From: an uncultured Phycicoccus sp.
GTDB taxonomy: Bacteria; Actinomycetota; Actinomycetes; Actinomycetales; Dermatophilaceae
Length of the DNA: 64,000 bases
Reading direction: 5' to 3'
NCBI RefSeq assembly: GCF_947495705.1
Contig: NZ_CANLZR010000002.1
Location: 248,001 to 312,000 of the forward strand
In this document: piece by piece, positions 1 to 64,000 of the stretch
Layout of the letters: every line of letters begins with the position of its first letter
How positions within the stretch are numbered: the stretch's first letter is position 1
Translations under genes and position numbers: made by a program
Notes under the pieces: generated by a model
The model's database searches: none
Seen by the model: the letters and a program-made list of their open reading frames with translations, nothing else
Told to the model about the DNA's origin: nothing

Positions 1-764
<764 letters not shown>

Positions 765-765
<1 letters not shown>

Positions 766-2054
766 TGACCCTGACGACCCGCGCCGCGGCGCTGCTCCTG
801 CTCGGCCTCGTCCCGGTCGTGCTGCGGCCGGCGGCGTCGACCGTGTGGGTCTGGCTGCTCGTCTGGCTCGTGCTCGTCGGCCTCGACCTCGCGCTCGCCG
901 CCGCTCCGGGCGGCCTGCGGCTGACCCGGGAGGGCGAGACCCAGGTGCGGCTCGGGGAGTCGCTGTCCACCAGCATCATCGTGGAGAACACCGGCCGCCG
1001 GACCGCCCGCGGCGTGGTGCGCGACGGGTGGCCCCCGTCGGCGGGGTCCCGGCCCGGACGGCACCCGGTCTCCGTGCCGCCGGGCGAGCGGCGCCGGGTC
1101 ACCACCACGCTCGTACCGACCCGCCGGGGCGACCGGCGCGCCGACCGCGTGACGGTCCGCCTGGCCGGGCCGCTCGGCCTCGCCGCGCGCCAGCGCTCGG
1201 TCGAGGTGCCGGGGCGGGTCCGGGTCCTGCACGCCTTCCCGTCGCGCAAGCACCTGCCGAGCCGGCTCGCGGTGCTCCGCGAGCTCGACGGCCGGGCGGC
1301 GGTGCGCACGCGCGGGCAGGGCACCGAGTTCGACAGCCTGCGCGACTACGTCGAGGGCGACGACGTCCGGTCCATCGACTGGCGTGCCACGGCCCGGCGC
1401 CGCAACCTCGTCGTGCGGACCTGGCAGCCCGAGCAGCACCGGCGCATCGTCATCGTCATCGACACCGGGCGCACGAGCGCCGGACGGGTGGGCGACGCGC
1501 CCCGGCTCGACGCGGCGATGGACGCCGCCCTCCTCCTCACCGCGCTCGCGGGGCACGCGCGCGACCGAGTGCAGGTCGTCGCGGGCGACCGGCGGGTACG
1601 GGCCCGGGTCACCGGCGCCGACCGCGCGGCGCTGCTGCACGACGTCATCAGCACGCTGGCGCCCGTCGATCCGCAGGTCGTCGAGACCGACTGGGGGGTG
1701 CTGGCCGCCGAGGTGACCCGGTCGACCCATCGGTCGCTCGTGGTCCTGCTCACCCCGCTCGAGCCGGCCGCCGTCGAAGAAGGGCTGCTGCCCGTGCTGC
1801 CGGCCCTCGTCAACCACCACCGGGTCGTCGTCGCATCGGTGGCCGACCCCGCGCTGGACGCGATGCGCGCCGCCCGGGACGGGTCCACGCAGGTCTGGGG
1901 TGCCGCCGCGGCCGAGCGGACCCTCGCCCTGCGCGGCGCCGCCGCCGAGGCCCTCGGCCGGCTCGGCGTCGACGTCCTCGACGCACCACCGGACGAGCTG
2001 CCGGTGCGGCTGGCCGACCACTACCTGGCGCTCAAGCGCCAGGGCCTCCTCTGA
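765..2054 (+). CDS. DUF58 domain membrane protein
   Basis: This 429-residue protein starts with two hydrophobic segments (about residues 5-45), followed by a beta-rich region and the DUF58 signature around EGDDVRSIDWRATARRRNL (about residues 198-216). After that comes a von Willebrand A-like domain with a DTGRTSAG segment in place of the metal-binding motif. DUF58 proteins are thought to work with MoxR ATPases in assembly or activation of envelope or metal-dependent complexes; that is family knowledge, not shown here. ATG at 765 is chosen because it overlaps the MoxR stop. The frame stays open upstream to 597, but that stretch is only an antiparallel reading of moxR. Confidence 0.9.
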
Positions 2055-2081
2055 GCGAACTCCCGCTCCTCGCAGTCGAAC

Positions 2082-2129
2082 GACGAGAACATGCCGCGGG
2101 CCCTGGAGCAAACACGGCACGTTCTCGTC
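2082..2129. terminator. Hairpin between convergent genes
   Basis: Two 15-base arms, GACGAGAACATGCCG and CGGCACGTTCTCGTC, are complementary with one mismatch and an 18-base loop. It lies between the ends of the DUF58 gene and the SpoIIM-like gene, so it probably terminates transcription from both sides. There is no T-run. Confidence 0.6.
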
Positions 2130-2173
2130 TCTCGACCGGGGTGGCCGCATGGTCACCGCTCGGCGAAGACTGC

Positions 2174-3169
2174 TCAGCCGGCGACCGGCAGGGTGTCGCC
2201 GACGTCGCGCACCGTGAGGTCCCCGGTGGCGCCCCGCGCGGCAGCGGCCCGCCCGACGACGAAGACGTAGAGCAGGAAGGCGGTCTCGGCGACGACGCCG
2301 ATGCCGATGCGGGCCCAGGTCGGCAGCCCCGACGGGGTGACGAAGCCCTCGATGACGCCGCTGACGAAGAGGACGGCGACGAGGCCGAGCGCGACCGCGA
2401 CGGCCGAGCGGAACTCCCGGGCCAGCGACTGCCCGCGCGGCAGCGGCCCGGGGCTGACCCAGGACCAGAAGATCCGCAGCCCCACGGCGCCGGCGACGAA
2501 GATGGCGGTGAGCTCGAGCAGCCCGTGCGGCAGGATCAGCCCGAAGAACAGCCCGGTCCGGTCGTGGTAGGCCATGAGCGCGCCCGCGATCCCGACGTTG
2601 AGGACGTTCGTCGCCAGGACGTAGACGACCGGCAGCCCGAGGATCCCGAACGCGATGACCTGGGCCGACACCCACGCGTTGTTCGTCCACACCAGGCCGG
2701 TGAAGTCGAGGTGGGCGTACTCGGAGTAGTACTGCTCGAAGTCGGTGCCGACGAAGGACTCGATCTGGGCGGGCGACATCACCGACGTCCACACCTGGGG
2801 GTGCCGGTAGGCGTACCACCCCACAGCGAACGCGATGGCGACGTTGGCCAGGGCCGTCGTGACCCACCACCACCGGAGCCGGTAGAGCGCGGCGGGGAAG
2901 GTCGTCGTGAAGAACGCGCCCAGCGCCGCCCAGGTGCCGGTGCGCTTCCCGGCGGTGGCCAGCCGGGCTCGGGACAGCACGGAGGACAGGTGCGCGACGA
3001 CCGCCGGGTCGGGGCTGGCCGAGCGGACGACCGACAGGTGGGTCGAGACGCGCTGGTAGAGGTCGAGGAGCTCGTCGGCCTCGGCGCCGGTGAGGTGGCG
3101 GCGCCCGACGAGCTGCTCGAGCCGGTGCCACTGCGCGTGGTGCGCGGCGACGTACGCATCGAGGTCCAC
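2174..3169 (-). CDS. Stage II sporulation protein M-like integral membrane protein
   Basis: A 331-residue protein with a soluble N-terminal helical part (residues 1-95, with an RRHLTGAEADELLDLYQR segment) and about six hydrophobic segments after residue 100. The segment order and the IPHGLLE-like stretch (ILPHGLLELTAIFVAG) match the SpoIIM family. In Bacillus SpoIIM takes part in engulfment; in non-sporulating actinobacteria the family sits beside RDD, MoxR and DUF58 genes with unknown role. That is the context here: MoxR and DUF58 on one side and the divergent RDD gene on the other. GTG at 3169 lies 6 nt after a TAGGCT -10 box, pointing to a leaderless transcript. Confidence 0.88.
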   Translation of the reverse strand: MDLDAYVAAHHAQWHRLEQLVGRRHLTGAEADELLDLYQRVSTHLSVVRSASPDPAVVAHLSSVLSRARLATAGKRTGTWAALGAFFTTTFPAALYRLRWWWVTTALANVAIAFAVGWYAYRHPQVWTSVMSPAQIESFVGTDFEQYYSEYAHLDFTGLVWTNNAWVSAQVIAFGILGLPVVYVLATNVLNVGIAGALMAYHDRTGLFFGLILPHGLLELTAIFVAGAVGLRIFWSWVSPGPLPRGQSLAREFRSAVAVALGLVAVLFVSGVIEGFVTPSGLPTWARIGIGVVAETAFLLYVFVVGRAAAARGATGDLTVRDVGDTLPVAG

Positions 3170-3170
3170 G

Positions 3171-3216
3171 CGGTCAGCCTAGGTGACCGGTCCGGGCCGG
3201 CGACGCCGGTTAGCCT
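3171..3216. promoter_or_regulatory. Divergent leaderless promoters with an inverted repeat
   Basis: A minus-strand -10 box TAGGCT (3176-3181) lies 6 nt before the SpoIIM GTG, and a plus-strand -10 box TAGCCT (3211-3216) lies 6 nt before the RDD GTG. Between and around them, CGGTCA (3171-3176) and TGACCG (3184-3189) form an inverted repeat centred on CCTAGG, a candidate operator that overlaps the SpoIIM start-site region. Confidence 0.55.
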
Positions 3217-3222
3217 GTCCCC

Positions 3223-4056
3223 GTGGACGAGAGCGGCAGCCGCGGGACCGGGTACCGGGCGTACGCCGCCGAGGACGTCGTCACGGGCGAGGGCGTCGCC
3301 GTCGAGCTGCCCGTGGCGAGCACGATGCACCGCGCGGCCAGCGGGATCATCGACCTCGCCGTCGCCGTCGCCCTCCTCATCGGCATGATCTGGGGGCTCG
3401 GCGTGCTCGTCGCCGACACCTCCAACGCCGTCGCCACCGCCGTCACCCTCGTCGGGGTCGTCGCGGTCACGGTCGCCTTCCCGGCCACCGTCGAGACCCT
3501 GACCCGGGGGCGCACCCTCGGCAAGCTCGCGCTCGGCCTGCGCGTCGTGCGCGACGACGGCGGCCCCATCACGGCGCGGCACGCCATCGCGCGGGCGCTC
3601 GTCGGGTTCGTCGAGATCTACCTCCTGTCGGGCATCGCGCCGCTCGTGTCGTCCATCGTCAACCCCCGGTGCAAGCGGCTCGGCGACCTGGCGGCAGGGA
3701 CCTACGTCGTCACCCAGCGCTCGAAGCTGCGCCTGCAGCCGCCCCCGCAGATGCCCGCCCCGCTCGAGGCCTGGGCGCGCTCGGCCGACGTCGCGGCCCT
3801 GCCGTCGGGGCTCACCGTGGCCGTCCGCCAGTTCCTGGCCCGCGCCGGAGCCCTGACCCCCGAGTCCCGCGAGCCGATCGGCCGGCAGCTGCTGGGCGAG
3901 GTGCTCCGCTACGTCGCACCGGCGCCGCCGCCGGGCTTCCACGGCGAGTACGTCCTCGCGGCCGTCATCGCCGAGCGTCGGCGCCGCGACACCGAGCGGC
4001 TCGGCCGCGAGCAGGCGCTGCGGCACCGGGTCGTCGGCGCCGACCCGTTGGGCTGA
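3223..4056 (+). CDS. RDD family membrane protein
   Basis: The 277-residue product has an N-terminal soluble stretch with ASTMHRAASGIIDLAVAVAL, an RDD-like start of the first membrane helix, then two more hydrophobic segments and a conserved TLGKLALGLRVVRDDGG loop (about residues 98-114). RDD proteins are small membrane proteins; some have been tied to ion antiport, most have no known role. The 100-residue C-terminal tail is soluble and ends with basic residues. It is divergent from the SpoIIM-like gene, a common pairing in actinobacteria. The GTG start is supported by the leaderless -10 box 6 nt upstream. Confidence 0.87.
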   Translation: MDESGSRGTGYRAYAAEDVVTGEGVAVELPVASTMHRAASGIIDLAVAVALLIGMIWGLGVLVADTSNAVATAVTLVGVVAVTVAFPATVETLTRGRTLGKLALGLRVVRDDGGPITARHAIARALVGFVEIYLLSGIAPLVSSIVNPRCKRLGDLAAGTYVVTQRSKLRLQPPPQMPAPLEAWARSADVAALPSGLTVAVRQFLARAGALTPESREPIGRQLLGEVLRYVAPAPPPGFHGEYVLAAVIAERRRRDTERLGREQALRHRVVGADPLG

Positions 4057-4066
4057 GCTGCGAGGG

Positions 4067-5173
4067 TCAGCGCGCCGACCCGAGCGCGGCGTAGCCGGGC
4101 TTGACGACGTGCTCGATGAGCTCGAGGCGCTCGTCGAAGGGCAGGAACGCCGACTTCATCGCGTTGATCGTGGCCCAGCGCAGGTCCTCGAGGGTCCAGC
4201 CCGCCTCGTCGACGAGCAGCTGCATCTCGCGCGACATCGACGTGCCGCTCATGAGCCGGTTGTCGGTGTTGACCGTCACCCGGAAGCGCAGGTCCTTGAG
4301 CAGCGTGATCGGGTGCGTCGCGACGGATTCGGCCGCCCCGGTCTGGATGTTCGAGCTCGGGCACATCTCGAGCGGGATGCGGCGGTCGCGCACGTACGCC
4401 GCGAGCAGGCCGAGGGTGGTCTCGCCGTCGTCGCCGACGGTGATGTCGTCGACGATCCGGACCCCGTGGCCGAGCCGCTCGGCGCCGCACCACTGCAGCG
4501 CCTCCCAGATGCTCGGCAGGCCGAAGGCCTCCCCGGCGTGGATCGTGAAGTGCGCGTTCTCGCGCTGGAGGTACTCGAAGGCGTCGAGGTGCCGGGTGGG
4601 CGGGAACCCCGCCTCGGCCCCGGCGATGTCGAAGCCGCCGACGCCCCGGTCGCGGTAGGCGACCATGAGCTCGGCGATCTCGCGGCCGTTGGCGGCATGC
4701 CGCATCGCCGTGAGCAGCGCCCTCATCCGGATCGGGGTGCCCGCGGCGGCCGCCTCCTGCTCGCCTTCCCGGAAGCCGGCGAGGACGGCCTCGACGACCT
4801 GCGGCAGCGACAGGCCACCCTCCACGTGCAGCTCGGGGGCGAACCGGGACTCGGCGTACACGACGCCGTCGGCCGCGAGGTCGAGCGCACACTCGCGTGC
4901 GACCCGGGTCAGCTGCTCCGCGGTCTGCATGACCGCGACGGTGTGCGAGAAGGTCTCGAGGTAGCGCTCGAGGGAGCCGGAGTCCGCGGCGTCGCGGAAC
5001 CAGGTGCCGAGCGCCTCCGGGTCGGTGGTCGGCAGCGCGTCGTAGCCCGAGGCCTCGGCGAGCTCGACGACGGTGGCCGGACGCAGCCCGCCGTCGAGGT
5101 GGTCGTGCAGCAGCGCCTTCGGGGCGCGGGCGACGACGGAGGCGGGCACGGCAGAGGTGGAGGCGGGAGGCAC
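4067..5173 (-). CDS. add: Adenosine deaminase
   Basis: The 368-residue protein converts adenosine and deoxyadenosine to (deoxy)inosine in the cytosol, feeding purine salvage. Seen in the sequence: the zinc-binding start [14 protein letters not shown] (HxH form, residues 19-32), the substrate loop with [18 protein letters not shown] (about 210-227), RLGHGVRI (about 233-240), and [13 protein letters not shown] near 270, then [18 protein letters not shown] with the zinc-binding Asp. Length is normal for the family. It is the last gene of the minus-strand nucleoside group, next to deoA and cdd. The GTG start lies 6 nt after TAGGGT. Confidence 0.96.
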
Positions 5174-5179
5174 GGCCTC

Positions 5180-5185
5180 ACCCTA
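5180..5185 (-). promoter_or_regulatory. -10 box of add (leaderless)
   Basis: TAGGGT on the minus strand lies 6 nt upstream of the add GTG, so the transcript probably begins at or very near the start codon. No good -35 match is seen. Confidence 0.45.
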
Positions 5186-5223
5186 GTGCGACCGCGCCTC
5201 CCCCCGGCCCCACCCCGACCGGC

Positions 5224-5472
5224 TCAGGCCGTGACGGGGACCGGGTGGATCTCGTCGTACGGGTGGCCGGCCCGCTCGTGGATCCGCTGGACGGCTTCGG
5301 CCGACGGACCCTCGGACAGGCAGTAGGCGACCCCTGACTCCGGGTCCGCCCAGGCGTGCTTGAAGACGACGCCTTCCTCGGACTGGATGGCGACGTCGGC
5401 GGCGTGGGCCTCTCTCAGCCCCTCCGGCGTGATCCCGACCATTCCGTGATGGACATCCATGAACTCCGGCAT
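5224..5472 (-). CDS. DUF4242 / SCO4226-like small protein
   Basis: An 82-residue soluble protein beginning MPEFMDVHHGMVGITPEGL, with VVFKHAWADPESGVAYCLSEG in the middle and VQRIHERAGHPYDEIHPV near the end. This pattern fits the DUF4242 family; its Streptomyces member SCO4226 was described as a nickel-binding protein. His residues at the HH pair, HAW and HPYDEIHP would suit metal binding. The upstream in-frame ATG at 5544 is less likely because MPEFMDVHHG is the family N-terminus. It lies between add and deoA, but nothing shows a link to nucleosides. Confidence 0.85.
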   Translation of the reverse strand: MPEFMDVHHGMVGITPEGLREAHAADVAIQSEEGVVFKHAWADPESGVAYCLSEGPSAEAVQRIHERAGHPYDEIHPVPVTA

Positions 5473-5560
5473 TGGGTTCCTTCCACAGACCCCGCCGACC
5501 GGCGAGGACTCCTCGACCGTAGGCCGCAGGATCACCCCCGGCAATGGGCCGGTCGAGCCA

Positions 5561-6844
5561 CTAGGCGATGCGGTCGAGCACGACGGAGGTCGCCTCGGGC
5601 TCCGTCCCGCCGATCTCGATGCCGCCGTCGAGGGCCTCCTCGGCGCGGGCGAACCGCTCCGGGGTGTCGGTGTGCAGGGTGAGCAGCACGTCCCCCTCCC
5701 GCACGGTGTCCCCGGGCTTCGCGTGCATCTCGACCCCGGCCCCGGCCTGCACCGGGTCCTCCTTGCGGGCGCGGCCGGCGCCGAGGCGCCAGGCCGCGAC
5801 CCCGACGGCGTAGGCGTCGAGGCGGGTGAGGACCCCGGAGGAGGTGGCCTTGACCTCCTGGGTGTGCTCGGCGACCGGCAGCGTCGCGTCGGGGTCGCCG
5901 CCCTGGGCCGCGATCATCCGGCGCCACGCGTCCATGGCGCGCCCGTCGGTGAGGGCGGCGCGCACGTCCTGGCCGCCGCGGCCGGCGGCCTCCAACATCT
6001 CCTCGGCCAGCCGGACGGTCAGCTCGACGACGTCGGCGGGCCCGCCGCCGGCGAGCACCTCGACGGACTCGCGGACCTCGAGCGCGTTGCCCGCGGTGAG
6101 CCCGAGCGGGGTCGACATGTCGGTGAGCAGCGCGACCGTCGTGACGCCGGCGTCCGTCCCGAGGGCGACCATGGTGCGGGCGAGCTCGGTGGCGTCCTCG
6201 AGGTTCTTCATGAAGGCGCCGCTGCCGACCTTGACGTCGAGGACCAGGGCGCCGGTGCCCTCGGCGATCTTCTTGCTCATGATCGAGGACGCGATGAGCG
6301 GGATGGCCTCGACGGTGCCGGTGACGTCGCGCAGCGCGTACAGCTTCTTGTCGGCAGGGGCGAGCCCGGAGCCCGCCGCGCAGATGACCGCGCCGACGTC
6401 CTCGAGCTGGCGGAGCATCGCCTCGTTCGACAGGCCCGCCTGCCAGCCGGGGATCGACTCGAGCTTGTCGAGTGTGCCGCCGGTGTGCCCGAGCCCGCGG
6501 CCCGAGAGCTGCGGCACCGCGACGTCGAACACGGCGACGAGGGGGGCCAGCGGCAGGGTGATCTTGTCGCCGACGCCGCCGGTGGAGTGCTTGTCGGCGG
6601 TCGGCCGGGACAGCGCGGAGAAGTCCATCCGCTCGCCGCTGGCGATCATCGCCGCGGTCCACGTGGCGATCTCGCGGCGGGTCATCCCGTTGAGGAGGAT
6701 CGCCATCGCCAGGGAGCTCATCTGCTCCTCGGCGACGGCCTCGCGGGTGTAGGCGTCGACGACCCAGCGGATCTGCTCGTCGGTCAGCTCGTGGCGGTCG
6801 CGCTTGGCGATGATGACGTCGACGGCGTCGAAGGCTTCGCTCAT
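5561..6844 (-). CDS. deoA: Thymidine phosphorylase
   Basis: A 427-residue member of the pyrimidine nucleoside phosphorylase family: it cleaves thymidine or deoxyuridine with phosphate to the free base and deoxyribose 1-phosphate. Visible motifs are SSLAMAILLNGMTRREI, the phosphate-binding KHSTGGVGDKITLPLAPLV (about residues 81-99), GRGLGHTGGTLDKLE and the KKIAEGTGALVLDVKVGSGAF stretch; the C-terminal PYNP domain with SGVLTRLDAYAVG is complete. Start ATG at 6844 gives the usual MSEAFDAVDVI beginning. It is downstream of cdd and repeat copy 1 lies in the gap. It would supply free thymine and uracil from nucleosides. Confidence 0.96.
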   Translation of the reverse strand: MSEAFDAVDVIIAKRDRHELTDEQIRWVVDAYTREAVAEEQMSSLAMAILLNGMTRREIATWTAAMIASGERMDFSALSRPTADKHSTGGVGDKITLPLAPLVAVFDVAVPQLSGRGLGHTGGTLDKLESIPGWQAGLSNEAMLRQLEDVGAVICAAGSGLAPADKKLYALRDVTGTVEAIPLIASSIMSKKIAEGTGALVLDVKVGSGAFMKNLEDATELARTMVALGTDAGVTTVALLTDMSTPLGLTAGNALEVRESVEVLAGGGPADVVELTVRLAEEMLEAAGRGGQDVRAALTDGRAMDAWRRMIAAQGGDPDATLPVAEHTQEVKATSSGVLTRLDAYAVGVAAWRLGAGRARKEDPVQAGAGVEMHAKPGDTVREGDVLLTLHTDTPERFARAEEALDGGIEIGGTEPEATSVVLDRIA

Positions 6845-6870
6845 CCGGACATCATGGCAGCCCCCGCGTT

Positions 6871-6938
6871 CCCCACTTTTCAGGCCCACAGCCGGGTACG
6901 CAGCGCGTGTCGCGCGGACGCCGGCCTGAAAAGTCGGG
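6871..6938. repeat. Intergenic inverted repeat, copy 1 of 3
   Basis: Left arm CCCCACTTTTCAGGCC and right arm GGCCTGAAAAGTCGGG are complementary except for one base. The 36-base middle has GCGCGGACGCC close to the right arm, as in copies 2 and 3. It lies between the cdd stop and the deoA start, directly after the 3' end of cdd. Confidence 0.8.
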
Positions 6939-6941
6939 AAA

Positions 6942-7346
6942 TCAGGGGCGGCGGGTCTCGAGGTCGTTAGGGCCGAACGCCTGCGGCAGCATCTCGCGCA
7001 TCGTCCGGACCCCCTCGGGGGTCTGCAGCAGCGTGTCAGGAGTGCCGTTCTCCCACAACAGCTGCCGGCACCGGCCGCACGGCATCAGGGTGTCGCCCCG
7101 GCCGTCGACGCAGTACACGGCGACGAGCCGGCCGCCGCCGGTGGCGTGCAGCTGCGAGACCATGCCGCACTCGGCGCAGAGGGTGACCCCGTACCCCGCG
7201 TTCTCGACGTTGCACCCCGAGACGACCCGGCCGTCGTCGACGAGCCCCGCGACCCCGACGGGGAAGTCGCTGTAGGGGCAGTACGCGTGCTCGGTCATCC
7301 GGACGGCCTCGGCGTGCAGGGCGTCCCAGTCGATGTCGGCGCTCAT
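6942..7346 (-). CDS. cdd: Cytidine deaminase
   Basis: The 134-residue zinc enzyme deaminates cytidine and deoxycytidine to uridine and deoxyuridine. Zinc and catalytic residues are visible: CNVENAGYGVTLCAEC (the first Cys-x-x-Glu region, residues 45-60) and MPCGRCRQLLWE (residues 88-99). Normal length for the tetrameric class. The ATG at 7346 overlaps the end of the upstream M20 gene by four bases, so both are co-transcribed. With deoA it forms a salvage step: cytidine to uridine to base. Confidence 0.95.
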   Translation of the reverse strand: MSADIDWDALHAEAVRMTEHAYCPYSDFPVGVAGLVDDGRVVSGCNVENAGYGVTLCAECGMVSQLHATGGGRLVAVYCVDGRGDTLMPCGRCRQLLWENGTPDTLLQTPEGVRTMREMLPQAFGPNDLETRRP

Positions 7347-8563
7347 GCGGTGTCCTCCGGGGGTGCGGTGCGGCGGGCGTCGAGGCCGCGGACGACGGCG
7401 ACGGACGCGAGAAGACGGGCCCCGAGGGCGACGGAACGCTCGTCGACGACGAGGTCGCCCTGGTGCAGGTCGTACGTCGGGCCCCCGGGGGTCCGGGTGC
7501 CGAGGCGGGCCATCGCCCCGGTGCAGTGCGCGAGGTACCACGAGAAGTCCTCGCCGCCCAGGGACTGCGCCGTCTGGACGGGCGCGACCCGGCTCGCGAG
7601 TGCCGCCCGACGCAGCGCGGAGATCCCGTCGCCGGTGTTGACGACCGGCGGGACCCCCTTGAGGCGCTCCACCTTCGCCTGCACCCCGTAGGGCTGGACG
7701 ACGCCGTGGACGATCTCCTCCAGGAGCGGCCCGACCGTCAGCCACGACTCGGCGTCGAGCATCCGCAGCGTGCCGCGGCACTCCCCCGTGGACGGGATGA
7801 CGTTGGCGACCCGGCCGGCGCCGACCATCCCCCACACCAGCGCCGCGCCGGTGCGCGGGTCGAGCCGTCGGCCCAGGACGGCCGGGACGTCGGTGACGAC
7901 CTTGGCCAGCGCGTAGACGAGGTCCTCGGTGAGCTGGGGGCGCGAGGTGTGGCCGCCGCGCCCGTGCAGGGTCACCGCGATCTGGTCGGCCGCGGCCGTC
8001 AGCGCGCCCTCACGCAGCCCGACCTCGCCGACGTCGATGCTCGGGTCGCAGTGGACGGCGAAGATGCTGTCGACGTCCTCGAGGGCGCCCGCCGCGATGG
8101 CGTCGATGGCACCGCCGGGCATGACCTCCTCGGCCGCCTGGAAGATGGCGCGCACGGCGATGCCCCGCTCGGCGAGGGACTCCTCGACCGCGTGCAGCGC
8201 GATGACGGCTCCGACGAGGGCGGCCGTGTGCACGTCGTGCCCGCACGCGTGGCACACCCCGGGGTTCTTCGAGCCGTAGCGCAGCCCGGAGCGCTCGCGC
8301 ACCGGCAGCGCGTCCATGTCGGCGCGCAGGGCGACCCGGTACTGCGGCTCGGGGGCGCCGACATCGGCGACGACACCGGTGCCGGGGAGCCGCCGGACGG
8401 CCACGCCGGCGTCCGCCAGGCGTCGGGCCACCGACTCGGTCGTGCGCGTCTCCTCGCGGGACAGCTCGGGATGGGCGTGGAAGTCCCGCCGGAGGTCGAT
8501 GAGCTCGGGTGACAGCGAGGTGATGCGCTCGCCGAGGGCGGCGAGGAGGGCATCATCGTTCAT
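7343..8563 (-). CDS. M20 family metal-dependent amidohydrolase
   Basis: The 406-residue product is a dinuclear zinc amidohydrolase of the M20D type (hippurate hydrolase, IAA-amino acid hydrolase and N-acyl amino acid deacetylase relatives). Motifs: RRDFHAHPELSREE (residues 25-38), ALRADMDALPV (about 78-88), GVCHACGHDVHTAALVG (about 99-115), and QAAEEVMPGG near 142; the dimerization domain and a C-terminal LGGEDFSWYL with the last metal ligand follow. Substrate cannot be told. It is the first gene of the cdd-deoA group and shares the four-base overlap ATGA with cdd; TAGACT lies 10 nt upstream of its ATG. Confidence 0.9.
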   Translation of the reverse strand: MNDDALLAALGERITSLSPELIDLRRDFHAHPELSREETRTTESVARRLADAGVAVRRLPGTGVVADVGAPEPQYRVALRADMDALPVRERSGLRYGSKNPGVCHACGHDVHTAALVGAVIALHAVEESLAERGIAVRAIFQAAEEVMPGGAIDAIAAGALEDVDSIFAVHCDPSIDVGEVGLREGALTAAADQIAVTLHGRGGHTSRPQLTEDLVYALAKVVTDVPAVLGRRLDPRTGAALVWGMVGAGRVANVIPSTGECRGTLRMLDAESWLTVGPLLEEIVHGVVQPYGVQAKVERLKGVPPVVNTGDGISALRRAALASRVAPVQTAQSLGGEDFSWYLAHCTGAMARLGTRTPGGPTYDLHQGDLVVDERSVALGARLLASVAVVRGLDARRTAPPEDTA

Positions 8564-8573
8564 GGGATCGCCG

Positions 8574-8579
8574 AGTCTA
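8574..8579 (-). promoter_or_regulatory. -10 box upstream of the M20-cdd operon
   Basis: TAGACT on the minus strand, 10 nt before the M20 amidohydrolase ATG. It is the only -10-like match in the short gap and would give a very short or absent leader. Confidence 0.4.
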
Positions 8580-8653
8580 CGCCGGACGGGCCGCCCGGCC
8601 GGGCAGGTCCGGGTTTCCGGCCGACGGCGGCACCGCCGGGCGGGGACGCGTCG

Positions 8654-9166
8654 TCAACCCCGGCGGACGGCGCCGGCCGCCCGGTCGGGCTTGTACTCCT
8701 CCCACCGCACCGCCATGGCCCCCATCTCGCGCTGGACGAACTCCAGGAACTCGACCGACAGCTGCATCCGCTCCCCGGCCCGGGTGTGGGGCCCCACCCG
8801 GTCGTGGGCGGCGGCGAGCGCCGCGACGAGCGGCCGGTACAGGGTGTCCTTCTGCACGAGGACGTCGTGCCACGCGTCGTCCTGGACGACGTACACGTCC
8901 CGCCGCGACCCCCGCGTCCGCTCCCGGCGGATCATCCGGACCTGGGCGAGGTGGCGCACCGCCCCGGAGATGGCGGCGGGGCTGATGTCGAGGACGTCGG
9001 CGAGCTGGGCCGAGGTGAGCCGGCCGTCCTCGGTGGCGAGCAGCGCCGCGAACACGCGGGCCGGCTGCACCTGCATCCCGAGGTCGGCCAGCGCGCCGCC
9101 CAGCCGCTCGACGACGTCGGCGGGGGGCAGCGCGACATCCTGCAGTCGGGGGTCGGCAGTCGTCAT
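8654..9166 (-). CDS. GbsR/MarR-type transcriptional regulator
   Basis: A 170-residue winged-helix regulator. The recognition region LTSAQLADVLDISPAAISGAVRHL (residues 50-73) is followed by a wing with RRERTRGSRRDVYVVQDD (80-97) and a helical C-terminal dimer part. This layout is typical of the GbsR/MarR-like family that controls neighbouring transporters. It is divergent from an ABC exporter and the shared 54-bp gap holds a strong palindrome, so it most likely represses both its own gene and the exporter. A TAACGT -10 box lies 7 nt before the ATG. The inducer is unknown. Confidence 0.88.
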   Translation of the reverse strand: MTTADPRLQDVALPPADVVERLGGALADLGMQVQPARVFAALLATEDGRLTSAQLADVLDISPAAISGAVRHLAQVRMIRRERTRGSRRDVYVVQDDAWHDVLVQKDTLYRPLVAALAAAHDRVGPHTRAGERMQLSVEFLEFVQREMGAMAVRWEEYKPDRAAGAVRRG

Positions 9167-9173
9167 GGGGCGA

Positions 9174-9213
9174 ACGTTACAACATTCACAATCTTGTGAA
9201 CCAGGTGTAGCGT
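9174..9213. promoter_or_regulatory. Divergent promoter with palindromic operator TTCACAA-TC-TTGTGAA
   Basis: The palindrome at 9185-9200 has perfect 7-base arms around TC. On the plus strand its first six bases, TTCACA, make a -35 box 17 nt upstream of TAGCGT (9208-9213), which is 7 nt before the exporter GTG. On the minus strand TTCACA (9195-9200) lies 15 nt upstream of TAACGT (9174-9179), before the regulator ATG. So a bound repressor would cover both -35 boxes. Confidence 0.72.
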
Positions 9214-9220
9214 CGAGGAT

Positions 9221-10138
9221 GTGACTGACGCGATCACCGTCTCGGGCCTGCGCAAGGCGTTCGGCCGCACCGTCGCCCTCGACGGGCTGGACCTCACCGT
9301 GGCCGAGGGCGAGGTGCACGGCTTCCTCGGGCCCAACGGCTCCGGCAAGTCGACGACCCTGCGCGCCCTCCTCGGCCTCCTCCGCCCCGACGCCGGCACT
9401 GCGAGCGTCCTGGGCCGGGACCCCTGGCACGACGCCACCGAGCTGCACCGCGACCTCGCCTACGTCCCGGGGGACGTCGTGCTGTGGCCGACCCTCACCG
9501 GCGGCGAGACCATCGACCTCCTCGGCCGGCTCCGCGGCGGTGTCGACGAGGACCGCCGCCGCCACCTCGTCGAGCGGTTCGAGCTCGACGAGACGAAGAA
9601 GGGCAAGGCGTACAGCAAGGGCAACCGGCAGAAGGTGGCCCTCATCGCGGCCCTGGCCAGCGACGCCCGGCTGCTCCTGCTCGACGAGCCCACCGCCGGC
9701 CTCGACCCGCTGATGGAGCAGGTCTTCCAGGACGAGCTGGTGGCGGTGCGCCGCGACGGGCGCACCGTCCTGCTCTCGAGCCACATCCTCAGTGAGGTCG
9801 AGCGCGCCTGCGACCGGGTGAGCATCGTGCGGGCCGGCAAGGTCGTGGACTCCGGCAGCCTCGCCGAGCTCCGCGGGCTCACCCGCACGCGGGTGCGCGC
9901 CTCGCTCACCGACGTCCCGGACGTGGCCGAGGCGAGCCGCTGGCCCGGGGTCGGCGACGTCGCCGTCGACGGCACCCACCTGAGCTGCGCGGTCGAGGCC
10001 GAGCACCTCGGCACCCTCGTCGCCGAGCTCGCCCGCCGGGGGGTCACCGGGCTCACGTGCCAGCCACCGACCCTCGAAGAGCTCTTCCTCGCCCGCTACG
10101 ACCGCACCAGCCCGGCCTACGAGGAGGTGCCGACATGA
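9221..10138 (+). CDS. ABC transporter ATP-binding protein
   Basis: A 305-residue nucleotide-binding subunit of a drug or lipid exporter. Walker [11 protein letters not shown] is at residues 37-46, the signature region reads [15 protein letters not shown] instead of the usual LSGGQ, Walker B and D-loop are [13 protein letters not shown], and the H-loop is [11 protein letters not shown]. The 80-residue C-terminal extension is common to DrrA/CcmA-type exporters. It is followed, with a four-base overlap, by its membrane subunit. Expression is probably controlled by the divergent GbsR/MarR-type gene. The cargo cannot be predicted. Confidence 0.93.
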
Positions 10139-11733
10139 CCCGCCTCGCCGGCACGGCCGAGCTGCTGCGCCTCGCCGTGCGCCGCGACCGGGTACTGATC
10201 CCGGCGAGCATCCTCGGGCTGCTCGTCCTCGCCCTCGGCTCCGCCCGGGCGACCCTGGACATCTACCCCGACGACGCGACGGCCGCGGCGGGTCTGGGCG
10301 AGATCATCGCCAACCCCGCGGTCGTCGCGATGTACGGCCCGCTGGGCTCGCCCACCGCCGACGCCCTGGCGGTCTTCAAGACGGTGATGATGGGTGCCGT
10401 CCTCACCAGCATCCTCGCGCTCGTCGTCGTCCGCCGACACACCCGGACCGAGGAGGACGACGGGCGGCTCGAGCTGGTCAGCGCCGGCGTCGTGGGGCGC
10501 TGGGCGCCGCTCGCCTCCGCCGTCACCCTCGCCGTCGGCGCCGTCCTCGTGGCAAGCGCGCTGGCCGGCGCCGGGCTGGCCGCCCTCGGGCTGGACGGCC
10601 GGGGCTCCCTGGCGTTCGCCGTGTCGTGGGCCACGGCCGGTCTCGCGATGGTCGGTATCGCCGCCCTCGCCGTCCAGGTGGCGTCGACCACCCGCGGCGC
10701 CGGGGGCCTGGCGTTCGGTGCCGTCGGCGCCGCGTACCTCGTGCGGGCCGCCGGCGACACCGCGACCGAGGGCAGCGCCGTGCACGCCCTCGGCTGGCTC
10801 TCGCCCCTCGGCTGGGCCGGACGGGTCGAGCCGTACGGCGCTGACCGGCTGTGGGTGCTCGGCCTCGGCGTGGGTGTGCTCGTCGTCGGCGTCACCGGCG
10901 CCGTGGCCGTCCTGGACCGGCGCGACCTCGGCGCCGGGCTGCTCCCGGCGCGGAGCGGGCCGTCCCGGGCGGGCCGCTCCCTCGGCGGCCCCTTGGGGCT
11001 CGCCGCCCGGCTCGCGACGGGCACCCTCGTCGGCTGGGTCGTGGGGCTCGTCCTCGGCGGGGCCGTCGTCGGCTCGCTCATGGGGTCCATCGGCAGCCTC
11101 GCCGACAACCCGCAGATGCGCCAGGTCCTGGAGGCGATCGGCGGCAGCGCCGGGAGCGTCGAGGAGATCTACCTCGCGACGGAGACGAAGTTCGTCGCCA
11201 TCGCGGTCGCCGCCGCCGGCATCGGGCTCGTGCTGCGCCTCACCGCGGCCGAGCGAGCGGGGCTCACCGAGTCCGTCCTCGCCACCCCCACCCGGCGGGC
11301 GCACTGGTACGGCGCGCACGTCGCCGTCGGGATCGTCCTGCCAGCCGTCCTGATGACCGTCGTCGGACTCGTCGTCGGGTTCGTCGGCTCGCGGACCAGC
11401 GCCGCGGCCCCGGGCGTCGGCGAGACCCTCGCCGCGTCGCTCGCGACCCTGCCGGCGGTCTGGGTGCTCATCGGGGTCGCGGCCCTGCTGGCCGGCGCCA
11501 CCCCACGGTTCGCCCCGACCGCGTGGGGGGTGGCCCTCGTGGCGTTCGTCGTCGGCGAGCTCGGCCCGACGATGCAGCTGCCGGGGTGGGTCGTCGACCT
11601 CTCCCCGTTCACGCACCTGTCCCAGCTGCCGGGAGGCTCGTTCGCGGCCACGGAGGCGCTGGCGCTCACCCTGCTCGCCGCGGCGCTCGTCCTCGCCGGG
11701 GCCGTCGCCTACGACCGGCGCGACGTCACGTGA
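10135..11733 (+). CDS. ABC exporter membrane subunit (large two-half type)
   Basis: The 532-residue protein has about 12 hydrophobic segments in two halves (first TM near residues 18-40; second half begins near residue 285 with [20 protein letters not shown]). This is the size and form of the polyketide-antibiotic exporter permeases of actinobacteria, where two six-helix ABC-2 permeases are fused, so one copy could serve with an ATPase dimer. An [23 protein letters not shown] loop after the second helix resembles the cytosolic coupling region of that family. The ATG overlaps the ATPase stop. It ends eight bases inside the convergent manC. Confidence 0.87.
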
Positions 11734-12805
11734 GGTCGGTGCGGCCCGACGCCTTGAGGGCGTCGACGACCTTCTTCACGTCCTGCGCCCGGGCCCGGGT
11801 CGTGACGAGGACGGCGTCCGGGGTGTCGACGACCACGACGTCGTCGAGCCCCACGACGGCGACCCGCCGGCCACCGGCGGCGACGACGAGCCCCTCGGTG
11901 TCGACGCTCGTCACGTCGGCGGCGTCCCCGACGACCGTCACCGGCCCGTCGCCGTGCGGCAGGAGGCTCGAGAGGCTCGCGAAGTCCCCGACGTCGTCCC
12001 AGCCGAACGGGGCAGGCACGACGACGACCCGGCCGGCGTCGGCGGCCGGCTCGGCGACGGCGTGGTCGATGGCGATCTTCTCGAGCCCCGGCCACAGGTC
12101 GTCGAGCCGCGACGGGTCGGCCGCGATCGCCCGCAGGCCCTCCGCCAGATCGGGGTGCCAGCGCCCGAGCAGGTCGAGGAGCACGCCGGCCCGGACCACG
12201 AACATGCCGGCGTTCCACCGGAACTCACCGGACGCGAGGTAGGCGGCGGCGCGCTCGGCATCGGGCTTCTCGACGAACTCCACGGCGTGCAGCGCGGTCG
12301 CGAACCCGGCGAGCGGGTCACCGGCCCGGATGTAGCCGAAGCCGGTGGCCGGGTGCGTCGGCTCGACGCCGAGGGTGACGAGATGGCCCTCGCGGGCGAC
12401 CTCGACGGCCTCGCGGACGGCGGCGTGGAAGGCGCCGACCTCGGGGATGACGTGGTCGGCGGCGAACGAGCCGATGACCGCGTCGGGGTCCGTGCGCTCG
12501 ACGACGGCGGCGGCGAGCCCGATGGCGGCCATCGAGTCACGCGGGGCCGGCTCGGCCAGGATCCGGGCGCCGTCGAGGTCGGGCAGCTGGCCCCGCACGG
12601 CCTCGGCGTGGGCGGCTCCGGTGACGACGACGACGCGGTCCGACGTCAGCGGTACGAGCCGGTCGACGGTGGCCTGGAGCAGGGTGCGCCCGCTGCCGGT
12701 GAGGTCGAGCAGGAACTTCGGGCGCCCCGCTCGGCTCAGCGGCCACAGCCGGGTGCCCGCCCCACCTGCGGGAACGACGGCCCAGAACCCCTCGACATCA
12801 GGCAT
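11726..12805 (-). CDS. manC: Mannose-1-phosphate guanylyltransferase
   Basis: This 359-residue enzyme makes GDP-mannose from mannose 1-phosphate and GTP for cell-wall mannan, glycolipids and glycoproteins. The nucleotidyltransferase signature VPAGGAGTRLWPLSRAGRPK is near residue 12; VIGSFAADHVI (about 102-112), FGYIRAG, EFVEKPD and FRWNAGMFVVR (about 196-206) follow in the right order for the NTP_transferase domain. The bifunctional isomerase extension seen in some ManC/AlgA enzymes is missing, which is usual in actinobacteria. TACCCT lies 7 nt upstream of the ATG. Confidence 0.94.
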   Translation of the reverse strand: MPDVEGFWAVVPAGGAGTRLWPLSRAGRPKFLLDLTGSGRTLLQATVDRLVPLTSDRVVVVTGAAHAEAVRGQLPDLDGARILAEPAPRDSMAAIGLAAAVVERTDPDAVIGSFAADHVIPEVGAFHAAVREAVEVAREGHLVTLGVEPTHPATGFGYIRAGDPLAGFATALHAVEFVEKPDAERAAAYLASGEFRWNAGMFVVRAGVLLDLLGRWHPDLAEGLRAIAADPSRLDDLWPGLEKIAIDHAVAEPAADAGRVVVVPAPFGWDDVGDFASLSSLLPHGDGPVTVVGDAADVTSVDTEGLVVAAGGRRVAVVGLDDVVVVDTPDAVLVTTRARAQDVKKVVDALKASGRTDLT

Positions 12806-12812
12806 GGCTGTG

Positions 12813-12818
12813 AGGGTA
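12813..12818 (-). promoter_or_regulatory. -10 box of manC (leaderless)
   Basis: TACCCT on the minus strand lies 7 nt before the manC ATG. No Shine-Dalgarno sequence fits in this gap, in line with leaderless translation. Confidence 0.42.
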
Positions 12819-12867
12819 CTCGCCGCCCGCCCCTCGTTCCTCGGCTCCGGGGGGTGCCCGCGGCGGC

Positions 12868-13392
12868 TCAGGCGATCGTCGTCCCGGTGAGGTCGAAGGA
12901 GCGGACGGCGCGCCAGACCCCGTCGCTGTCGTGGAGGTACAGCTCGACGGTGCCGACGGCGAACTCGCACCGGAAGTCCGCGAGGTCCTCGAAGGCCCGG
13001 TCGAGCTCGTCGTCGCCGAGGTGGTGGGCGATCGTCACGTGCGGGTGGTACGGGAACTCCAGGACCCGGGTCACCGGCCCCGACCGCACCGCCGCCTCGA
13101 GCACCTCGCACGCCGCGATGCCGCGCGAGACCTGCACGAAGACCACCGGCGACACCGGCCGGAACGTGCCCGTCCCAGAGAGCACCATGTCGAACGGAGC
13201 CACGCCCGCGCACACGTCGCCGAGGTGCCGGACGAAGTCGTCGACGGCCTCCGGCTCGACGGCGGTCGGCGGCAGGAGCGTGACGTGCGGCGGGATCGCC
13301 TCGGCCATCGGGTCCCCGACGTCGCGGCGGGCGGCCTGCAGCCGGCTCCCCCAGGGCTCGGGGATGGTGACGGCGACTCCGTGGACGGGCAT
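12868..13392 (-). CDS. 2H phosphoesterase (2'-5' RNA ligase family)
   Basis: The 174-residue protein contains the two HxT motifs of the LigT/2H phosphoesterase fold, PPHVTLLPP (residues 34-42) and YHPHVTIAHH (about 114-123). Members act on 2',3'-cyclic phosphates or 2'-5' linkages in RNA or small nucleotides; the substrate is not predictable. It lies downstream of trpS with an 11-bp gap and probably shares its transcript, a common actinobacterial arrangement. A second, only distantly similar 2H protein is encoded at 39112-39624. Confidence 0.87.
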   Translation of the reverse strand: MPVHGVAVTIPEPWGSRLQAARRDVGDPMAEAIPPHVTLLPPTAVEPEAVDDFVRHLGDVCAGVAPFDMVLSGTGTFRPVSPVVFVQVSRGIAACEVLEAAVRSGPVTRVLEFPYHPHVTIAHHLGDDELDRAFEDLADFRCEFAVGTVELYLHDSDGVWRAVRSFDLTGTTIA

Positions 13393-13403
13393 GACCGGAC
13401 TCC

Positions 13404-14429
13404 TCAGCGCGCGGCCGGCAGCAGGCCGACGGCGTCGCGCACCCTCGACATCGTGGCGTGCGCGACCTCGGCCGCCCGGTCGGCACCGTCGGCGAGGATC
13501 CGGTCGAGCTCCGCGGGGTCGTCGAGCAGGGTGCTCATCCGCTGCTGGAAGGGGGTCAGGGCCTCGATGACGACGTCGGCGACCTCCTGCTTGAGGTCCC
13601 CGTAGCCGCGCCCGGCGAAGGCGTCGGCCACGTCGGCCACCGGGGTGCCCGAGAGCACCGAGTGGATGACGAGCAGGTTGGAGACGCCCGGCTTGCCCTC
13701 CGGGTCGTAGCGGACCTCGGCGTCGGTGTCGGTGACCGCGGACCGGATGTTCTTCGCGATCCGCGAGGGGTCCTCCATGAGGTCGATGAGGCCCTTGGGC
13801 GAGGACCCCGTCTTGCTCATCTTGGCAGTGGGCTCCTGGAGGTCCATGATCTTCGCCGCGCCCTTGACGATGTACGGGTCGGGCACGACGAGCGTCTCGC
13901 CGAAGCGGGTGTTGAACCGCTCGGCGAGGTCGCGGGTGATCTCGAGGTGCTGGCGCTGGTCCTCGCCGACGGGGACGTAGGCCGCGTCGTACATGAGGAT
14001 GTCGGCGGCCATGAGCATCGGGTAGGTGAGCAGGCCCACGCTGGCGCTCTGCCCCTTGGCGACCTTGTCCTTGAACTGGGTCATCCGCCGCGCCTCGCCG
14101 TCGCCGGTGAGGCAGTTCATGACCCAGCCGAGCTCAGCATGCGCGGGAATATGGCTCTGGCAGAACACCGCCGAGCGGGTGGGGTCGACGCCGCCCGCGA
14201 TGAACTGGGCGGCGGTCGCCCGCGTGCGACGGCGCAGCACCTGCGGGTCGGTGGGCACCGTGAGGGCGTGCAGGTCGGCGACGAAGTAGTAGGCGTCGAA
14301 GTCGTCCTGGAGCCCGACCCAGTTGACCAGCGCCCCGAGGTAGTTGCCGAGGTGCAGCGAGTCGCTGGTCGGCTGCATCCCGGACAGGATGCGGGGGCGT
14401 GCGGCATCGGCGGTGGAGGCGGCGGGCAT
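13404..14429 (-). CDS. trpS: Tryptophanyl-tRNA synthetase
   Basis: The 341-residue class I synthetase charges tRNA-Trp. The HIGH-like motif is [10 protein letters not shown] (about residues 25-34) after RILSGMQPT; the KMSKS motif is [11 protein letters not shown] (about 202-212); [19 protein letters not shown] is the conserved specificity region. Length is normal for bacterial TrpRS. The gene is divergent from galK with a gap of only 41 bp, and CACAAT lies 6 nt before its ATG, so it is probably leaderless. A 2H phosphoesterase gene follows. Confidence 0.97.
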
Positions 14430-14435
14430 CGCCCC

Positions 14436-14463
14436 ATTGTGCCCTGTCGCTCCTGCCTAGACT
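14436..14463. promoter_or_regulatory. Divergent leaderless -10 boxes of trpS and galK
   Basis: CACAAT on the minus strand (14436-14441) lies 6 nt before trpS, and TAGACT on the plus strand (14458-14463) lies 7 nt before galK. The two boxes are 16 bp apart, so RNA polymerase could hardly sit on both at once. Confidence 0.45.
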
Positions 14464-14470
14464 CACCGGC

Positions 14471-15628
<1,158 letters not shown>

Positions 15629-15740
15629 CTCCCCCACAGCCGGACCCGACGGCTGCGGCTCTGGTCGGCGAGCCCCTGGCGGCCTATCGTGACGACCACT
15701 GCGCAGCCATGGTGAATGGCGGCGGGGAAAGGACTGCGCT

Positions 15741-17372
15741 GTGGACGGCTCCCCCAGCCTCGCCCCTCCGTCGCAGGGCCGGACCGAGGTGCTCCTCGGC
15801 GTGCTGCGCAACCCGCGCCTCCGGCGGGTGCTCATCGCCTTCCTCCTCTTCAACATCGTCGAGTGGGCGACCTGGATCGCGGTGCTCGTCTGGGCCTACG
15901 GCTACGGCGGGGTGCGGGCCGCGAGCCTCGTCGCCCTCGTCCAGCTCGTCCCGGCGGCGGTCTTCGCCCCGGGGCTGGCCCTCCTCGCCGAGCGCCTCGC
16001 ACACGGCCGGGCGCTGGCCCTCGGGTACGCCGCGCAGGCCCTGGCGTTCATCGGCTGCGGCGCGGCGCTCGCCGCGGGGGCGCAGTTCGCGGTGGTGGCC
16101 GCGCTGGCCGCGGTCGCGTCGGTCACGGTGGCGACGACGCGCCCGGTGCACAACGCCCTGCTCCCCGAGCTCTCCGAGACGACCGCCGAGCTGACCGCGG
16201 GCAACGCGGCCTCCGGGTCGGTGGAGTCGGCGGCCATCCTCGCTGGGCCCCTGCTGAGCGGCCTGCTCATCGTCCCGCTCGGCGCGGGTGGCGTGCTGAT
16301 GACGATGGGCACCCTCTCCTGCGTCGCGGTGGCCCTCGTCGCCAGGCTCGACGTCGCGCGCCTCCCCGCCGGCCCGGGCACGGCCGCGCACGGGGCCCGG
16401 TTGCGCGAGGTGGTACGAGACCCGGTCACCCGGGTTCTCACCGTGCTCGTGGGGGCCGAGTACGTCCTCATCGGAATGGTCGACATCCTGCTCGTGCTGC
16501 TGGCACTGGACCTGCTCGCGATGGGCGAGTCCGGGCCGGGGCTGCTCAACGCGATGCTCGGGGTCGGCGGGCTCGTCGGCGCCGCCGTGACCCTGCTGCT
16601 CGTCGGCCGGCAGCGTCTGTCTCCGGCCATCCTGGTGGGCGGCCTCCTCGCCGGCGGTGCCTTCGCCGTCGCCGGGCTGGCCGAGACCTCCCTCGTCGCC
16701 GTGGCCCTCATCGCCGCGAGCGGCTGCGGGAAGGTCCTCTTCGACGTGTCGGCCCGGACCCTCGTCCAGCGCCTCCTGCCCGAGCGGCTGCTCACGGCGG
16801 TCTTCGGTCTCCAGGAGGCGATGCTCAGTGGCGGCCTCGCGGTGGGCTCGCTGCTGGCACCGATCCTCGTCGCGCTCGTCGGGCCGCGCGGCGCCTTCAT
16901 CGCGGCCGGCTCGTTCCTGCCGCTGCTCGTCCTGGTCACTCTCGCGCAGCTGCGCCGGATCGACCGGGAGGCCGAGGTGCCCGCCGATGTGCTGGCCCTG
17001 CTCCGCGGTGTGCCCCTGCTCGCCGTGCTGCCTCCGCGCGTCGTGGACCGGCTCGCCCGGGACGCGAGCGAGACATCCGTCGCCGCGGGCGCCACGATCA
17101 TCCGGCAGGGGGAGCCGGGGGAACGGTTCTCCGTCATCGCGTCCGGCACGGTGGAGGTCGTGATGGATCGCGTGCCGGTGCGCCGGCTCGGCCCCGGGGA
17201 CTGGTTCGGCGAGCTCGCCCTGCTGCGCGACACCCCCCGCACCGCCACCGTCATCGCTCTCGACGACGTCGTCCTGTGGTCGATCGAGCGCGAGCACTTC
17301 CTCGCCGTGGTGGCGGGCGTCCCGCGTGCCGTCGAGGCCGGCGAGGACTACGCCCAGGGGCACTACCGCTGA
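15741..17372 (+). CDS. MFS-type membrane protein fused to a cyclic-nucleotide-binding domain
   Basis: The 543-residue protein has about 12 membrane segments (residues 25-415) in the manner of major facilitator transporters, and a C-terminal cNMP-binding domain (about 420-540). In that domain the phosphate-binding cassette FGELALLRDTPRTATV keeps the Glu and Arg needed for binding the cyclic nucleotide. The linker starts with LLRGVPLLAVLPPRVVDRLA, the usual first helix of such domains. This suggests transport gated by cAMP or another cyclic nucleotide; the cargo is unknown. GTG at 15741 is preceded by GGAAAGGA at the right spacing. Repeat copy 2 lies just after its stop. Confidence 0.88.
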   Translation: MDGSPSLAPPSQGRTEVLLGVLRNPRLRRVLIAFLLFNIVEWATWIAVLVWAYGYGGVRAASLVALVQLVPAAVFAPGLALLAERLAHGRALALGYAAQALAFIGCGAALAAGAQFAVVAALAAVASVTVATTRPVHNALLPELSETTAELTAGNAASGSVESAAILAGPLLSGLLIVPLGAGGVLMTMGTLSCVAVALVARLDVARLPAGPGTAAHGARLREVVRDPVTRVLTVLVGAEYVLIGMVDILLVLLALDLLAMGESGPGLLNAMLGVGGLVGAAVTLLLVGRQRLSPAILVGGLLAGGAFAVAGLAETSLVAVALIAASGCGKVLFDVSARTLVQRLLPERLLTAVFGLQEAMLSGGLAVGSLLAPILVALVGPRGAFIAAGSFLPLLVLVTLAQLRRIDREAEVPADVLALLRGVPLLAVLPPRVVDRLARDASETSVAAGATIIRQGEPGERFSVIASGTVEVVMDRVPVRRLGPGDWFGELALLRDTPRTATVIALDDVVLWSIEREHFLAVVAGVPRAVEAGEDYAQGHYR

Positions 17373-17383
17373 GCCGCGCCTCC

Positions 17384-17460
17384 CCCGACTTTTCAGGCCA
17401 CGGTCCGCCGACACGCCGCACCGTGACGCATCGACGCGGACGCCAGCATGAGAAGTCGGG
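17384..17460. repeat. Intergenic inverted repeat, copy 2 of 3
   Basis: Left arm CCCGACTTTTCAGGC and right arm GCATGAGAAGTCGGG surround a middle with CCGCCGACACGCCG and GCGGACGCCA. It sits between two convergent genes, within 12 bp of one stop and 6 bp of the other, so it may terminate both. Confidence 0.8.
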
Positions 17461-17465
17461 AGCTG

Positions 17466-18641
17466 TCAGACCTTGCCGCGCAGGATGCGGCGGAAGTACG
17501 TCTGCGGCAGGGCGTAGCGGTCGACCCACCACGTGGCCCGCCGAGGTCGGACGAGGTCGGGGAAGGGGACCGTGGGGGCCGGCCGGCCGTCGCGGTCGAT
17601 CTCGACGAGCATCAGCCGGTGTCGGGCGACCGTGATCGGCATGACGGTGTAGCCGTCGTACCGGGCGAACACGCCGGCATCGGCGGCTGCCATGTTCTGG
17701 GTGAGCACGGCCACCTGCTTGCGCAGTGCGCCGCCGGAGGGCTTGATGCCGAGGTCCGCGACGTCGCCCAGCGACCACACCGCGCCATGCCTGGGGTGGC
17801 GCAGGGTCGCCGGGTCGACGTCGACCAGGCCGGCCGCGGAGGCGCCGGCCAGGTCGCTCTCGGCGACCCAGCGGGGTGCGTGGTAGTGCGGGACGACATG
17901 GGCGTAGCGGAGGTCGTCCAGGTGCTGGTCGCCCGCGGGGGTCGTGACGCTGACCCGTCGCGCGCCGACCGAGCTCACCCTGGCGTCCCGGAGCACCTGC
18001 ACGCCGTACGAGGCCAGGGTCCGCTCGAGCAGGGCGTCGGCCCTCGGCACCCCGATCGGTGAGCTGCCCGGGAGGACCAGGTGGACGTCGAGGTCGTCGA
18101 GCACTCCCGCGCGGCGCCAGTGGTCGCAGGCCATGAACAGCGGCTTCAGGGCGGTCGCGCTGCACGGCGCCGGCTCGGGCGGCATCGTGAACACCACTCG
18201 CCCCCCGGCCAGGTCCCGCAGCGCGGGCCACACCCGGGGCGCGGTCTCGACGACGAAGGTCGACCCCGCCCAGCCCGCCGCGTACGCCTCGACGAGGCCG
18301 GGGGTGGCGTCCCAGTCCTCCTCCAGCCCGGGGCACACGACGAGCCGGGCGCAGCCGACCCGCCTGCCGTCCCGCAGCAGCACGCTCGGACCGCCCGGGT
18401 CGACCGACTCCACCACGGCCTGGATCCAGGTGGCTCCGTCGGGCATCACCGAGGCAGCGGGCCGCTCCAGCAAGGCCATCGACGCCTCCCCGGCTCCCAC
18501 GTAGTTCAGGAGCGGGCGGTACCGGTGGACGGACTCGGACTCCACGATGGCGACGTCCTGCGCCCCGTCGCGCAGCAGCCGAGCGGCCAGGGAGATGCCG
18601 GCATTGCCCCCACCGACGATCAGGACGTCGTGATGCTCCAT
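17466..18641 (-). CDS. Sulfide:quinone oxidoreductase-like flavoprotein lacking the second catalytic cysteine
   Basis: A 391-residue FAD-dependent protein of the two-dinucleotide-binding-domain family. The FAD motif VLIVGGGNAGISLAARLL is at residues 6-23; the second flavin motif includes VWSLGDVADLGIKPSGG. The C-terminus (GYTVMPITVARHRLMLVEID, then YFRRILRGKV) resembles type II, mitochondrial-like sulfide:quinone oxidoreductases. The first catalytic Cys is present in PEPAPCSATALK, but where the family has Cys in GYTSCP this protein has Met (GYTVMP). It may therefore not form the usual trisulfide and could act on another thiol or as a NADH dehydrogenase-like enzyme. Probably membrane-associated by the C-terminal helix. 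Confidence 0.8.
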   Translation of the reverse strand: MEHHDVLIVGGGNAGISLAARLLRDGAQDVAIVESESVHRYRPLLNYVGAGEASMALLERPAASVMPDGATWIQAVVESVDPGGPSVLLRDGRRVGCARLVVCPGLEEDWDATPGLVEAYAAGWAGSTFVVETAPRVWPALRDLAGGRVVFTMPPEPAPCSATALKPLFMACDHWRRAGVLDDLDVHLVLPGSSPIGVPRADALLERTLASYGVQVLRDARVSSVGARRVSVTTPAGDQHLDDLRYAHVVPHYHAPRWVAESDLAGASAAGLVDVDPATLRHPRHGAVWSLGDVADLGIKPSGGALRKQVAVLTQNMAAADAGVFARYDGYTVMPITVARHRLMLVEIDRDGRPAPTVPFPDLVRPRRATWWVDRYALPQTYFRRILRGKV

Positions 18642-18713
18642 GCCGCCCTCTCCCGTCGCTGCCGGCTCACCCCTCGACCGTAGCGGCGGGCGCCGCCCCC
18701 ACCCCCGTCCGTC

Positions 18714-18781
18714 CCCGACTTTTCAGGCCCCCCGTCCGCCGCCACGCCGGTCCGGCGGGGACGCCAGCATGAAAAGTCGGG
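18714..18781. repeat. Intergenic inverted repeat, copy 3 of 3
   Basis: Left arm CCCGACTTTTCAGGC and right arm GCATGAAAAGTCGGG with a middle holding CCGCCGCCACGCCGG and GGGGACGCCA. It lies 12 bp beyond the xthA stop and upstream of the flavoprotein promoter. Confidence 0.8.
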
Positions 18782-18793
18782 AAAGCGCCGGGG

Positions 18794-19591
18794 TCAGAGG
18801 GCGTAGTCGACGAGGACCGGGGCGTGGTCGCTCCAGCGCTCGGCGTACGTCGGCGCCCGGCCGACGTCCGCCCGCACCGCCCGCGCGGCGAGGGGTGCCG
18901 TCGCGAGCTGGTAGTCGATGCGCCAGCCGGCGTCGGTGTCGAAGGCCTTCCCGCGCCAGGACCACCACGTGTACGGCCCCGGGCCCGGCCCGTGGAGCCG
19001 CCGGTGCACGTCGACGAGCCCGTGCTCGGCGGCCCACCGGTCCAGGTGCGCCTGCTCGTCGGGCAGGAACCCGGCCTTGCCCCGGTTGCCCTTCCAGTTC
19101 TTCAGGTCGTCGGCGGTGTGCGCGATGTTGAGGTCCCCGGTGAGGACCGCCGGCCGCCCCTGCGCCGCCCACGACGCGACCCGCTCCCCCAGCGCCTCGA
19201 GGAACCGGTACTTCTCGTCCTGCCGCGGCGTCCCCGCCTCACCGGTGTGGACGTACGCCGACGCCACCGTGACGGCCTCGCCGCCGACGACGACATCGGC
19301 CTCCACCCAGCGCCCGGCGCCCTCGAACTCGGCGCCGACAGCCGTCCGGACGTCCTTGACCGGGTGCCGCGACAGGACGGCCACCCCCGAGCGGCCCTTG
19401 GTCACGCACGGGCTGTGGGCGAGGTCCCACGTCTCGAACACGCTGCCGGACAACGCTGCCCGCAGCTGGGCATCGTCGGCCCGCACCTCCTGCAGGGTCA
19501 CGACGTCGGGCGCGAGCGCGGCGAGCCGGTCGAGCCCGCCGCGGCGGACGGCGGCCCGGATCCCGTTGACGTTGGCCGAGGCGAGAAGCAC
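18794..19591 (-). CDS. xthA: Exodeoxyribonuclease III
   Basis: The 265-residue enzyme is an AP endonuclease and 3'-5' exonuclease of base-excision repair. Motifs: LASANVNGIRAA (residues 3-14), VVTLQEVRAD with the metal-binding Glu (about 30-39), AYVHTGEAG, TGDLNIAHT (about 146-154), and the C-terminal RIDYQLAT and SDHAPVLVDY with the catalytic Asp-His. Its GTG begins only 4 bp after the cysN stop, so it rides at the end of the cysD-cysN transcript. Such coupling to sulfate activation looks incidental. Confidence 0.95.
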   Translation of the reverse strand: MLLASANVNGIRAAVRRGGLDRLAALAPDVVTLQEVRADDAQLRAALSGSVFETWDLAHSPCVTKGRSGVAVLSRHPVKDVRTAVGAEFEGAGRWVEADVVVGGEAVTVASAYVHTGEAGTPRQDEKYRFLEALGERVASWAAQGRPAVLTGDLNIAHTADDLKNWKGNRGKAGFLPDEQAHLDRWAAEHGLVDVHRRLHGPGPGPYTWWSWRGKAFDTDAGWRIDYQLATAPLAARAVRADVGRAPTYAERWSDHAPVLVDYAL

Positions 19592-19595
19592 GCCC

Positions 19596-20837
19596 CTAGT
19601 TGATCATCCCGGCGCCGACGGTGTTGCCGGTGGCCTCGTCGATGAGGATGAAGGAGCCGGTCGTCCGGTTCTGCTCGTACGGGTCGACGAGCAGCTGCTG
19701 GGTGGTGCGCAGCGTGACGCGGCCGATCTCGTTGAGCCCCAGCTCGCGGGTCTCGGTGTCGCGATGCAGGGAGTTGATGTCGAGGCGGTACTGGATGTCT
19801 TTGACCAGCGCCCGGGCACCGCGCGTCGTGTGCTTGATCGCGAGCTTCTGCCGCGGCCGCAGCGGCTCGCGGGTCATCCAGCACACCATCGCGTCGACGT
19901 CCTGGGTGGGCTCCGGCGCGTTCTTGACCCGGCAGATCATGTCGCCCCGCGAGACGTCGAGGTCGTCCTCGAGCCGGACGACGACCGACATCGGGGGGAA
20001 GGCCTCGCCGACCTCCCGGTCGAAGACGTCGATCCCCGCGATCCGGCTCGTGAGCCCGCTCGGCAGGACCATGACCTCGTCGCCGGGCTTGAGCACGCCG
20101 CTGGCGACCCGGCCCGCGTAGCCGCGGTAGTCGTGGTAGTCGTCGGACTTGGGCCGGACGACGTACTGCACGGGGAAGCGGACGTCGCGCAGGTCGCGGT
20201 CCGAGGCGATGTGCACGTTCTCGAGGTGGTGCATGAGCGAGGAGCCCTCGTACCAGGGCATGTGCTCGCTGCGGGTCACGACGTTGTCGCCCTTGAGCGC
20301 TGACAGGGGGATGACGGCGAGGTCCGGGACGTTGAGCCGCTGCGTGAAGGTCACGAACTCCTGACGGATCCGCTCGAAGACCTCCTGGTCGTAGTCGACG
20401 AGGTCCATCTTGTTCACCGCGAGGACGAGGTGCGGGACCCGCAGCAGCGACAGGAGGACGGCGTGCCGCCGGGACTGCTCGGTGAGCCCCTGGCGCGCGT
20501 CGACGAGGACGAGCCCGAGGTCGGCGGTCGAGGCGCCGGTCACCATGTTCCGGGTGTACTGCACGTGCCCGGGGGTGTCGGCGATGATGAACTTCCGTCG
20601 CGGAGTGGCGAAGTAGCGGTACGCGACGTCGATCGTGATGCCCTGCTCACGCTCGGAGCGCAGGCCGTCGGTGAGCAGCGCGAGGTCGGTGTAGTCGTAG
20701 CCCCGGGTCTTCGAGGTGGCCTCGACGGCCTCGAGCTGGTCCTCGAAGATCGCCTTGGAGTCCAGGAGCAGCCGGCCGATGAGCGTCGACTTGCCGTCGT
20801 CGACCGAGCCGGCCGTGGCGAAGCGCAGCAGGTCCAT
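19596..20837 (-). CDS. cysN: Sulfate adenylyltransferase subunit 1 (GTPase)
   Basis: The 413-residue GTPase drives formation of adenosine 5'-phosphosulfate by CysD. GTP-binding motifs are all present: GSVDDGKSTLIGRLL (residues 10-24), the switch region EQGITIDVAYRYF, DTPGHVQYTRNMVTGAS and NKMD. Elongation-factor-like beta-barrel domains follow to the C-terminus, and there is no fused APS kinase domain (CysC is separate here). The ATG overlaps the cysD stop by one base, so the subunits are made together. xthA follows. Confidence 0.97.
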   Translation of the reverse strand: MDLLRFATAGSVDDGKSTLIGRLLLDSKAIFEDQLEAVEATSKTRGYDYTDLALLTDGLRSEREQGITIDVAYRYFATPRRKFIIADTPGHVQYTRNMVTGASTADLGLVLVDARQGLTEQSRRHAVLLSLLRVPHLVLAVNKMDLVDYDQEVFERIRQEFVTFTQRLNVPDLAVIPLSALKGDNVVTRSEHMPWYEGSSLMHHLENVHIASDRDLRDVRFPVQYVVRPKSDDYHDYRGYAGRVASGVLKPGDEVMVLPSGLTSRIAGIDVFDREVGEAFPPMSVVVRLEDDLDVSRGDMICRVKNAPEPTQDVDAMVCWMTREPLRPRQKLAIKHTTRGARALVKDIQYRLDINSLHRDTETRELGLNEIGRVTLRTTQQLLVDPYEQNRTTGSFILIDEATGNTVGAGMIN

Positions 20838-21748
20838 CAGAAGTACCCCTCCTTCTTGCGGTCCTCCATGGCGGCCTCCGAGAACCGGTCGTCGCCGCGG
20901 GTGGCGCCCCGTTCGGTGACCCGGGCGACGGCGACCTCCTCGACGATCTCCTCGAGGGTGGACGCGGCGGACTCGACGCAGCCGGTGAGGGTGAGGTCGC
21001 CGACGGTGCGGAACCGGACGGTGCGCTCGGCCACGACCTCGCCGTCGCGGCACGGGTTGTGCGGGCTCTCGGTGAGGAGCATCCCGTCGCGCTCGAAGAC
21101 CCGGCGCCGGTGGGCGAAGTAGATGGACGGGATCTCGACGCGCTCACGGGCGATGTAGTGCCAGATGTCGAGCTCGGTCCAGTTCGACAGCGGGAAGACG
21201 CGCATGTGCTCGCCCTCGTGCAGCCGCCCGTTGTACAGCGACCACAGCTCGGGGCGCTGGTTCTTGGGGTCCCACTGGCCGAAGTCGTCACGGTGCGAGT
21301 AGACGCGCTCCTTGGCGCGCGCCTTCTCCTCGTCGCGCCGGCCGCCGCCGAAGGCCGCGGTGAACCCGTTGGTCTCGATGGCGTCGAGCAGGGTCGCCGT
21401 CTGCATCCGGTTGCGGCTCGTCTTGCCGTCGTCGACGACGATGCCGGTGGCGATGGCCTCCTCGACGGAGGCGACGACGAGGTTGGCGCCGAGCCGCTCG
21501 ACCCACGCGTCGCGGGTGGCCAGGACCTCGGGGAAGTCGAGGCCGGTGTCGACCTGGAGCAGCGGGAACGGCAGCCGCGCCGGGTGGAACGCCTTCTCGG
21601 CGAGCCGCAGCATGACGATGGAGTCCTTGCCCCCCGAGAACATCAGGACGGGTCGCTCGAGCTCAGCCACGACCTCGCGGAAGATGTGGATCGACTCGGA
21701 CTCCAGCTCGTCGAGGTGCGACAGCCGGTAGTCGGCGGGGGTCTGCAC
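20837..21748 (-). CDS. cysD: Sulfate adenylyltransferase subunit 2
   Basis: The 303-residue catalytic subunit adenylylates sulfate with ATP. The PP-loop motif FSGGKDSIVMLRLAEKAF is near residues 37-54, AAFGGGRRDEEKARAKER is near 133, and the C-terminal RKKEGYF is the family end. GTG at 21748 is chosen over GTG at 21757 because AGAGG lies 8 nt upstream of it, while the earlier codon touches that ribosome site; the protein would start with QTPADYRLSHLDEL after the initiator. Genes cysC, tauE and cysQ face the other way from the same gap. Confidence 0.95.
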   Translation of the reverse strand: MQTPADYRLSHLDELESESIHIFREVVAELERPVLMFSGGKDSIVMLRLAEKAFHPARLPFPLLQVDTGLDFPEVLATRDAWVERLGANLVVASVEEAIATGIVVDDGKTSRNRMQTATLLDAIETNGFTAAFGGGRRDEEKARAKERVYSHRDDFGQWDPKNQRPELWSLYNGRLHEGEHMRVFPLSNWTELDIWHYIARERVEIPSIYFAHRRRVFERDGMLLTESPHNPCRDGEVVAERTVRFRTVGDLTLTGCVESAASTLEEIVEEVAVARVTERGATRGDDRFSEAAMEDRKKEGYF

Positions 21749-21842
21749 GGGTTTCACCTCTCGTCCCTGACAACGCTGCTGACCATACCGGCGGGGCCCG
21801 TCCAGTTCTGCCGCGTCCGGAACGAGGGACGGGCTCCGTTGG

Positions 21843-21848
21843 CACACT
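21843..21848 (+). promoter_or_regulatory. -10 box of cysC (leaderless)
   Basis: CACACT lies 6 nt before the cysC GTG. It shares the 106-bp gap with the cysD promoter on the other strand. No sulfur-specific operator was recognised. Confidence 0.4.
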
Positions 21849-21854
21849 GGCTCC

Positions 21855-23015
21855 GTGACCGACAGCCCGCCCGCGTTCTGCCCTGCTCGGGAGGACCTCG
21901 ACGACCTCGAGGTGCTCCGCCGCGGGCTCTACGGCCCGGACGCCACGATGCGGCCGCTGCCGGCCCCGGCCGAGGTGGCCGCGGCGGCCGTCGCGGCGGG
22001 CACGCTGGTGGTCCTGGACCCCGAGGGCGTCCCCGTCGCGCGGGTGCTCGACGTGACCCGGACCGGCGACGGGTGCCTGCTCGGGTCGCCCACCTGGCTG
22101 GCGGAGCCGTCCCCGCGACCCTTCCGGCGCCACCACCTGGACGCCCCGGTCGACCTGGCCGGCGCCGACGTCGTGCTCGTCGAGGCGGCGGCCCACGTCC
22201 CCTCCGCACTGCCGGACCGCGCCCACGTCCTCGTCCTGGCGTCCACCTCGCTCGACGGCCCGTCCGAGGGCAACGACACCGTCCGCGCAGCCGTCCGGTC
22301 CGCGTCCACCTGCGCGGACGCCTGGGTCGGCGTCGTCCCACTGCCCCCGGGCGACCCCGCCCGCAGGTCCGCGCTGCTGCGGACGCTCGGCCTCGACCCC
22401 ACGCTCCGGCCCGCGCCGCACGACGACGCGGCGACCGACGGGCCGACCGAGCGCGGACCACGCGACGAGGCGGGCGTCGTCGTCCTGCTCACCGGGCTCT
22501 CCGGCTCCGGGAAGTCGACGGTGGCGCGCGCCGTGGCCACCCGCCTCGTCGAGGACGGCACCCCGGTCACGCTGCTCGACGGTGACGTCGTCCGCCGACA
22601 CCTCACCGCCGGGCTGGGGTTCTCCCCCGCCGACCGCCGGACCAACGTGCTGCGGATCGGCTGGGTCGCCGCCGAGGTCGCCCACCACGGCGGCATCGCG
22701 ATCTGCAGCCCCATCGCACCCGAGGACGCCGTGCGCCGCGAGGTGGCCCGGATGGCCAGCGACCGCGGCGCGCGCTTCGTCCTCGTCCATGTCGCCACCC
22801 CGCTCGCCGAGTGCGAGCGCCGCGACCGCAAGGGCCTGTACGCCGCCGCCCGGCGCGGCGACATCGCGGACTTCACCGGCATCTCGGCGCCCTACGAGGA
22901 GCCCGAGCACCCGGACCTGCGCCTCGACACGACCGGCCGGGACGTCGCGGGCTGCGCCGACCTCGTCCTGGACCTCCTCGGCGGGGCCGGGCGCCGGACG
23001 GACGCCGATGCCTGA
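21855..23015 (+). CDS. cysC: Adenylyl-sulfate kinase with N-terminal extra domain
   Basis: A 386-residue protein whose C-terminal half (about 205-386) is a complete APS kinase: VVLLTGLSGSGKSTVARAV (P-loop), DGDVVRRHLTAGLGFSPADR, IAICSPIAPEDAVRR and FTGISAPYEEPEHPDL are all present. It phosphorylates APS to PAPS. Residues 1-200 are not part of ordinary CysC; the start (DLDDLEVLRRGLYG ... TLVVLDPEGVPVA) recalls the PUA-like N-domain of ATP sulfurylases of the Sat type, but the Sat catalytic HXXH motif is not seen. It may be a degenerate sulfurylase used as a regulatory or scaffold part. Confidence 0.9.
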   Translation: MTDSPPAFCPAREDLDDLEVLRRGLYGPDATMRPLPAPAEVAAAAVAAGTLVVLDPEGVPVARVLDVTRTGDGCLLGSPTWLAEPSPRPFRRHHLDAPVDLAGADVVLVEAAAHVPSALPDRAHVLVLASTSLDGPSEGNDTVRAAVRSASTCADAWVGVVPLPPGDPARRSALLRTLGLDPTLRPAPHDDAATDGPTERGPRDEAGVVVLLTGLSGSGKSTVARAVATRLVEDGTPVTLLDGDVVRRHLTAGLGFSPADRRTNVLRIGWVAAEVAHHGGIAICSPIAPEDAVRREVARMASDRGARFVLVHVATPLAECERRDRKGLYAAARRGDIADFTGISAPYEEPEHPDLRLDTTGRDVAGCADLVLDLLGGAGRRTDADA

Positions 23016-23970
23016 AGCCATCCTCACCGCCGACGCGCTCGTCGTCCTCGTCGTCAGCCTGGCCGTCGGGGTCGTCGTCGGCCTCACCGGCATGGGCGGT
23101 GGGGCGCTGATGACCCCGGCCCTGGTCTTCCTCGGCGTCCCCCCGACGGCGGCCGTCGCGAACGACCTCGTCGCCGCGGCGTTCAACAAGTCCGTCGGCG
23201 CCGCCGTGCACGCGCGGCGCGGGTCGCCCGACCTGAGGCTGGCCGGGCTCCTCGTCGTGGGATCGGTGCCCTTCGCCCTCGTCGGCGCCTTCATCGTCGG
23301 CCGGCTCGGGTCCGGCGAGGAGCAGCAGGAGCTGCTGCGCCTGGCCATCGGGGCGACCCTGCTCCTCACCGCGGCGACGTACACCCTGCGCGTCTACGGG
23401 TCGGTCTTCCGCGGCTGGGGCCACGGCACCGGGCCGCAGCGGCCCGTGCGGGTCGTCCCCACCGTCGTGGTGGGCGCCGTCGGCGGGCTCCTCGTCGGGG
23501 TCACGAGCGTCGGGTCGGGGTCGATCATCATGATCGCCCTGTTGCTCCTCTACCCGGCGCTGTCGGCCAAGCGTCTCGTAGGGACCGACCTCGTGCAGGC
23601 CGTCCCCCTCGTCGTCGCCGCGGCCATCGGCCACGTCATCGTCACCGGGGTCGACTGGGCGGTGCTCGTCCCGCTCGTGCTCGGCGGCGCACCCGGCACC
23701 TTCCTCGGGGCGCGGCTCGCGGCGTGGGTGCCCTCGCAGGCGGTCCGTCGCGGCATCGTCATCGTCCTCACGCTCACCGGGCTCAGCCTGCTGCGCGTCC
23801 CGCCGGAGGCCGTCGGGGCCACCGGGGCCGCGCTGCTCGTCCTCGGCCCGCTCGGCTGGGCGGTGCTCCGCCGGCTGCACGGGCTGCCCGCCTTCGCGGG
23901 CCGGGCCGACGAGGACCACCTCCCCCCCACCGCCGACACCCCCACCGCCGACGACAGGACTGCTCCGTGA
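23008..23970 (+). CDS. TauE/SafE family membrane transporter
   Basis: The 320-residue integral membrane protein has about eight helices in two repeats. GLTGMGGGALMTPALVF (residues 25-41) and GVTSVGSGSIIMIALLLLYP (about 160-179) are the paired glycine-rich motifs of the TauE/SafE family, which exports or imports sulfite, sulfoacetate or other organosulfur anions. The start overlaps the cysC stop by eight bases and its own stop overlaps cysQ, so it is part of the sulfate activation transcript; sulfate uptake or sulfite export are the likely roles. The tail is acidic and Pro-rich. Confidence 0.9.
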   Translation: MPEAILTADALVVLVVSLAVGVVVGLTGMGGGALMTPALVFLGVPPTAAVANDLVAAAFNKSVGAAVHARRGSPDLRLAGLLVVGSVPFALVGAFIVGRLGSGEEQQELLRLAIGATLLLTAATYTLRVYGSVFRGWGHGTGPQRPVRVVPTVVVGAVGGLLVGVTSVGSGSIIMIALLLLYPALSAKRLVGTDLVQAVPLVVAAAIGHVIVTGVDWAVLVPLVLGGAPGTFLGARLAAWVPSQAVRRGIVIVLTLTGLSLLRVPPEAVGATGAALLVLGPLGWAVLRRLHGLPAFAGRADEDHLPPTADTPTADDRTAP

Positions 23971-24719
23971 CGACCGGCCCCACCGACCACGCCGTCTGCG
24001 CCGAGGTCGCGCAGGACACCGGACGGCTGCTCGTCGCCCTGCGCGCCGCTCGCACCGACCTCGAGGGCCGGGACCTCAAGGACGCCGGTGACGCCGCCGC
24101 CCACGAGCACATCGTGGGGCTGCTCGGTCGCCTGCGTCCCGGCGACGCGGTGCTCAGCGAGGAGGGGGCCGACGACTCACGGCGCCTCAGCGCGAGCCGG
24201 GTGTGGATCGTCGACCCGCTCGACGGGACCCGGGAGTTCTCGGAGCGCCCCCGCGACGACTGGGCCGTGCACGTCGCGCTCTGGCAGGACGGCGCGCTCG
24301 TCGCGGGGGCCGTCGCGCTCCCGGCCCGCGACGCCCTGCACCGGATGGACCGCCCGGTCCCCCTGCCGCCGCGCCCGGACGGCCCGGTGCGGCTCGCCGT
24401 GAGCCGCAGCCGACCACCGCGCTTCGTCCTGGCCCTCGCCGAGCGGCTCGGCGCCACCCTGGTGCCGATGGGCTCGGCCGGGGTCAAGGCCACCGCGGTC
24501 CTGGACGGGACGGCCGACGCGTACGTCCACGCCGGCGGCCAGTACGAGTGGGACTCCGCGGCGCCGGTGGCGGTGGCGCTCGGGCACGGGCTGGCGCCCA
24601 CCCGGGTCGACGGCTCCCCGCTGCGCTACAACCGCCCCGACCCGTGGCTGCCCGACCTCGTCGTCGCCCGGCCCGAGGTCCTGCCCCCGCTGCGCGCCGC
24701 CCTGGACGAGCTCGGCTGA
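23967..24719 (+). CDS. cysQ: 3'(2'),5'-bisphosphate nucleotidase
   Basis: The 250-residue enzyme belongs to the inositol monophosphatase family and removes the 3'-phosphate from PAP (and PAPS), the by-product of sulfotransfer. Metal-binding residues are visible in LKDAGDAAAHE, VLSEEGADD (Glu-Glu), WIVDPLDGTREFSER (the DPxDGT motif, about residues 78-92) and QYEWDSAAPVAVA near 192. The GTG at 23967 overlaps the tauE stop. With cysC upstream this makes a make-and-clear pair for PAPS. Confidence 0.93.
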   Translation: MTTGPTDHAVCAEVAQDTGRLLVALRAARTDLEGRDLKDAGDAAAHEHIVGLLGRLRPGDAVLSEEGADDSRRLSASRVWIVDPLDGTREFSERPRDDWAVHVALWQDGALVAGAVALPARDALHRMDRPVPLPPRPDGPVRLAVSRSRPPRFVLALAERLGATLVPMGSAGVKATAVLDGTADAYVHAGGQYEWDSAAPVAVALGHGLAPTRVDGSPLRYNRPDPWLPDLVVARPEVLPPLRAALDELG

Positions 24720-24770
24720 CCCGCCGGTCGCCGCCCGACCCGCGGGCTGTCCCGATCGCGCGTCCTCCGG

Positions 24771-27038
<2,268 letters not shown>

Positions 27039-27052
27039 CCGGATCGAGCGGC

Positions 27053-27090
27053 GTCTGCCGCGCCCGCCGGCGAACAGGGGCGCGGCAGAC
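27053..27090 (+). terminator. icd terminator hairpin
   Basis: Perfect 13-base arms, GTCTGCCGCGCCC and GGGCGCGGCAGAC, with a 12-base loop, begin 15 bp after the icd stop. No T-run follows. Confidence 0.72.
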
Positions 27091-27190
27091 AGGCGGCGCC
27101 GAGCGTAGGGCAGTGATGGACGCAGGGCGGGTCGCCGCGACCGACGGCACGGGAATGCGGCGCGTTCCCCCACGGGGCCGCCGCCCGGGC

Positions 27191-27196
27191 CACACT
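27191..27196 (+). promoter_or_regulatory. -10 box of aqpZ (leaderless)
   Basis: CACACT lies 7 nt before the aqpZ ATG, the same layout as at cysC. Confidence 0.4.
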
Positions 27197-27203
27197 GTGC
27201 GAC

Positions 27204-28019
27204 ATGACGACACCGACAATGCCCCAGCGACTCGGCGCCGAGATGCTCGGGGCCTTCTGGCTCGTGTTCGGGGGCTGCGGTTCGGCCGTGTTCTCGGCGG
27301 TGTACATCGCCCCGAACGTCATCGGCGGCCAGAGCGCGCAGGTGGGCATCGGCTTCCTGGGGGTCGCGCTCGCCTTCGGCCTCACCGTCGTGACGATGGC
27401 CTATGCCGTCGGCCATGTGTCAGGTGCGCACTTCAACCCCGCCGTGACCATCGGCGCTGCGGTGGCCCGTCGGTTCGAGTGGCGGGAGGTGCCGGGCTAC
27501 ATCGGGGCCCAGGTCGTGGGCGGCCTGCTCGCCGGCGCCGCGTTGTGGGGCATCGCCCGCGGCGTCCCTGGCTTCTCGCCGACCGGGAACCTCGCGGCCA
27601 ACGGCTACGGCGAGCACTCCCCCGGCGGCTACTCCCTCGTCGCGGTCCTGGTCGCGGAGGCCTTGCTCACCGCGGTCTTCCTGTACGTCATCCTCGGGGC
27701 CACCGACTCCCGTGCCCCGCAGGGTTTCGCCCCCATCGCGATCGGGCTGTCGCTGACGCTGATCCACCTCATCTCGATCCCCATCTCGAACACGTCCGTC
27801 AACCCTGCCCGCTCCACCGGGGTCGCGTTCTTCAACGGTGACGGGGCCCCGGGCCAGCTCTGGCTGTTCTGGCTCGCACCGATCCTCGGCGCGGCCATCG
27901 CGGGCGCGACCTTCCACCTCATCACCGGCGTGGACCGGCGGGACCGTGACATCTCGGGCGAGATCGAACCTCAGGACGCCGTCGTCGCCGAGGGCGTGGA
28001 CCCGGACGCCCCGCGCTGA
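27204..28019 (+). CDS. aqpZ: Aquaporin Z-type water channel
   Basis: A 271-residue membrane protein with six helices and the two half-helices ending in [15 protein letters not shown] (about residues 73-84) and [11 protein letters not shown] (about 195-205). The wide-pore residues of glycerol facilitators are not seen; the [17 protein letters not shown] stretch keeps the His and Arg of the narrow water filter, so water rather than glycerol is the likely cargo. The C-terminal 30 residues are acidic and soluble. It ends three bases before the convergent ceramidase-like gene. Confidence 0.93.
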
Positions 28020-29924
<1,905 letters not shown>

Positions 29925-29943
29925 CGCCCGGGCGGTGCCCTTC

Positions 29944-30873
29944 ATGAGCGGGATCCTGACCGTGTCGCCGACGTCCTGGAGTGACGAGCTGCTCGGCTCC
30001 GCCGGCCGGATGGTCGACTCCCTGGTGGCCGCGGTGCCGCGCCTCGCCGTCGCTCTGGCGGTCCTGCTCCTGGGGTGGGCTGCGGCCCGGGCGCTGCGGT
30101 GGGCGCTGCGGCGCTGGCTGCGGGAGCGCCAGACACCGAGCTTCACCAACGTCATCAGCACGCTGTCCGGGTGGCTCCTGGTCTTCGTCTCGGTGCTCGC
30201 CGCCATCGCGGTCGTCTTCCCGTCGGTCCGTCCGGTCGACCTCCTCGGCGGCCTCGGGTTCTTCTCGATCGCGGTGGGGTTCGCGTTCCAGGACATCCTC
30301 GAGAACACCCTGTCCGGGGTGCTGATGCTGTTCCGGCAGCCGTTCCGTTCCGGCGACCAGATCGAGGTCCAGGGCCACGTGGGCACCGTGCAGGCGATCA
30401 CCATCCGCGAGACCCGGATCCGCACGTTCGACGGCCAGCTGCTCCTCATCCCGAACCGCGACGTCTACAAGAGCGTCATCCGGGTCCAGACCCACTTCGA
30501 GCGGCGCCGCCTGGCCTTTGTCGTGGGCATCGCCTACGAGAACGACCCGGCCGAGGCGGCCGCCGTCATCGTCGACGCGCTGTCGGGCGTCGAGGGCGTG
30601 CTGCCCGAGCCCGGGCCGGAGGCGCTCATCCAGGCCCTGGGCGTGTCCACCGTGGACCTCGAGGCACGGTTCTGGTGCGCGCCGACCCAGCACGAGGCAC
30701 TCGTCGTCCTGCACCGCAGCATCGACGCCGTCAAGAAGGCGCTGGACACCGCCGGCATCGAGATGCCCGCCGAGATCATCGCGCTCCAGGCGACCCCGAG
30801 CTTCCGGGCCGCGCTCCAGGGTGACGCCGACGTGACCCCCGGTGGTGCCGTCCGCAGCGGTCCGAGCGCCTGA
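29944..30873 (+). CDS. Small-conductance mechanosensitive channel (MscS family)
   Basis: The 309-residue protein has three membrane segments and the MscS pore helix GGLGFFSIAVGFAFQDILENTLSG (about residues 100-123), rich in Gly and Ala as in the family, followed by the beta domain FRQPFRSGDQIEVQGHVGTVQAI and the alpha/beta cytosolic cage. The channel opens on hypo-osmotic shock and lets solutes out. It follows mdh closely. ATG 29944 is used; an in-frame GTG nine bases earlier is possible. Confidence 0.9.
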   Translation: MSGILTVSPTSWSDELLGSAGRMVDSLVAAVPRLAVALAVLLLGWAAARALRWALRRWLRERQTPSFTNVISTLSGWLLVFVSVLAAIAVVFPSVRPVDLLGGLGFFSIAVGFAFQDILENTLSGVLMLFRQPFRSGDQIEVQGHVGTVQAITIRETRIRTFDGQLLLIPNRDVYKSVIRVQTHFERRRLAFVVGIAYENDPAEAAAVIVDALSGVEGVLPEPGPEALIQALGVSTVDLEARFWCAPTQHEALVVLHRSIDAVKKALDTAGIEMPAEIIALQATPSFRAALQGDADVTPGGAVRSGPSA

Positions 30874-30900
30874 CGGCGGACCGTGGGGCCCCGGGCGGGG

Positions 30901-31782
30901 TCAGGCGGGGGTCGCGGCGAGACGCTCGGCGGCCTCGACGACGTTGGACAGCAGCATCGCCCGCGTCATCGGCCCGACGCCGCCGGGGTTCGGCGACACG
31001 TAGCCCGCGACGTCCCAGACGTCGTCGGCCACGTCGCCGGCCACCGACCCCTTGCCGGTCTCGGCGTCGACGATGCGGGACACCCCGACGTCGAGCACGG
31101 CGGCTCCCGGCTTGACCATGTCGCCCCGCACGATGCCGGGCACGCCGGCGGCCGCGATGACGATGTCGGCCTGCCGCACCTCGGCGGCCAGGTCACGGGT
31201 CCCGGTGTGGCACAGGGTGACCGTCGCGTTCTCGGAACGACGGGTGAGGATGAGCCCCAGCGGCCGCCCCACCGTGAGCCCGCGACCCACGACGACGACC
31301 TTGGCGCCGGCGATCGGGACGTCGTACCGGCGGAGCAGCTCGATGCAGCCGACCGGCGTGCACGGCAGGGGGGCCGGCCGGCCGAGGACCAGCCACCCGA
31401 GGTTCGTCGGGTGCAGGCCGTCGACGTCCTTGGCCGGGTCCACCGCCGAGAGGATCGTGTTCTCGTCGAGGCCCGTCGGCTGCTGCACGATGAAGCCCGT
31501 GCAGGCGGGGTCCTCGTTGAGCTCGCGGACGACGGCCAGGACCTCGTCCTGCGTCGTCCCGGTGGGCAGGTCGCGGCGGATGGAGTGCAGCCCGATCTCG
31601 GCGCAGTCCTTGTGCTTCGCCCCGACGTACCACCGGCTGCCCGGGTCGTCACCGACGAGGACCGTCCCGAGCCCGGGGACCACCCCGCGCTCGGCGAGCG
31701 CGGCCACGCGGGCCCGCAGCTCGTCCTTGATCGTCGCGAGGATGGCCTTGCCGTCGAGAGTCGTCGCCGTCACGACGGTCAT
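30901..31782 (-). CDS. folD: Methylenetetrahydrofolate dehydrogenase/cyclohydrolase
   Basis: This 293-residue bifunctional enzyme interconverts methylene- and formyl-tetrahydrofolate. Key parts: [22 protein letters not shown] (Tyr and Lys of the active site, about residues 43-64), [32 protein letters not shown] and the NADP motif [13 protein letters not shown]. The family often has QLPLP; here it is QQPTG, a usual actinobacterial variant. The product feeds formyl groups to purH and purN elsewhere in this window. GTG at 31773 is an alternative start, as AAGG lies just before the ATG. Confidence 0.95.
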
Positions 31783-31841
31783 CCTTGCATTGGCGGTCGC
31801 CCAACCCGTCCGACCCGTTCCCACGATGAGCCGGGAGTGAC

Positions 31842-31847
31842 TAGCGT
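31842..31847 (+). promoter_or_regulatory. -10 box for the small protein gene at 31855
   Basis: TAGCGT lies 7 nt before GTG 31855 and supports that codon over two GTGs at 31846 and 31849, which it overlaps or abuts. Confidence 0.45.
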
Positions 31848-31854
31848 GGTGCCT

Positions 31855-32205
31855 GTGGCGAGCTACGCGGTGAACGGGGCGGCGGTCGAGCACGTGCGTG
31901 CCCTGATCGACGCCCGCCAGTACGTCCTCGACAGCGAGTGGGGTGAGGTGCAGCCGGACGCGGAGGCACAGAACGCCTACCTCGAGCGGCACCCCTGGGA
32001 GGAGTACGGCGCCTGGCACCTCGGCCTCACCGAGGGCGCTGCCGACGACACGAAGGCCCGCTACGCCTTCGCCGTCGGGGACTTCCGCCGGGTGCACCGC
32101 AGCGCGCTCATCGCCTGCGTCTTCCGCGCCTCGCAGTGGCGGCACAAGGACGTCGAGCTGGCGGCGCACGACCTGCTCCAGCACCTCGACGCCACCAGCG
32201 GCTGA
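31855..32205 (+). CDS. Conserved hypothetical protein
   Basis: A 116-residue soluble protein, not assigned to a named family. It is rich in Ala, Glu and Trp, with [33 protein letters not shown] and [19 protein letters not shown] as the likely conserved core and no signal or membrane segment. Strong coding bias and the precise leaderless promoter spacing support it as real. It is followed 10 bp later by the acyltransferase-like gene and may be co-transcribed with it. No function is offered. Confidence 0.75.
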
Positions 32206-32215
32206 ACCGGCACCC

Positions 32216-33349
32216 ATGGCAACCGACGCGACCCCGACCGGCGGCCGGCACCGGTCACGCACCCGCCGCGGCCCGGCCCCCGCCGCGACCCGTCCCGGGT
32301 CCACGGGCCCCCGTCTCGAGGGGCTCGACGTCGCGCGCGGCCTGGCGGTGCTCTCGATGCTCGTCGCCCACCTCAGCCCCGTCGGGGGCGTGCTCGACGT
32401 CTCGGAGTACCTGACCGCCCCCCTGTTCGCCGTGACGATCGGGGTCGCCCTCGGGGTGCGGCTGTCCCGCGCCGATGTCGACCGGCGCCGGATCGTGGCC
32501 GACGACGTCCTGCGCGGAGTGCTGCTCGTGCTCGTCGGCGTGCTGCTGCAAGCGCTCTACGGCCAGATCGACGTCGTCCTGCCCTACCTCGGCGTGCTCG
32601 TCGTCGTCCTCGCGCCGCTCGCGCTGCTGCTCCGCCGCCTGCCGGTGCTCACGCTCGGGCTCGTCACGGCCGGCGCCGTCCTCGGCCCGCTCGTCACCGA
32701 GCGGCTCCGCGACCGGGTCGCCGCCGACCCGTCGGTCGCGGCCGGGGTGACCGGGGACCTCCTGCGCTGGGTCGCGACGGGCCCGAACTACCGGCTCGTC
32801 TCGTTCCTCCCGATGGCGCTGGCCGGGGTCGTCCTCGTGCTGCTCCTGCCCCGCCTCACCCGCTTGGCGCTCACGTCCGGCATCGCGGCCGTCCTGCTCG
32901 GCACGAGCGCGGTCATCCACCTGATCGGGCGGACCACCGAGGACGGTGCCGCGCCCTACTCCGGGACGACCGCCGAGGTCCTGGCCGCGACGTTCCTCGC
33001 GTGTGGCGCCGTCGTCGCATCCTTCGCCGTCGTGCTGCTCGTGCGCGGCCCGGCCCCCGGCCTCGCGCGCGCTCTCACCCCGGTCCTGGCGGTCGGGCGC
33101 CTCGCCTTCACCGCCTACACGGTGCAGATCCTCGTCCTCGCCGCCATCTCGCTCGCGCGCGGCGGAGCCGACGACGACACCTGGCCGGTCCTCGTCGGGA
33201 CGACGGCGGTCGTCGTCGGCGTGTGCTGGGTGCTCGACCGCCGCGTCGGCACCGGCCCGCTCGAGGCCCTCGTCCGGGCCACCCGGATGCCGTCCCGCGG
33301 CCGCCACGGCGGGCCGCTCAGCGGACTGCGGCCTCCGCGAGCGCGGTGA
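32216..33349 (+). CDS. DUF1624/HGSNAT-type acyltransferase-like membrane protein
   Basis: The 377-residue protein has a basic 30-residue N-terminus and about ten hydrophobic segments. The first one follows [23 protein letters not shown], the typical beginning of the heparan-alpha-glucosaminide N-acetyltransferase/acyltransferase-3-like (DUF1624, DUF418) families, and [16 protein letters not shown] recalls the C-terminal DUF418 motif. Such proteins may move acyl groups across the membrane onto sugars; the substrate is unknown. The last 32 bases overlap the end of the convergent DUF1116 gene. Confidence 0.8.
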
Positions 33350-34724
33350 TCGCCGCCGTGAAGCACTGCTCCGGGGGCGTGACGAGCCCGGCGCCCACCT
33401 GACCGGTCCCTGCGACCCGTCCGGCCATCCCGGTGTTGATCTGCGGGAGCTCGCCGGTGCGCACCACGGCCGTCACGTCGATCCCCACCGGCGTGCCCCG
33501 GAAGCCGAGGATCGGCACCTGGTACATGGGGTGCTCCCCCACCGTGACCTCGTACATCCGCCGGGTCGCGGCGAGCGCGAAGGGGACGTCGCCGCCGACG
33601 AACTTGACGATCGCGGGCGCGGCCGCCATCGCGAGCCCGCCGATGCCGCCGGTCTCGGTGATGGCCGAGTCGCCGATGTCGGGGTTGGCGTCCTCCGGGC
33701 CGAAGTCCCCGAGGAACAAGCCTTCCGGGGTGTTCGCCGGGCCGGTGAACCAGGCGTCGCCGGTGCCCGAGACGCGGATGCCGAAGTCGGTGCCGTTGCG
33801 CGCCATCGTCGTGACGACGGTGGAGCCCGCGATGCCCTCGGCGGCCCGGGTCGCGAGCTTGCACGCCGGCATCCCGAGGTTGAGGAAGAAGTGCTCGTTG
33901 GCGCCGGAGAAGCGCACGGCCTCGGCCACGTCGGTCGCGGGCGCGTCGGTGGTGATCATCCCCGGCAGCAGCTCGCGCAGCAGCATGAGCGACCCCGCCC
34001 GGTTCCGGTTGTGCCCCTCGTCGCCCATCTGGAGCATCTGCGCGATGATCGCCCGGATGTCGACGGGCCCGACGGACCGCACCGCCTGCTGCAGGATCGG
34101 CCCGAGGACCTCGCCCATCCACCGCAGCCGGTCGATGACCTCCGGCCCGTACGCGCCGTACCGCAGGACCTTGCCGAGGCCCTCGTTGAGCGAGCACCAC
34201 GAGTCGTTCCCGTGCACCTCGTCGCGCAGGACGTAGACCCACATCGACGGGCTGACGACCCCGGCCATCGGGCCGACGCCACCGCGGTGGTGGCACGGCT
34301 CGAGGTCGAAGGCCCCGGCGGCCAGGTGCCGCTCGGCCTCCTCGGCGGTGTCGGCGAGGCCCTCGAGCAGGACGGCGCCGACGAGCGCGCCGCGCATCGG
34401 GCCCGACGCCCGCTCCCACGTGACCGGCGGCCCCGCGTGCAGGAACGTCCCCCGCTCGAGCCCGAGCGCCTCCGACGCCGGGAGGACGTCGACGAGGACC
34501 GCCTCGGCGGCGGTCATCCGGGCCACCGCCTCGGCGTTGGCGGCGACCCGGCGCGGGTCGGCCATGACCGCGGCGAGCGCGGCCTCGGTGCCGGGCAGCG
34601 GCGGGTGCCAGCCGGCGTCCACGACGGGGACCGCCTGGTCGCGCAGGGCGTCGGCGAACAGGGCGACGCCCGCGGTGGCGACGACGGGGTCGGCGGCCAG
34701 CAGACCGCGCAGCGGGGCGCTCAT
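33318..34724 (-). CDS. DUF1116 protein, AllG (YlbE)-like subunit of an oxamate-type carbamoyltransferase
   Basis: A 468-residue protein of the DUF1116/YlbE family. Conserved-looking blocks are PCHHRGGVGPMAGVVSPSMWVYVL (about residues 145-168), MGDEGHNRNRAGSLMLLREL, NEHFFLNLGMPACKLA and VTTMARNGTDFGIRVSG. In Escherichia coli the homologue works with FdrA and YlbF as oxamate carbamoyltransferase (AllFGH), which phosphorolyses oxalurate to oxamate and carbamoyl phosphate. The three homologues here overlap end to end (ATGA junctions), so they should form one complex. Because oxalurate-forming enzymes are not in this window but a ring-opening amidohydrolase and carbamate kinase are, another ureido acid may be the substrate. 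Confidence 0.86.
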   Translation of the reverse strand: MSAPLRGLLAADPVVATAGVALFADALRDQAVPVVDAGWHPPLPGTEAALAAVMADPRRVAANAEAVARMTAAEAVLVDVLPASEALGLERGTFLHAGPPVTWERASGPMRGALVGAVLLEGLADTAEEAERHLAAGAFDLEPCHHRGGVGPMAGVVSPSMWVYVLRDEVHGNDSWCSLNEGLGKVLRYGAYGPEVIDRLRWMGEVLGPILQQAVRSVGPVDIRAIIAQMLQMGDEGHNRNRAGSLMLLRELLPGMITTDAPATDVAEAVRFSGANEHFFLNLGMPACKLATRAAEGIAGSTVVTTMARNGTDFGIRVSGTGDAWFTGPANTPEGLFLGDFGPEDANPDIGDSAITETGGIGGLAMAAAPAIVKFVGGDVPFALAATRRMYEVTVGEHPMYQVPILGFRGTPVGIDVTAVVRTGELPQINTGMAGRVAGTGQVGAGLVTPPEQCFTAAITALAEAAVR

Positions 34725-36214
34725 CGGGCACCTCCGAGCAGGGCGACGGCGTGCCGGGTCGCCGCCGCGTTGGACAGGAACACCGACGCCCCGGCGGCGG
34801 CGAGGACGCGGGCGCACTCGGCCCGGTCCTGTGGGTCGGCCTCGGTGCCCGTGAGCGAGACGACGACCGGGAGCCGTCGCCCGGCGGCCGACGCCCGGTC
34901 CCGCGCGTCCCGGATCGCGTCGGCGAGCTCGCCGGCGGGGTCGGGGTGGGCGCCGTGGCCGAGCACGAGGTCGAGCAGCAGGACGCCGCAGGTGGGGTCC
35001 GTGGCCTCGGCGGCGATGCGCTCCATCCGCAGCGTCGGGTCGATCATCGGGTGCGCCCGCCCGCGGGTGAGCTCATCGGCGCCGAAGTCGACGACGACGT
35101 GGCCGTCGTGGCGCAGGTCCGGCCCGAGCGCGAGACCGGGGTCGTGGCCGAGGTTGGTGCGGACCTCGCCGAGCGTCTCGGCCGCGACGAGCATCGTCTC
35201 CTCGGCGAGGGTGCCCCCGCAGAAGAGGCCGCGCAGGGACGGCCCCTGCGGGCCGGCGGCGTCGGCGTCCACCGTCGTCGCGGGCCAGGCCGGGACGTCG
35301 ACGCCCTCGGCGGCCAGGGCGGCCTCGACGGCAGCGGTGAGGTCGGCCCGCCCGGCGCCGAGGATGGCCCAGTGGACCCGCAGGCCGAGCCCCGAGGCCT
35401 GGTGCTCGACCGACGCGAGCACGTCGGCGTCCGGCGGCTTGGACACGACGACCACCCACCCGGTGGCGGGGTCCTCGGCGAGTGCGCGCAACGCCTGGCG
35501 GGTGGACCGGCCGGCCACCGCGGCCGTGAGGTCGCGCCCGCCGACCCCGAGGCAGTGGCTCACGCCGACGCCGGCGGCGTCGAGCAGGCACATGACCTGC
35601 TGGGCCCCGGTGCCCGACGCCGCGACGATGCCGACGGGACCGGCGCGCACGACGTTGGCGAAGCCCAGCGCGACGCCCCCGACGAGAGCGGTGCCGCAGT
35701 CCGGACCCATGACGAGGACGTCGGCCGCGGCGGCGGCGTCCTTGAGCCGCACCTCGTCCTCGACGGCGACGTTGTCGGAGAAGAGCATCACCGAGGCGCC
35801 GGCGGCGATCGCGTCGTAGGTCTCGGTGACGGCGTGCGCCCCGGGGACCGAGACCAGGGCGAGCGTCGCGCCCGACCGGCGGACCGCCGACCCGAGGGTG
35901 GCGGGCGGGACCTCGTCGGCCGCGCCGGTGCCGGCGGAGCTCTGCGAGATGGCGCGCAGGGCGTCCTCGACGGCCGCCAGACCCGCCGCGAGGCCGCTGT
36001 CGTCGTCGGCTCGAAGCGCGACGACGAGGTCGTTGGGTGCCGCTGCACCGGGCACCGCGAAGCCCATGCCCGTGAGGACCTCGACGTTGAGCTCGGTGGC
36101 CATCGCGACCTGCGCCGCCTGCACGCCCGCGGTGCCCGCGACCGCCCGGGACACCTGCAGGAGGCTCACCGAGTCGTGGTAGGCGCCGCGGCGGAGCTCG
36201 ACGTGGACGGTCAT
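34721..36214 (-). CDS. fdrA: FdrA (AllF)-like acyl-CoA synthetase-fold subunit
   Basis: The 497-residue FdrA-family protein resembles succinyl-CoA synthetase alpha and beta subunits fused in series. Seen: AYHDSVSLLQVSRAV at the start, the CoA-ligase-like ADVLVMGPDCGTALVGG (about residues 167-183), GIVAASGTGAQQVMCLLDAAG, CLGVGGRDL, and a C-terminal GHGAHPDPAGELADAI. FdrA in E. coli is the AllF subunit of oxamate carbamoyltransferase. It overlaps the DUF2877 gene upstream and the DUF1116 gene downstream by four bases each. The swivelling phospho-His of true succinyl-CoA synthetase was not identified with certainty. Confidence 0.9.
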   Translation of the reverse strand: MTVHVELRRGAYHDSVSLLQVSRAVAGTAGVQAAQVAMATELNVEVLTGMGFAVPGAAAPNDLVVALRADDDSGLAAGLAAVEDALRAISQSSAGTGAADEVPPATLGSAVRRSGATLALVSVPGAHAVTETYDAIAAGASVMLFSDNVAVEDEVRLKDAAAAADVLVMGPDCGTALVGGVALGFANVVRAGPVGIVAASGTGAQQVMCLLDAAGVGVSHCLGVGGRDLTAAVAGRSTRQALRALAEDPATGWVVVVSKPPDADVLASVEHQASGLGLRVHWAILGAGRADLTAAVEAALAAEGVDVPAWPATTVDADAAGPQGPSLRGLFCGGTLAEETMLVAAETLGEVRTNLGHDPGLALGPDLRHDGHVVVDFGADELTRGRAHPMIDPTLRMERIAAEATDPTCGVLLLDLVLGHGAHPDPAGELADAIRDARDRASAAGRRLPVVVSLTGTEADPQDRAECARVLAAAGASVFLSNAAATRHAVALLGGAR

Positions 36215-37053
36215 ACGGCGACCCTTTCGGAGGAGGTGAGGGCCTCGAAGGCGGCGGACACCCCGGCGACGAGGTCACGCCCCGAGGTGTGCCCGATGGC
36301 CAGCACGGCCGGCAACGCTGAGCGGGCCCGGGCGGCGTCACCCCGCCCGACGGCGGTCACGAGGTCGACGACCTCGCCGGTGGCGAACCCGTCAGCGGCG
36401 GCCTGGAGGAGAGCGGCCGAGACGGCCGTCGTGGCCCATGCCCGGGCGCGGACCGCGTCGAGAAGCGGGTCCGGCGCACCCGGGCGCGGCCCCCGGCCGA
36501 GGGAGCGGCGCACGAGCAGTGCCCCGGCGAGCGCGTCGTCGCCGCTCGGGGTGAGCCCGGGCCCGCGCCCGACGAGGGCCGTCACCGCCTCCCGGGGGTC
36601 GGCGTCCCGCACGGCACGGGCGACCCCGGCGGTGAGCCAGTCGTCGCCGCCCGCGAGCGGGGCCCGGAGCACGGTGCAGACGTGAGCCAGGTCGCCCCGG
36701 TCCGTGGCACAGGTAGCGGGCACGCGGGCCGGACGCCACGTCCGCACGCCGCGCACGACGACGGTGGGCAGGCGGATGGCCCCGGCACCGACGACGGCGA
36801 TGTCCCCGGGCCGGGCCCCGAGCCGCACCTCCCCGGAGGGCTGCCCGAGCCGCACGGCGCCGGGCAGCGCGAAGGCGTCGCTGGTGAGGACGGGCAGGAC
36901 GCGGTCGCCGACACCCAGATACACGCCGGCCCGCGACGCGGCGAGGACGACGGCGGTGTGCCGTGGCCCCCGGACGAGGTCGGCGGTGAGCGGCGAGAGC
37001 GCCCCCGGCAGCACCGGCGGCCCACACGCCGGGGCGGGTGCGGGCGAGGACAT
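36211..37053 (-). CDS. DUF2877 protein, AllH (YlbF)-like subunit
   Basis: A 280-residue soluble protein. GRGPGLTPSGDDALAGALL (about residues 162-180) and LAIGHTSGRDLVAGV (about 251-265) are the two signature stretches of DUF2877, the third part of the FdrA-YlbE-YlbF complex. It is first in its operon. The ATG is 6 nt after TAGCGT, so the mRNA is probably leaderless. It is divergent from pucR with only 34 bp between start codons. Confidence in the family is high; the physical role of this subunit is not known to me. Confidence 0.86.
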   Translation of the reverse strand: MSSPAPAPACGPPVLPGALSPLTADLVRGPRHTAVVLAASRAGVYLGVGDRVLPVLTSDAFALPGAVRLGQPSGEVRLGARPGDIAVVGAGAIRLPTVVVRGVRTWRPARVPATCATDRGDLAHVCTVLRAPLAGGDDWLTAGVARAVRDADPREAVTALVGRGPGLTPSGDDALAGALLVRRSLGRGPRPGAPDPLLDAVRARAWATTAVSAALLQAAADGFATGEVVDLVTAVGRGDAARARSALPAVLAIGHTSGRDLVAGVSAAFEALTSSERVAV

Positions 37054-37059
37054 ACGTCG

Positions 37060-37081
37060 ACGCTAGTGACGCCGTTACAGT
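37060..37081. promoter_or_regulatory. Overlapping divergent promoters of the carbamoyltransferase operon and pucR
   Basis: TAGCGT on the minus strand (37060-37065) lies 6 nt before the DUF2877 ATG, and TACAGT on the plus strand (37076-37081) lies 6 nt before the pucR ATG. Only 10 bp separate them, so each promoter's -35 region lies in or past the other's start codon. Confidence 0.58.
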
Positions 37082-37087
37082 GGCCTG

Positions 37088-38434
37088 ATGGTGAGAGTTG
37101 CCAACGATGGCGATGCCGACACACAGACCTTGACAGCCGACGAGGCCGAGGTGGTTCGGCTGACCGCGGTCGTGGAGCAGCAGCGCGCCCTCCTCGAGCG
37201 CGAGGACGAGGTGCACCGGGTCCTCGTGCGGGTCGTCCTCGACGGCGGCGGCCTGCCCGAGATCGCCGGAGCGGTCGCCGGGTTCTTCGGTGGCGCGGCG
37301 GTCGTGACGACCACCGACGGGCGAGTCCTCGCCCAGGCCGGGTCCCTGCCCGGCCACGCCTCGCCGACCGAGCTGGACTGCTTCGACCGCACCGGGCGGC
37401 TCGTCGTCGAGCACGAGCCGGTGGGGCGGCGCGGCCCGGGCGGCGCCGCGGACCCGGCACGGGCCTTCGTGCGGATCGTCGCCGGCTCGGCCGACCTCGG
37501 GGTCCTCGGCGCCTTCTCCCCCGACCGCCCGCTGGGAGCCCCGGACGTCCACATGCTCGAACGGGCCGCCACCGTCGCGGCACTCGCCGTGACGAAGGAG
37601 CAGGCGGTGGCCGCCGTCGAGGGCAAGTACCGCGCCGAGTTCCTCCGTGACGCTCTCGCCGGGCGCGCCGGCGACGCGCACGACGCCGCCTCGCACGCCA
37701 CGTCGCTCGGCTGGGACATCGACCGGCCCCTCGTCGTCGTCGTCGCCGAGACCGACGAGAACGACGCCGAGTCCACGCGCACCACCGCCGAGGTCCGTGA
37801 CCTGCAGGACCGGTTCGCCCGGGCGTGGACCCAGGCGGTGCGCTCCCGCGACCCCTCGGTGGCCGTCGCCGGGTTCAGCCAGGAGGTCGTCGTGCTGCTC
37901 CCGGTCCCCGAGGACGCCGACGCCGACGCCGTGCTGCGGCCGGTGGGCGACCTCGTCCGCGTCGTCCGCGGCGACGGCGGCGGGGGCCGTCGCACCTTCA
38001 CCGCCGGGGTGTCCCGGCTCGTCACCTCCGCCGCCGACCTGCCGCGCGCCTACGACGAGGCGTTGACGGCGGTGCACGTGGGCCGGCAGGTGGACGGCGG
38101 CTCGGGCCTGGCGCACTTCGACCAGCTCGGCATCTACCGGCTGCTCGCGCTCGTGCCGGACTCCGCGGACCTGCGGCGGTTCGTCACCGAGAGCCTGGGC
38201 GAGCTCGCGATCGACGACGTGCCCGAGCACGCGGACCTGCGGCACACCCTGTCGGTGCTCATCGACACCAACCTCAACGTCGCCGAGACCGCACGCCGCC
38301 TGTTCTTCCACTACAACACGCTGCGCTACCGCATCGCCAAGCTCGAGCGGATGCTCGGCCCCTTCACGACCGACCCCCAGCTGCGGCTCACCCTGGCGCT
38401 GGCCCTGCGGGTGCACCGGATGAAGGGCATCTGA
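37088..38434 (+). CDS. PucR-type transcriptional regulator
   Basis: The 448-residue protein has a GAF-like sensor region (about 40-190), a GGDEF-like middle domain with GVSRLVTSAADLPRAYDEA (the CdaR/PucR diguanylate-cyclase-like fold), and a C-terminal helix-turn-helix: LSVLIDTNLNVAETARRLFFHYNTLRYRIAKLERMLG (about 395-431) with the PucR HTH_30 signature NVAETARRLFFHYNTLRYRI. PucR proteins control purine and related nitrogen-base catabolism, often as activators that sense a pathway intermediate. Its divergent, nearly overlapping position with the carbamoyltransferase genes points to these as a target. Confidence 0.93.
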   Translation: MVRVANDGDADTQTLTADEAEVVRLTAVVEQQRALLEREDEVHRVLVRVVLDGGGLPEIAGAVAGFFGGAAVVTTTDGRVLAQAGSLPGHASPTELDCFDRTGRLVVEHEPVGRRGPGGAADPARAFVRIVAGSADLGVLGAFSPDRPLGAPDVHMLERAATVAALAVTKEQAVAAVEGKYRAEFLRDALAGRAGDAHDAASHATSLGWDIDRPLVVVVAETDENDAESTRTTAEVRDLQDRFARAWTQAVRSRDPSVAVAGFSQEVVVLLPVPEDADADAVLRPVGDLVRVVRGDGGGGRRTFTAGVSRLVTSAADLPRAYDEALTAVHVGRQVDGGSGLAHFDQLGIYRLLALVPDSADLRRFVTESLGELAIDDVPEHADLRHTLSVLIDTNLNVAETARRLFFHYNTLRYRIAKLERMLGPFTTDPQLRLTLALALRVHRMKGI

Positions 38435-38450
38435 GGGGGCGCCCCGGTGC

Positions 38451-38504
38451 CGGGGTTGTCGGCGTGGTCCGGGGATACGTGGCCGTCCTGCGCCGACAAC
38501 CCCG
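38451..38504 (+). terminator. Hairpin after pucR
   Basis: Perfect 14-base arms, CGGGGTTGTCGGCG and CGCCGACAACCCCG, with a 26-base loop, start 17 bp after the pucR stop. The remaining 175 bp to the next gene show no further feature. Confidence 0.65.
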
Positions 38505-38679
38505 TCCGGGCCATCGATCAGCCGTCGTCAGGGTCGGACAACGCCCGACCTGCGGCAGGAACGGCGACCCCGCCGGTGCGGTGAAGCGGGGTCCTGGCAC
38601 CGGTCAACTGCACCGCTGATCTCGACGAGCGTCTCTGCGCTGCAAGGACGGGCCCCAGCCACACACCCCGTGAACGCGG

Positions 38680-39066
38680 TCAGCCCCGGAGCGCGGCCGC
38701 GAACCCGTCGACGTCGGCGACGGTGAACGTCGCCCCCGGGTGAAGCAGCCGGCCGCTGCGGTCCAGGGCCTGCACCGGCTCGTGGAAGCGCACGCACACC
38801 CCGCGGTCGCCGTTCGTCGCGAAGGTCACGCCCTTGTCGGTGAGCGACAGGTGCGCCGGACCCGCGGTCTTGAGGAACCCGTAGCCGCCGGAGACGGACA
38901 CCTCGGCCACGTTGTCGAGCGGGGTGTCGAGGCGCCACGGCCCGAACCGGGCGCGCAGCCTCCCGTCGCCCACCTCGACCCAGGCGCGGCCCGGCGTGAC
39001 GCCGAACGGGAGCCCGGCCGCCCGGTAGCGGGGGTCGAAGGCGAAGTCGAAGCGCTGGGTCGTCAT
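38680..39066 (-). CDS. Conserved hypothetical protein
   Basis: A 128-residue soluble protein beginning TTQRFDFAFDPRYRAAGLPFGVTP. It is beta-rich with many aromatic residues and repeated short motifs such as WVEVGDGRLRARFGPWRLDTP, VSVSGGYGFLKTAGPAHLSL and VCVRFHEPV. I know it as a widespread uncharacterised actinobacterial protein of this pattern but cannot name a function. There is no signal sequence. It is convergent with pucR and lies 45 bp beyond the 2H phosphoesterase gene on the same strand. Confidence 0.78.
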   Translation of the reverse strand: MTTQRFDFAFDPRYRAAGLPFGVTPGRAWVEVGDGRLRARFGPWRLDTPLDNVAEVSVSGGYGFLKTAGPAHLSLTDKGVTFATNGDRGVCVRFHEPVQALDRSGRLLHPGATFTVADVDGFAAALRG

Positions 39067-39111
39067 GCCCCCGACGCTACGCGGCGGCCGAACGCGGCGG
39101 GGGCGCGGGCC

Positions 39112-39624
39112 TCAGCCGTCGAGCGGCTCGTCGAGCCGGGCGTCGGAGTCCCAGTGCCGAGCGCGGTCCAGGGCGGCCTCGCGCTCGGGGGCCTGCGCGA
39201 GGAGCGCCAGCGCCTCGGCGACCTGGCCGCCTGCCAGCCGGCGCCCGAGGGTGACGTGCGGGGTCCACCGGTCCGGGACGAGCAGATCCGAGGCAAGCGG
39301 TGGCAGCCGGTGGACGAGGTCGCGGTGCAGCGCGAGCAGCGCGCCGGTGGCGACGACGAGGCGGGCCAGGACGTAGGGGTCCCGGCCGAACACGACGGGC
39401 GCGCCGAGCCGGACCGGCAGCGGCAGGACGGCCAGGGGGGCGAGCACGTCCTGGCGGGCGCCGACGACGGGCCAGTCCTTGGTCATCGCCAGGGTGACGT
39501 GGGGCCGGTTGGACGTGCTGCGGTGCTGCGCCTGGCTCGGCAGCCCGGCCTCGTCGAGCAGCCGCCACTGGTCGCGGACCGCCGCGTCGGTGTCGGGGTC
39601 CAGGAGCAGCTCGACATGGTGCAC
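39112..39624 (-). CDS. 2H phosphoesterase (LigT-like)
   Basis: The 170-residue protein has HxT motifs RPHVTLAMT (about residues 40-48) and WTPHVTLGRRL (about 120-130), the catalytic pairs of the 2H fold. The start MHHVELLLDPDTDAAVRDQW is typical of the YjcG/LigT-like branch. It probably acts on RNA or nucleotide cyclic phosphates. It is distinct in sequence from the other 2H protein at 12868-13392. An ATG with no strong ribosome site is used. Confidence 0.84.
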   Translation of the reverse strand: MHHVELLLDPDTDAAVRDQWRLLDEAGLPSQAQHRSTSNRPHVTLAMTKDWPVVGARQDVLAPLAVLPLPVRLGAPVVFGRDPYVLARLVVATGALLALHRDLVHRLPPLASDLLVPDRWTPHVTLGRRLAGGQVAEALALLAQAPEREAALDRARHWDSDARLDEPLDG

Positions 39625-39663
39625 CCGGACATCGTGCCCGACAGACGGACCGCGGCGCCGGGC

Positions 39664-39843
39664 TCAGAAGCCGGCGCCCGTGCCCCCGCTGTCGTGGTGC
39701 CGCGACATCTCGACACCGAACATGTGCTCACCGTTGCCCGCGACCCGCATCGTGTCGCGGTCGGAGGCGTGCGTCCCCCGCCGGTGCGCGACGACGATCG
39801 CCGCGACGACGACGACGAGCGCGCCGATGATCAGCCACCACAT
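39664..39843 (-). CDS. Small single-pass membrane protein
   Basis: A 59-residue protein with an N-terminal membrane helix (MWWLIIGALVVVVAAIVVAH) followed by a short polar tail rich in His, Arg and Gly. The start at 39843 is fixed by AAGGAGGT, the strongest ribosome site in the region, 6 nt before the ATG; the longer in-frame start at 39885 lacks one. Unknown function. Confidence 0.68.
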   Translation of the reverse strand: MWWLIIGALVVVVAAIVVAHRRGTHASDRDTMRVAGNGEHMFGVEMSRHHDSGGTGAGF

Positions 39844-39930
39844 CGCGACACCTCCTTCGAGCCGTCGACCCATTGTCACCCGCAACGGGATGGGGTGTCC
39901 ATCCTGAGGCCACGGGAGGCCCCGGGCCGG

Positions 39931-40179
39931 TCAGCGGTGGGGCGGGTCGTCGGGGAGCGCGGCGAACGCCTTCTTCGTGGCCCGGTACCAGCCCATCCCC
40001 TTGACAGGGTTCCGCCATCGGCCCTTCATCTCGTCGTGCGCCTGCTGGTGCGCCGTGTCCCCGGCTCGCACCTGGTCCTCGAGGTGGCGGTCCTGGGCCT
40101 TGATGACGTCATCGGCGCTCGCACCCGGCAGCTCGTGGTCGCACGGGCCGCCGAGCTGCCGGCAGGTCATGGTCTTCAT
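39931..40179 (-). CDS. DUF1059 small protein
   Basis: The 82-residue protein matches the DUF1059 family: TMTCRQLGGPCDHELPGASADDVI at the start (two Cys and a His that could bind metal), then AQDRHLEDQVRAGDTAHQQAHDEMKGRW and an extra C-terminal NPVKGMGWYRATKKAFAALP. The start overlaps the stop of the sigma factor gene by four bases, so the two are translated together. Function unknown. Confidence 0.88.
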   Translation of the reverse strand: MKTMTCRQLGGPCDHELPGASADDVIKAQDRHLEDQVRAGDTAHQQAHDEMKGRWRNPVKGMGWYRATKKAFAALPDDPPHR

Positions 40180-41063
40180 CGGGTCTCCTTCGGTCGGGGT
40201 AGGGGTCGGGGTGGCGCCGTGGCGCCGGGCCGCCGCACGACCCGGGCGAGCACGCCCGGGTCGGCACGGAAGACGATGCCGCTGACGACGCCGTCCTCGA
40301 CGGTGATGTCGAAGAGCACCCGGGCCTCGCCTCGGTGGTACCAGGCGGCGCCGGGCCGGTCGCCGACGAGCACGGGGAGGGCCGCCTTCGCCGCACCGTC
40401 GAACATCGCGGCCACCGCCTGGCGCCCTTCGAGCCGCTCGGGCGTCCCGGTGGCGACCGCGGCCGCGTCCGCGGTGACGACGACATCCGGAGCGAGCAGG
40501 GCGAGGAGCCGGCGGAGGTCCCCGCCGCGGGCCGCGGCGAGGAAGGCGTCGACGACCTCCCAGTCGGCCGGTGCGCCCTCGGTGGAGGCGGCACGGACCT
40601 TGGCTCGCGCCCGCGAGGCCAGCTTGCGGGCGGCGGCCGGGGACGTGTCGAGCGTCGCGGCGACCGTGGCGAACTCGACCCCGAAGGTGTCATGGAGGAC
40701 GAAGGCGACCCGCTCGCCCGGGGTCAGCCGGTCGAGCACCACCTGGAGGGCGACGCTCACGGTGTCGGCGAGGGCGACCCGGTCGGCGGGGTCCGGCACC
40801 GCGTGCAGCGTCGGTCCGCCGGCCGCGAGGACCTCGGTCGGCTCCGTCGGGACCGGCGTCCGGGCCCGGAGCCGGTCGAGGCACAGCCGGGTCACCACCG
40901 TCGTCAGCCAGCCCGCCAGGTTCTCGATGTCACCGTCGGCGTGGTGCAGGCGGAGCCACGACTGCTGGACGACGTCCTCCGCCTCCGCAGGGTCGCCGAG
41001 GACGCCGCCCGCGATGCGCAGCAGCCGCGGCCGTTCGGCCTCGAACCGTTCGATCCCGTCCAT
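40176..41063 (-). CDS. ECF41/SigJ-like sigma factor with SnoaL-like C-terminal domain
   Basis: A 295-residue ECF sigma factor. Region 2 includes AEAEDVVQQSWLRLHHAD and NLAGWLTTVVTRLCLDRLRAR; region 4 is LTPGERVAFVLHDTFGVEFATVAATLDTSPAAARKLASRARAKV. The C-terminal 110 residues (from about 185) form a SnoaL-like domain (DAFLAAARGGDLRRLLALLAPDVVVTADA), which in ECF41 factors replaces a separate anti-sigma factor. ATG 41063 is favoured, with GGAGGGG upstream; the next gene encodes a DUF1059 protein. Targets are unknown. Confidence 0.92.
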   Translation of the reverse strand: MDGIERFEAERPRLLRIAGGVLGDPAEAEDVVQQSWLRLHHADGDIENLAGWLTTVVTRLCLDRLRARTPVPTEPTEVLAAGGPTLHAVPDPADRVALADTVSVALQVVLDRLTPGERVAFVLHDTFGVEFATVAATLDTSPAAARKLASRARAKVRAASTEGAPADWEVVDAFLAAARGGDLRRLLALLAPDVVVTADAAAVATGTPERLEGRQAVAAMFDGAAKAALPVLVGDRPGAAWYHRGEARVLFDITVEDGVVSGIVFRADPGVLARVVRRPGATAPPRPLPRPKETR

Positions 41064-41308
41064 GGTGCGCACCCCTCCGTCGACGAAGCCTGCCACCGTG
41101 GTGACGATCGCCGAGGGGGAGATGTGACGGCCCGGTGTCCGCGACGGGTCGCGCGGCCTCACCGCGACGGCACTGTGCCAACGGTCCGGGCCTTCGGCTG
41201 TCAACCATTGCTGAGGGTGTCGCCGGACAGCGTCACTAGGTTCCCGGTATCACGGTCCCTGTGAGCCGCGCCGGAGTGGGCGCGGACCCGGCTGGAAGAG
41301 GTCACCGC

Positions 41309-42808
41309 ATGCCCCTCGGACTCGGTTGGACAGTCAAGGGCGACGGCTCGTCGCTCGCGCCCGGGGAGGTCGTCGCCCCCGACGAGCGTCTCTCGTGGGG
41401 CCGCACCGTCGGTCTCGGCGCCCAGCACGTCGTCGCGATGTTCGGCGCGACGTTCGTGTTCCCGCTCATCATGGGCCTGAACCCCCAGCTCGCGATCATG
41501 ATGAGCGGCATCGCGACCATCGCGTTCCTCCTCATCGTCTCGGGGAAGGTCCCCAGCTACCTCGGCACCTCGGCGTCCTTCGTCGGTGGCGTCGCGGCCA
41601 TCCGGGCCCAGGGCGGGGACTCCCCGACCGTCACGGGCGCGATCCTCGTCGCGGGTCTCGTCCTCGCGGCGGTCGGCGTCGCCATCCACTTCCTCGGCTC
41701 CTCGGTCCTGCACAAGGTTCTGCCCCCGGTCGTCACGGGCGCGGTCGTCATGCTCATCGGCTTCAACCTCGCACCGGTCGTCGCGGGCATCTACTGGCCG
41801 CAGGACCAGTGGGTCGCCATCCTCACGATGCTGTTCACGATCGTGTGCGCGGTGGCCTTCCGCGGCTTCGTCAGCCGGATCGCGATCTTCCTCGCCCTGA
41901 TCTTCGGGACGGCGCTGTCCTGGTTCTTCGACGCGACGCTGGGCCAGATCAACTCCGTCCTCGGCGGGGCGACCGAGGCCACCGACCACTACCGCTGGGA
42001 CACCTCGGGCATCGGCGACGCGGCGTGGTTCGGCTTCCCGAGCCAGACGATGATCGCCGCGGACGGCCAGGAGGTCGTCGGCTGGCACACCCCCAGCTTC
42101 TCGGTCGCGGCCGTCCTCCTCGTCCTGCCGGCCGTCATCGCCCTGATCGCCGAGAACACCGGTCACGTCAAGGCGGTCGCCGAGATGACCGGGCACGACC
42201 TCGACCCCGTCATGGGCCGGGCCATCGCGGCCGACGGCGTCGGCACCGTCCTCGCCTCCTCGGTCGGCGGCTCCCCGACGACGACGTACGCCGAGAACAT
42301 CGGCGTCATGGCCGCCACCCGGGTCTACTCGACCGCGGCGTACTACGTCGCCGCGGCCGTCGCGGTCGTCTTCGGCCTCTCGCCCAAGTTCGGGGCGCTC
42401 GTGGCCTCGGTCCCCGGCGGCGTCCTCGGGGGCATCACCGTCGTCCTCTACGGGATGATCGGCCTGCTCGGCGCGAAGATCTGGAAGGAGAACGGGGTCG
42501 ACTTCGGCAACCCGATCAACCTCGTGCCCGTCGCCGCCGGCATCATCATCGGCATCGGCAACGTCTCGCTCGACATCAGCGCGGACTTCTCGCTCACCGG
42601 CATCGCCCTCGGCACCATCGTGACGATCGCCGGCTGGCACCTCGCTCGGGCCATCGCTCCCCCCGAGATGCGCGCCGGGGCCGACGGCACCGCGATGGCG
42701 ATCGGCGACCACATGTACGGCGACTCCGACGGCGTCGACGACCTCCGCCAGGAGGGCTACCCCGGCTCGCCCGGCGAGCGCGACCCGGGCCGCGACCGCC
42801 GGCCCTGA
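41309..42808 (+). CDS. NCS2 uracil/xanthine permease
   Basis: The 499-residue transporter carries a nucleobase with protons. GLGAQHVVAMFGATFVFPLI (residues 34-53), LIAENTGHVKAVAEMTGHDL (the conserved Glu region, about 270-290) and GSPTTTYAENIGVMAATRVY (about 315-334) are typical of the UraA/RutG branch; the second Glu of the base-binding site is in YAENIGV. Which base is carried (uracil, thymine, xanthine) cannot be settled. A strong terminator follows. Neighbours are the molybdenum hydroxylase genes, so this looks like the uptake step of the same pathway. ATG 41309 is chosen for GGAAGAGG upstream. Confidence 0.9.
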   Translation: MPLGLGWTVKGDGSSLAPGEVVAPDERLSWGRTVGLGAQHVVAMFGATFVFPLIMGLNPQLAIMMSGIATIAFLLIVSGKVPSYLGTSASFVGGVAAIRAQGGDSPTVTGAILVAGLVLAAVGVAIHFLGSSVLHKVLPPVVTGAVVMLIGFNLAPVVAGIYWPQDQWVAILTMLFTIVCAVAFRGFVSRIAIFLALIFGTALSWFFDATLGQINSVLGGATEATDHYRWDTSGIGDAAWFGFPSQTMIAADGQEVVGWHTPSFSVAAVLLVLPAVIALIAENTGHVKAVAEMTGHDLDPVMGRAIAADGVGTVLASSVGGSPTTTYAENIGVMAATRVYSTAAYYVAAAVAVVFGLSPKFGALVASVPGGVLGGITVVLYGMIGLLGAKIWKENGVDFGNPINLVPVAAGIIIGIGNVSLDISADFSLTGIALGTIVTIAGWHLARAIAPPEMRAGADGTAMAIGDHMYGDSDGVDDLRQEGYPGSPGERDPGRDRRP

Positions 42809-42817
42809 CCCAGCACC

Positions 42818-42861
42818 GTTCGCCCCGCCCGGCGCCATCGTCGGGCGGGGCGAACCGTTTT
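42818..42861 (+). terminator. Permease terminator, classic intrinsic type
   Basis: Perfect 14-base arms GTTCGCCCCGCCCG and CGGGCGGGGCGAAC with a 10-base loop, followed after two bases by TTTT. It is 9 bp beyond the permease stop, so the hydroxylase genes probably have their own promoter in the 50-bp gap that remains. Confidence 0.85.
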
Positions 42862-42910
42862 CGTCACGTTCCCTTCCGCGACCGACCCTTCGAGAGGCAG
42901 GATCGAACAG

Positions 42911-43783
42911 GTGAAGCCCGCTCCGTTCGTCCATCACGCACCGCGGACCGTCGACGAGGCCGTCTCGGTGCTCGGCGAGGTCGGCCACGACGGGAAGGTC
43001 CTCGCGGGCGGGCAGAGCCTCATCCCCGTCCTCAACATGCGGCTGGCCTCGCCCGGCCACCTCGTCGACATCAACGGGGTCGCGGGTCTCGGCGCGGTCG
43101 ACATCACCCCCGAGCACGTCCGCGTCGGGGCGCTCGTCCGGCACGCCGGGCTGGAGCGCCATGGCGGGGCCGCGGCTGCTCTGCCGCTGCTCCGCCAGGC
43201 CGTCCGGAACGTGGCCCATCCCGCGATCCGCACCCGCGGCACGACCGTCGGCTCCATCGCGCACGCCGACCCGGCCGGCGAGATGCCCTCGGTCGCGGTC
43301 CTCACCGGCGCGACCGTCGAGGTGGTCGGCCCCTCGGGGCCGCGCGAGATCCCCGCCGCGGACTTCTTCACCGGGCCGCTCGAGACCACCCTCGCCCCCG
43401 ACGAGCTCGTCGTCGCGGTCCGCTTCGGCCGTCTCCCGGCGGGCACCCGCACATGGTTCACGGAGTCGGCCCGCCGGTCCGGCGACTACGCCCTCGCCGG
43501 GGTCGCCCTCGTCGTGACGCTCGACGGCGACGCGGTGGCCGCGGCCCGCGCGTCGTTCGTGTCGGTGACCCCCGTCCCGGACGTCCTCGACCTCACCGAC
43601 CTCCTCGCCGGGCGCACCGTCGGCGACCTGCCCCTCGACGCGGTCGCCGAGGCCGTGCGGGCCCACGTCGACCCCGAGTCCGACATCCACGCGAGCGCCG
43701 ACTACCGCCGGATGCTCGCGGCCGAGCTGACCCGGCGCGCGCTTGCCGCGTGCACGACCGACCACACGGAGGGTGCCGCATGA
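42911..43783 (+). CDS. Molybdenum hydroxylase FAD subunit (CoxM-like)
   Basis: A 290-residue FAD-binding subunit that passes electrons from the [2Fe-2S] subunit onward. [20 protein letters not shown] (about residues 29-48) is the first flavin motif and [21 protein letters not shown] (about 109-129) the second, which here reads [13 protein letters not shown] instead of TIGGNIA. AGGCAGGA upstream supports the GTG. The stop overlaps the next gene by four bases; the three subunits and the CoxG-like gene are one operon. Confidence 0.92.
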
Positions 43784-44283
43784 GCGAGCCGGCCACCGAG
43801 CAGATGCTCGACATCACGCTGCGGGTCAACGGCGTGCACCGCACGGCGGCGGCTCCGGCGCGACGGCTGCTGTCGGACTTCCTCCGCCACGACCTCGGGC
43901 TCACCGGCACCCACGTCGGCTGCGAGCACGGGGTCTGCGGCGCGTGCACCGTCCTCGTCGACGGCGAGCCCGCCCGGGCCTGCCTGATGTTCGCGGTCAC
44001 CGCCCAGCCGCACGACATCACGACCGTGGAGGGCATCGGCAACGACCCGGATGCGCTGAGCCCGGTCCAGCAGGCCTTCACCCAGTGCCACGCCCTGCAG
44101 TGCGGCTTCTGCACACCGGGGTTCGTCACGACGATCAGCGCGTACCTCGAGGACCATCCCGACCCGACGCCGGAGGAGGCCCGCGAGGCCATCTCGGGCA
44201 ACCTGTGCCGCTGCACCGGCTACCAGAACATCGTCAAGGCCGTCGTCCGGGCCGCCGAGATCCGGCGGGGTGAGGCGACGTGA
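43780..44283 (+). CDS. Molybdenum hydroxylase [2Fe-2S] subunit (CoxS-like)
   Basis: The 167-residue protein has the plant-type cluster [16 protein letters not shown] (four Cys, about residues 47-62) and the second cluster [10 protein letters not shown] plus [12 protein letters not shown] (about 107-150). These carry electrons from the molybdenum centre to the FAD subunit. All eight cysteines are visible. The ATG and the GTG of the large subunit both overlap neighbouring stops, so the order is medium-small-large as in cox and related operons. Confidence 0.95.
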
Positions 44284-46685
44284 GCACCCGGCAGTTCGGC
44301 GAGCGGGTGCAGCGCCGCGAGGACCCCCGCCTCCTCACCGGCAACGGCCGCTACGTCGACGACCTCGGCCGGGGCGCCCTGCACGCCGCCTTCGTCCGCA
44401 GCCCGCACGCGCACGCCCGGATCACCGACATCGACATCGCCGACGCGTGGGAGCTCGCGGGGGTCGAGGCGATCTACACGTGGGAGGACCTCGACGGCCG
44501 CGTCGCCGACCCCCTGCCGGTCCTCATCCCGCACCCCGCGATGACGCACGCCCGCACGGGCCACTGCCTCGCGAAGGACGCGGTCAACCACGTCGGCGAG
44601 GCCGTCGTCATGGTCGTCGCCCGCGACCGGTACGTCGCCGAGGACGCCTGCGCCCGCATCACCGTGACCTACGAGAGCCTCCCCGCCGTCGTCGGGGTCG
44701 ACCGCGCCCGGGAGGGCGCCCACCTCGTCCACGACGACGTCCCCGGCAACGTCGCGGCGAACCTGCGCCAGGAGGTGGGCGACGTCGACGCCGCCCTCGC
44801 CGCGGCCCCGAACACCCTGACCCTCGAGCTCGCCATCGAGCGCAGCGCGTGCATGCCGATGGAGGGCAAGGGCGTCTATGCCCGCTGGGACGCCGACGAG
44901 GGGTCCCTGCGCCTGTTCTCCTCGACCCAGACGAGCACGGGGGTCCGCGCCGCCGTCGCCGCCAAGCTCGGGATGCCGCTGGCCAAGGTCGAGGTCGTCA
45001 CCCCCGACGTCGGCGGCGGCTTCGGGGTCAAGATCGTGCACCCCTGGCCCGAGGAGGTGCTCGTCCCGTGGGCGGCCCGGGCCCTGGGCCGGGACGTCAA
45101 GTGGACCGAGGACCGCCGCGAGCACTTCGTGTCCAGCGCCCACGAGCGCGGCCAGCTCCAGGAGGTGACGGTCGGGTTCGACGACGACGGCCGGCTGCTG
45201 GCCCTCGACGTCCGCTTCTGGCACGACAACGGCGCCTACACCCCGTACGGGATCATCGTCCCGATCATCACGGCCACCCAGCTGCTCGGCCCGTACAAGC
45301 CCGGCGCCTACCGGGTCGAGTTCTGGTCGCTCTACACGAACACCGTCATCGTGACGCCGTACCGGGGGGCGGGCCGGCCGCAGGGCTGCTACGCGATGGA
45401 GCGGACGATGGACGCCATCGCGGCCCACCTCGGCCTCGACCGCGCCGAGGTGCGCAGCCGCAACTTCATCCAGCCCGACGAGATGCCCTACGACCAGGGC
45501 CTGATGTTCCAGGACGGCCGGCCGCTCAAGTACGACTCCGGCGACTTCCCCGCCTCGCTCGCCAAGCTCAAGGACCTCGTCGGCTGGGACGACTTCGCCG
45601 CCTACCGCGCCCAGGCCGAGCGCGAGGGCCGGCGGGTCGGGCTGGGCATCGGGTGCTACGTCGAGGGCACCGGCGTCGGCCCGTACGAGGGCGGGCACGT
45701 CCAGGTCGAGACGAGCGGGCGGGTCAACGTCGCCACCGGCCTCACGACCCAGGGGCAGGGCCACCAGACGATCCTCGCCCAGATCGTCGCCGACGAGCTC
45801 GGCGTGCCGATCGAGGACGTGCACGTGACGACCGGCGACACCCGCCGGATGGCGTACGCCGTCGGCACCTTCGCGTCGCGGGGCGCCGTCATGTCGGGCA
45901 ACGCGGTGGCCCTGGCGTCCCGGGTGGTCCGCGCCAAGGCGCTGCGGATCGCCGCCGAGGCGCTCGAGGTGTCGGCGGACGACCTCGAGATCAGTGACGG
46001 CGTCATCTCGGTCAAGGGCGCGCCGGGGACCTCGATCGACCTCAAGACCGTTGCGGTGCTGTCGAACCCGCTCCGGTACGCGTTCGACACCTCGGCCCAG
46101 GCCGCAACGCAGTTCGCCGGCACCTTCGACCCCGACAAGCCGCCCGTCGCCGACGACGACGAGCCCGGCCTCGAGGGCCAGGACTTCTACTCCCCCACCC
46201 AGGCGACCTTCGCCAACGGGATGCACGCCGCGATCGTCGAGACCGACCCGGTGACGGCCGAGATCCGCATCCTGCGCTACTGCGTCGTGCACGACTGCGG
46301 CGTCATGGTCAATCCGCTGATCGTCGAGGGCCAGGTCCACGGCGGCGTCGCCCAGGGAGTGGGCGGCGCGCTCTACGAGCGGATGGTCTACGACGAGGGC
46401 GGGCAGCTGCTCAACGCGTCGTTCATGGACTTCCTCATCCCCTACGCCTCGGAGGTCCCGACGGTCGAGACCGACCACCTCGAGACCCCCTCCCCCCTCA
46501 ACCCGCTCGGCATCAAGGGCGCCGGCGAGGCGGGCACGATCCCGGTGTCGGCGGTCATCGCCTCCGCCATCGAGGACGCCGAGGGCCTGACCATCCGCTC
46601 GATGCCGATCAGCCCCGCCGAGCTGTGGGAGCTGCGGCGGCAGCACTCCCCCGACCCCGTCACCGCCCAGGAAGGCCCGCGATGA
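44280..46685 (+). CDS. Molybdenum hydroxylase large subunit, not a form I CO dehydrogenase
   Basis: The 801-residue molybdopterin subunit carries the catalytic site: [15 protein letters not shown] (molybdopterin contact), [19 protein letters not shown] (active-site loop), [17 protein letters not shown] and the C-terminal [19 protein letters not shown] with the general-base Glu. Form I CO dehydrogenases have a Cys in VAYxCSFR at the loop; here it is TPYRGAGR, so CO oxidation is unlikely and hydroxylation of a purine, pyrimidine or other N-heterocycle is more likely. The permease upstream and the ring-opening amidohydrolase downstream in the window suggest uracil or thymine oxidation to a barbiturate, but this is inference. 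Confidence 0.92.
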
Positions 46686-47314
46686 AGCTCACCGGCACCT
46701 CGACCCTCGAGGCGACCCCCGCGCAGGTGTGGTCCGCGATCCTCGACCCGGCCATCCTCGCCCGGTGCATCCCCGGGTGTGAGGCGCTGACGACGGTCGG
46801 CGAGGACCGGTACGCGATGACCGTCACCGCCGGGGTCGCCGCGATCAAGGGCACCTACACCGGCGAGGTCGCCCTCACCGACATGGACGAGCCGTCGTCG
46901 CTGACGCTGCGCGCCAGCGGGTCCGGCGCCCCCGGCACCATCGACGCCGACGTCCGGGTCCGGCTCGAGCCGTCCGCCTCCGGCGGCACCGACCTCGCCT
47001 ACGACGCCGACGCGACCGTGGGCGGGACCATCGGCGGGGTGGGCCAGCGGATGCTCGCCGGTGTCACCCGGAAGATGGCGACCCAGTTCTTCACCGCCCT
47101 CGACGACGACATCGCCGGGCGTCGCGTCCCCGTCGCGCCGGTCCCGGGGGTCCCGGTCCCGGCGGGCACTCCCGCCGTCGGCGAGACGTTCACCGGACGA
47201 GCGGCCGCCGCCCCCGCTGCTTCGACGCGCGACCTCGTCGTCGCCGCCCTGGCCGGCGGTCTACTCGCCCTCGCCGGCGTCGCCCTCGGCGCCCGGATCG
47301 CCAGGAGGCGCTGA
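46682..47314 (+). CDS. CoxG-like SRPBCC protein with C-terminal membrane anchor
   Basis: The 210-residue protein has a START/SRPBCC fold ([32 protein letters not shown], about residues 2-33, is the CoxG opening) and, after a Pro-rich linker (VPVAPVPGVPVPAGTP), a C-terminal membrane helix (about 185-206) ending RIARRR. CoxG of mycobacteria has been reported to anchor the CO dehydrogenase to the membrane and link it to quinone. This anchor would attach the hydroxylase here. The ATG overlaps the large-subunit stop by four bases. Confidence 0.9.
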   Translation: MKLTGTSTLEATPAQVWSAILDPAILARCIPGCEALTTVGEDRYAMTVTAGVAAIKGTYTGEVALTDMDEPSSLTLRASGSGAPGTIDADVRVRLEPSASGGTDLAYDADATVGGTIGGVGQRMLAGVTRKMATQFFTALDDDIAGRRVPVAPVPGVPVPAGTPAVGETFTGRAAAAPAASTRDLVVAALAGGLLALAGVALGARIARRR

Positions 47315-48213
47315 TGCGCGCGTTCACCGCCGCCGCCGTGCAGGTGGCCCCCGTTCCCGGCCCGCTGACCGCCGAGTCCGTCACGGCGAACATCACCAGG
47401 TGCGTCGAGATCACCCGGCGCTGCGTCGAGGACACCGCCGCCGAGCTCGTCGTCCTGCCCGAGTCGTGCACCACCGGCTTCACCCCCGGCTGCCCGACCG
47501 AGGAGCTGTGGGAGCTGGTCTCCGAGGTCCCCGGCCCCGTCACCCAGCGGCTGTGCGACGTCGCCGCCGAGCTGGGGGTCCACCTGGTCGCCGGCACCTA
47601 CGAGCGCGGCCCCACCCCCGACATCGTCTACAACAGCTCGGTTCTCATCGACCCCGTGGGCGTCATCCGGGGCATCTACCGCAAGACGCACCCGTTCTGC
47701 TCCGAGGCCGTCGCCGGCGGTGGCTGGGTCACCCCGGGCGACACCGTCACCGTCGTCGACACCGAGCTCGGCCGGATCGGGATGATCGTCTGCTTCGACG
47801 GCGACTACCCCGAGCTCTCTCGCATCCAGGCGGTCCGCGGAGCCGAAGTCATCGCCCGCCCGTCGGCGCTGCTCCGATCGGCCGACATCTGGGAGCTCAC
47901 CTCACGCGCCCGCGCCTACGACAACCACGTGTACGTCGTCGGCGCCAACGCCACCGGCACCGACGCCGCAGGGGTCCACTACTTCGGCAACAGCCACATC
48001 GTCACCCCGCTCGGGCACATCGTCGCCAAGGCCGCATCCCACGAGGGCTGGGTCTCGGCGCGCCTCGACCCGGCCGAGGCCCTCGCGTCGCTGACCCCGG
48101 GGTCGAACATCGGCCAGGGCTTCGACCACCTGCGGGACCGCAACCTCGACCTCATCCGCAACCACCGTGCGGACCTCGAGGCACCGGCCAAGACGACCTT
48201 CCCGCACGGCTGA
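47314..48213 (+). CDS. Nitrilase-superfamily amidase
   Basis: A 299-residue carbon-nitrogen hydrolase. The catalytic triad is visible: Glu in VVLPESCTTGF (about residue 50), Lys in GIYRKTHPFCSEA (about 127) and Cys in GMIVCFDGDYPELSR (about 158). Substrate classes include N-carbamoyl amines, omega-amides and malonamate-like amides; which one cannot be seen. Its ATG shares one base with the stop of the CoxG-like gene, so it is the last gene of the hydroxylase operon and should act on a product of that pathway. Confidence 0.92.
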   Translation: MRAFTAAAVQVAPVPGPLTAESVTANITRCVEITRRCVEDTAAELVVLPESCTTGFTPGCPTEELWELVSEVPGPVTQRLCDVAAELGVHLVAGTYERGPTPDIVYNSSVLIDPVGVIRGIYRKTHPFCSEAVAGGGWVTPGDTVTVVDTELGRIGMIVCFDGDYPELSRIQAVRGAEVIARPSALLRSADIWELTSRARAYDNHVYVVGANATGTDAAGVHYFGNSHIVTPLGHIVAKAASHEGWVSARLDPAEALASLTPGSNIGQGFDHLRDRNLDLIRNHRADLEAPAKTTFPHG

Positions 48214-48224
48214 GCAGGAGCCGG

Positions 48225-49001
48225 CTAGCCCGGGACGGTGCCGCGCACCCAGCGGGCCGTCGACGTCATCTCGATGACGCCGGACCCGAGCCGCCGCTCG
48301 AGCTCGGCCCGCAGCGCCTCCCTGGCGTCCTCGTCGAGCGCCGCGACGTACGCCCCGGCCGGCCCGATACCACCGAGGAGCGGGCTCCAGTAGTCCTCGA
48401 ACGACGAGAAGCGCTGCGGCACGTCGGCCAGGCCTTCCTCCACGTCCGCGAGCCCGGCGTCCCTCAGGAGCGGCCCCAGCCCGCCACCGGCGGCGTGCCG
48501 GTCGAGGCCCTGGTCGACGACCTCCTGGCCCGGTCGCACGGCGGCCACGGCGTCCCAGAACACCCGGAGCATCGTCATCCCGCTCGCGTAGTCCCACACC
48601 GCGGCGCCGACGAGACCGCCGGGCCTGGTGACCCGACGCATCTCCCGCACTGCCGCGAGCGCGTCGGGAACGAAGTTGAGGACGAGCAGCGCCAGCGCCG
48701 CGTCGACCTCGTGCTCACGCAGCGGCAGGTCGAGCGCGTTGCCGACCTGGAAGCGCACGCGGGGGCTGCCGAGGCGCGCCTGCGCAGCGGCGACGAACGG
48801 CGGCGAGGGGTCGACCCCGGTGACCCGCACCGACGGGTGTCGCTCGAGCAGCGCCGCGGCGAGGTTGCCGGTGCCGCTGCCGACGTCGCAGACCGCCGTC
48901 GGGTCCTGCGTCCCCTCGAGCACGGCGTCCAGGAACTGTGGGGCCAGGGCCGCACTCCACCGGCCCATGAACCGGTCGTACCCCCGTGCGTCGTCGAACA
49001 T
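48225..49001 (-). CDS. Class I SAM-dependent methyltransferase
   Basis: The 258-residue enzyme has the motif I sequence VCDVGSGTGNLAAALL (about residues 37-52), GVDPSPPFV, and VGNALDLPLREHEVDAALALLVLNFVPDALAAVREMRRV, matching the methyltransferase-11 family. The substrate is unknown. The start MFDDARGYDRFMGRWS is typical for this branch, so ATG 49001 is preferred. It is convergent with the nitrilase-superfamily gene and 11 bp away, and not obviously part of the catabolic set. Confidence 0.87.
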   Translation of the reverse strand: MFDDARGYDRFMGRWSAALAPQFLDAVLEGTQDPTAVCDVGSGTGNLAAALLERHPSVRVTGVDPSPPFVAAAQARLGSPRVRFQVGNALDLPLREHEVDAALALLVLNFVPDALAAVREMRRVTRPGGLVGAAVWDYASGMTMLRVFWDAVAAVRPGQEVVDQGLDRHAAGGGLGPLLRDAGLADVEEGLADVPQRFSSFEDYWSPLLGGIGPAGAYVAALDEDAREALRAELERRLGSGVIEMTSTARWVRGTVPG

Positions 49002-49123
49002 CGGCCCAGCATGATGGCCGATCGCCGGGCGCGCCATGGCCCGGACGGGCTCCCCGCACGCACGGATCGGGCCCGACCGACAGGAGTCACCACCTCGCGG
49101 GACCATCGGGCCCCCGGAGGGCG

Positions 49124-49129
49124 CATACT
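49124..49129 (+). promoter_or_regulatory. -10 box of the Tudor-like gene (leaderless)
   Basis: CATACT lies 7 nt before ATG 49137; the gap is a G-run, which could also act as a weak ribosome site. Confidence 0.42.
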
Positions 49130-49136
49130 GGGGGGG

Positions 49137-49358
49137 ATGGCACAGCACCCCGCACGCGAACCTCGTTACTCCGCCGGCAGCCCCTTCAAGGCGCGCCCCG
49201 TCCCGGAGATCGAGGATTTCGCGGTCGGCGACCGGGTGACCCACGACAAGTTCGGGCTGGGTCGCGTCATCAAGCAGGGCAGCGGCGCGGTCGTCGTCGA
49301 CTTCGGCGCCGAGCGCGCCCGCATCGCCAGCCCGTTCACCCGGCTCACCAAGCTGTAG
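49137..49358 (+). CDS. Free-standing Tudor-like domain resembling the UvrD/PcrA C-terminus
   Basis: This 73-residue protein is mostly one domain: VGDRVTHDKFGLGRVIKQGSGAVVVDFGAERARIASPFTRLTKL. The VGDxVxHxxFGxGxV ... VDFG pattern is that of the C-terminal Tudor-like domain of UvrD/PcrA helicases and of CarD-like RNA polymerase contacts. A stand-alone copy could bind RNA polymerase or DNA repair proteins. The N-terminal 25 residues are polar. Its role is not known. Confidence 0.78.
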   Translation: MAQHPAREPRYSAGSPFKARPVPEIEDFAVGDRVTHDKFGLGRVIKQGSGAVVVDFGAERARIASPFTRLTKL

Positions 49359-49482
49359 CCGGCGCCGGGGGCCCGGTTCCCGCGACCACGCCCCCGACCC
49401 CGCAGCACCCGATACCCTCACCGGGACGGCGCCCGCGGACCGCGGCGCCACGGTCGTCGCCGGGGACGGGAAGGACGCACGC

Positions 49483-49980
49483 ATGCAGGTCACGATGCTC
49501 GTCATCGGAGGGATCGGGATCCTGCTGCTCCTGGTGTCCTTCGTCCTCGGTGACATCCTCGACGGGGTCCTCGACAGCATCGGCCCCGAGGCCTTCTCGG
49601 GCCTGGCGATCGCCGGCTTCCTCGCCGCCTTCGGGTTCGTCGGCGCGCTCACCCTCGACACCGGCGCCTCCGCGGGCGTGGCGATCATCGCCGGTCTCGT
49701 GGCCGGCGTGGCCGCAGGTGCCGGGGCCGGGTATGCGAGCAGCCGCCTCATGCGCGGCGGCGACGAGTCCACCGTGCGGACCTCCGGGCTCGTCGGCCTC
49801 AGCGGGACCGTCGTCGAGGCCGTCCCGGCCGACGGCTACGGCATGGTCAGCGTCACCGCGGCCGGCCACATCACCCGGCTCAACGCGCGCTGCGAGGAGC
49901 CGCTCCCAGGCGGCACCGCGGTCGTCGTCACCGCCGTCCTCAGCCCCACCTCCGTCATGGTGTCGCGCCGCGGCAGCTGA
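49483..49980 (+). CDS. NfeD-like membrane protein
   Basis: The 165-residue protein has three membrane helices (about residues 4-85) with small residues and a C-terminal OB-fold (about 98-165) with GLVGLSGTVVEAVPADGYGMVSV, the NfeD short form. NfeD proteins pair with flotillins or stomatins in membrane microdomains. The flotillin gene follows 96 bp later and the pair is a standard unit. GGAAGGA is the ribosome site. Confidence 0.9.
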   Translation: MQVTMLVIGGIGILLLLVSFVLGDILDGVLDSIGPEAFSGLAIAGFLAAFGFVGALTLDTGASAGVAIIAGLVAGVAAGAGAGYASSRLMRGGDESTVRTSGLVGLSGTVVEAVPADGYGMVSVTAAGHITRLNARCEEPLPGGTAVVVTAVLSPTSVMVSRRGS

Positions 49981-50076
49981 CGGCCCACACCGGACGGAAC
50001 CGGGGGTCCGTCCGCAGCGTCCATCTCGACACAACCCACCCTGGGTGCCTCGGGCATCCGGAAAGGCCAGGCACCC

Positions 50077-51615
50077 ATGTTCGGGTTCGATGTCTCCGTC
50101 GGGCTGATCTCCGTCCTCGGGCTCGTCCTCCTCGTCGTCCTCACCGGGCTCATCATCGCCTCGCGCTACCGCGTGGCCGGGCCCAACGAGGCGTTCATCG
50201 TCACGGGGCGCAAGGGCAACCGGGAGGTGAAGAACCCCGAGACCGGGCAGATCTCCACCGACCTGTCCGGGCAGAAGGTCGTCATGGGCGGCGGCGCGTT
50301 CGTCATCCCGTTCGTCCAGCGCCTCCACATCCTCGACCTGTCGAGCCGCCGCATCATGGTCCAGATCCGGGGCGCCGTCTCCGGGCAGGGCGTCAAGCTC
50401 AACCTCGACGGCGTCGCCATCGTCAAGGTCGGCGGCAACGAGGACTCGATCCGGGCCGCCGCCCAGCGCTTCCTCACCCAGCAGGGCGAGGTCGAGACCT
50501 TCACCCAGGAGACCCTCGCCGGCTCGCTGCGCTCGATCGTCGGCTCGCTGACCGTCGAGCAGATCATCCGCGACCGCGCCGCGTTCGCCCAGCGGGTCGC
50601 CGACGAGGCCGAGTCCTCGCTCACCGGCCAGGGCCTGGTGCTGGACACCTTCCAGATCCAGGACATCACCGACGACGGCACCTACCTGTCCGACCTCGGC
50701 CGTCCCGAGTCGGCGAAGGTCGGCCAGGTCGCCGCCATCGCCGAGGCCAACGCGCGGCAGGCGGCCGAGCAGGCCAGGATCGTGGCCGAGCAGGAGATCG
50801 CGATCAGCCAGCGTCAGCTCGCGCTGAAGCAGTCCGAGATCAAGGCCGAGACCGACGCGGCGTCCGCCCAGGCCGCCGCCGCCGGCCCGCTCGCGCAGGC
50901 CGACCGCGACCAGGCGATCCTCACCGAGCAGGAGAAGGTCGCCGTCCGGCAGGCCGCCCTCAAGGAGCGCCAGCTCGACACCGAGGTGCGCAAGCCCGCC
51001 GACGCCGCCCGGTACCAGGTCGAGCAGGAGGCCGAGGGCGCCCGCAACGCGGCGATCTACGAGGCCGAGGCGCGCAAGGCCGCCGCGATCGCGGCCGCCC
51101 AGGCCGACGCCGAGAAGGCCCGGCTCACCGGTGAGTCCGAGAAGGCCCGACGCTCCGCCCTCGCCGACGCCGAGGCCATCGAGGGCTCCCGCCGCGGTGA
51201 GGCCGACAAGGCGCTGCGTGTCGCGCAGGCCGAGGCGACCCGCGCCGAGGGTGAGGCGCAGGCGAGCGCCATCCTCGCCACCGGTCAGGCCGAGGCCGAG
51301 GCGATGAACAAGCGCGCCGACGCCTTCGCGCGGTACAACGAGGCCGCGGTGCTGCAGATGCTCGTCGAGGTCCTGCCGAAGGTCGCCCGCGAGGTCGCGG
51401 CCCCGATGGCGGCCATCGACCACCTGACGGTCGTGTCCACCGACGGTGCCGGTGCGCTGCCGAAGCAGGTGACCGACAACCTCACCCAGACCATGGCGAT
51501 GCTGAAGAACACCACGGGCGTCGACATGCAGGAGATCCTCAAGCGGTACACCTCCAACGCCACGGGCAGCGCTCCGGCCGCGCCGGTCTCGACCGAGGGC
51601 GGCTCCGCGGACTGA
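50077..51615 (+). CDS. Flotillin family (FloT/YqiK-like) membrane scaffold protein
   Basis: The 512-residue protein has one N-terminal membrane segment (about residues 8-28), an SPFH/PHB domain (about 33-190, with YRVAGPNEAFIVTGRKG), and a long heptad-rich coiled coil (about 220-420) rich in Ala, Glu and Gln with repeats like AEAEARKAAAIAAAQADAEKA. It ends with a flexible Ser/Ala/Pro tail. Flotillins form oligomers that organise lipid domains for signalling and transport. It is placed after NfeD. GGAAAGG precedes the ATG. A strong hairpin follows the stop. Confidence 0.95.
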   Translation: MFGFDVSVGLISVLGLVLLVVLTGLIIASRYRVAGPNEAFIVTGRKGNREVKNPETGQISTDLSGQKVVMGGGAFVIPFVQRLHILDLSSRRIMVQIRGAVSGQGVKLNLDGVAIVKVGGNEDSIRAAAQRFLTQQGEVETFTQETLAGSLRSIVGSLTVEQIIRDRAAFAQRVADEAESSLTGQGLVLDTFQIQDITDDGTYLSDLGRPESAKVGQVAAIAEANARQAAEQARIVAEQEIAISQRQLALKQSEIKAETDAASAQAAAAGPLAQADRDQAILTEQEKVAVRQAALKERQLDTEVRKPADAARYQVEQEAEGARNAAIYEAEARKAAAIAAAQADAEKARLTGESEKARRSALADAEAIEGSRRGEADKALRVAQAEATRAEGEAQASAILATGQAEAEAMNKRADAFARYNEAAVLQMLVEVLPKVAREVAAPMAAIDHLTVVSTDGAGALPKQVTDNLTQTMAMLKNTTGVDMQEILKRYTSNATGSAPAAPVSTEGGSAD

Positions 51616-51635
51616 GCCCGGCCCCGGGACCAGTC

Positions 51636-51675
51636 GAGGGCCCGCCGCGCGCCCCGGTGGCTGCGGCGGGCCCTC
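51636..51675 (+). terminator. Flotillin terminator hairpin
   Basis: Perfect 13-base arms, GAGGGCCCGCCGC and GCGGCGGGCCCTC, with a 14-base loop. The next 200 bp up to hyuA hold no gene; two short inverted repeats there (GTTGGC 51790 with GCCAAC 51835, and GGCAG-CAT-CTGCC at 51825) could be regulator sites of the hyu operon. Confidence 0.75.
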
Positions 51676-51874
51676 TGCCATCGCCAGGACCAGTTCCACC
51701 ACCGCTGAGGGCAGAGGGCCGGCCTGTCTGGTGTTCGGTGCCGACACCACGCCGGATTGCCCGACCCGGCTCCACGGCCGCACCGCCGGGTTGGCGAGGA
51801 TGGGGGCGGATCGGCCCGTCCGTCGGCAGCATCTGCCAACGCGACCCGGCACGGTTGCCGGTTGGATCGTGGGC

Positions 51875-54082
51875 ATGGCGGTTGCGCAGCGGCGGATCAG
51901 GGTCGGCATCGACACCGGCGGGACGTTCACCGACGTCGTCGCCGTCGACGAGGACTCCGGCGAGGTCCTGACGACCAAGACGCCGAGCACTCCGGCCAAC
52001 CCCGCCGACGGGTTCATCGCGGGCATCGAGAAGATCCTCGACCTCATGGGTGCCTCCGGGCACGACCTGAGCGCGGTGAGCCACGGGACGACGGTGGCGA
52101 CGAACAAGCTGCTCGAGGGCAAGGTCGAGCGGCTCGGCTTCGTGACGACCGAGGGCTACGAGTTCATGCTCGAGATCGCCCGGCAGGCGGTCCCCGACGG
52201 CTACGGCAACTCGTACTTCTGGGTCAAGCCGCCGCGCATCGTGCCGGCCGACGCGGTGCGCACCGTCCGCGGCCGCCTCGACGTCTCCGGGGCGGAGGTG
52301 CGCCCGTTCTCGGAGGAGGACGCCGTGGCCGCCGCCCGGTGGTTCCGCGACCGGGGCATCACGACGATCGGGGTCTGCTTCCTGCACTCCTACGCCGACG
52401 ACACCCACGAGCTGGCGATGCGCGAGGTGCTGCGCCGCGAGCACCCCGACGCGGTCGTGTCGATCAGCAGCGAGGTCCTGCGGGAGTACCGCGAGTACGA
52501 ACGGGCGATGACCACGCTCGTCGACGCCGCCGTCAAGCCGAACGTCAGCCGGTACGTGACGAACATCCACGAGCGGCTCGACGGCTTCACCGGCGGGCGG
52601 CCGGTGCCGTTCTACGTCATGAAGTCCAACGGCGGGGTGCTCTCGGCCGACGAGGTCGTCCATCAGCCGATCACGACGGTGCTGTCGGGGCCGGCGGCCG
52701 GGGCGCTGGGGGCGGCCCTGATCGCCGAGCGGGCCGGCTTCCCGAAGGTGCTCACGTGTGACGGCGGCGGGACCTCCACCGACGTGTCCGTCGTCCTCGA
52801 CGGGGAGCCCACCCTGACGACCGAGGGGTCGGTGGGCGCGTACCCGAGCAAGATCCCGATGATCGACGTCGTCACCGTCGGCGCCGGCGGCGGGTCGATC
52901 GCCTGGGTCTCCCCCGAGGGGATGCTCAAGGTCGGACCGCACTCGGCCGGGGCCGACCCGGGGCCGCTCTGCTACGCCCGTGGGGGCACGGACCCGACGA
53001 TCACCGACGCGCACGTCGTCCTCGGCCGCATCCCCCCGCACCTGCTGGGCGGCGAGATCCCGCTCGACGTCGAGGCGGCCCGGTCCGGGCTCGTCGCGCT
53101 CGCCGAGCGGCTCGGGCTCGGGCTCGAGCGGTGCGCGGCCGGGGTCCTCGAGATCTCGGCGTGGAACCAGGCGAACGCGCTGCGCCAGGTGTCGGTCAAG
53201 CGGGGCCTGGACGTCCGCGACTTCATGCTCACGACGTTCGGGGGGTCCGGGTCGCTGCTCGCGTGCCGGCTCGTCGACGTCCTCGACCTGGCCGGGGTCG
53301 TGGTGCCGATGAACCCGGGCAACCTCAGCGCGTTCGGGCTGCTCACCGTCGACGTCCGCAACGACTACGTCCAGACCCACGTCGCCCGGCACGACGGCCT
53401 CGACCTCCGCGCGGTCGCCGCGGTCCTGGACACCCTGACCGGCCGGGCCACGGGCGCCCTGCGGGCCGAGGGGTTCGCCGACGCAGAGCACGAGTTCGTC
53501 CGCACCGCCGACCTGCGCTACTTCGGGCAGGCCTACGAGGTCCGGGTGCCCGCCGGTCCCGGCGTGGTCGACCAGGCGTGGGCGGCCGACGTCGCCCGGC
53601 ACTTCCACGACGAGCACCGCCGCCTGTACGGGTACGACTTCCGCGACGACCCGACCCAGCAGGTCGAGTGGGTGAACCTGCGGGTCACCGGCGTCGGACC
53701 GATCACCCGCCCCGAGCCCCAGCCCCTCCCCGAGCGCACCCCCGACCCCACATCGACCAATAGGTCACAGCAGGTACACACCCCCGACCCCACATCGACC
53801 GATAGGTCACAGCCGGTCCACACCCCCGACCCCACCTCGACCGATAGGTCACGCGAGGTCCACGTTCCCGGTCTGCGCTCGACCCGGGATGTCTGCTTCG
53901 ACCCCGACGACGGGTACGTGCCCACCCCGGTCCTCTGGCGCCCCGACCTGCGCGCCGGCGACACCTTCAGCGGCCCCGCCATCGTCGAGGAGTTCGGCTC
54001 GACCGTCCCGGTCCACCCCGGCTTCGCCGTCCGCGTCGACACCTGGGGCAACCTCGTCATCACGAAGGAGCCGACCCGATGA
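51875..54082 (+). CDS. Hydantoinase A/oxoprolinase-family ATPase subunit with an internal repeat
   Basis: The 735-residue protein belongs to the HyuA family, which includes N-methylhydantoinase, 5-oxoprolinase and acetone/acetophenone carboxylase subunits. Actin-like ATPase motifs are IRVGIDTGGTFTDVV (about residues 7-21), SHGTTVATNKLL, and DGGGTSTDVSVVLDG. The C-terminal domain is interrupted by three copies of a 14-residue unit, TPDPTSTxRS plus variable end (about residues 622-663). Its stop overlaps hyuB. The reaction would be ATP-driven opening of a cyclic amide or a carboxylation. ATG 51875 is chosen; GTG 51869 is possible. Confidence 0.88.
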   Translation: MAVAQRRIRVGIDTGGTFTDVVAVDEDSGEVLTTKTPSTPANPADGFIAGIEKILDLMGASGHDLSAVSHGTTVATNKLLEGKVERLGFVTTEGYEFMLEIARQAVPDGYGNSYFWVKPPRIVPADAVRTVRGRLDVSGAEVRPFSEEDAVAAARWFRDRGITTIGVCFLHSYADDTHELAMREVLRREHPDAVVSISSEVLREYREYERAMTTLVDAAVKPNVSRYVTNIHERLDGFTGGRPVPFYVMKSNGGVLSADEVVHQPITTVLSGPAAGALGAALIAERAGFPKVLTCDGGGTSTDVSVVLDGEPTLTTEGSVGAYPSKIPMIDVVTVGAGGGSIAWVSPEGMLKVGPHSAGADPGPLCYARGGTDPTITDAHVVLGRIPPHLLGGEIPLDVEAARSGLVALAERLGLGLERCAAGVLEISAWNQANALRQVSVKRGLDVRDFMLTTFGGSGSLLACRLVDVLDLAGVVVPMNPGNLSAFGLLTVDVRNDYVQTHVARHDGLDLRAVAAVLDTLTGRATGALRAEGFADAEHEFVRTADLRYFGQAYEVRVPAGPGVVDQAWAADVARHFHDEHRRLYGYDFRDDPTQQVEWVNLRVTGVGPITRPEPQPLPERTPDPTSTNRSQQVHTPDPTSTDRSQPVHTPDPTSTDRSREVHVPGLRSTRDVCFDPDDGYVPTPVLWRPDLRAGDTFSGPAIVEEFGSTVPVHPGFAVRVDTWGNLVITKEPTR
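53738..53863 (+). repeat. 42-bp tandem repeat, three copies, in frame in hyuA
   Basis: Three units of exactly 42 bases at 53738, 53780 and 53822. Each holds CCCGACCCCAC, then TCGACC-GATA-GGTCA (AATA in unit 1). The GACC/GGTC arms form a short hairpin. Codons AGG, TCA and AAT are unusual in this genome, unlike the rest of hyuA. Confidence 0.92.
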
Positions 54083-56061
54083 CCGCCGACGCGCTGCTCC
54101 CCGCCGACCTCGAGGCCTACCTCGCCGCGGCCCCGGCCAACCCGGCGGGCCTCCCGACCGCGTACGAGCACGGCGGTCGCCTCACCCCCGAGGGGTCGGC
54201 GGTCGACCCGATCCTCGTCGAGATCGTCCAGGGCACCCTCGCCTCGGTCGAGATGGAGGTCGAGACGGCCATCGCCCGCACCTCGCGCTCCCCGATGATC
54301 CGCGACGCCCACGACTTCCGGGCCGGCATCCACGACCGGCAGCTGCGCAAGCTGACCGGCCGCTCGTACTCCGCACTCGTGCACCCGATCGTGCGGGACT
54401 TCCCCATCGAGCAGATGCGCGAGGGCGACGTCTACTTCCACAACGACGTGTACGAGTCCGAGGGCGGCATCGGCCACCTCCCCGACCTCTGCGTCACCGT
54501 GCCGGTCTTCCACGACGGCGAGGTCGTCGCGTTCGTCCAGGCGTTCGGGCACCACGACGACATCGGCGGCGCCGTCCCGGGCTCGATGCCGAGCGGGGCC
54601 CGGACGGTGTTCGAGGAGGGGCTGGCGGTCCCCCCGATCAAGCTGTGGGACGCGGGCACCCCGAACCGGGCGGCGCTGCGGATCATGACCCGTAACTCCC
54701 GCATGCCCGACAGCCTCGCCGCGGACCTCGACGCCGAGTGCTCGGCCTGCCTCATGGGCGCCCGGCGCCTCGGCGAGCTGTTCGCCCGCTACGGGCGCAG
54801 CACCGTGGAGACCGCGTTCGACGCCATCCTCGACGCGACGACCGAGACGTACCGCCGCGAGATCCTCGACCGGATCCCGGACGGCTCGTACGTCTGGGAG
54901 GACTACGCCGAGCACGACGGCGTCGACGACCCGATGCTGCACACCCAGCGGATCACCCTGACCAAGACGAGCACCGGCGGCCCCGGCCCCGGCGACGGCG
55001 GGCCGCGGATCATCCTCGACTTCACCGGGACCAGCGCCCAGGCGAAGGGCCCCATCAACCACTGCGGCGACTACGTCGGCGGCAACTTCCTCAAGAAGTG
55101 GCTCGCCCCGATCCTGCGCAACCTCGCCGACTCCCCCGAGCGGATGGCCGAGCTCGACGTCAACGAGGGCGTCGTGCCACTCATCGAGATGCGCTTCCCC
55201 GAGAAGGGCACGCTGCTGACCCCGGTGCACCCGGCTCCGACCAACGCCCGCACCTTCGTCATCCTCCGGCTGCTCGGGGTGCTCGCCGGGGTCGTCGCCA
55301 AAGCCGTCGACGGCCGGATGCCCGCCGACCAGGAGACGATCCGGTACACCGGCGTCTACGGCAAGGACCGTGACGGCAACGACTACCTCATGCGCGAGGT
55401 GCTGGGCGGCGGCTCGGGCGGGCGGTACTACGCCGACGGCGAGGACACCATCCACGTCGTCCCCGACAGCCGCAACCTGCCCACCGAGTTCACCGAGAGC
55501 CGCTTCCCGTTCCGGGTCGAGCGGCTCGGGCTCGCGGTCGACTCCGGCGGGGCCGGGCGGCACCGCGGCGGCCTCGGCTACGAGAAGCACATCCGGATGC
55601 TCCAGGACGCGCACTTCATGTCGATCGCCGACCGGTCGATCCTCGCCTGCTGGGGGGTCAAGGGCGGCAAGGCCGGCCGGTCGTTCGAGGTGACCGTCGA
55701 CCTGGGCGGTCCCGACGAGCGGGTCGTCGACGCCCTCGCCGACGCCGAACCGGTGCGGGCCGGGCAGGTCGTCCGGATCCGGACCACCGGTGGTGGCGGC
55801 TGGGGCGACCCGCTCGAGCGGCCCTACGAGGAGGTCGAGCGCGACCTGCGCTGGGGCAAGGTCTCCTTCGACGGCGCCCGCCGGGACTACGGCGTGGTCG
55901 CGACCGGGACGAAGGACGACCCGGTGGTCGACACCGCCGCCTCGGACGCGCTGCGCGAGGCGCGGCGAGCCGAGCGCGGCGCGGAGCCCTTCTTCGACCG
56001 CGGCCCCGGCTACGCCAGACTGTCGGGCGGCGCGGCCGCCGCCGACGTCGACTGGCTCTAG
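54079..56061 (+). CDS. Hydantoinase B/oxoprolinase-family subunit
   Basis: The 660-residue HyuB-family protein forms the catalytic partner of HyuA. It shows DPILVEIVQGTLASVEMEVETAIARTS near the start, GHLPDLCVTVPVF, GPINHCGDYVGGNFLKKW and a C-terminal RIRTTGGGGWGDPLERPYEEVERDL, the family end. HyuAB pairs hydrolyse or carboxylate with ATP. It lies directly after hyuA with a four-base overlap, and the CaiB gene follows 9 bp after its stop, so all three form an operon. The exact substrate is not clear. Confidence 0.9.
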   Translation: MTADALLPADLEAYLAAAPANPAGLPTAYEHGGRLTPEGSAVDPILVEIVQGTLASVEMEVETAIARTSRSPMIRDAHDFRAGIHDRQLRKLTGRSYSALVHPIVRDFPIEQMREGDVYFHNDVYESEGGIGHLPDLCVTVPVFHDGEVVAFVQAFGHHDDIGGAVPGSMPSGARTVFEEGLAVPPIKLWDAGTPNRAALRIMTRNSRMPDSLAADLDAECSACLMGARRLGELFARYGRSTVETAFDAILDATTETYRREILDRIPDGSYVWEDYAEHDGVDDPMLHTQRITLTKTSTGGPGPGDGGPRIILDFTGTSAQAKGPINHCGDYVGGNFLKKWLAPILRNLADSPERMAELDVNEGVVPLIEMRFPEKGTLLTPVHPAPTNARTFVILRLLGVLAGVVAKAVDGRMPADQETIRYTGVYGKDRDGNDYLMREVLGGGSGGRYYADGEDTIHVVPDSRNLPTEFTESRFPFRVERLGLAVDSGGAGRHRGGLGYEKHIRMLQDAHFMSIADRSILACWGVKGGKAGRSFEVTVDLGGPDERVVDALADAEPVRAGQVVRIRTTGGGGWGDPLERPYEEVERDLRWGKVSFDGARRDYGVVATGTKDDPVVDTAASDALREARRAERGAEPFFDRGPGYARLSGGAAAADVDWL

Positions 56062-56070
56062 GGAGGACCC

Positions 56071-57252
56071 GTGACCGGACCGCTGGACGGCATCACCGTC
56101 GTCGACCTCTCCCGCGCCCTCGCCGGGCCGCACGCGACGATGCTGCTCGGCGACCTGGGCGCGCGCGTCATCAAGGTCGAGTCCGCCGCCGGGGACGACA
56201 CCCGCGGCTGGGGGCCGCCGTTCGTCGGGCCCGAGGACGACCCGGTGTCGACGTACTTCCTGGCGGCCAACCGCAACAAGGAGTCGATCGTCCTGGACCT
56301 GAAGTCCGACGACGGCCGCCAGACCCTGGCCCGGCTCGTCCGGCACAGCGACGTCCTCGTCGAGAACTTCCGCCCCGGCGTCATGGAGCGGCTCGGCTTC
56401 GACGTCGCCCGGCTCCACGAGCTCAACCCCGGGCTCGTCGTGCTCGCGATCAGCGGCTTCGGGCACGACGGCCCCGAGGGCGGCCGGCCCGGCTACGACC
56501 AGATCGCCCAGGGCGAGGCAGGCCTGATGTCGGTGACGGGTCCGGGCCCCGACGAGCCGACGCGCATCGGCGTCCCCATCGGCGACCTGCTCGCGGGCCT
56601 GCACGGCGCCTACGGGGTCGCGGCCGCGCTGCGCGAGCGTGAGATCACCGGGCGCGGGCGCGTCGTACGCACCTCGCTGCTGGCCTCCGTCGTCGGGGTC
56701 CACGCCTTCCAGGGCACCGCGTACACCGTCGCCGGGCAGGTCGGGCGCGCCCAGGGCAACCACCACCCCGCACTCGCCCCGTACGGGCTGTTCCACGCCT
56801 CCGACGGTCCCGTGCAGGTGGCGATCGGGGCCGAAGGGATGTGGGTGCGCTTCGCCGAGGCGTTCGGCATCGACCCGGCGGACCCGCTGCTCGCGACCAA
56901 CGCGGCCCGGGTGACCAACCGGGAACACCTCATCGAGGTGATCGACGCCGCGTTCGCGTCCTGGACCGCGCTCGACCTGCTCGCCCGGTTGGCCGAGCTC
57001 GGGATCCCCGCCGGCAAGGTCCGCAGCATCGACGAGGTCTACGACTGGGACCAGACCCGCTCGCAGGGCCTCGTCATCCCCGTGGACCACCCCGTCCTGG
57101 GCCCGATCGAGCTGCCCGGGTCCGCGCTGCGCTTCGACGACAACGCCCACAGCGGGGGCCGCGAGACCCACCTGCCGCCGCCGGGGCTCGACGAGCACGG
57201 CGCCGCCGTCCGGGCCTGGCTCGACGAGCAGGACGGACCCGCCCCCCGCTGA
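56071..57252 (+). CDS. CaiB/BaiF-family CoA-transferase
   Basis: A 393-residue class III CoA-transferase. Family marks: DLSRALAGPHATMLLGDLGARVIKVE (residues 12-37), NRNKESIVLDLKSDDGRQ, GDLLAGLHGAYGVAAAL with the catalytic Asp (about residue 170), and the C-terminal NAARVTNREHLIEVI. Such enzymes move CoA between carboxylic acids, for example from succinyl-CoA or formyl-CoA to oxalate or malonate. It would fit activation of the acid left by a ring-opening pathway. The GTG lies 9 bp after hyuB, with GGGAGGA as ribosome site. Confidence 0.9.
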   Translation: MTGPLDGITVVDLSRALAGPHATMLLGDLGARVIKVESAAGDDTRGWGPPFVGPEDDPVSTYFLAANRNKESIVLDLKSDDGRQTLARLVRHSDVLVENFRPGVMERLGFDVARLHELNPGLVVLAISGFGHDGPEGGRPGYDQIAQGEAGLMSVTGPGPDEPTRIGVPIGDLLAGLHGAYGVAAALREREITGRGRVVRTSLLASVVGVHAFQGTAYTVAGQVGRAQGNHHPALAPYGLFHASDGPVQVAIGAEGMWVRFAEAFGIDPADPLLATNAARVTNREHLIEVIDAAFASWTALDLLARLAELGIPAGKVRSIDEVYDWDQTRSQGLVIPVDHPVLGPIELPGSALRFDDNAHSGGRETHLPPPGLDEHGAAVRAWLDEQDGPAPR

Positions 57253-57271
57253 CCCCTCCATCACTGCGAAC

Positions 57272-57311
57272 GTGGGTGAACACCGGCTGCTATCCGCCGA
57301 TCTTCACCCAC
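57272..57311. terminator. Hairpin between convergent genes
   Basis: GTGGGTGAA and TTCACCCAC, perfect 9-base arms, with a 22-base loop, lie between the CoA-transferase and the DMT transporter ends. Confidence 0.5.
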
Positions 57312-57333
57312 ATCAGCGGACTCCCGGCTCCGG

Positions 57334-58284
57334 TCAGCGGGCGGCGGCCAGGGCGTCCTCGGCCCGGTCGGGCGCGACGACCGACGGGCGACGGCTGCGC
57401 TGCTCGTTGAGCGCGAGCCCGACGACCGACACGAGCACGATGACGAAGCCCAGCCACTGTGAGCCCTCGGGCCGGGCGCCCAGCGCGACGACGCCGACGA
57501 GCGCGGCGGACAGCGGGAAGGCGAGCTCGGCGAGGGTCGCCCGCGAGGCCGGGGTGCGCCCGAGCGCCCGGTAGTACAGGACGAGGGCCAGCAGCCCGGG
57601 CAGGAGCGCCAGCAGGAGGACGTTGACGACGGCGTCCGAGCCGAGCGCCAGCGGGGTCGAGGTGACACCGGCGATGACGGCGAGCGTCACCAGGCCGACG
57701 GCGAACCGCAGGGCGGTGAGGTCGGAGAACCTCAGCTCGGCGCTGGCGAGCCGGCCGAGCACCGTCCCGGCCGCCCACAGCGCGGCCGCGCCCACGGCGA
57801 GCAGGGCGGCCTGAGCGCTCGACACCGACACCCCGAGCGGGTCCGGGAACGCGAGCAGCCACGCGCCGACGAGCGCGGGGACGGCGAACGCGGCGTAGGC
57901 GGGGCGGAGCCGCTCGCCGAGGACGACGGCCGCGAGCGCGATGGCGATGAGCGGCTGCAGCTTCTGCAGGACCTGGGGGGTGATCGGGTCGCCCAGCCGG
58001 AACGCCGCCGTGAACAGCGTCGTCGCGAGCGCCGAGGACCCGGCGCCGATGACGAGCACGCTGACCTTCGTGCGGGCGCTGGCGGCCAGGACCCGCCGCG
58101 CGGCGGGCACGAGCCACGGCAGGGTCAGCGCGACGAGGACGAGGTGCTCCCAGAACACGATCGCGAGCGCGGGGTACTCCTGGGCGAGCGGCCCCCGCCA
58201 CAGCGACGACAGCCCCCACAGCGACGCGGCGACGGCGACGAGCCAGGTGCGGTCCGATCGGGTGGCGGCCATGAGCGACAGCAT
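57334..58284 (-). CDS. DMT-superfamily (EamA-like) transporter
   Basis: The 316-residue protein has ten membrane helices in two EamA repeats; the first repeat begins with LVAVAASLWGLSSLWRGPLA and the second near ALLAVGAAALWAAGTVLGRLAS. A conserved PLIAIALAAVVLGERL stretch sits at the end of the first repeat. It could export amino acids or metabolites. GGAG lies 8 nt before ATG 58284, which favours it over ATG 58272. It is divergent from carbamate kinase and may be regulated with it. Confidence 0.87.
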   Translation of the reverse strand: MLSLMAATRSDRTWLVAVAASLWGLSSLWRGPLAQEYPALAIVFWEHLVLVALTLPWLVPAARRVLAASARTKVSVLVIGAGSSALATTLFTAAFRLGDPITPQVLQKLQPLIAIALAAVVLGERLRPAYAAFAVPALVGAWLLAFPDPLGVSVSSAQAALLAVGAAALWAAGTVLGRLASAELRFSDLTALRFAVGLVTLAVIAGVTSTPLALGSDAVVNVLLLALLPGLLALVLYYRALGRTPASRATLAELAFPLSAALVGVVALGARPEGSQWLGFVIVLVSVVGLALNEQRSRRPSVVAPDRAEDALAAAR

Positions 58285-58345
58285 CCCCCACGACTCCGCC
58301 GGCCGGTACACCAGGTCCGCCACCCGGCCAGCGGGTCGACTTCCC

Positions 58346-58413
58346 TTGCCAAGCCGTGGTGCGCTGTTGGGCAACTCTCGACGACGCCCGGTGCGCTCGT
58401 CCGCTCCTAGGGT
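58346..58413 (+). promoter_or_regulatory. Carbamate kinase promoter and candidate operator
   Basis: TAGGGT at 58408-58413 is a plausible -10 box, 45 bp before the ATG. Upstream, TTGCCAA (58346-58352) and TTGGGCAA (58366-58373) form an imperfect inverted repeat, a possible regulator site for one or both divergent genes. Confidence 0.35.
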
Positions 58414-58458
58414 CGAGGTCCGGGCACGCGCCCGGTGAGCCGACGGAGCGAGGTGACG

Positions 58459-59403
58459 ATGCGGGTCCTGCTGGCACTCGGCGGCAACGCGATGACGGGC
58501 CCGGACGGCAGCGCCACCCCCGCGGCCCAGATCGCGGCCGTCACCGGCGCCATGGAGGCGGCAGCCCGGCTCGTCGCGGCGGGGCACGAGCTCGTCATCA
58601 CCCACGGCAACGGCCCCCAGGTCGGCAACCTCCTCGTCAAGAACGAGCTCGCCGCGCACGTCGTCCCGCCGGTCCCGCTGGACTGGTGCGGGGCCCAGAC
58701 CCAGGGGACGCTCGGCTTCACCATCCTCGACGCACTCGACGCCGCGCTCGCCCGGGCCGGTGCGACCCCCCGGGTCGCTGCCCTGGTCACCCGCACCCTC
58801 GTCGACCGCGACGACCCCGGGTTCACCCACCCGAGCAAGCCGGTCGGACGCTACCTCGACGAGGCGCAGGCGCGGCGGATGATCGACCACGACCAGGTGT
58901 GGGAGGACCGCGGCGAGAAGGGCTGGCGGCGCGTCGTCGCGTCCCCGGAGCCGCTGGAGGTGCTCGACGTGGGGGCGGCCCGCACCCTCGTCGACGCCGG
59001 GTACGTCGTCGTCGCGGCCGGCGGGGGCGGCATCCCGGTGGTGCGCGAGCCCGACGGGACCCTGCGGGGTGTCGAGGCGGTCATCGACAAGGACCTCACG
59101 GCGGCGCTGCTCGCCCGGGCACTGGACGCCCACGTCCTCGTCATCGCCACCGACGTCGCCCACGCGGCCGTGGGCTTCGGCACCGACGCCCAGCGGGACC
59201 TCGGCCGGGTCACGCTCTCGGAGCTGCACCGGCTCGCCGACGACGGGGAGTTCGCCCCGGGCTCGATGGGCCCGAAGGTCGAGGCCGTCTCCCGCTTCGT
59301 CGCCGGCGGCGGTGCACGCGGCGTCATCACCTCACTCACCCACATCACCGACGCCGTCGACGGTGCCTTCGGGACCGTCGTCGAGCCCGACCCGACCGCC
59401 TGA
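58459..59403 (+). CDS. arcC: Carbamate kinase
   Basis: The 314-residue amino acid kinase-fold enzyme makes ATP from carbamoyl phosphate and ADP, releasing carbamate. [14 protein letters not shown] (residues 4-17), [18 protein letters not shown] (about 48-65), [11 protein letters not shown] and [13 protein letters not shown] (about 209-221) are the family motifs; length is right. No arginine deiminase or ornithine carbamoyltransferase gene is near, so its carbamoyl phosphate must come from elsewhere; the FdrA-DUF1116-DUF2877 complex in this window is the obvious candidate. The next gene is the ring-opening amidohydrolase, 22 bp on. GGAGCGAGG upstream supports ATG 58459. Confidence 0.94.
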
Positions 59404-59425
59404 CCCGCTACGAGAGGAATCCGCC

Positions 59426-60553
59426 GTGCCCGACGCCATCGAGGTCCGCAAGGTCCCCCTGCACTCCGTGTCCGACGCCTCCGAGCTCGGCGCGCTCATC
59501 GACGCCGGCATCATGGAGGCCGACCGCGTCATCGCCGTCATCGGCAAGACCGAGGGCAACGGCGGGGTCAACGACTACACCCGGATCATCGCCGACCGGG
59601 CCTTCCGCGAGATGCTCGTCGCCAAGGGCGCCGACCCCGAGCGGGTCAAGGACGTCCCGATCGTGTGGTCCGGCGGCACCGACGGGGTCATCAGCCCGCA
59701 CGCGACGATCTTCGCCACCGTGCCGGCCGACCGGGCCGAGCAGACCGACGAGCCGCGCCTCACCGTCGGCTTCGCGATGAGCGAGACGCTGCTGCCCGAG
59801 GACATCGGGCGCACCGCCATGGTCAGCAAGGTCGCCGACGCGGTGCGGGTCGCGATGGAGCGCGCCGGCATCAGCGACCCCGCCGACGTGCACTACGTCC
59901 AGACCAAGACCCCGTTGCTCACGATCGACACGATCCGGGACGCGAAGAGCCGGGGGCACGACGTCTTCACCGAGGACACCCTGACCTCAATGGACGTCTC
60001 GAACGGCGGCACCGCGCTCGGCATCGCCGTGGCGCTCGGCGAGATCGAGATGCCCCGCGACGAGGACGTCCTGCGGGACCGCAGCCTGTACTCGTCGGTG
60101 GCCTCCTGCTCCTCGGGCGTCGAGCTCGACCGGGCCCAGGTCGTCGTCGTCGGCAACGCGCGCGGGGTCGGTGGCCGCTACCGGATCGGGCACTCCGTCA
60201 TGGCTGACGCCGTCGACCAGGACGGGCTGTGGGCCGCCATCCGCGACGCCGGCCTCGACCTGCCGGAGCGTCCGCACCACAGCGACCTGGACGGCCGGCT
60301 CGTCAACCTCTTCCTCAAGTGCGAGGCGAGCCAGGACGGGCGGGTCCGCGGGCGTCGCAACGCGATGCTCGACGACTCCGACGTGCACTGGCACCGGCAG
60401 ATCAAGGCCGCGGTCGGCGGCGTCACCGCGGCCGTGACCGGCGACCCCGCCGTGTTCGTGTCGGTGTCGGCGGCACACCAGGGCCCCGACGGCGGCGGCC
60501 CCGTGGCCGCCATCGTCGACCTCGGCGAGGACCCCACCGGCTACCGCCCCTGA
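59426..60553 (+). CDS. Ring-opening amidohydrolase (barbiturase/cyanuric acid hydrolase family)
   Basis: The 375-residue protein has three similar domains, each supplying a Ser and a Lys. Serines are in [15 protein letters not shown] (about residue 83), [17 protein letters not shown] (about 230) and [19 protein letters not shown] (about 350); lysines in [17 protein letters not shown] (about 41), [10 protein letters not shown] (about 160) and [17 protein letters not shown]. This family opens six-membered rings: barbiturate to ureidomalonate or cyanuric acid to carboxybiuret. The molybdenum hydroxylase and NCS2 permease in this window favour barbiturase; residues that separate the two were not checked against references. 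GAGAGGA supports the GTG start. It shares an operon with carbamate kinase. Confidence 0.9.
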
Positions 60554-60557
60554 CCGC

Positions 60558-60588
60558 CCGACCTTCCGGGGTCTCCCCGGAAGGTCGG
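60558..60588. terminator. Perfect bidirectional terminator hairpin
   Basis: CCGACCTTCCGGGG and CCCCGGAAGGTCGG are perfect 14-base arms around TCT. It lies between the ring-opening amidohydrolase stop and the purH stop, so it can end both transcripts. Confidence 0.8.
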
Positions 60589-60596
60589 CTCCCCCG

Positions 60597-62225
60597 TCAG
60601 TGGGCGAAGTGGCGGGTGCCGGTGAAGTACATCGTCACCCCGGCCGCCTGCGCCGCCTCGACGACCTCGGCGTCCCGCATCGAGCCGCCCGGCGCGACGA
60701 CGGCCCGCACCCCGGCGTCGAGCAGCACCTGGAGCCCGTCGGCGAACGGGAAGAACGCGTCCGAGGCCGCGACGGCACCGCCGGCCCGGTCCTCGCCGGC
60801 GCGGCTCACCGCGAGGTGGCAGGAGTCGACCCGGTTGACCTGGCCCATCCCGATGCCGACCGACGCCCCGCCGGCGGCGAGCAGGATGGCGTTGGACTTC
60901 ACGGCCCGCACCGAGCGCCAGGCGAACTGCAGGTCGGCGATGGTCCGCTCGTCGGCGGGCTCGCCGCTGACGAGGCGCCAGTGGGCGCTGTCGTCGCCCC
61001 CCGTGACGGCGCCGGACTCGTCCTCGACCACGGCGTCCACATTGTCGCGCTGCTGCATGAGCAGGCCGCCGCTGATGGGCCGGACCTCGACCCCGCCGCG
61101 ACCCGGGGCCGCGCACTCCAGGAGGCGGACGTTCTTCTTCCGGGTGAGGATCTCCAGCGCGTCGGGCTCGAACCCGGGCGCGACGACGACCTCGGTGAAG
61201 ATCTCGGCCACCGTCTCGGCCATCGCGGCGGTCACCGGGCGGTTCGCCGCGACGATGCCCCCGAACGCCGAGACCGGGTCGCAGGCGTGCGCCTTGCGGT
61301 GCGCGTCGGCGATGTCGTCACCGACGGCGATGCCGCACGGGTTCGCGTGCTTGACGACCGCGACGGTCGGCTGGTCGCCGTGGTCGTAGGCGGCGCGGAC
61401 GGCGGCGTCCGCGTCGACGTAGTTGTTGTACGACATCTCCTTGCCGTGCAGCTGCGTCGCCTGAGCCAGCCCCGGCCGCGGCTGGAAGCCGTTGGTGTAC
61501 AACGCCGCCCGCTGGTGCGGGTTCTCCCCGTAGCGCAGGACGTCGGCCTTGTCCCACGTCGCGCCGACCCAGGCGGGGAAGCCGGTGCCGCCGGAGGTGT
61601 CGGTGTACGCGCTGGCCATCCACGACGCGACATGGACGTCGTACGTCGCGGTGTGGACGAACGCGTCCGCGGCGAGGCGCTTGCGCTGCTCCAGCGTGAA
61701 GCCGCCGCCCCGCACGGCCGCCAGGACCGTGTCGTACGACGCCGGGTCGGTGACGACCGCGACGCTCGGGTGGTTCTTGGCCGCCGCCCGGACCATGGAC
61801 GGGCCGCCGATGTCGATCTGCTCGACGCACTCGTCCGGGGCCGCGCCGGAGGCGACGGTCGCCGCGAACGGGTAGAGGTTGACGACGACGAGCTCGAAGG
61901 CCTCGACGTCCAGCTCGTCGAGCTGGGCGAGGTGCTCGGGCTTGCGGGTGTCCGCGAGGATCCCGGCATGGACCCGGGGGTGCAGCGTCTTGACCCGGCC
62001 CTCGAGGCACTCGGGGAAGCCGGTGAGGTCCTCGACCTTCGTCACGGGCAGGCCGAGCGACTCGATGAGCGCGGCACTGCCTCCGGTCGAGACGAGGGTG
62101 ACGCCCGCGTCGTGCAGCCCCTGCACGAGCTCGGGGAGGCCGGTCTTGTCGTAGACGGAGAGGAGGGCTCGGCGGACGGGGCGGACGTCCTGGCTCGGGC
62201 CGGGCGCGGTGACGGGGGCGGACAT
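60597..62225 (-). CDS. purH: Bifunctional AICAR transformylase/IMP cyclohydrolase
   Basis: The 542-residue enzyme makes the last two steps of IMP synthesis. The N-terminal cyclohydrolase domain has [43 protein letters not shown] and [16 protein letters not shown]; the transformylase domain has [42 protein letters not shown] with the catalytic Lys-His, and [18 protein letters not shown]. Length is normal. Transcription passes a ZTP-type riboswitch, as the substrate ZMP (AICAR) is close to the ligand. SD AAGGAG lies 6 nt before the ATG. Confidence 0.97.
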
Positions 62226-62230
62226 AACGG

Positions 62231-62327
62231 GCTCCTTGCGGGGTCGACGGTCGGTCCCGGAGCACCCAGGCGGGCGATGCCCCGACTGCAGACTTCCCGG
62301 TGGTGACCCACCCGCGCCAGTCGTCGT
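62231..62327 (-). ncRNA. ZTP (pfl) riboswitch upstream of purH
   Basis: On the minus strand the conserved ZTP aptamer pieces occur in order: GACTGGCG (62315-62322), GTGGGTCACCACCGGGAA (62294-62311) and GCCCGCCTGGGTGCT (62261-62275, the conserved CCGCCUGGG pseudoknot strand). The class senses ZTP/ZMP, which build up when folate-dependent purine steps stall, and turns on purine or folate genes such as purH. GCTCC at the aptamer end (62259-62263 on the other strand) is complementary to the GGAGC of the purH ribosome site (62231-62235), suggesting control of translation start. Confidence 0.85.
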
Positions 62328-62347
62328 TCGTTCCTCAGACGTCGCCG

Positions 62348-62353
62348 AGTGTA
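62348..62353 (-). promoter_or_regulatory. -10 box of the purH transcript
   Basis: TACACT on the minus strand lies about 25 bp upstream of the aptamer and would start transcription just before it. No clear -35 box is present. Confidence 0.45.
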
Positions 62354-62382
62354 GCGAGCCGGGACCGGGGCGCCGAACGGCG

Positions 62383-62808
62383 TCAGGCGCCGTACGGGGA
62401 GGGCGGCAACGGGTCGGGCCAGGACGCCCCGAGGACCCGGTCGACGTGGACGACGACGACGACCCGCTCAGGGTTGGGCCGGGGCTGCCGGTAGCGGGCC
62501 GCGTACCGCTCCTCGGCGTCGCGCACCGCGTCGGGGTCCTCGAGCACCTCGGTGGGCCCCTCGAGGGTGAGCCAGCGCCGGCGGTCGACCTGCGCGAGCG
62601 CCGCGCGCCGCCCCGCACGGGCCTGGACGACCTTCGCGCTCCCCCGGCTCGCGATGACCCGCGCGACGAGGGCGTCCTCGTCCCAGGTGAAGCCCACGGG
62701 CACGACGTGCGGGCTGCCGTCACGCCGCAGCGTCGTGAGCGTCGCGAGGTGCCGCTCGCGCATGAACTCCAGCGCCGCGGGCGGCAGCTCGGCCGGGGTC
62801 AGCGCCAT
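62383..62808 (-). CDS. PPOX-class flavin/F420-binding protein
   Basis: The 141-residue protein has the split-barrel fold of the pyridoxamine oxidase-like family: [26 protein letters not shown] (about residues 16-41), [36 protein letters not shown] (about 60-95) and a C-terminal VDRVLGASW. Many actinobacterial members bind F420 or heme rather than FMN. Substrate unknown. Its ATG lies inside the end of purN (10 bp overlap), so it is made from the purN transcript. Confidence 0.88.
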
Positions 62809-63371
62809 GACGGGTCCGCGGCGAGGCCGGCGAGGACGTCGGCGAGCATCCGGCGCTCCTCGGTCTTGATCCGCTCGTGCAGGCTCTCGACGGTGTCGTC
62901 GGGCTCGACGCGTACCGCTCGCTGGTCGATGATCGGGCCGGTGTCGACCCCGGCGTCGACCCAGTGGCAGGTGCACCCCGTGACCCGCACTCCGTGGGCC
63001 AGGGCGTCGCGCACCCCGTGCGCCCCGGGGAAGCTCGGCAGCAGCGCCGGGTGGGTGTTGACGACGCGGTGGGCGGCGAGCACCGCCGGGCCCAGCACCT
63101 TCATGAACCCGGCGGAGACGACGAGGTCGACGTCGTGCTCGGCGAGGAGCCGGGCCAGGGCGCGGTCCCAGTCGGCCCGGGAGTCGAAGCCCGCGACCGG
63201 GCACACGAACGTCGGGATCCCCCGCGCGGTCGCTCGCTCGAGACCGCCGGTGCCGTCCCGGTCGGCCCCGACGACGACGACGGTGAACGGGGCATCCGCG
63301 GCGTCCAGGAGTGCCTGCAGGTTGGTGCCCGAGCCAGACACGAGCACGCCGAGGCGCAGCGCGGCGGTCAC
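62799..63371 (-). CDS. purN: Phosphoribosylglycinamide formyltransferase
   Basis: The 190-residue enzyme adds a formyl group from formyl-tetrahydrofolate to GAR in purine synthesis. LGVLVSGSGTNLQALLDA (residues 6-23), VDLVVSAGFMKVLGP, NTHPALLPSFPGAHGVRDALAHGVRVTGCTCHWVDAGVDTGPII (catalytic Asn, His, Asp) are complete. The GTG at 63371 overlaps the stop of the DUF6350 gene. purN upstream of the riboswitch-controlled purH means that this locus holds two of the folate-dependent purine steps. Confidence 0.96.
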   Translation of the reverse strand: MTAALRLGVLVSGSGTNLQALLDAADAPFTVVVVGADRDGTGGLERATARGIPTFVCPVAGFDSRADWDRALARLLAEHDVDLVVSAGFMKVLGPAVLAAHRVVNTHPALLPSFPGAHGVRDALAHGVRVTGCTCHWVDAGVDTGPIIDQRAVRVEPDDTVESLHERIKTEERRMLADVLAGLAADPSWR

Positions 63372-64000
63372 CGTCGCAGCCGCCACGCGTCGCGCAGGAC
63401 GTAGCCGACCGCCCCGACGAGCAGCAGGGCGAACAGGGCGAGGGACAGGTACAGGGCGGGGGCGCCGACGCTGGCGAGCCGGAACTGCCCCAGCGAGCCG
63501 CCGCCGACGGCGTCGAGGAGGCCGACGAGCAGGGCCGCCGAGGCGCAGGCCGAGGCGGCGACCGCGAGCTTGGTGCGGAGCCGGGAGAGGCGAGCGACCG
63601 TGGCGACGGCGCGCCGGCCGACCCAGACCCCGCACGCGACGACGACGAGCACCGAGACGACCCCGACGGCGAGAGGAAAGGCTCCGGGCTGGGGCAGCGC
63701 GCCGAGGACGGGGACCAGCGGGAGCATCCCGCTCTCGACCCCACCCCACGAGACGGAGGCACCCTCGACGACGGAGAACCCGGGCCCGGCGAGGAACGAG
63801 ACGGCCCAGACCGCGAGGTTCGGCAGCACCGCGACCTGGAGGCCGTCGAGGACGACCGCGCCGGTCGAGGTGGCACCGAGGTCGGCGTCCACCGCCTGGA
63901 CCTGCGGCCACGCCAGCGCGACGGTGCCGAGGACGAGGACGAGCCCCACCCCGACCAGGAGTGCCGCACCGGCGACCCCCGCACCTGCGCCCCGGCGGAG
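63368..64000 (-). CDS. DUF6350-type membrane protein, N-terminus outside window
   Basis: The frame is open to the window edge, so the start is not visible. The 210 residues present show several hydrophobic segments (for example VVLDGLQVAVLPNLAVWAVSF, LAVGVVSVLVVVACGVWVG, LYLSLALFALLLVGAVGYVL) and a basic end RDAWRLRR. The DGLQVAVLPNLAVWAVSFLAGPGF stretch is typical of DUF6350 proteins, which stand before purN-purH in actinobacteria. Function unknown; the stop overlaps the purN GTG. Confidence 0.82.
   Translation of the reverse strand, partial: LRRGAGAGVAGAALLVGVGLVLVLGTVALAWPQVQAVDADLGATSTGAVVLDGLQVAVLPNLAVWAVSFLAGPGFSVVEGASVSWGGVESGMLPLVPVLGALPQPGAFPLAVGVVSVLVVVACGVWVGRRAVATVARLSRLRTKLAVAASACASAALLVGLLDAVGGGSLGQFRLASVGAPALYLSLALFALLLVGAVGYVLRDAWRLRR

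Follow-up and report, generated by a model that had tools for sequence, protein, structure and literature searches.

The window, a stretch of 64,000 nucleotides from an uncultured Phycicoccus sp., carries the following genes between positions 33318 and 60553.

33318-34724, minus strand: AllG-type carbamoyltransferase subunit (PF06545, formerly DUF1116; Pfam, 322 bits)
34721-36214, minus strand: AllF/FdrA-type subunit (NCBIfam FdrA, 383 bits, under the cut-off of 433)
36211-37053, minus strand: AllH-type subunit (PF11392; Pfam, 82 bits; 4-bp overlap with AllF)
37088-38434, plus strand: PucR-type transcriptional regulator, divergent from allHFG (PF17853 and PF13556)
41261-42808, plus strand: NCS2 nucleobase permease (PF00860; RutG, 352 bits, below cut-off)
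42911-43783, plus strand: molybdenum hydroxylase FAD subunit, M (PF00941 and PF03450)
43780-44283, plus strand: molybdenum hydroxylase [2Fe-2S] subunit, S (cysteine motifs in the translation; 4-bp overlaps on both sides)
44280-46685, plus strand: molybdenum hydroxylase large subunit, L, putative uracil (thymine) dehydrogenase (Pfam; PYRGAGR loop)
46625-47314, plus strand: CoxG-like protein (PF06240)
47314-48213, plus strand: nitrilase-superfamily amidase, putative malonamate amidase (PF00795)
51731-54082, plus strand: HyuA, subunit of the ATP-dependent cyclic amide hydrolase family (Pfam)
54079-56061, plus strand: HyuB, partner subunit of HyuA (PF02538)
56071-57252, plus strand: class III CoA-transferase, putative (methyl)malonate CoA-transferase (PF02515, 386 bits)
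58435-59403, plus strand: carbamate kinase (249 bits to the solved carbamate kinase 1e19)
59426-60553, plus strand: barbiturase (matched to the solved barbiturase 5hwe)

All of the families named in a preliminary description of this DNA were found, but that inventory left out HyuA and HyuB, which are conserved in the cluster, and was also silent on the PucR-type regulator and CoxG. The three subunits of oxamic transcarbamylase, AllF, AllG and AllH, lie within one gene set; AllG is the only copy in its genome and is 44-46% identical to AllG of E. coli, while AllF reaches 215 bits to the solved FdrA 3dmy. The regulator is divergent from AllH in relatives too, whereas beyond the class barbiturase takes the place of AllH as its divergent neighbour. 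The nearest models of the permease are RutG/uracil permease, and the top NCBIfam models of the CoA-transferase are dicarboxylate CoA-transferases, none of which reaches its cut-off. Five genes of families apparently unrelated to the pathway also lie in the interval: a 2'-5' RNA ligase-like gene (39112-39624, minus), a sigma factor (40176-41204, minus), a methyltransferase (48225-49772, minus), a flotillin (50077-51615, plus) and an EamA transporter (minus, near 57334).

The assignment of the ring-opening enzyme to the barbiturase family, already made in the preliminary description, is very strong at the sequence level, with 672.6 bits to 5hwe versus at most 322.9 to cyanuric acid hydrolases. 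At the key column the window enzyme has Asn, with an unchanged spacing from Lys (32); Asn is also present in 5hwe and in all 93 relatives checked, whereas four aligned cyanuric acid hydrolases have Arg. One study describes Arg188 of A. caulinodans as kept by cyanuric acid hydrolases and assigns glutamine to barbiturases (PMC4051656), in contrast to the Asn seen here. The NCBIfam label of the window enzyme is cyanuric acid amidohydrolase (475 bits, over the cut-off of 360), which would make the cluster a cyanuric acid pathway. Given the bit scores and the Asn in 93/93 relatives, we dropped this identity and give such a pathway almost no credence.

The molybdenum hydroxylase was correctly described as being of a non-CO type. 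Its large subunit is named CO dehydrogenase by NCBIfam NF040766 (1536 bits). However, it carries a PYRGAGR loop and lacks the CSFR loop, which we take to be the active-site loop of form I CO dehydrogenase, and among solved proteins it scores highest against quinoline 2-oxidoreductase (484 bits, versus 364-415 for CO dehydrogenases); on these grounds a CO dehydrogenase was ruled out. YRGAGR was found in 32/32 loci whose match spans the region, the match in the other 10 of the 42 loci not spanning it. The nearest solved relatives of the carbamate kinase are carbamate kinases, acetylglutamate kinases scoring no higher than 32 bits; it misses the cut-off of NCBIfam arcC (TIGR00746; 333.1 bits against 358.25), which is a score threshold and not a catalytic feature. 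HyuA scores 452 bits to a solved N-methylhydantoinase and 351 to 5-oxoprolinase. Members of the HyuAB family use ATP, and the window member differs from the N-methylhydantoinases and 5-oxoprolinases by sitting in a pyrimidine cluster.

The co-occurrence of barbiturase with AllFGH, anticipated in the preliminary description, was borne out by two draws of genomes. AllG was present in 16/16 barbiturase genomes of the order draw versus 4/182 others (Fisher, 3e-20) or, counted by genus, in 10/10 barbiturase genera versus 2/63 (1e-10). The phylum draw, which has G000, G051 and G067 in common with the order draw, gave 14/14 versus 22/282, and AllG was found in none of its four genomes with cyanuric-acid-hydrolase-like homologues. 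A further 50 genomes, hand-picked from those behind 80 barbiturase loci with isolates and longer contigs favoured, included 47 with AllG; G200 and G214 have coordinates identical to G014 and G041 of this set. HyuB was present in 15/16 barbiturase genomes of the order draw. Catabolic transcarbamylase genes are reported to lie mostly near carbamate kinase genes (PMC6022934). The carbamate kinase gene of the window is about 21 kb from allH; outside the class, several loci have the kinase gene next to AllH, and in 72 of the 80 loci it stands immediately upstream of barbiturase. The kinase type of the cluster (at least 54% identity) was seen in the order draw in the 16 barbiturase genomes and in G092 and G206, other matches being at 48% or below; a carbamate kinase match is missing from G050 and G519, where both barbiturase and AllG are present. 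The two draws, the 72/80 loci and the distribution of the kinase type rule out a chance adjacency of barbiturase, AllG and carbamate kinase.

Beyond the class the genes are rearranged; barbiturase, carbamate kinase, AllHFG and the molybdenum hydroxylase genes nevertheless remain neighbours, and the amidase and HyuAB are also adjacent wherever the stretch reaches them. A plasmid search returned 132 records, of which two, from Nonomuraea and Embleya and both unannotated there, reached at least 60% identity. The Embleya record has the cluster in yet another order, with AllG cut off by the end of the stretch; in the Nonomuraea record, the 18 kb that were searched hold only a partial HyuB, a CoA-transferase, a carboxyltransferase and barbiturase, with no hit to AllFGH or the kinase. 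Barbiturase is missing from the clusters of G092 and G206, and Mo-HyuAB-AllFG operons occur in G400, G278 and G379, whose genomes have no barbiturase match; AllFGH in these five genomes would therefore act on a product other than that of barbiturase. Neighbourhoods were read for all four AllG-positive, barbiturase-negative genomes of the order draw and for 6 of the 22 such genomes in the phylum draw.

Between CoxG and HyuA lies a slot where a nitrilase and an amidase-signature enzyme substitute for each other. Using thresholds of 50% for nitrilase and 40% for amidase, the slot in 27 loci held a nitrilase in 8, an amidase in 13, both in 0 and neither in 6. Two pairs of these loci come from one genome each (L051 with L122, and L037 with L134, the latter both scored as neither), and L152 was scored as neither, yet has a 30% amidase hit.

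Our results make it likely, though by no means certain, that the locus serves an oxidative breakdown of pyrimidines that ends in carbamoyl phosphate, and there is strong support for barbiturase, AllFGH and carbamate kinase as a unit joined in one pathway. Uracil would be imported by the permease and oxidised to barbiturate by the molybdenum hydroxylase, and barbiturase would open the ring to ureidomalonate. Our best inference for AllFGH, by analogy with oxalurate, is a phosphorolysis of ureidomalonate to carbamoyl phosphate and malonamate. Carbamate kinase would then convert carbamoyl phosphate and ADP to ATP, ammonia and CO2, while malonamate may be hydrolysed by the nitrilase, or in other genomes by the amidase-signature enzyme, and the malonate activated by the CoA-transferase. 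The probable role of HyuAB is to open another cyclic ureide, the simplest candidate being thymine-derived 5-methylbarbiturate. The preliminary description had called the pathway ATP-yielding, which is incomplete: it omitted the conserved HyuAB and, as this family uses ATP, a branch through HyuAB would net none. A firmer consequence than the gain in ATP is that the ureido nitrogen could be set free as ammonia with no need for urease.

Oxidation of uracil to barbiturate is known in Rhodococcus, and a urea-forming ureidomalonase has been described in R. erythropolis. The pathway of this species resembles that of the window in its barbiturase (84% identity to L037), molybdenum hydroxylase, permease and PucR regulator, and the cluster also shares HyuAB (L134) and the CoA-transferase. 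However, R. erythropolis (G026) has urease and no match to AllG or carbamate kinase, whereas the window has AllFGH and carbamate kinase in a genome without a urease match. The three AllG-negative genomes among the 50 with barbiturase are all Rhodococcus/Rhodococcoides; all three lack a carbamate kinase match and have urease, with an amidase directly after barbiturase that is a candidate ureidomalonase. As these genomes belong to one lineage, the absence of AllG and the kinase amounts to about one independent event. Urease was also over cut-off in 7/47 AllG-positive genomes of the 50-genome set and in 6/16 barbiturase genomes of the order draw, one genome being common to the two sets; hence, the urea and carbamoyl-phosphate endings are not strictly exclusive.

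It is conceivable, but highly unlikely, that the trio belongs to allantoin breakdown as a conventional oxalurate enzyme and is next to barbiturase only incidentally. AllFGH of E. coli is reported to act on oxalurate (PMC11326118), AllG and allantoinase are some 1.3 kb apart in G182, and allantoinase is over cut-off in 22/47 genomes with barbiturase and AllG. However, 25/47 of these genomes and that of the window have no allantoinase above cut-off, and none of 70 genomes has AllD (ureidoglycolate dehydrogenase) above cut-off; weaker AllD matches occur in 13, and the genome of the window has no match of any strength. The allantoin-linked rows also stand apart from barbiturase-linked rows in an AllG tree, on long branches and with 91/52 for the pair itself. 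(This tree has 59 rows, from 65 AllG rows of more than 85% coverage; L001, six duplicates and one short row were left out, and the window and the annotated E. coli CDS were added.) Based on the distributions of AllD and allantoinase, we dropped the allantoin explanation, in agreement with the preliminary description. The anaerobic oxalurate branch of E. coli (allFGH-allK) has AllF, AllG, AllH, carbamate kinase and acyl-urea chemistry in common with the window but neighbours AllB, AllC, AllE and AllD instead of barbiturase and a molybdenum hydroxylase. Comammox and archaeal nitrifiers likewise have genes for AllFGHK that are not part of a known purine pathway upstream, placed beside biuret/triuret hydrolases; the authors of that study interpret them as serving oxalurate use and report that atzD was not found in the nitrifier genomes (PMC12625717). 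The kinetics of the E. coli enzyme were taken with carbamoyl phosphate and oxamate (PMC11326118), as would suit AllFGH and carbamate kinase running biosynthetically to carbamoylate an amide, but a setting of permease, oxidase, ring-opening hydrolases, amidase and CoA-transferase looks catabolic and makes this direction very improbable.

A division of labour is a more serious, if still unlikely, alternative: AllFGH and carbamate kinase would serve only the ureido acid of HyuAB, formed for example from 5-methylbarbiturate or hydantoin, while the amidase or nitrilase of the cluster would split ureidomalonate to urea and malonate. The operons without barbiturase are consistent with this, as are the HyuAB genes of the R. 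erythropolis cluster and the 41% identity between the Nocardioides-type slot amidase and the one that adjoins barbiturase in R. erythropolis. Conversely, AllG tracks barbiturase in every barbiturase genome of both draws, it is barbiturase to which the kinase is linked, urease has no match in the genome of the window, and R. erythropolis has HyuAB but no match to AllG or the kinase. Returning to the carbamoyl-phosphate ending for ureidomalonate, a broader version of it can be put forward tentatively, in which AllFGH is a general acyl-urea phosphorylase and the cluster degrades both uracil and thymine. HyuAB, with ATP, would open 5-methylbarbiturate (or barbiturate where barbiturase is absent). 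As both ureido acids would give carbamoyl phosphate, the ATP spent by HyuAB would be repaid by carbamate kinase, and the urea route would be a Rhodococcus exception and not the rule among barbiturase bacteria.

The barbiturate route has so far been described with a urea and malonate ending, uracil passing through barbiturate and ureidomalonate to ureidomalonase (PMC3758960); none of the papers among the matches listed in the open-licence literature connects barbiturase with AllFGH or carbamoyl phosphate. The presence of the cluster in many relatives suggests that the ending is often carbamoyl phosphate instead. If so, most sampled barbiturase actinobacteria would conserve energy and recover nitrogen via carbamoyl phosphate, AllFGH would gain a second substrate and malonamate hydrolysis its candidate genes. 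The large subunit, which carries a CO dehydrogenase annotation, would also acquire a function, and the conserved HyuAB would call for a role. A UPRT gene in the R. erythropolis locus and a dihydropyrimidinase gene in L145 are further pointers to pyrimidines.

The window spans positions 248001-312000 of contig 2 in a genome of 3.54 Mb, and its gene content, taken from family scans and ORF reading, includes the following features:

allG-allF-allH (the DUF1116, FdrA-type and DUF2877 carbamoyltransferase subunits), minus strand, with 4-bp overlaps
PucR regulator, NCS2 permease, molybdenum hydroxylase, CoxG and nitrilase-type hydrolase, divergent from allG-allF-allH
the NCS2 permease, for which the best-fitting models are RutG/uracil permease
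the molybdenum hydroxylase, three subunits with 4-bp overlaps
HyuA-HyuB, class III CoA-transferase, carbamate kinase and barbiturase, after the nitrilase-type hydrolase

The gap between carbamate kinase and barbiturase is 22 bp, and five apparently unrelated genes are scattered among the cluster genes. Most of these genes were listed in the preliminary description, but HyuAB, CoxG and the regulator were left out.

The linkage between barbiturase and AllG is not due to chance. Among 198 genomes drawn from the order, AllG was present in 16/16 genomes with barbiturase versus 4/182 others (Fisher, 3e-20) and, by genus, in 10/10 with versus 2/63 without barbiturase (1e-10), p-values which overstate independence because the genomes are related. 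AllG was found in all 14 genomes with barbiturase (at least 67% identity) among 296 drawn from the phylum, in 0/4 with only a 41-44% homologue and in 22 of the 282 genomes without barbiturase (all such genomes), bearing out the co-occurrence for which a genome search had been proposed. AllG was also present in 47 of 50 genomes tested from 80 barbiturase loci. Both genes shared a contig, 18-47 kb apart, in 12/16 genomes of the order draw (separate contigs in 4/16) and lay 6-17 kb apart in 8 of 11 further phylum genomes (separate contigs in 3). Carbamate kinase was detected at 50% identity or more in 75/80 barbiturase loci, and at most 200 bp upstream of barbiturase in 72/80; the five loci without it were three from Rhodococcus/Rhodococcoides, L081, whose genome gave no match for this kinase, and L035, with only 1.5 kb to the contig end. 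The 16 barbiturase genomes of the order draw and two further genomes, G092 and G206, carried this kinase type (at least 54% identity), other kinase matches reaching at most 48%; HyuB (at least 79%) occurred in 15/16 and the same two. Of the 80 loci, 51 showed HyuB and 52 the CoA-transferase, many stretches stopping short of them.

Typically, loci of the window's class have allGFH divergent from PucR, then permease, molybdenum genes, CoxG, amidase, HyuAB, CoA-transferase, carbamate kinase and barbiturase. Of the loci examined outside the class, most have the order barbiturase-permease-carbamate kinase-AllHFG-molybdenum genes-CoxG-amidase, with a permease only 28-32% identical to that of the window (the L148 permease fits xanthine-permease models best, below cut-off). 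HyuAB is visible there in L147, L149 and L152, and carbamate kinase is absent from the L147 locus. G320 (L148/L149) has yet another gene order and Embleya one more. The cluster genes are kept together despite REARRANGEMENT, and genes that stay neighbours while their order changes usually belong to a single pathway. A dihydropyrimidinase gene, present as two overlapping ORFs, lies between permease and barbiturase at L145:13505-14906, where reductive and oxidative pyrimidine genes share one cluster. An AccA/AccD-like fusion carboxyltransferase, perhaps for (methyl)malonyl-CoA, adjoins the CoA-transferase at L037:4337-5869, L074:8342 and L162:15313 (Rhodococcus and Embleya clusters).

Sequence comparison identifies the ring opener as a barbiturase, as first described. 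Its score was 672 bits with a solved barbiturase and never above 323 with solved cyanuric acid hydrolases, and an Asn in the window, in 93/93 relatives and in the solved barbiturase replaces an Arg, in a column defined on four aligned cyanuric acid hydrolases; both results speak against a cyanuric acid hydrolase. Excerpts of PMC4051656 also describe barbiturases without this Arg, but print glutamine rather than Asn. The closest matches, from Phycicoccus and Nostocoides, are 95% identical. NCBIfam NF052395 gives this gene (59426-60553) a cyanuric acid amidohydrolase name, over its cut-off. The best solved relatives of the molybdenum enzyme have N-heterocyclic substrates; with 484 bits, quinoline 2-oxidoreductase and 6-hydroxypseudooxynicotine dehydrogenase (453) score above CO dehydrogenases (364-415), and the loop reads PYRGAGR, in agreement with the non-CO-type hydroxylase originally proposed. 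At 1536 bits against a cut-off of 950, NCBIfam NF040766 names the large subunit (44280-46685) as that of an aerobic CO dehydrogenase, although it lies in a barbiturase cluster and has no form I loop; further annotations from this model may be wrong too.

Gene content, family identity and linkage are the observed part of the pathway. The molybdenum enzyme would convert uracil to barbiturate, which barbiturase would open to ureidomalonate. Oxalurate and ureidomalonate are acyl-ureas one CH2 apart, and AllFGH would split ureidomalonate with phosphate to malonamate and carbamoyl phosphate, from which carbamate kinase would form ATP, ammonia and CO2. Malonamate would be hydrolysed by the enzyme between CoxG and HyuA, a step supported by the alternation in this slot of a nitrilase (8 of 27 loci) and an unrelated amidase (13), with both in 0 and neither in 6.

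Allantoin breakdown is a poor explanation for AllFGH here. AllD, the oxalurate-forming enzyme, was over cut-off in 0/70 genomes (13 had weaker matches). The window's genome gave no AllD match, and its allantoinase score was below cut-off; allantoinase was over cut-off in 22 of the 47 tested genomes with barbiturase and AllG. G182, which lacks barbiturase, provides a contrast, with AllG about 1.3 kb from allantoinase; in the AllG tree, allantoin-linked sequences stand apart from barbiturase-linked ones, on long branches.

The main competitor of the joined pathway is a division of roles, in which only the HyuAB product feeds AllFGH and carbamate kinase while an amidase or nitrilase hydrolyses ureidomalonate to urea and malonate. 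It draws its standing from genomes with barbiturase and AllG but no kinase match (G050 and G519, 2/15 examined), from Nonomuraea, whose barbiturase has no AllFGH or kinase match within 18 kb, from urease, which was over cut-off in 7/47 AllG-positive genomes (G011 had a further partial match below it) and in 6/16 order-draw genomes with barbiturase, and from the slot amidase, whose 41% identity to the Rhodococcus amidase keeps a urea-forming branch conceivable. A search for urease in the window's genome gave no match. The urea-forming barbiturase/ureidomalonase route of Soong is reportedly that of R. erythropolis. The three AllG-less barbiturase genomes among the 50 tested were all Rhodococcus/Rhodococcoides; urease was present in 3/3, carbamate kinase gave no match, and an amidase-signature gene lies directly 3' of barbiturase, with uracil phosphoribosyltransferase nearby. 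This contrast between a urea ending and a carbamoyl-phosphate ending comes from one lineage and is suggestive rather than proof. Part of PMC3758960, citing Soong, gives malonate and urea as products of barbiturase and ureidomalonase. Kim and Kim (PMC11326118) apply the same argument from urease presence to urease-negative E. coli versus urease-positive Klebsiella. None of the open-licence papers among the matches listed connects barbiturase to AllFGH or to carbamoyl phosphate. Excerpts of PMC12625717 read allFGHK of nitrifiers as oxalurate use, with no atzD found there, and those of PMC6022934 leave other ureido compounds possible as carbamoyl phosphate sources.

HyuAB is conserved alongside the other cluster genes, and also in R. 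erythropolis (L134). It is closest (452 bits) to N-methylhydantoinase, an ATP-dependent cyclic-ureide hydrolase. Three genomes (G400, G278 and G379) have Mo-HyuAB-AllFG operons, no barbiturase match and a carbamate kinase match elsewhere, while G092 and G206 (L129, L130) have AllFGH, PucR, permease, molybdenum enzyme, HyuAB and carbamate kinase, again with no barbiturase match; the G092 cluster also holds genes like XdhC, CoxE, AAA ATPase and MobA. HyuAB alone is therefore probably able to supply AllFGH. As its second ring, 5-methylbarbiturate from thymine is the likeliest candidate. As a HyuAB branch would spend the ATP that carbamate kinase returns, the plain ATP-yielding label of the preliminary description is weakened. 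Outside the class, MoMSL-HyuA-HyuB-AllF-AllG operons (L157, L158 and L159), in genomes with carbamate kinase elsewhere and no barbiturase match, represent a possible HyuAB-first ureide pathway. A third AllFGH setting is seen at L155:4152-9922 and L156:8050-12595, where AllF, AllG and carbamate kinase have as neighbour an isochorismatase hydrolase whose nearest model is BiuH, at a score below cut-off. In E. coli (L133), yahE-yahF-yahG-yahI (DUF2877, FdrA-like, DUF1116 and carbamate kinase-like), followed by the amidohydrolase yahJ, may serve yet another ureide.
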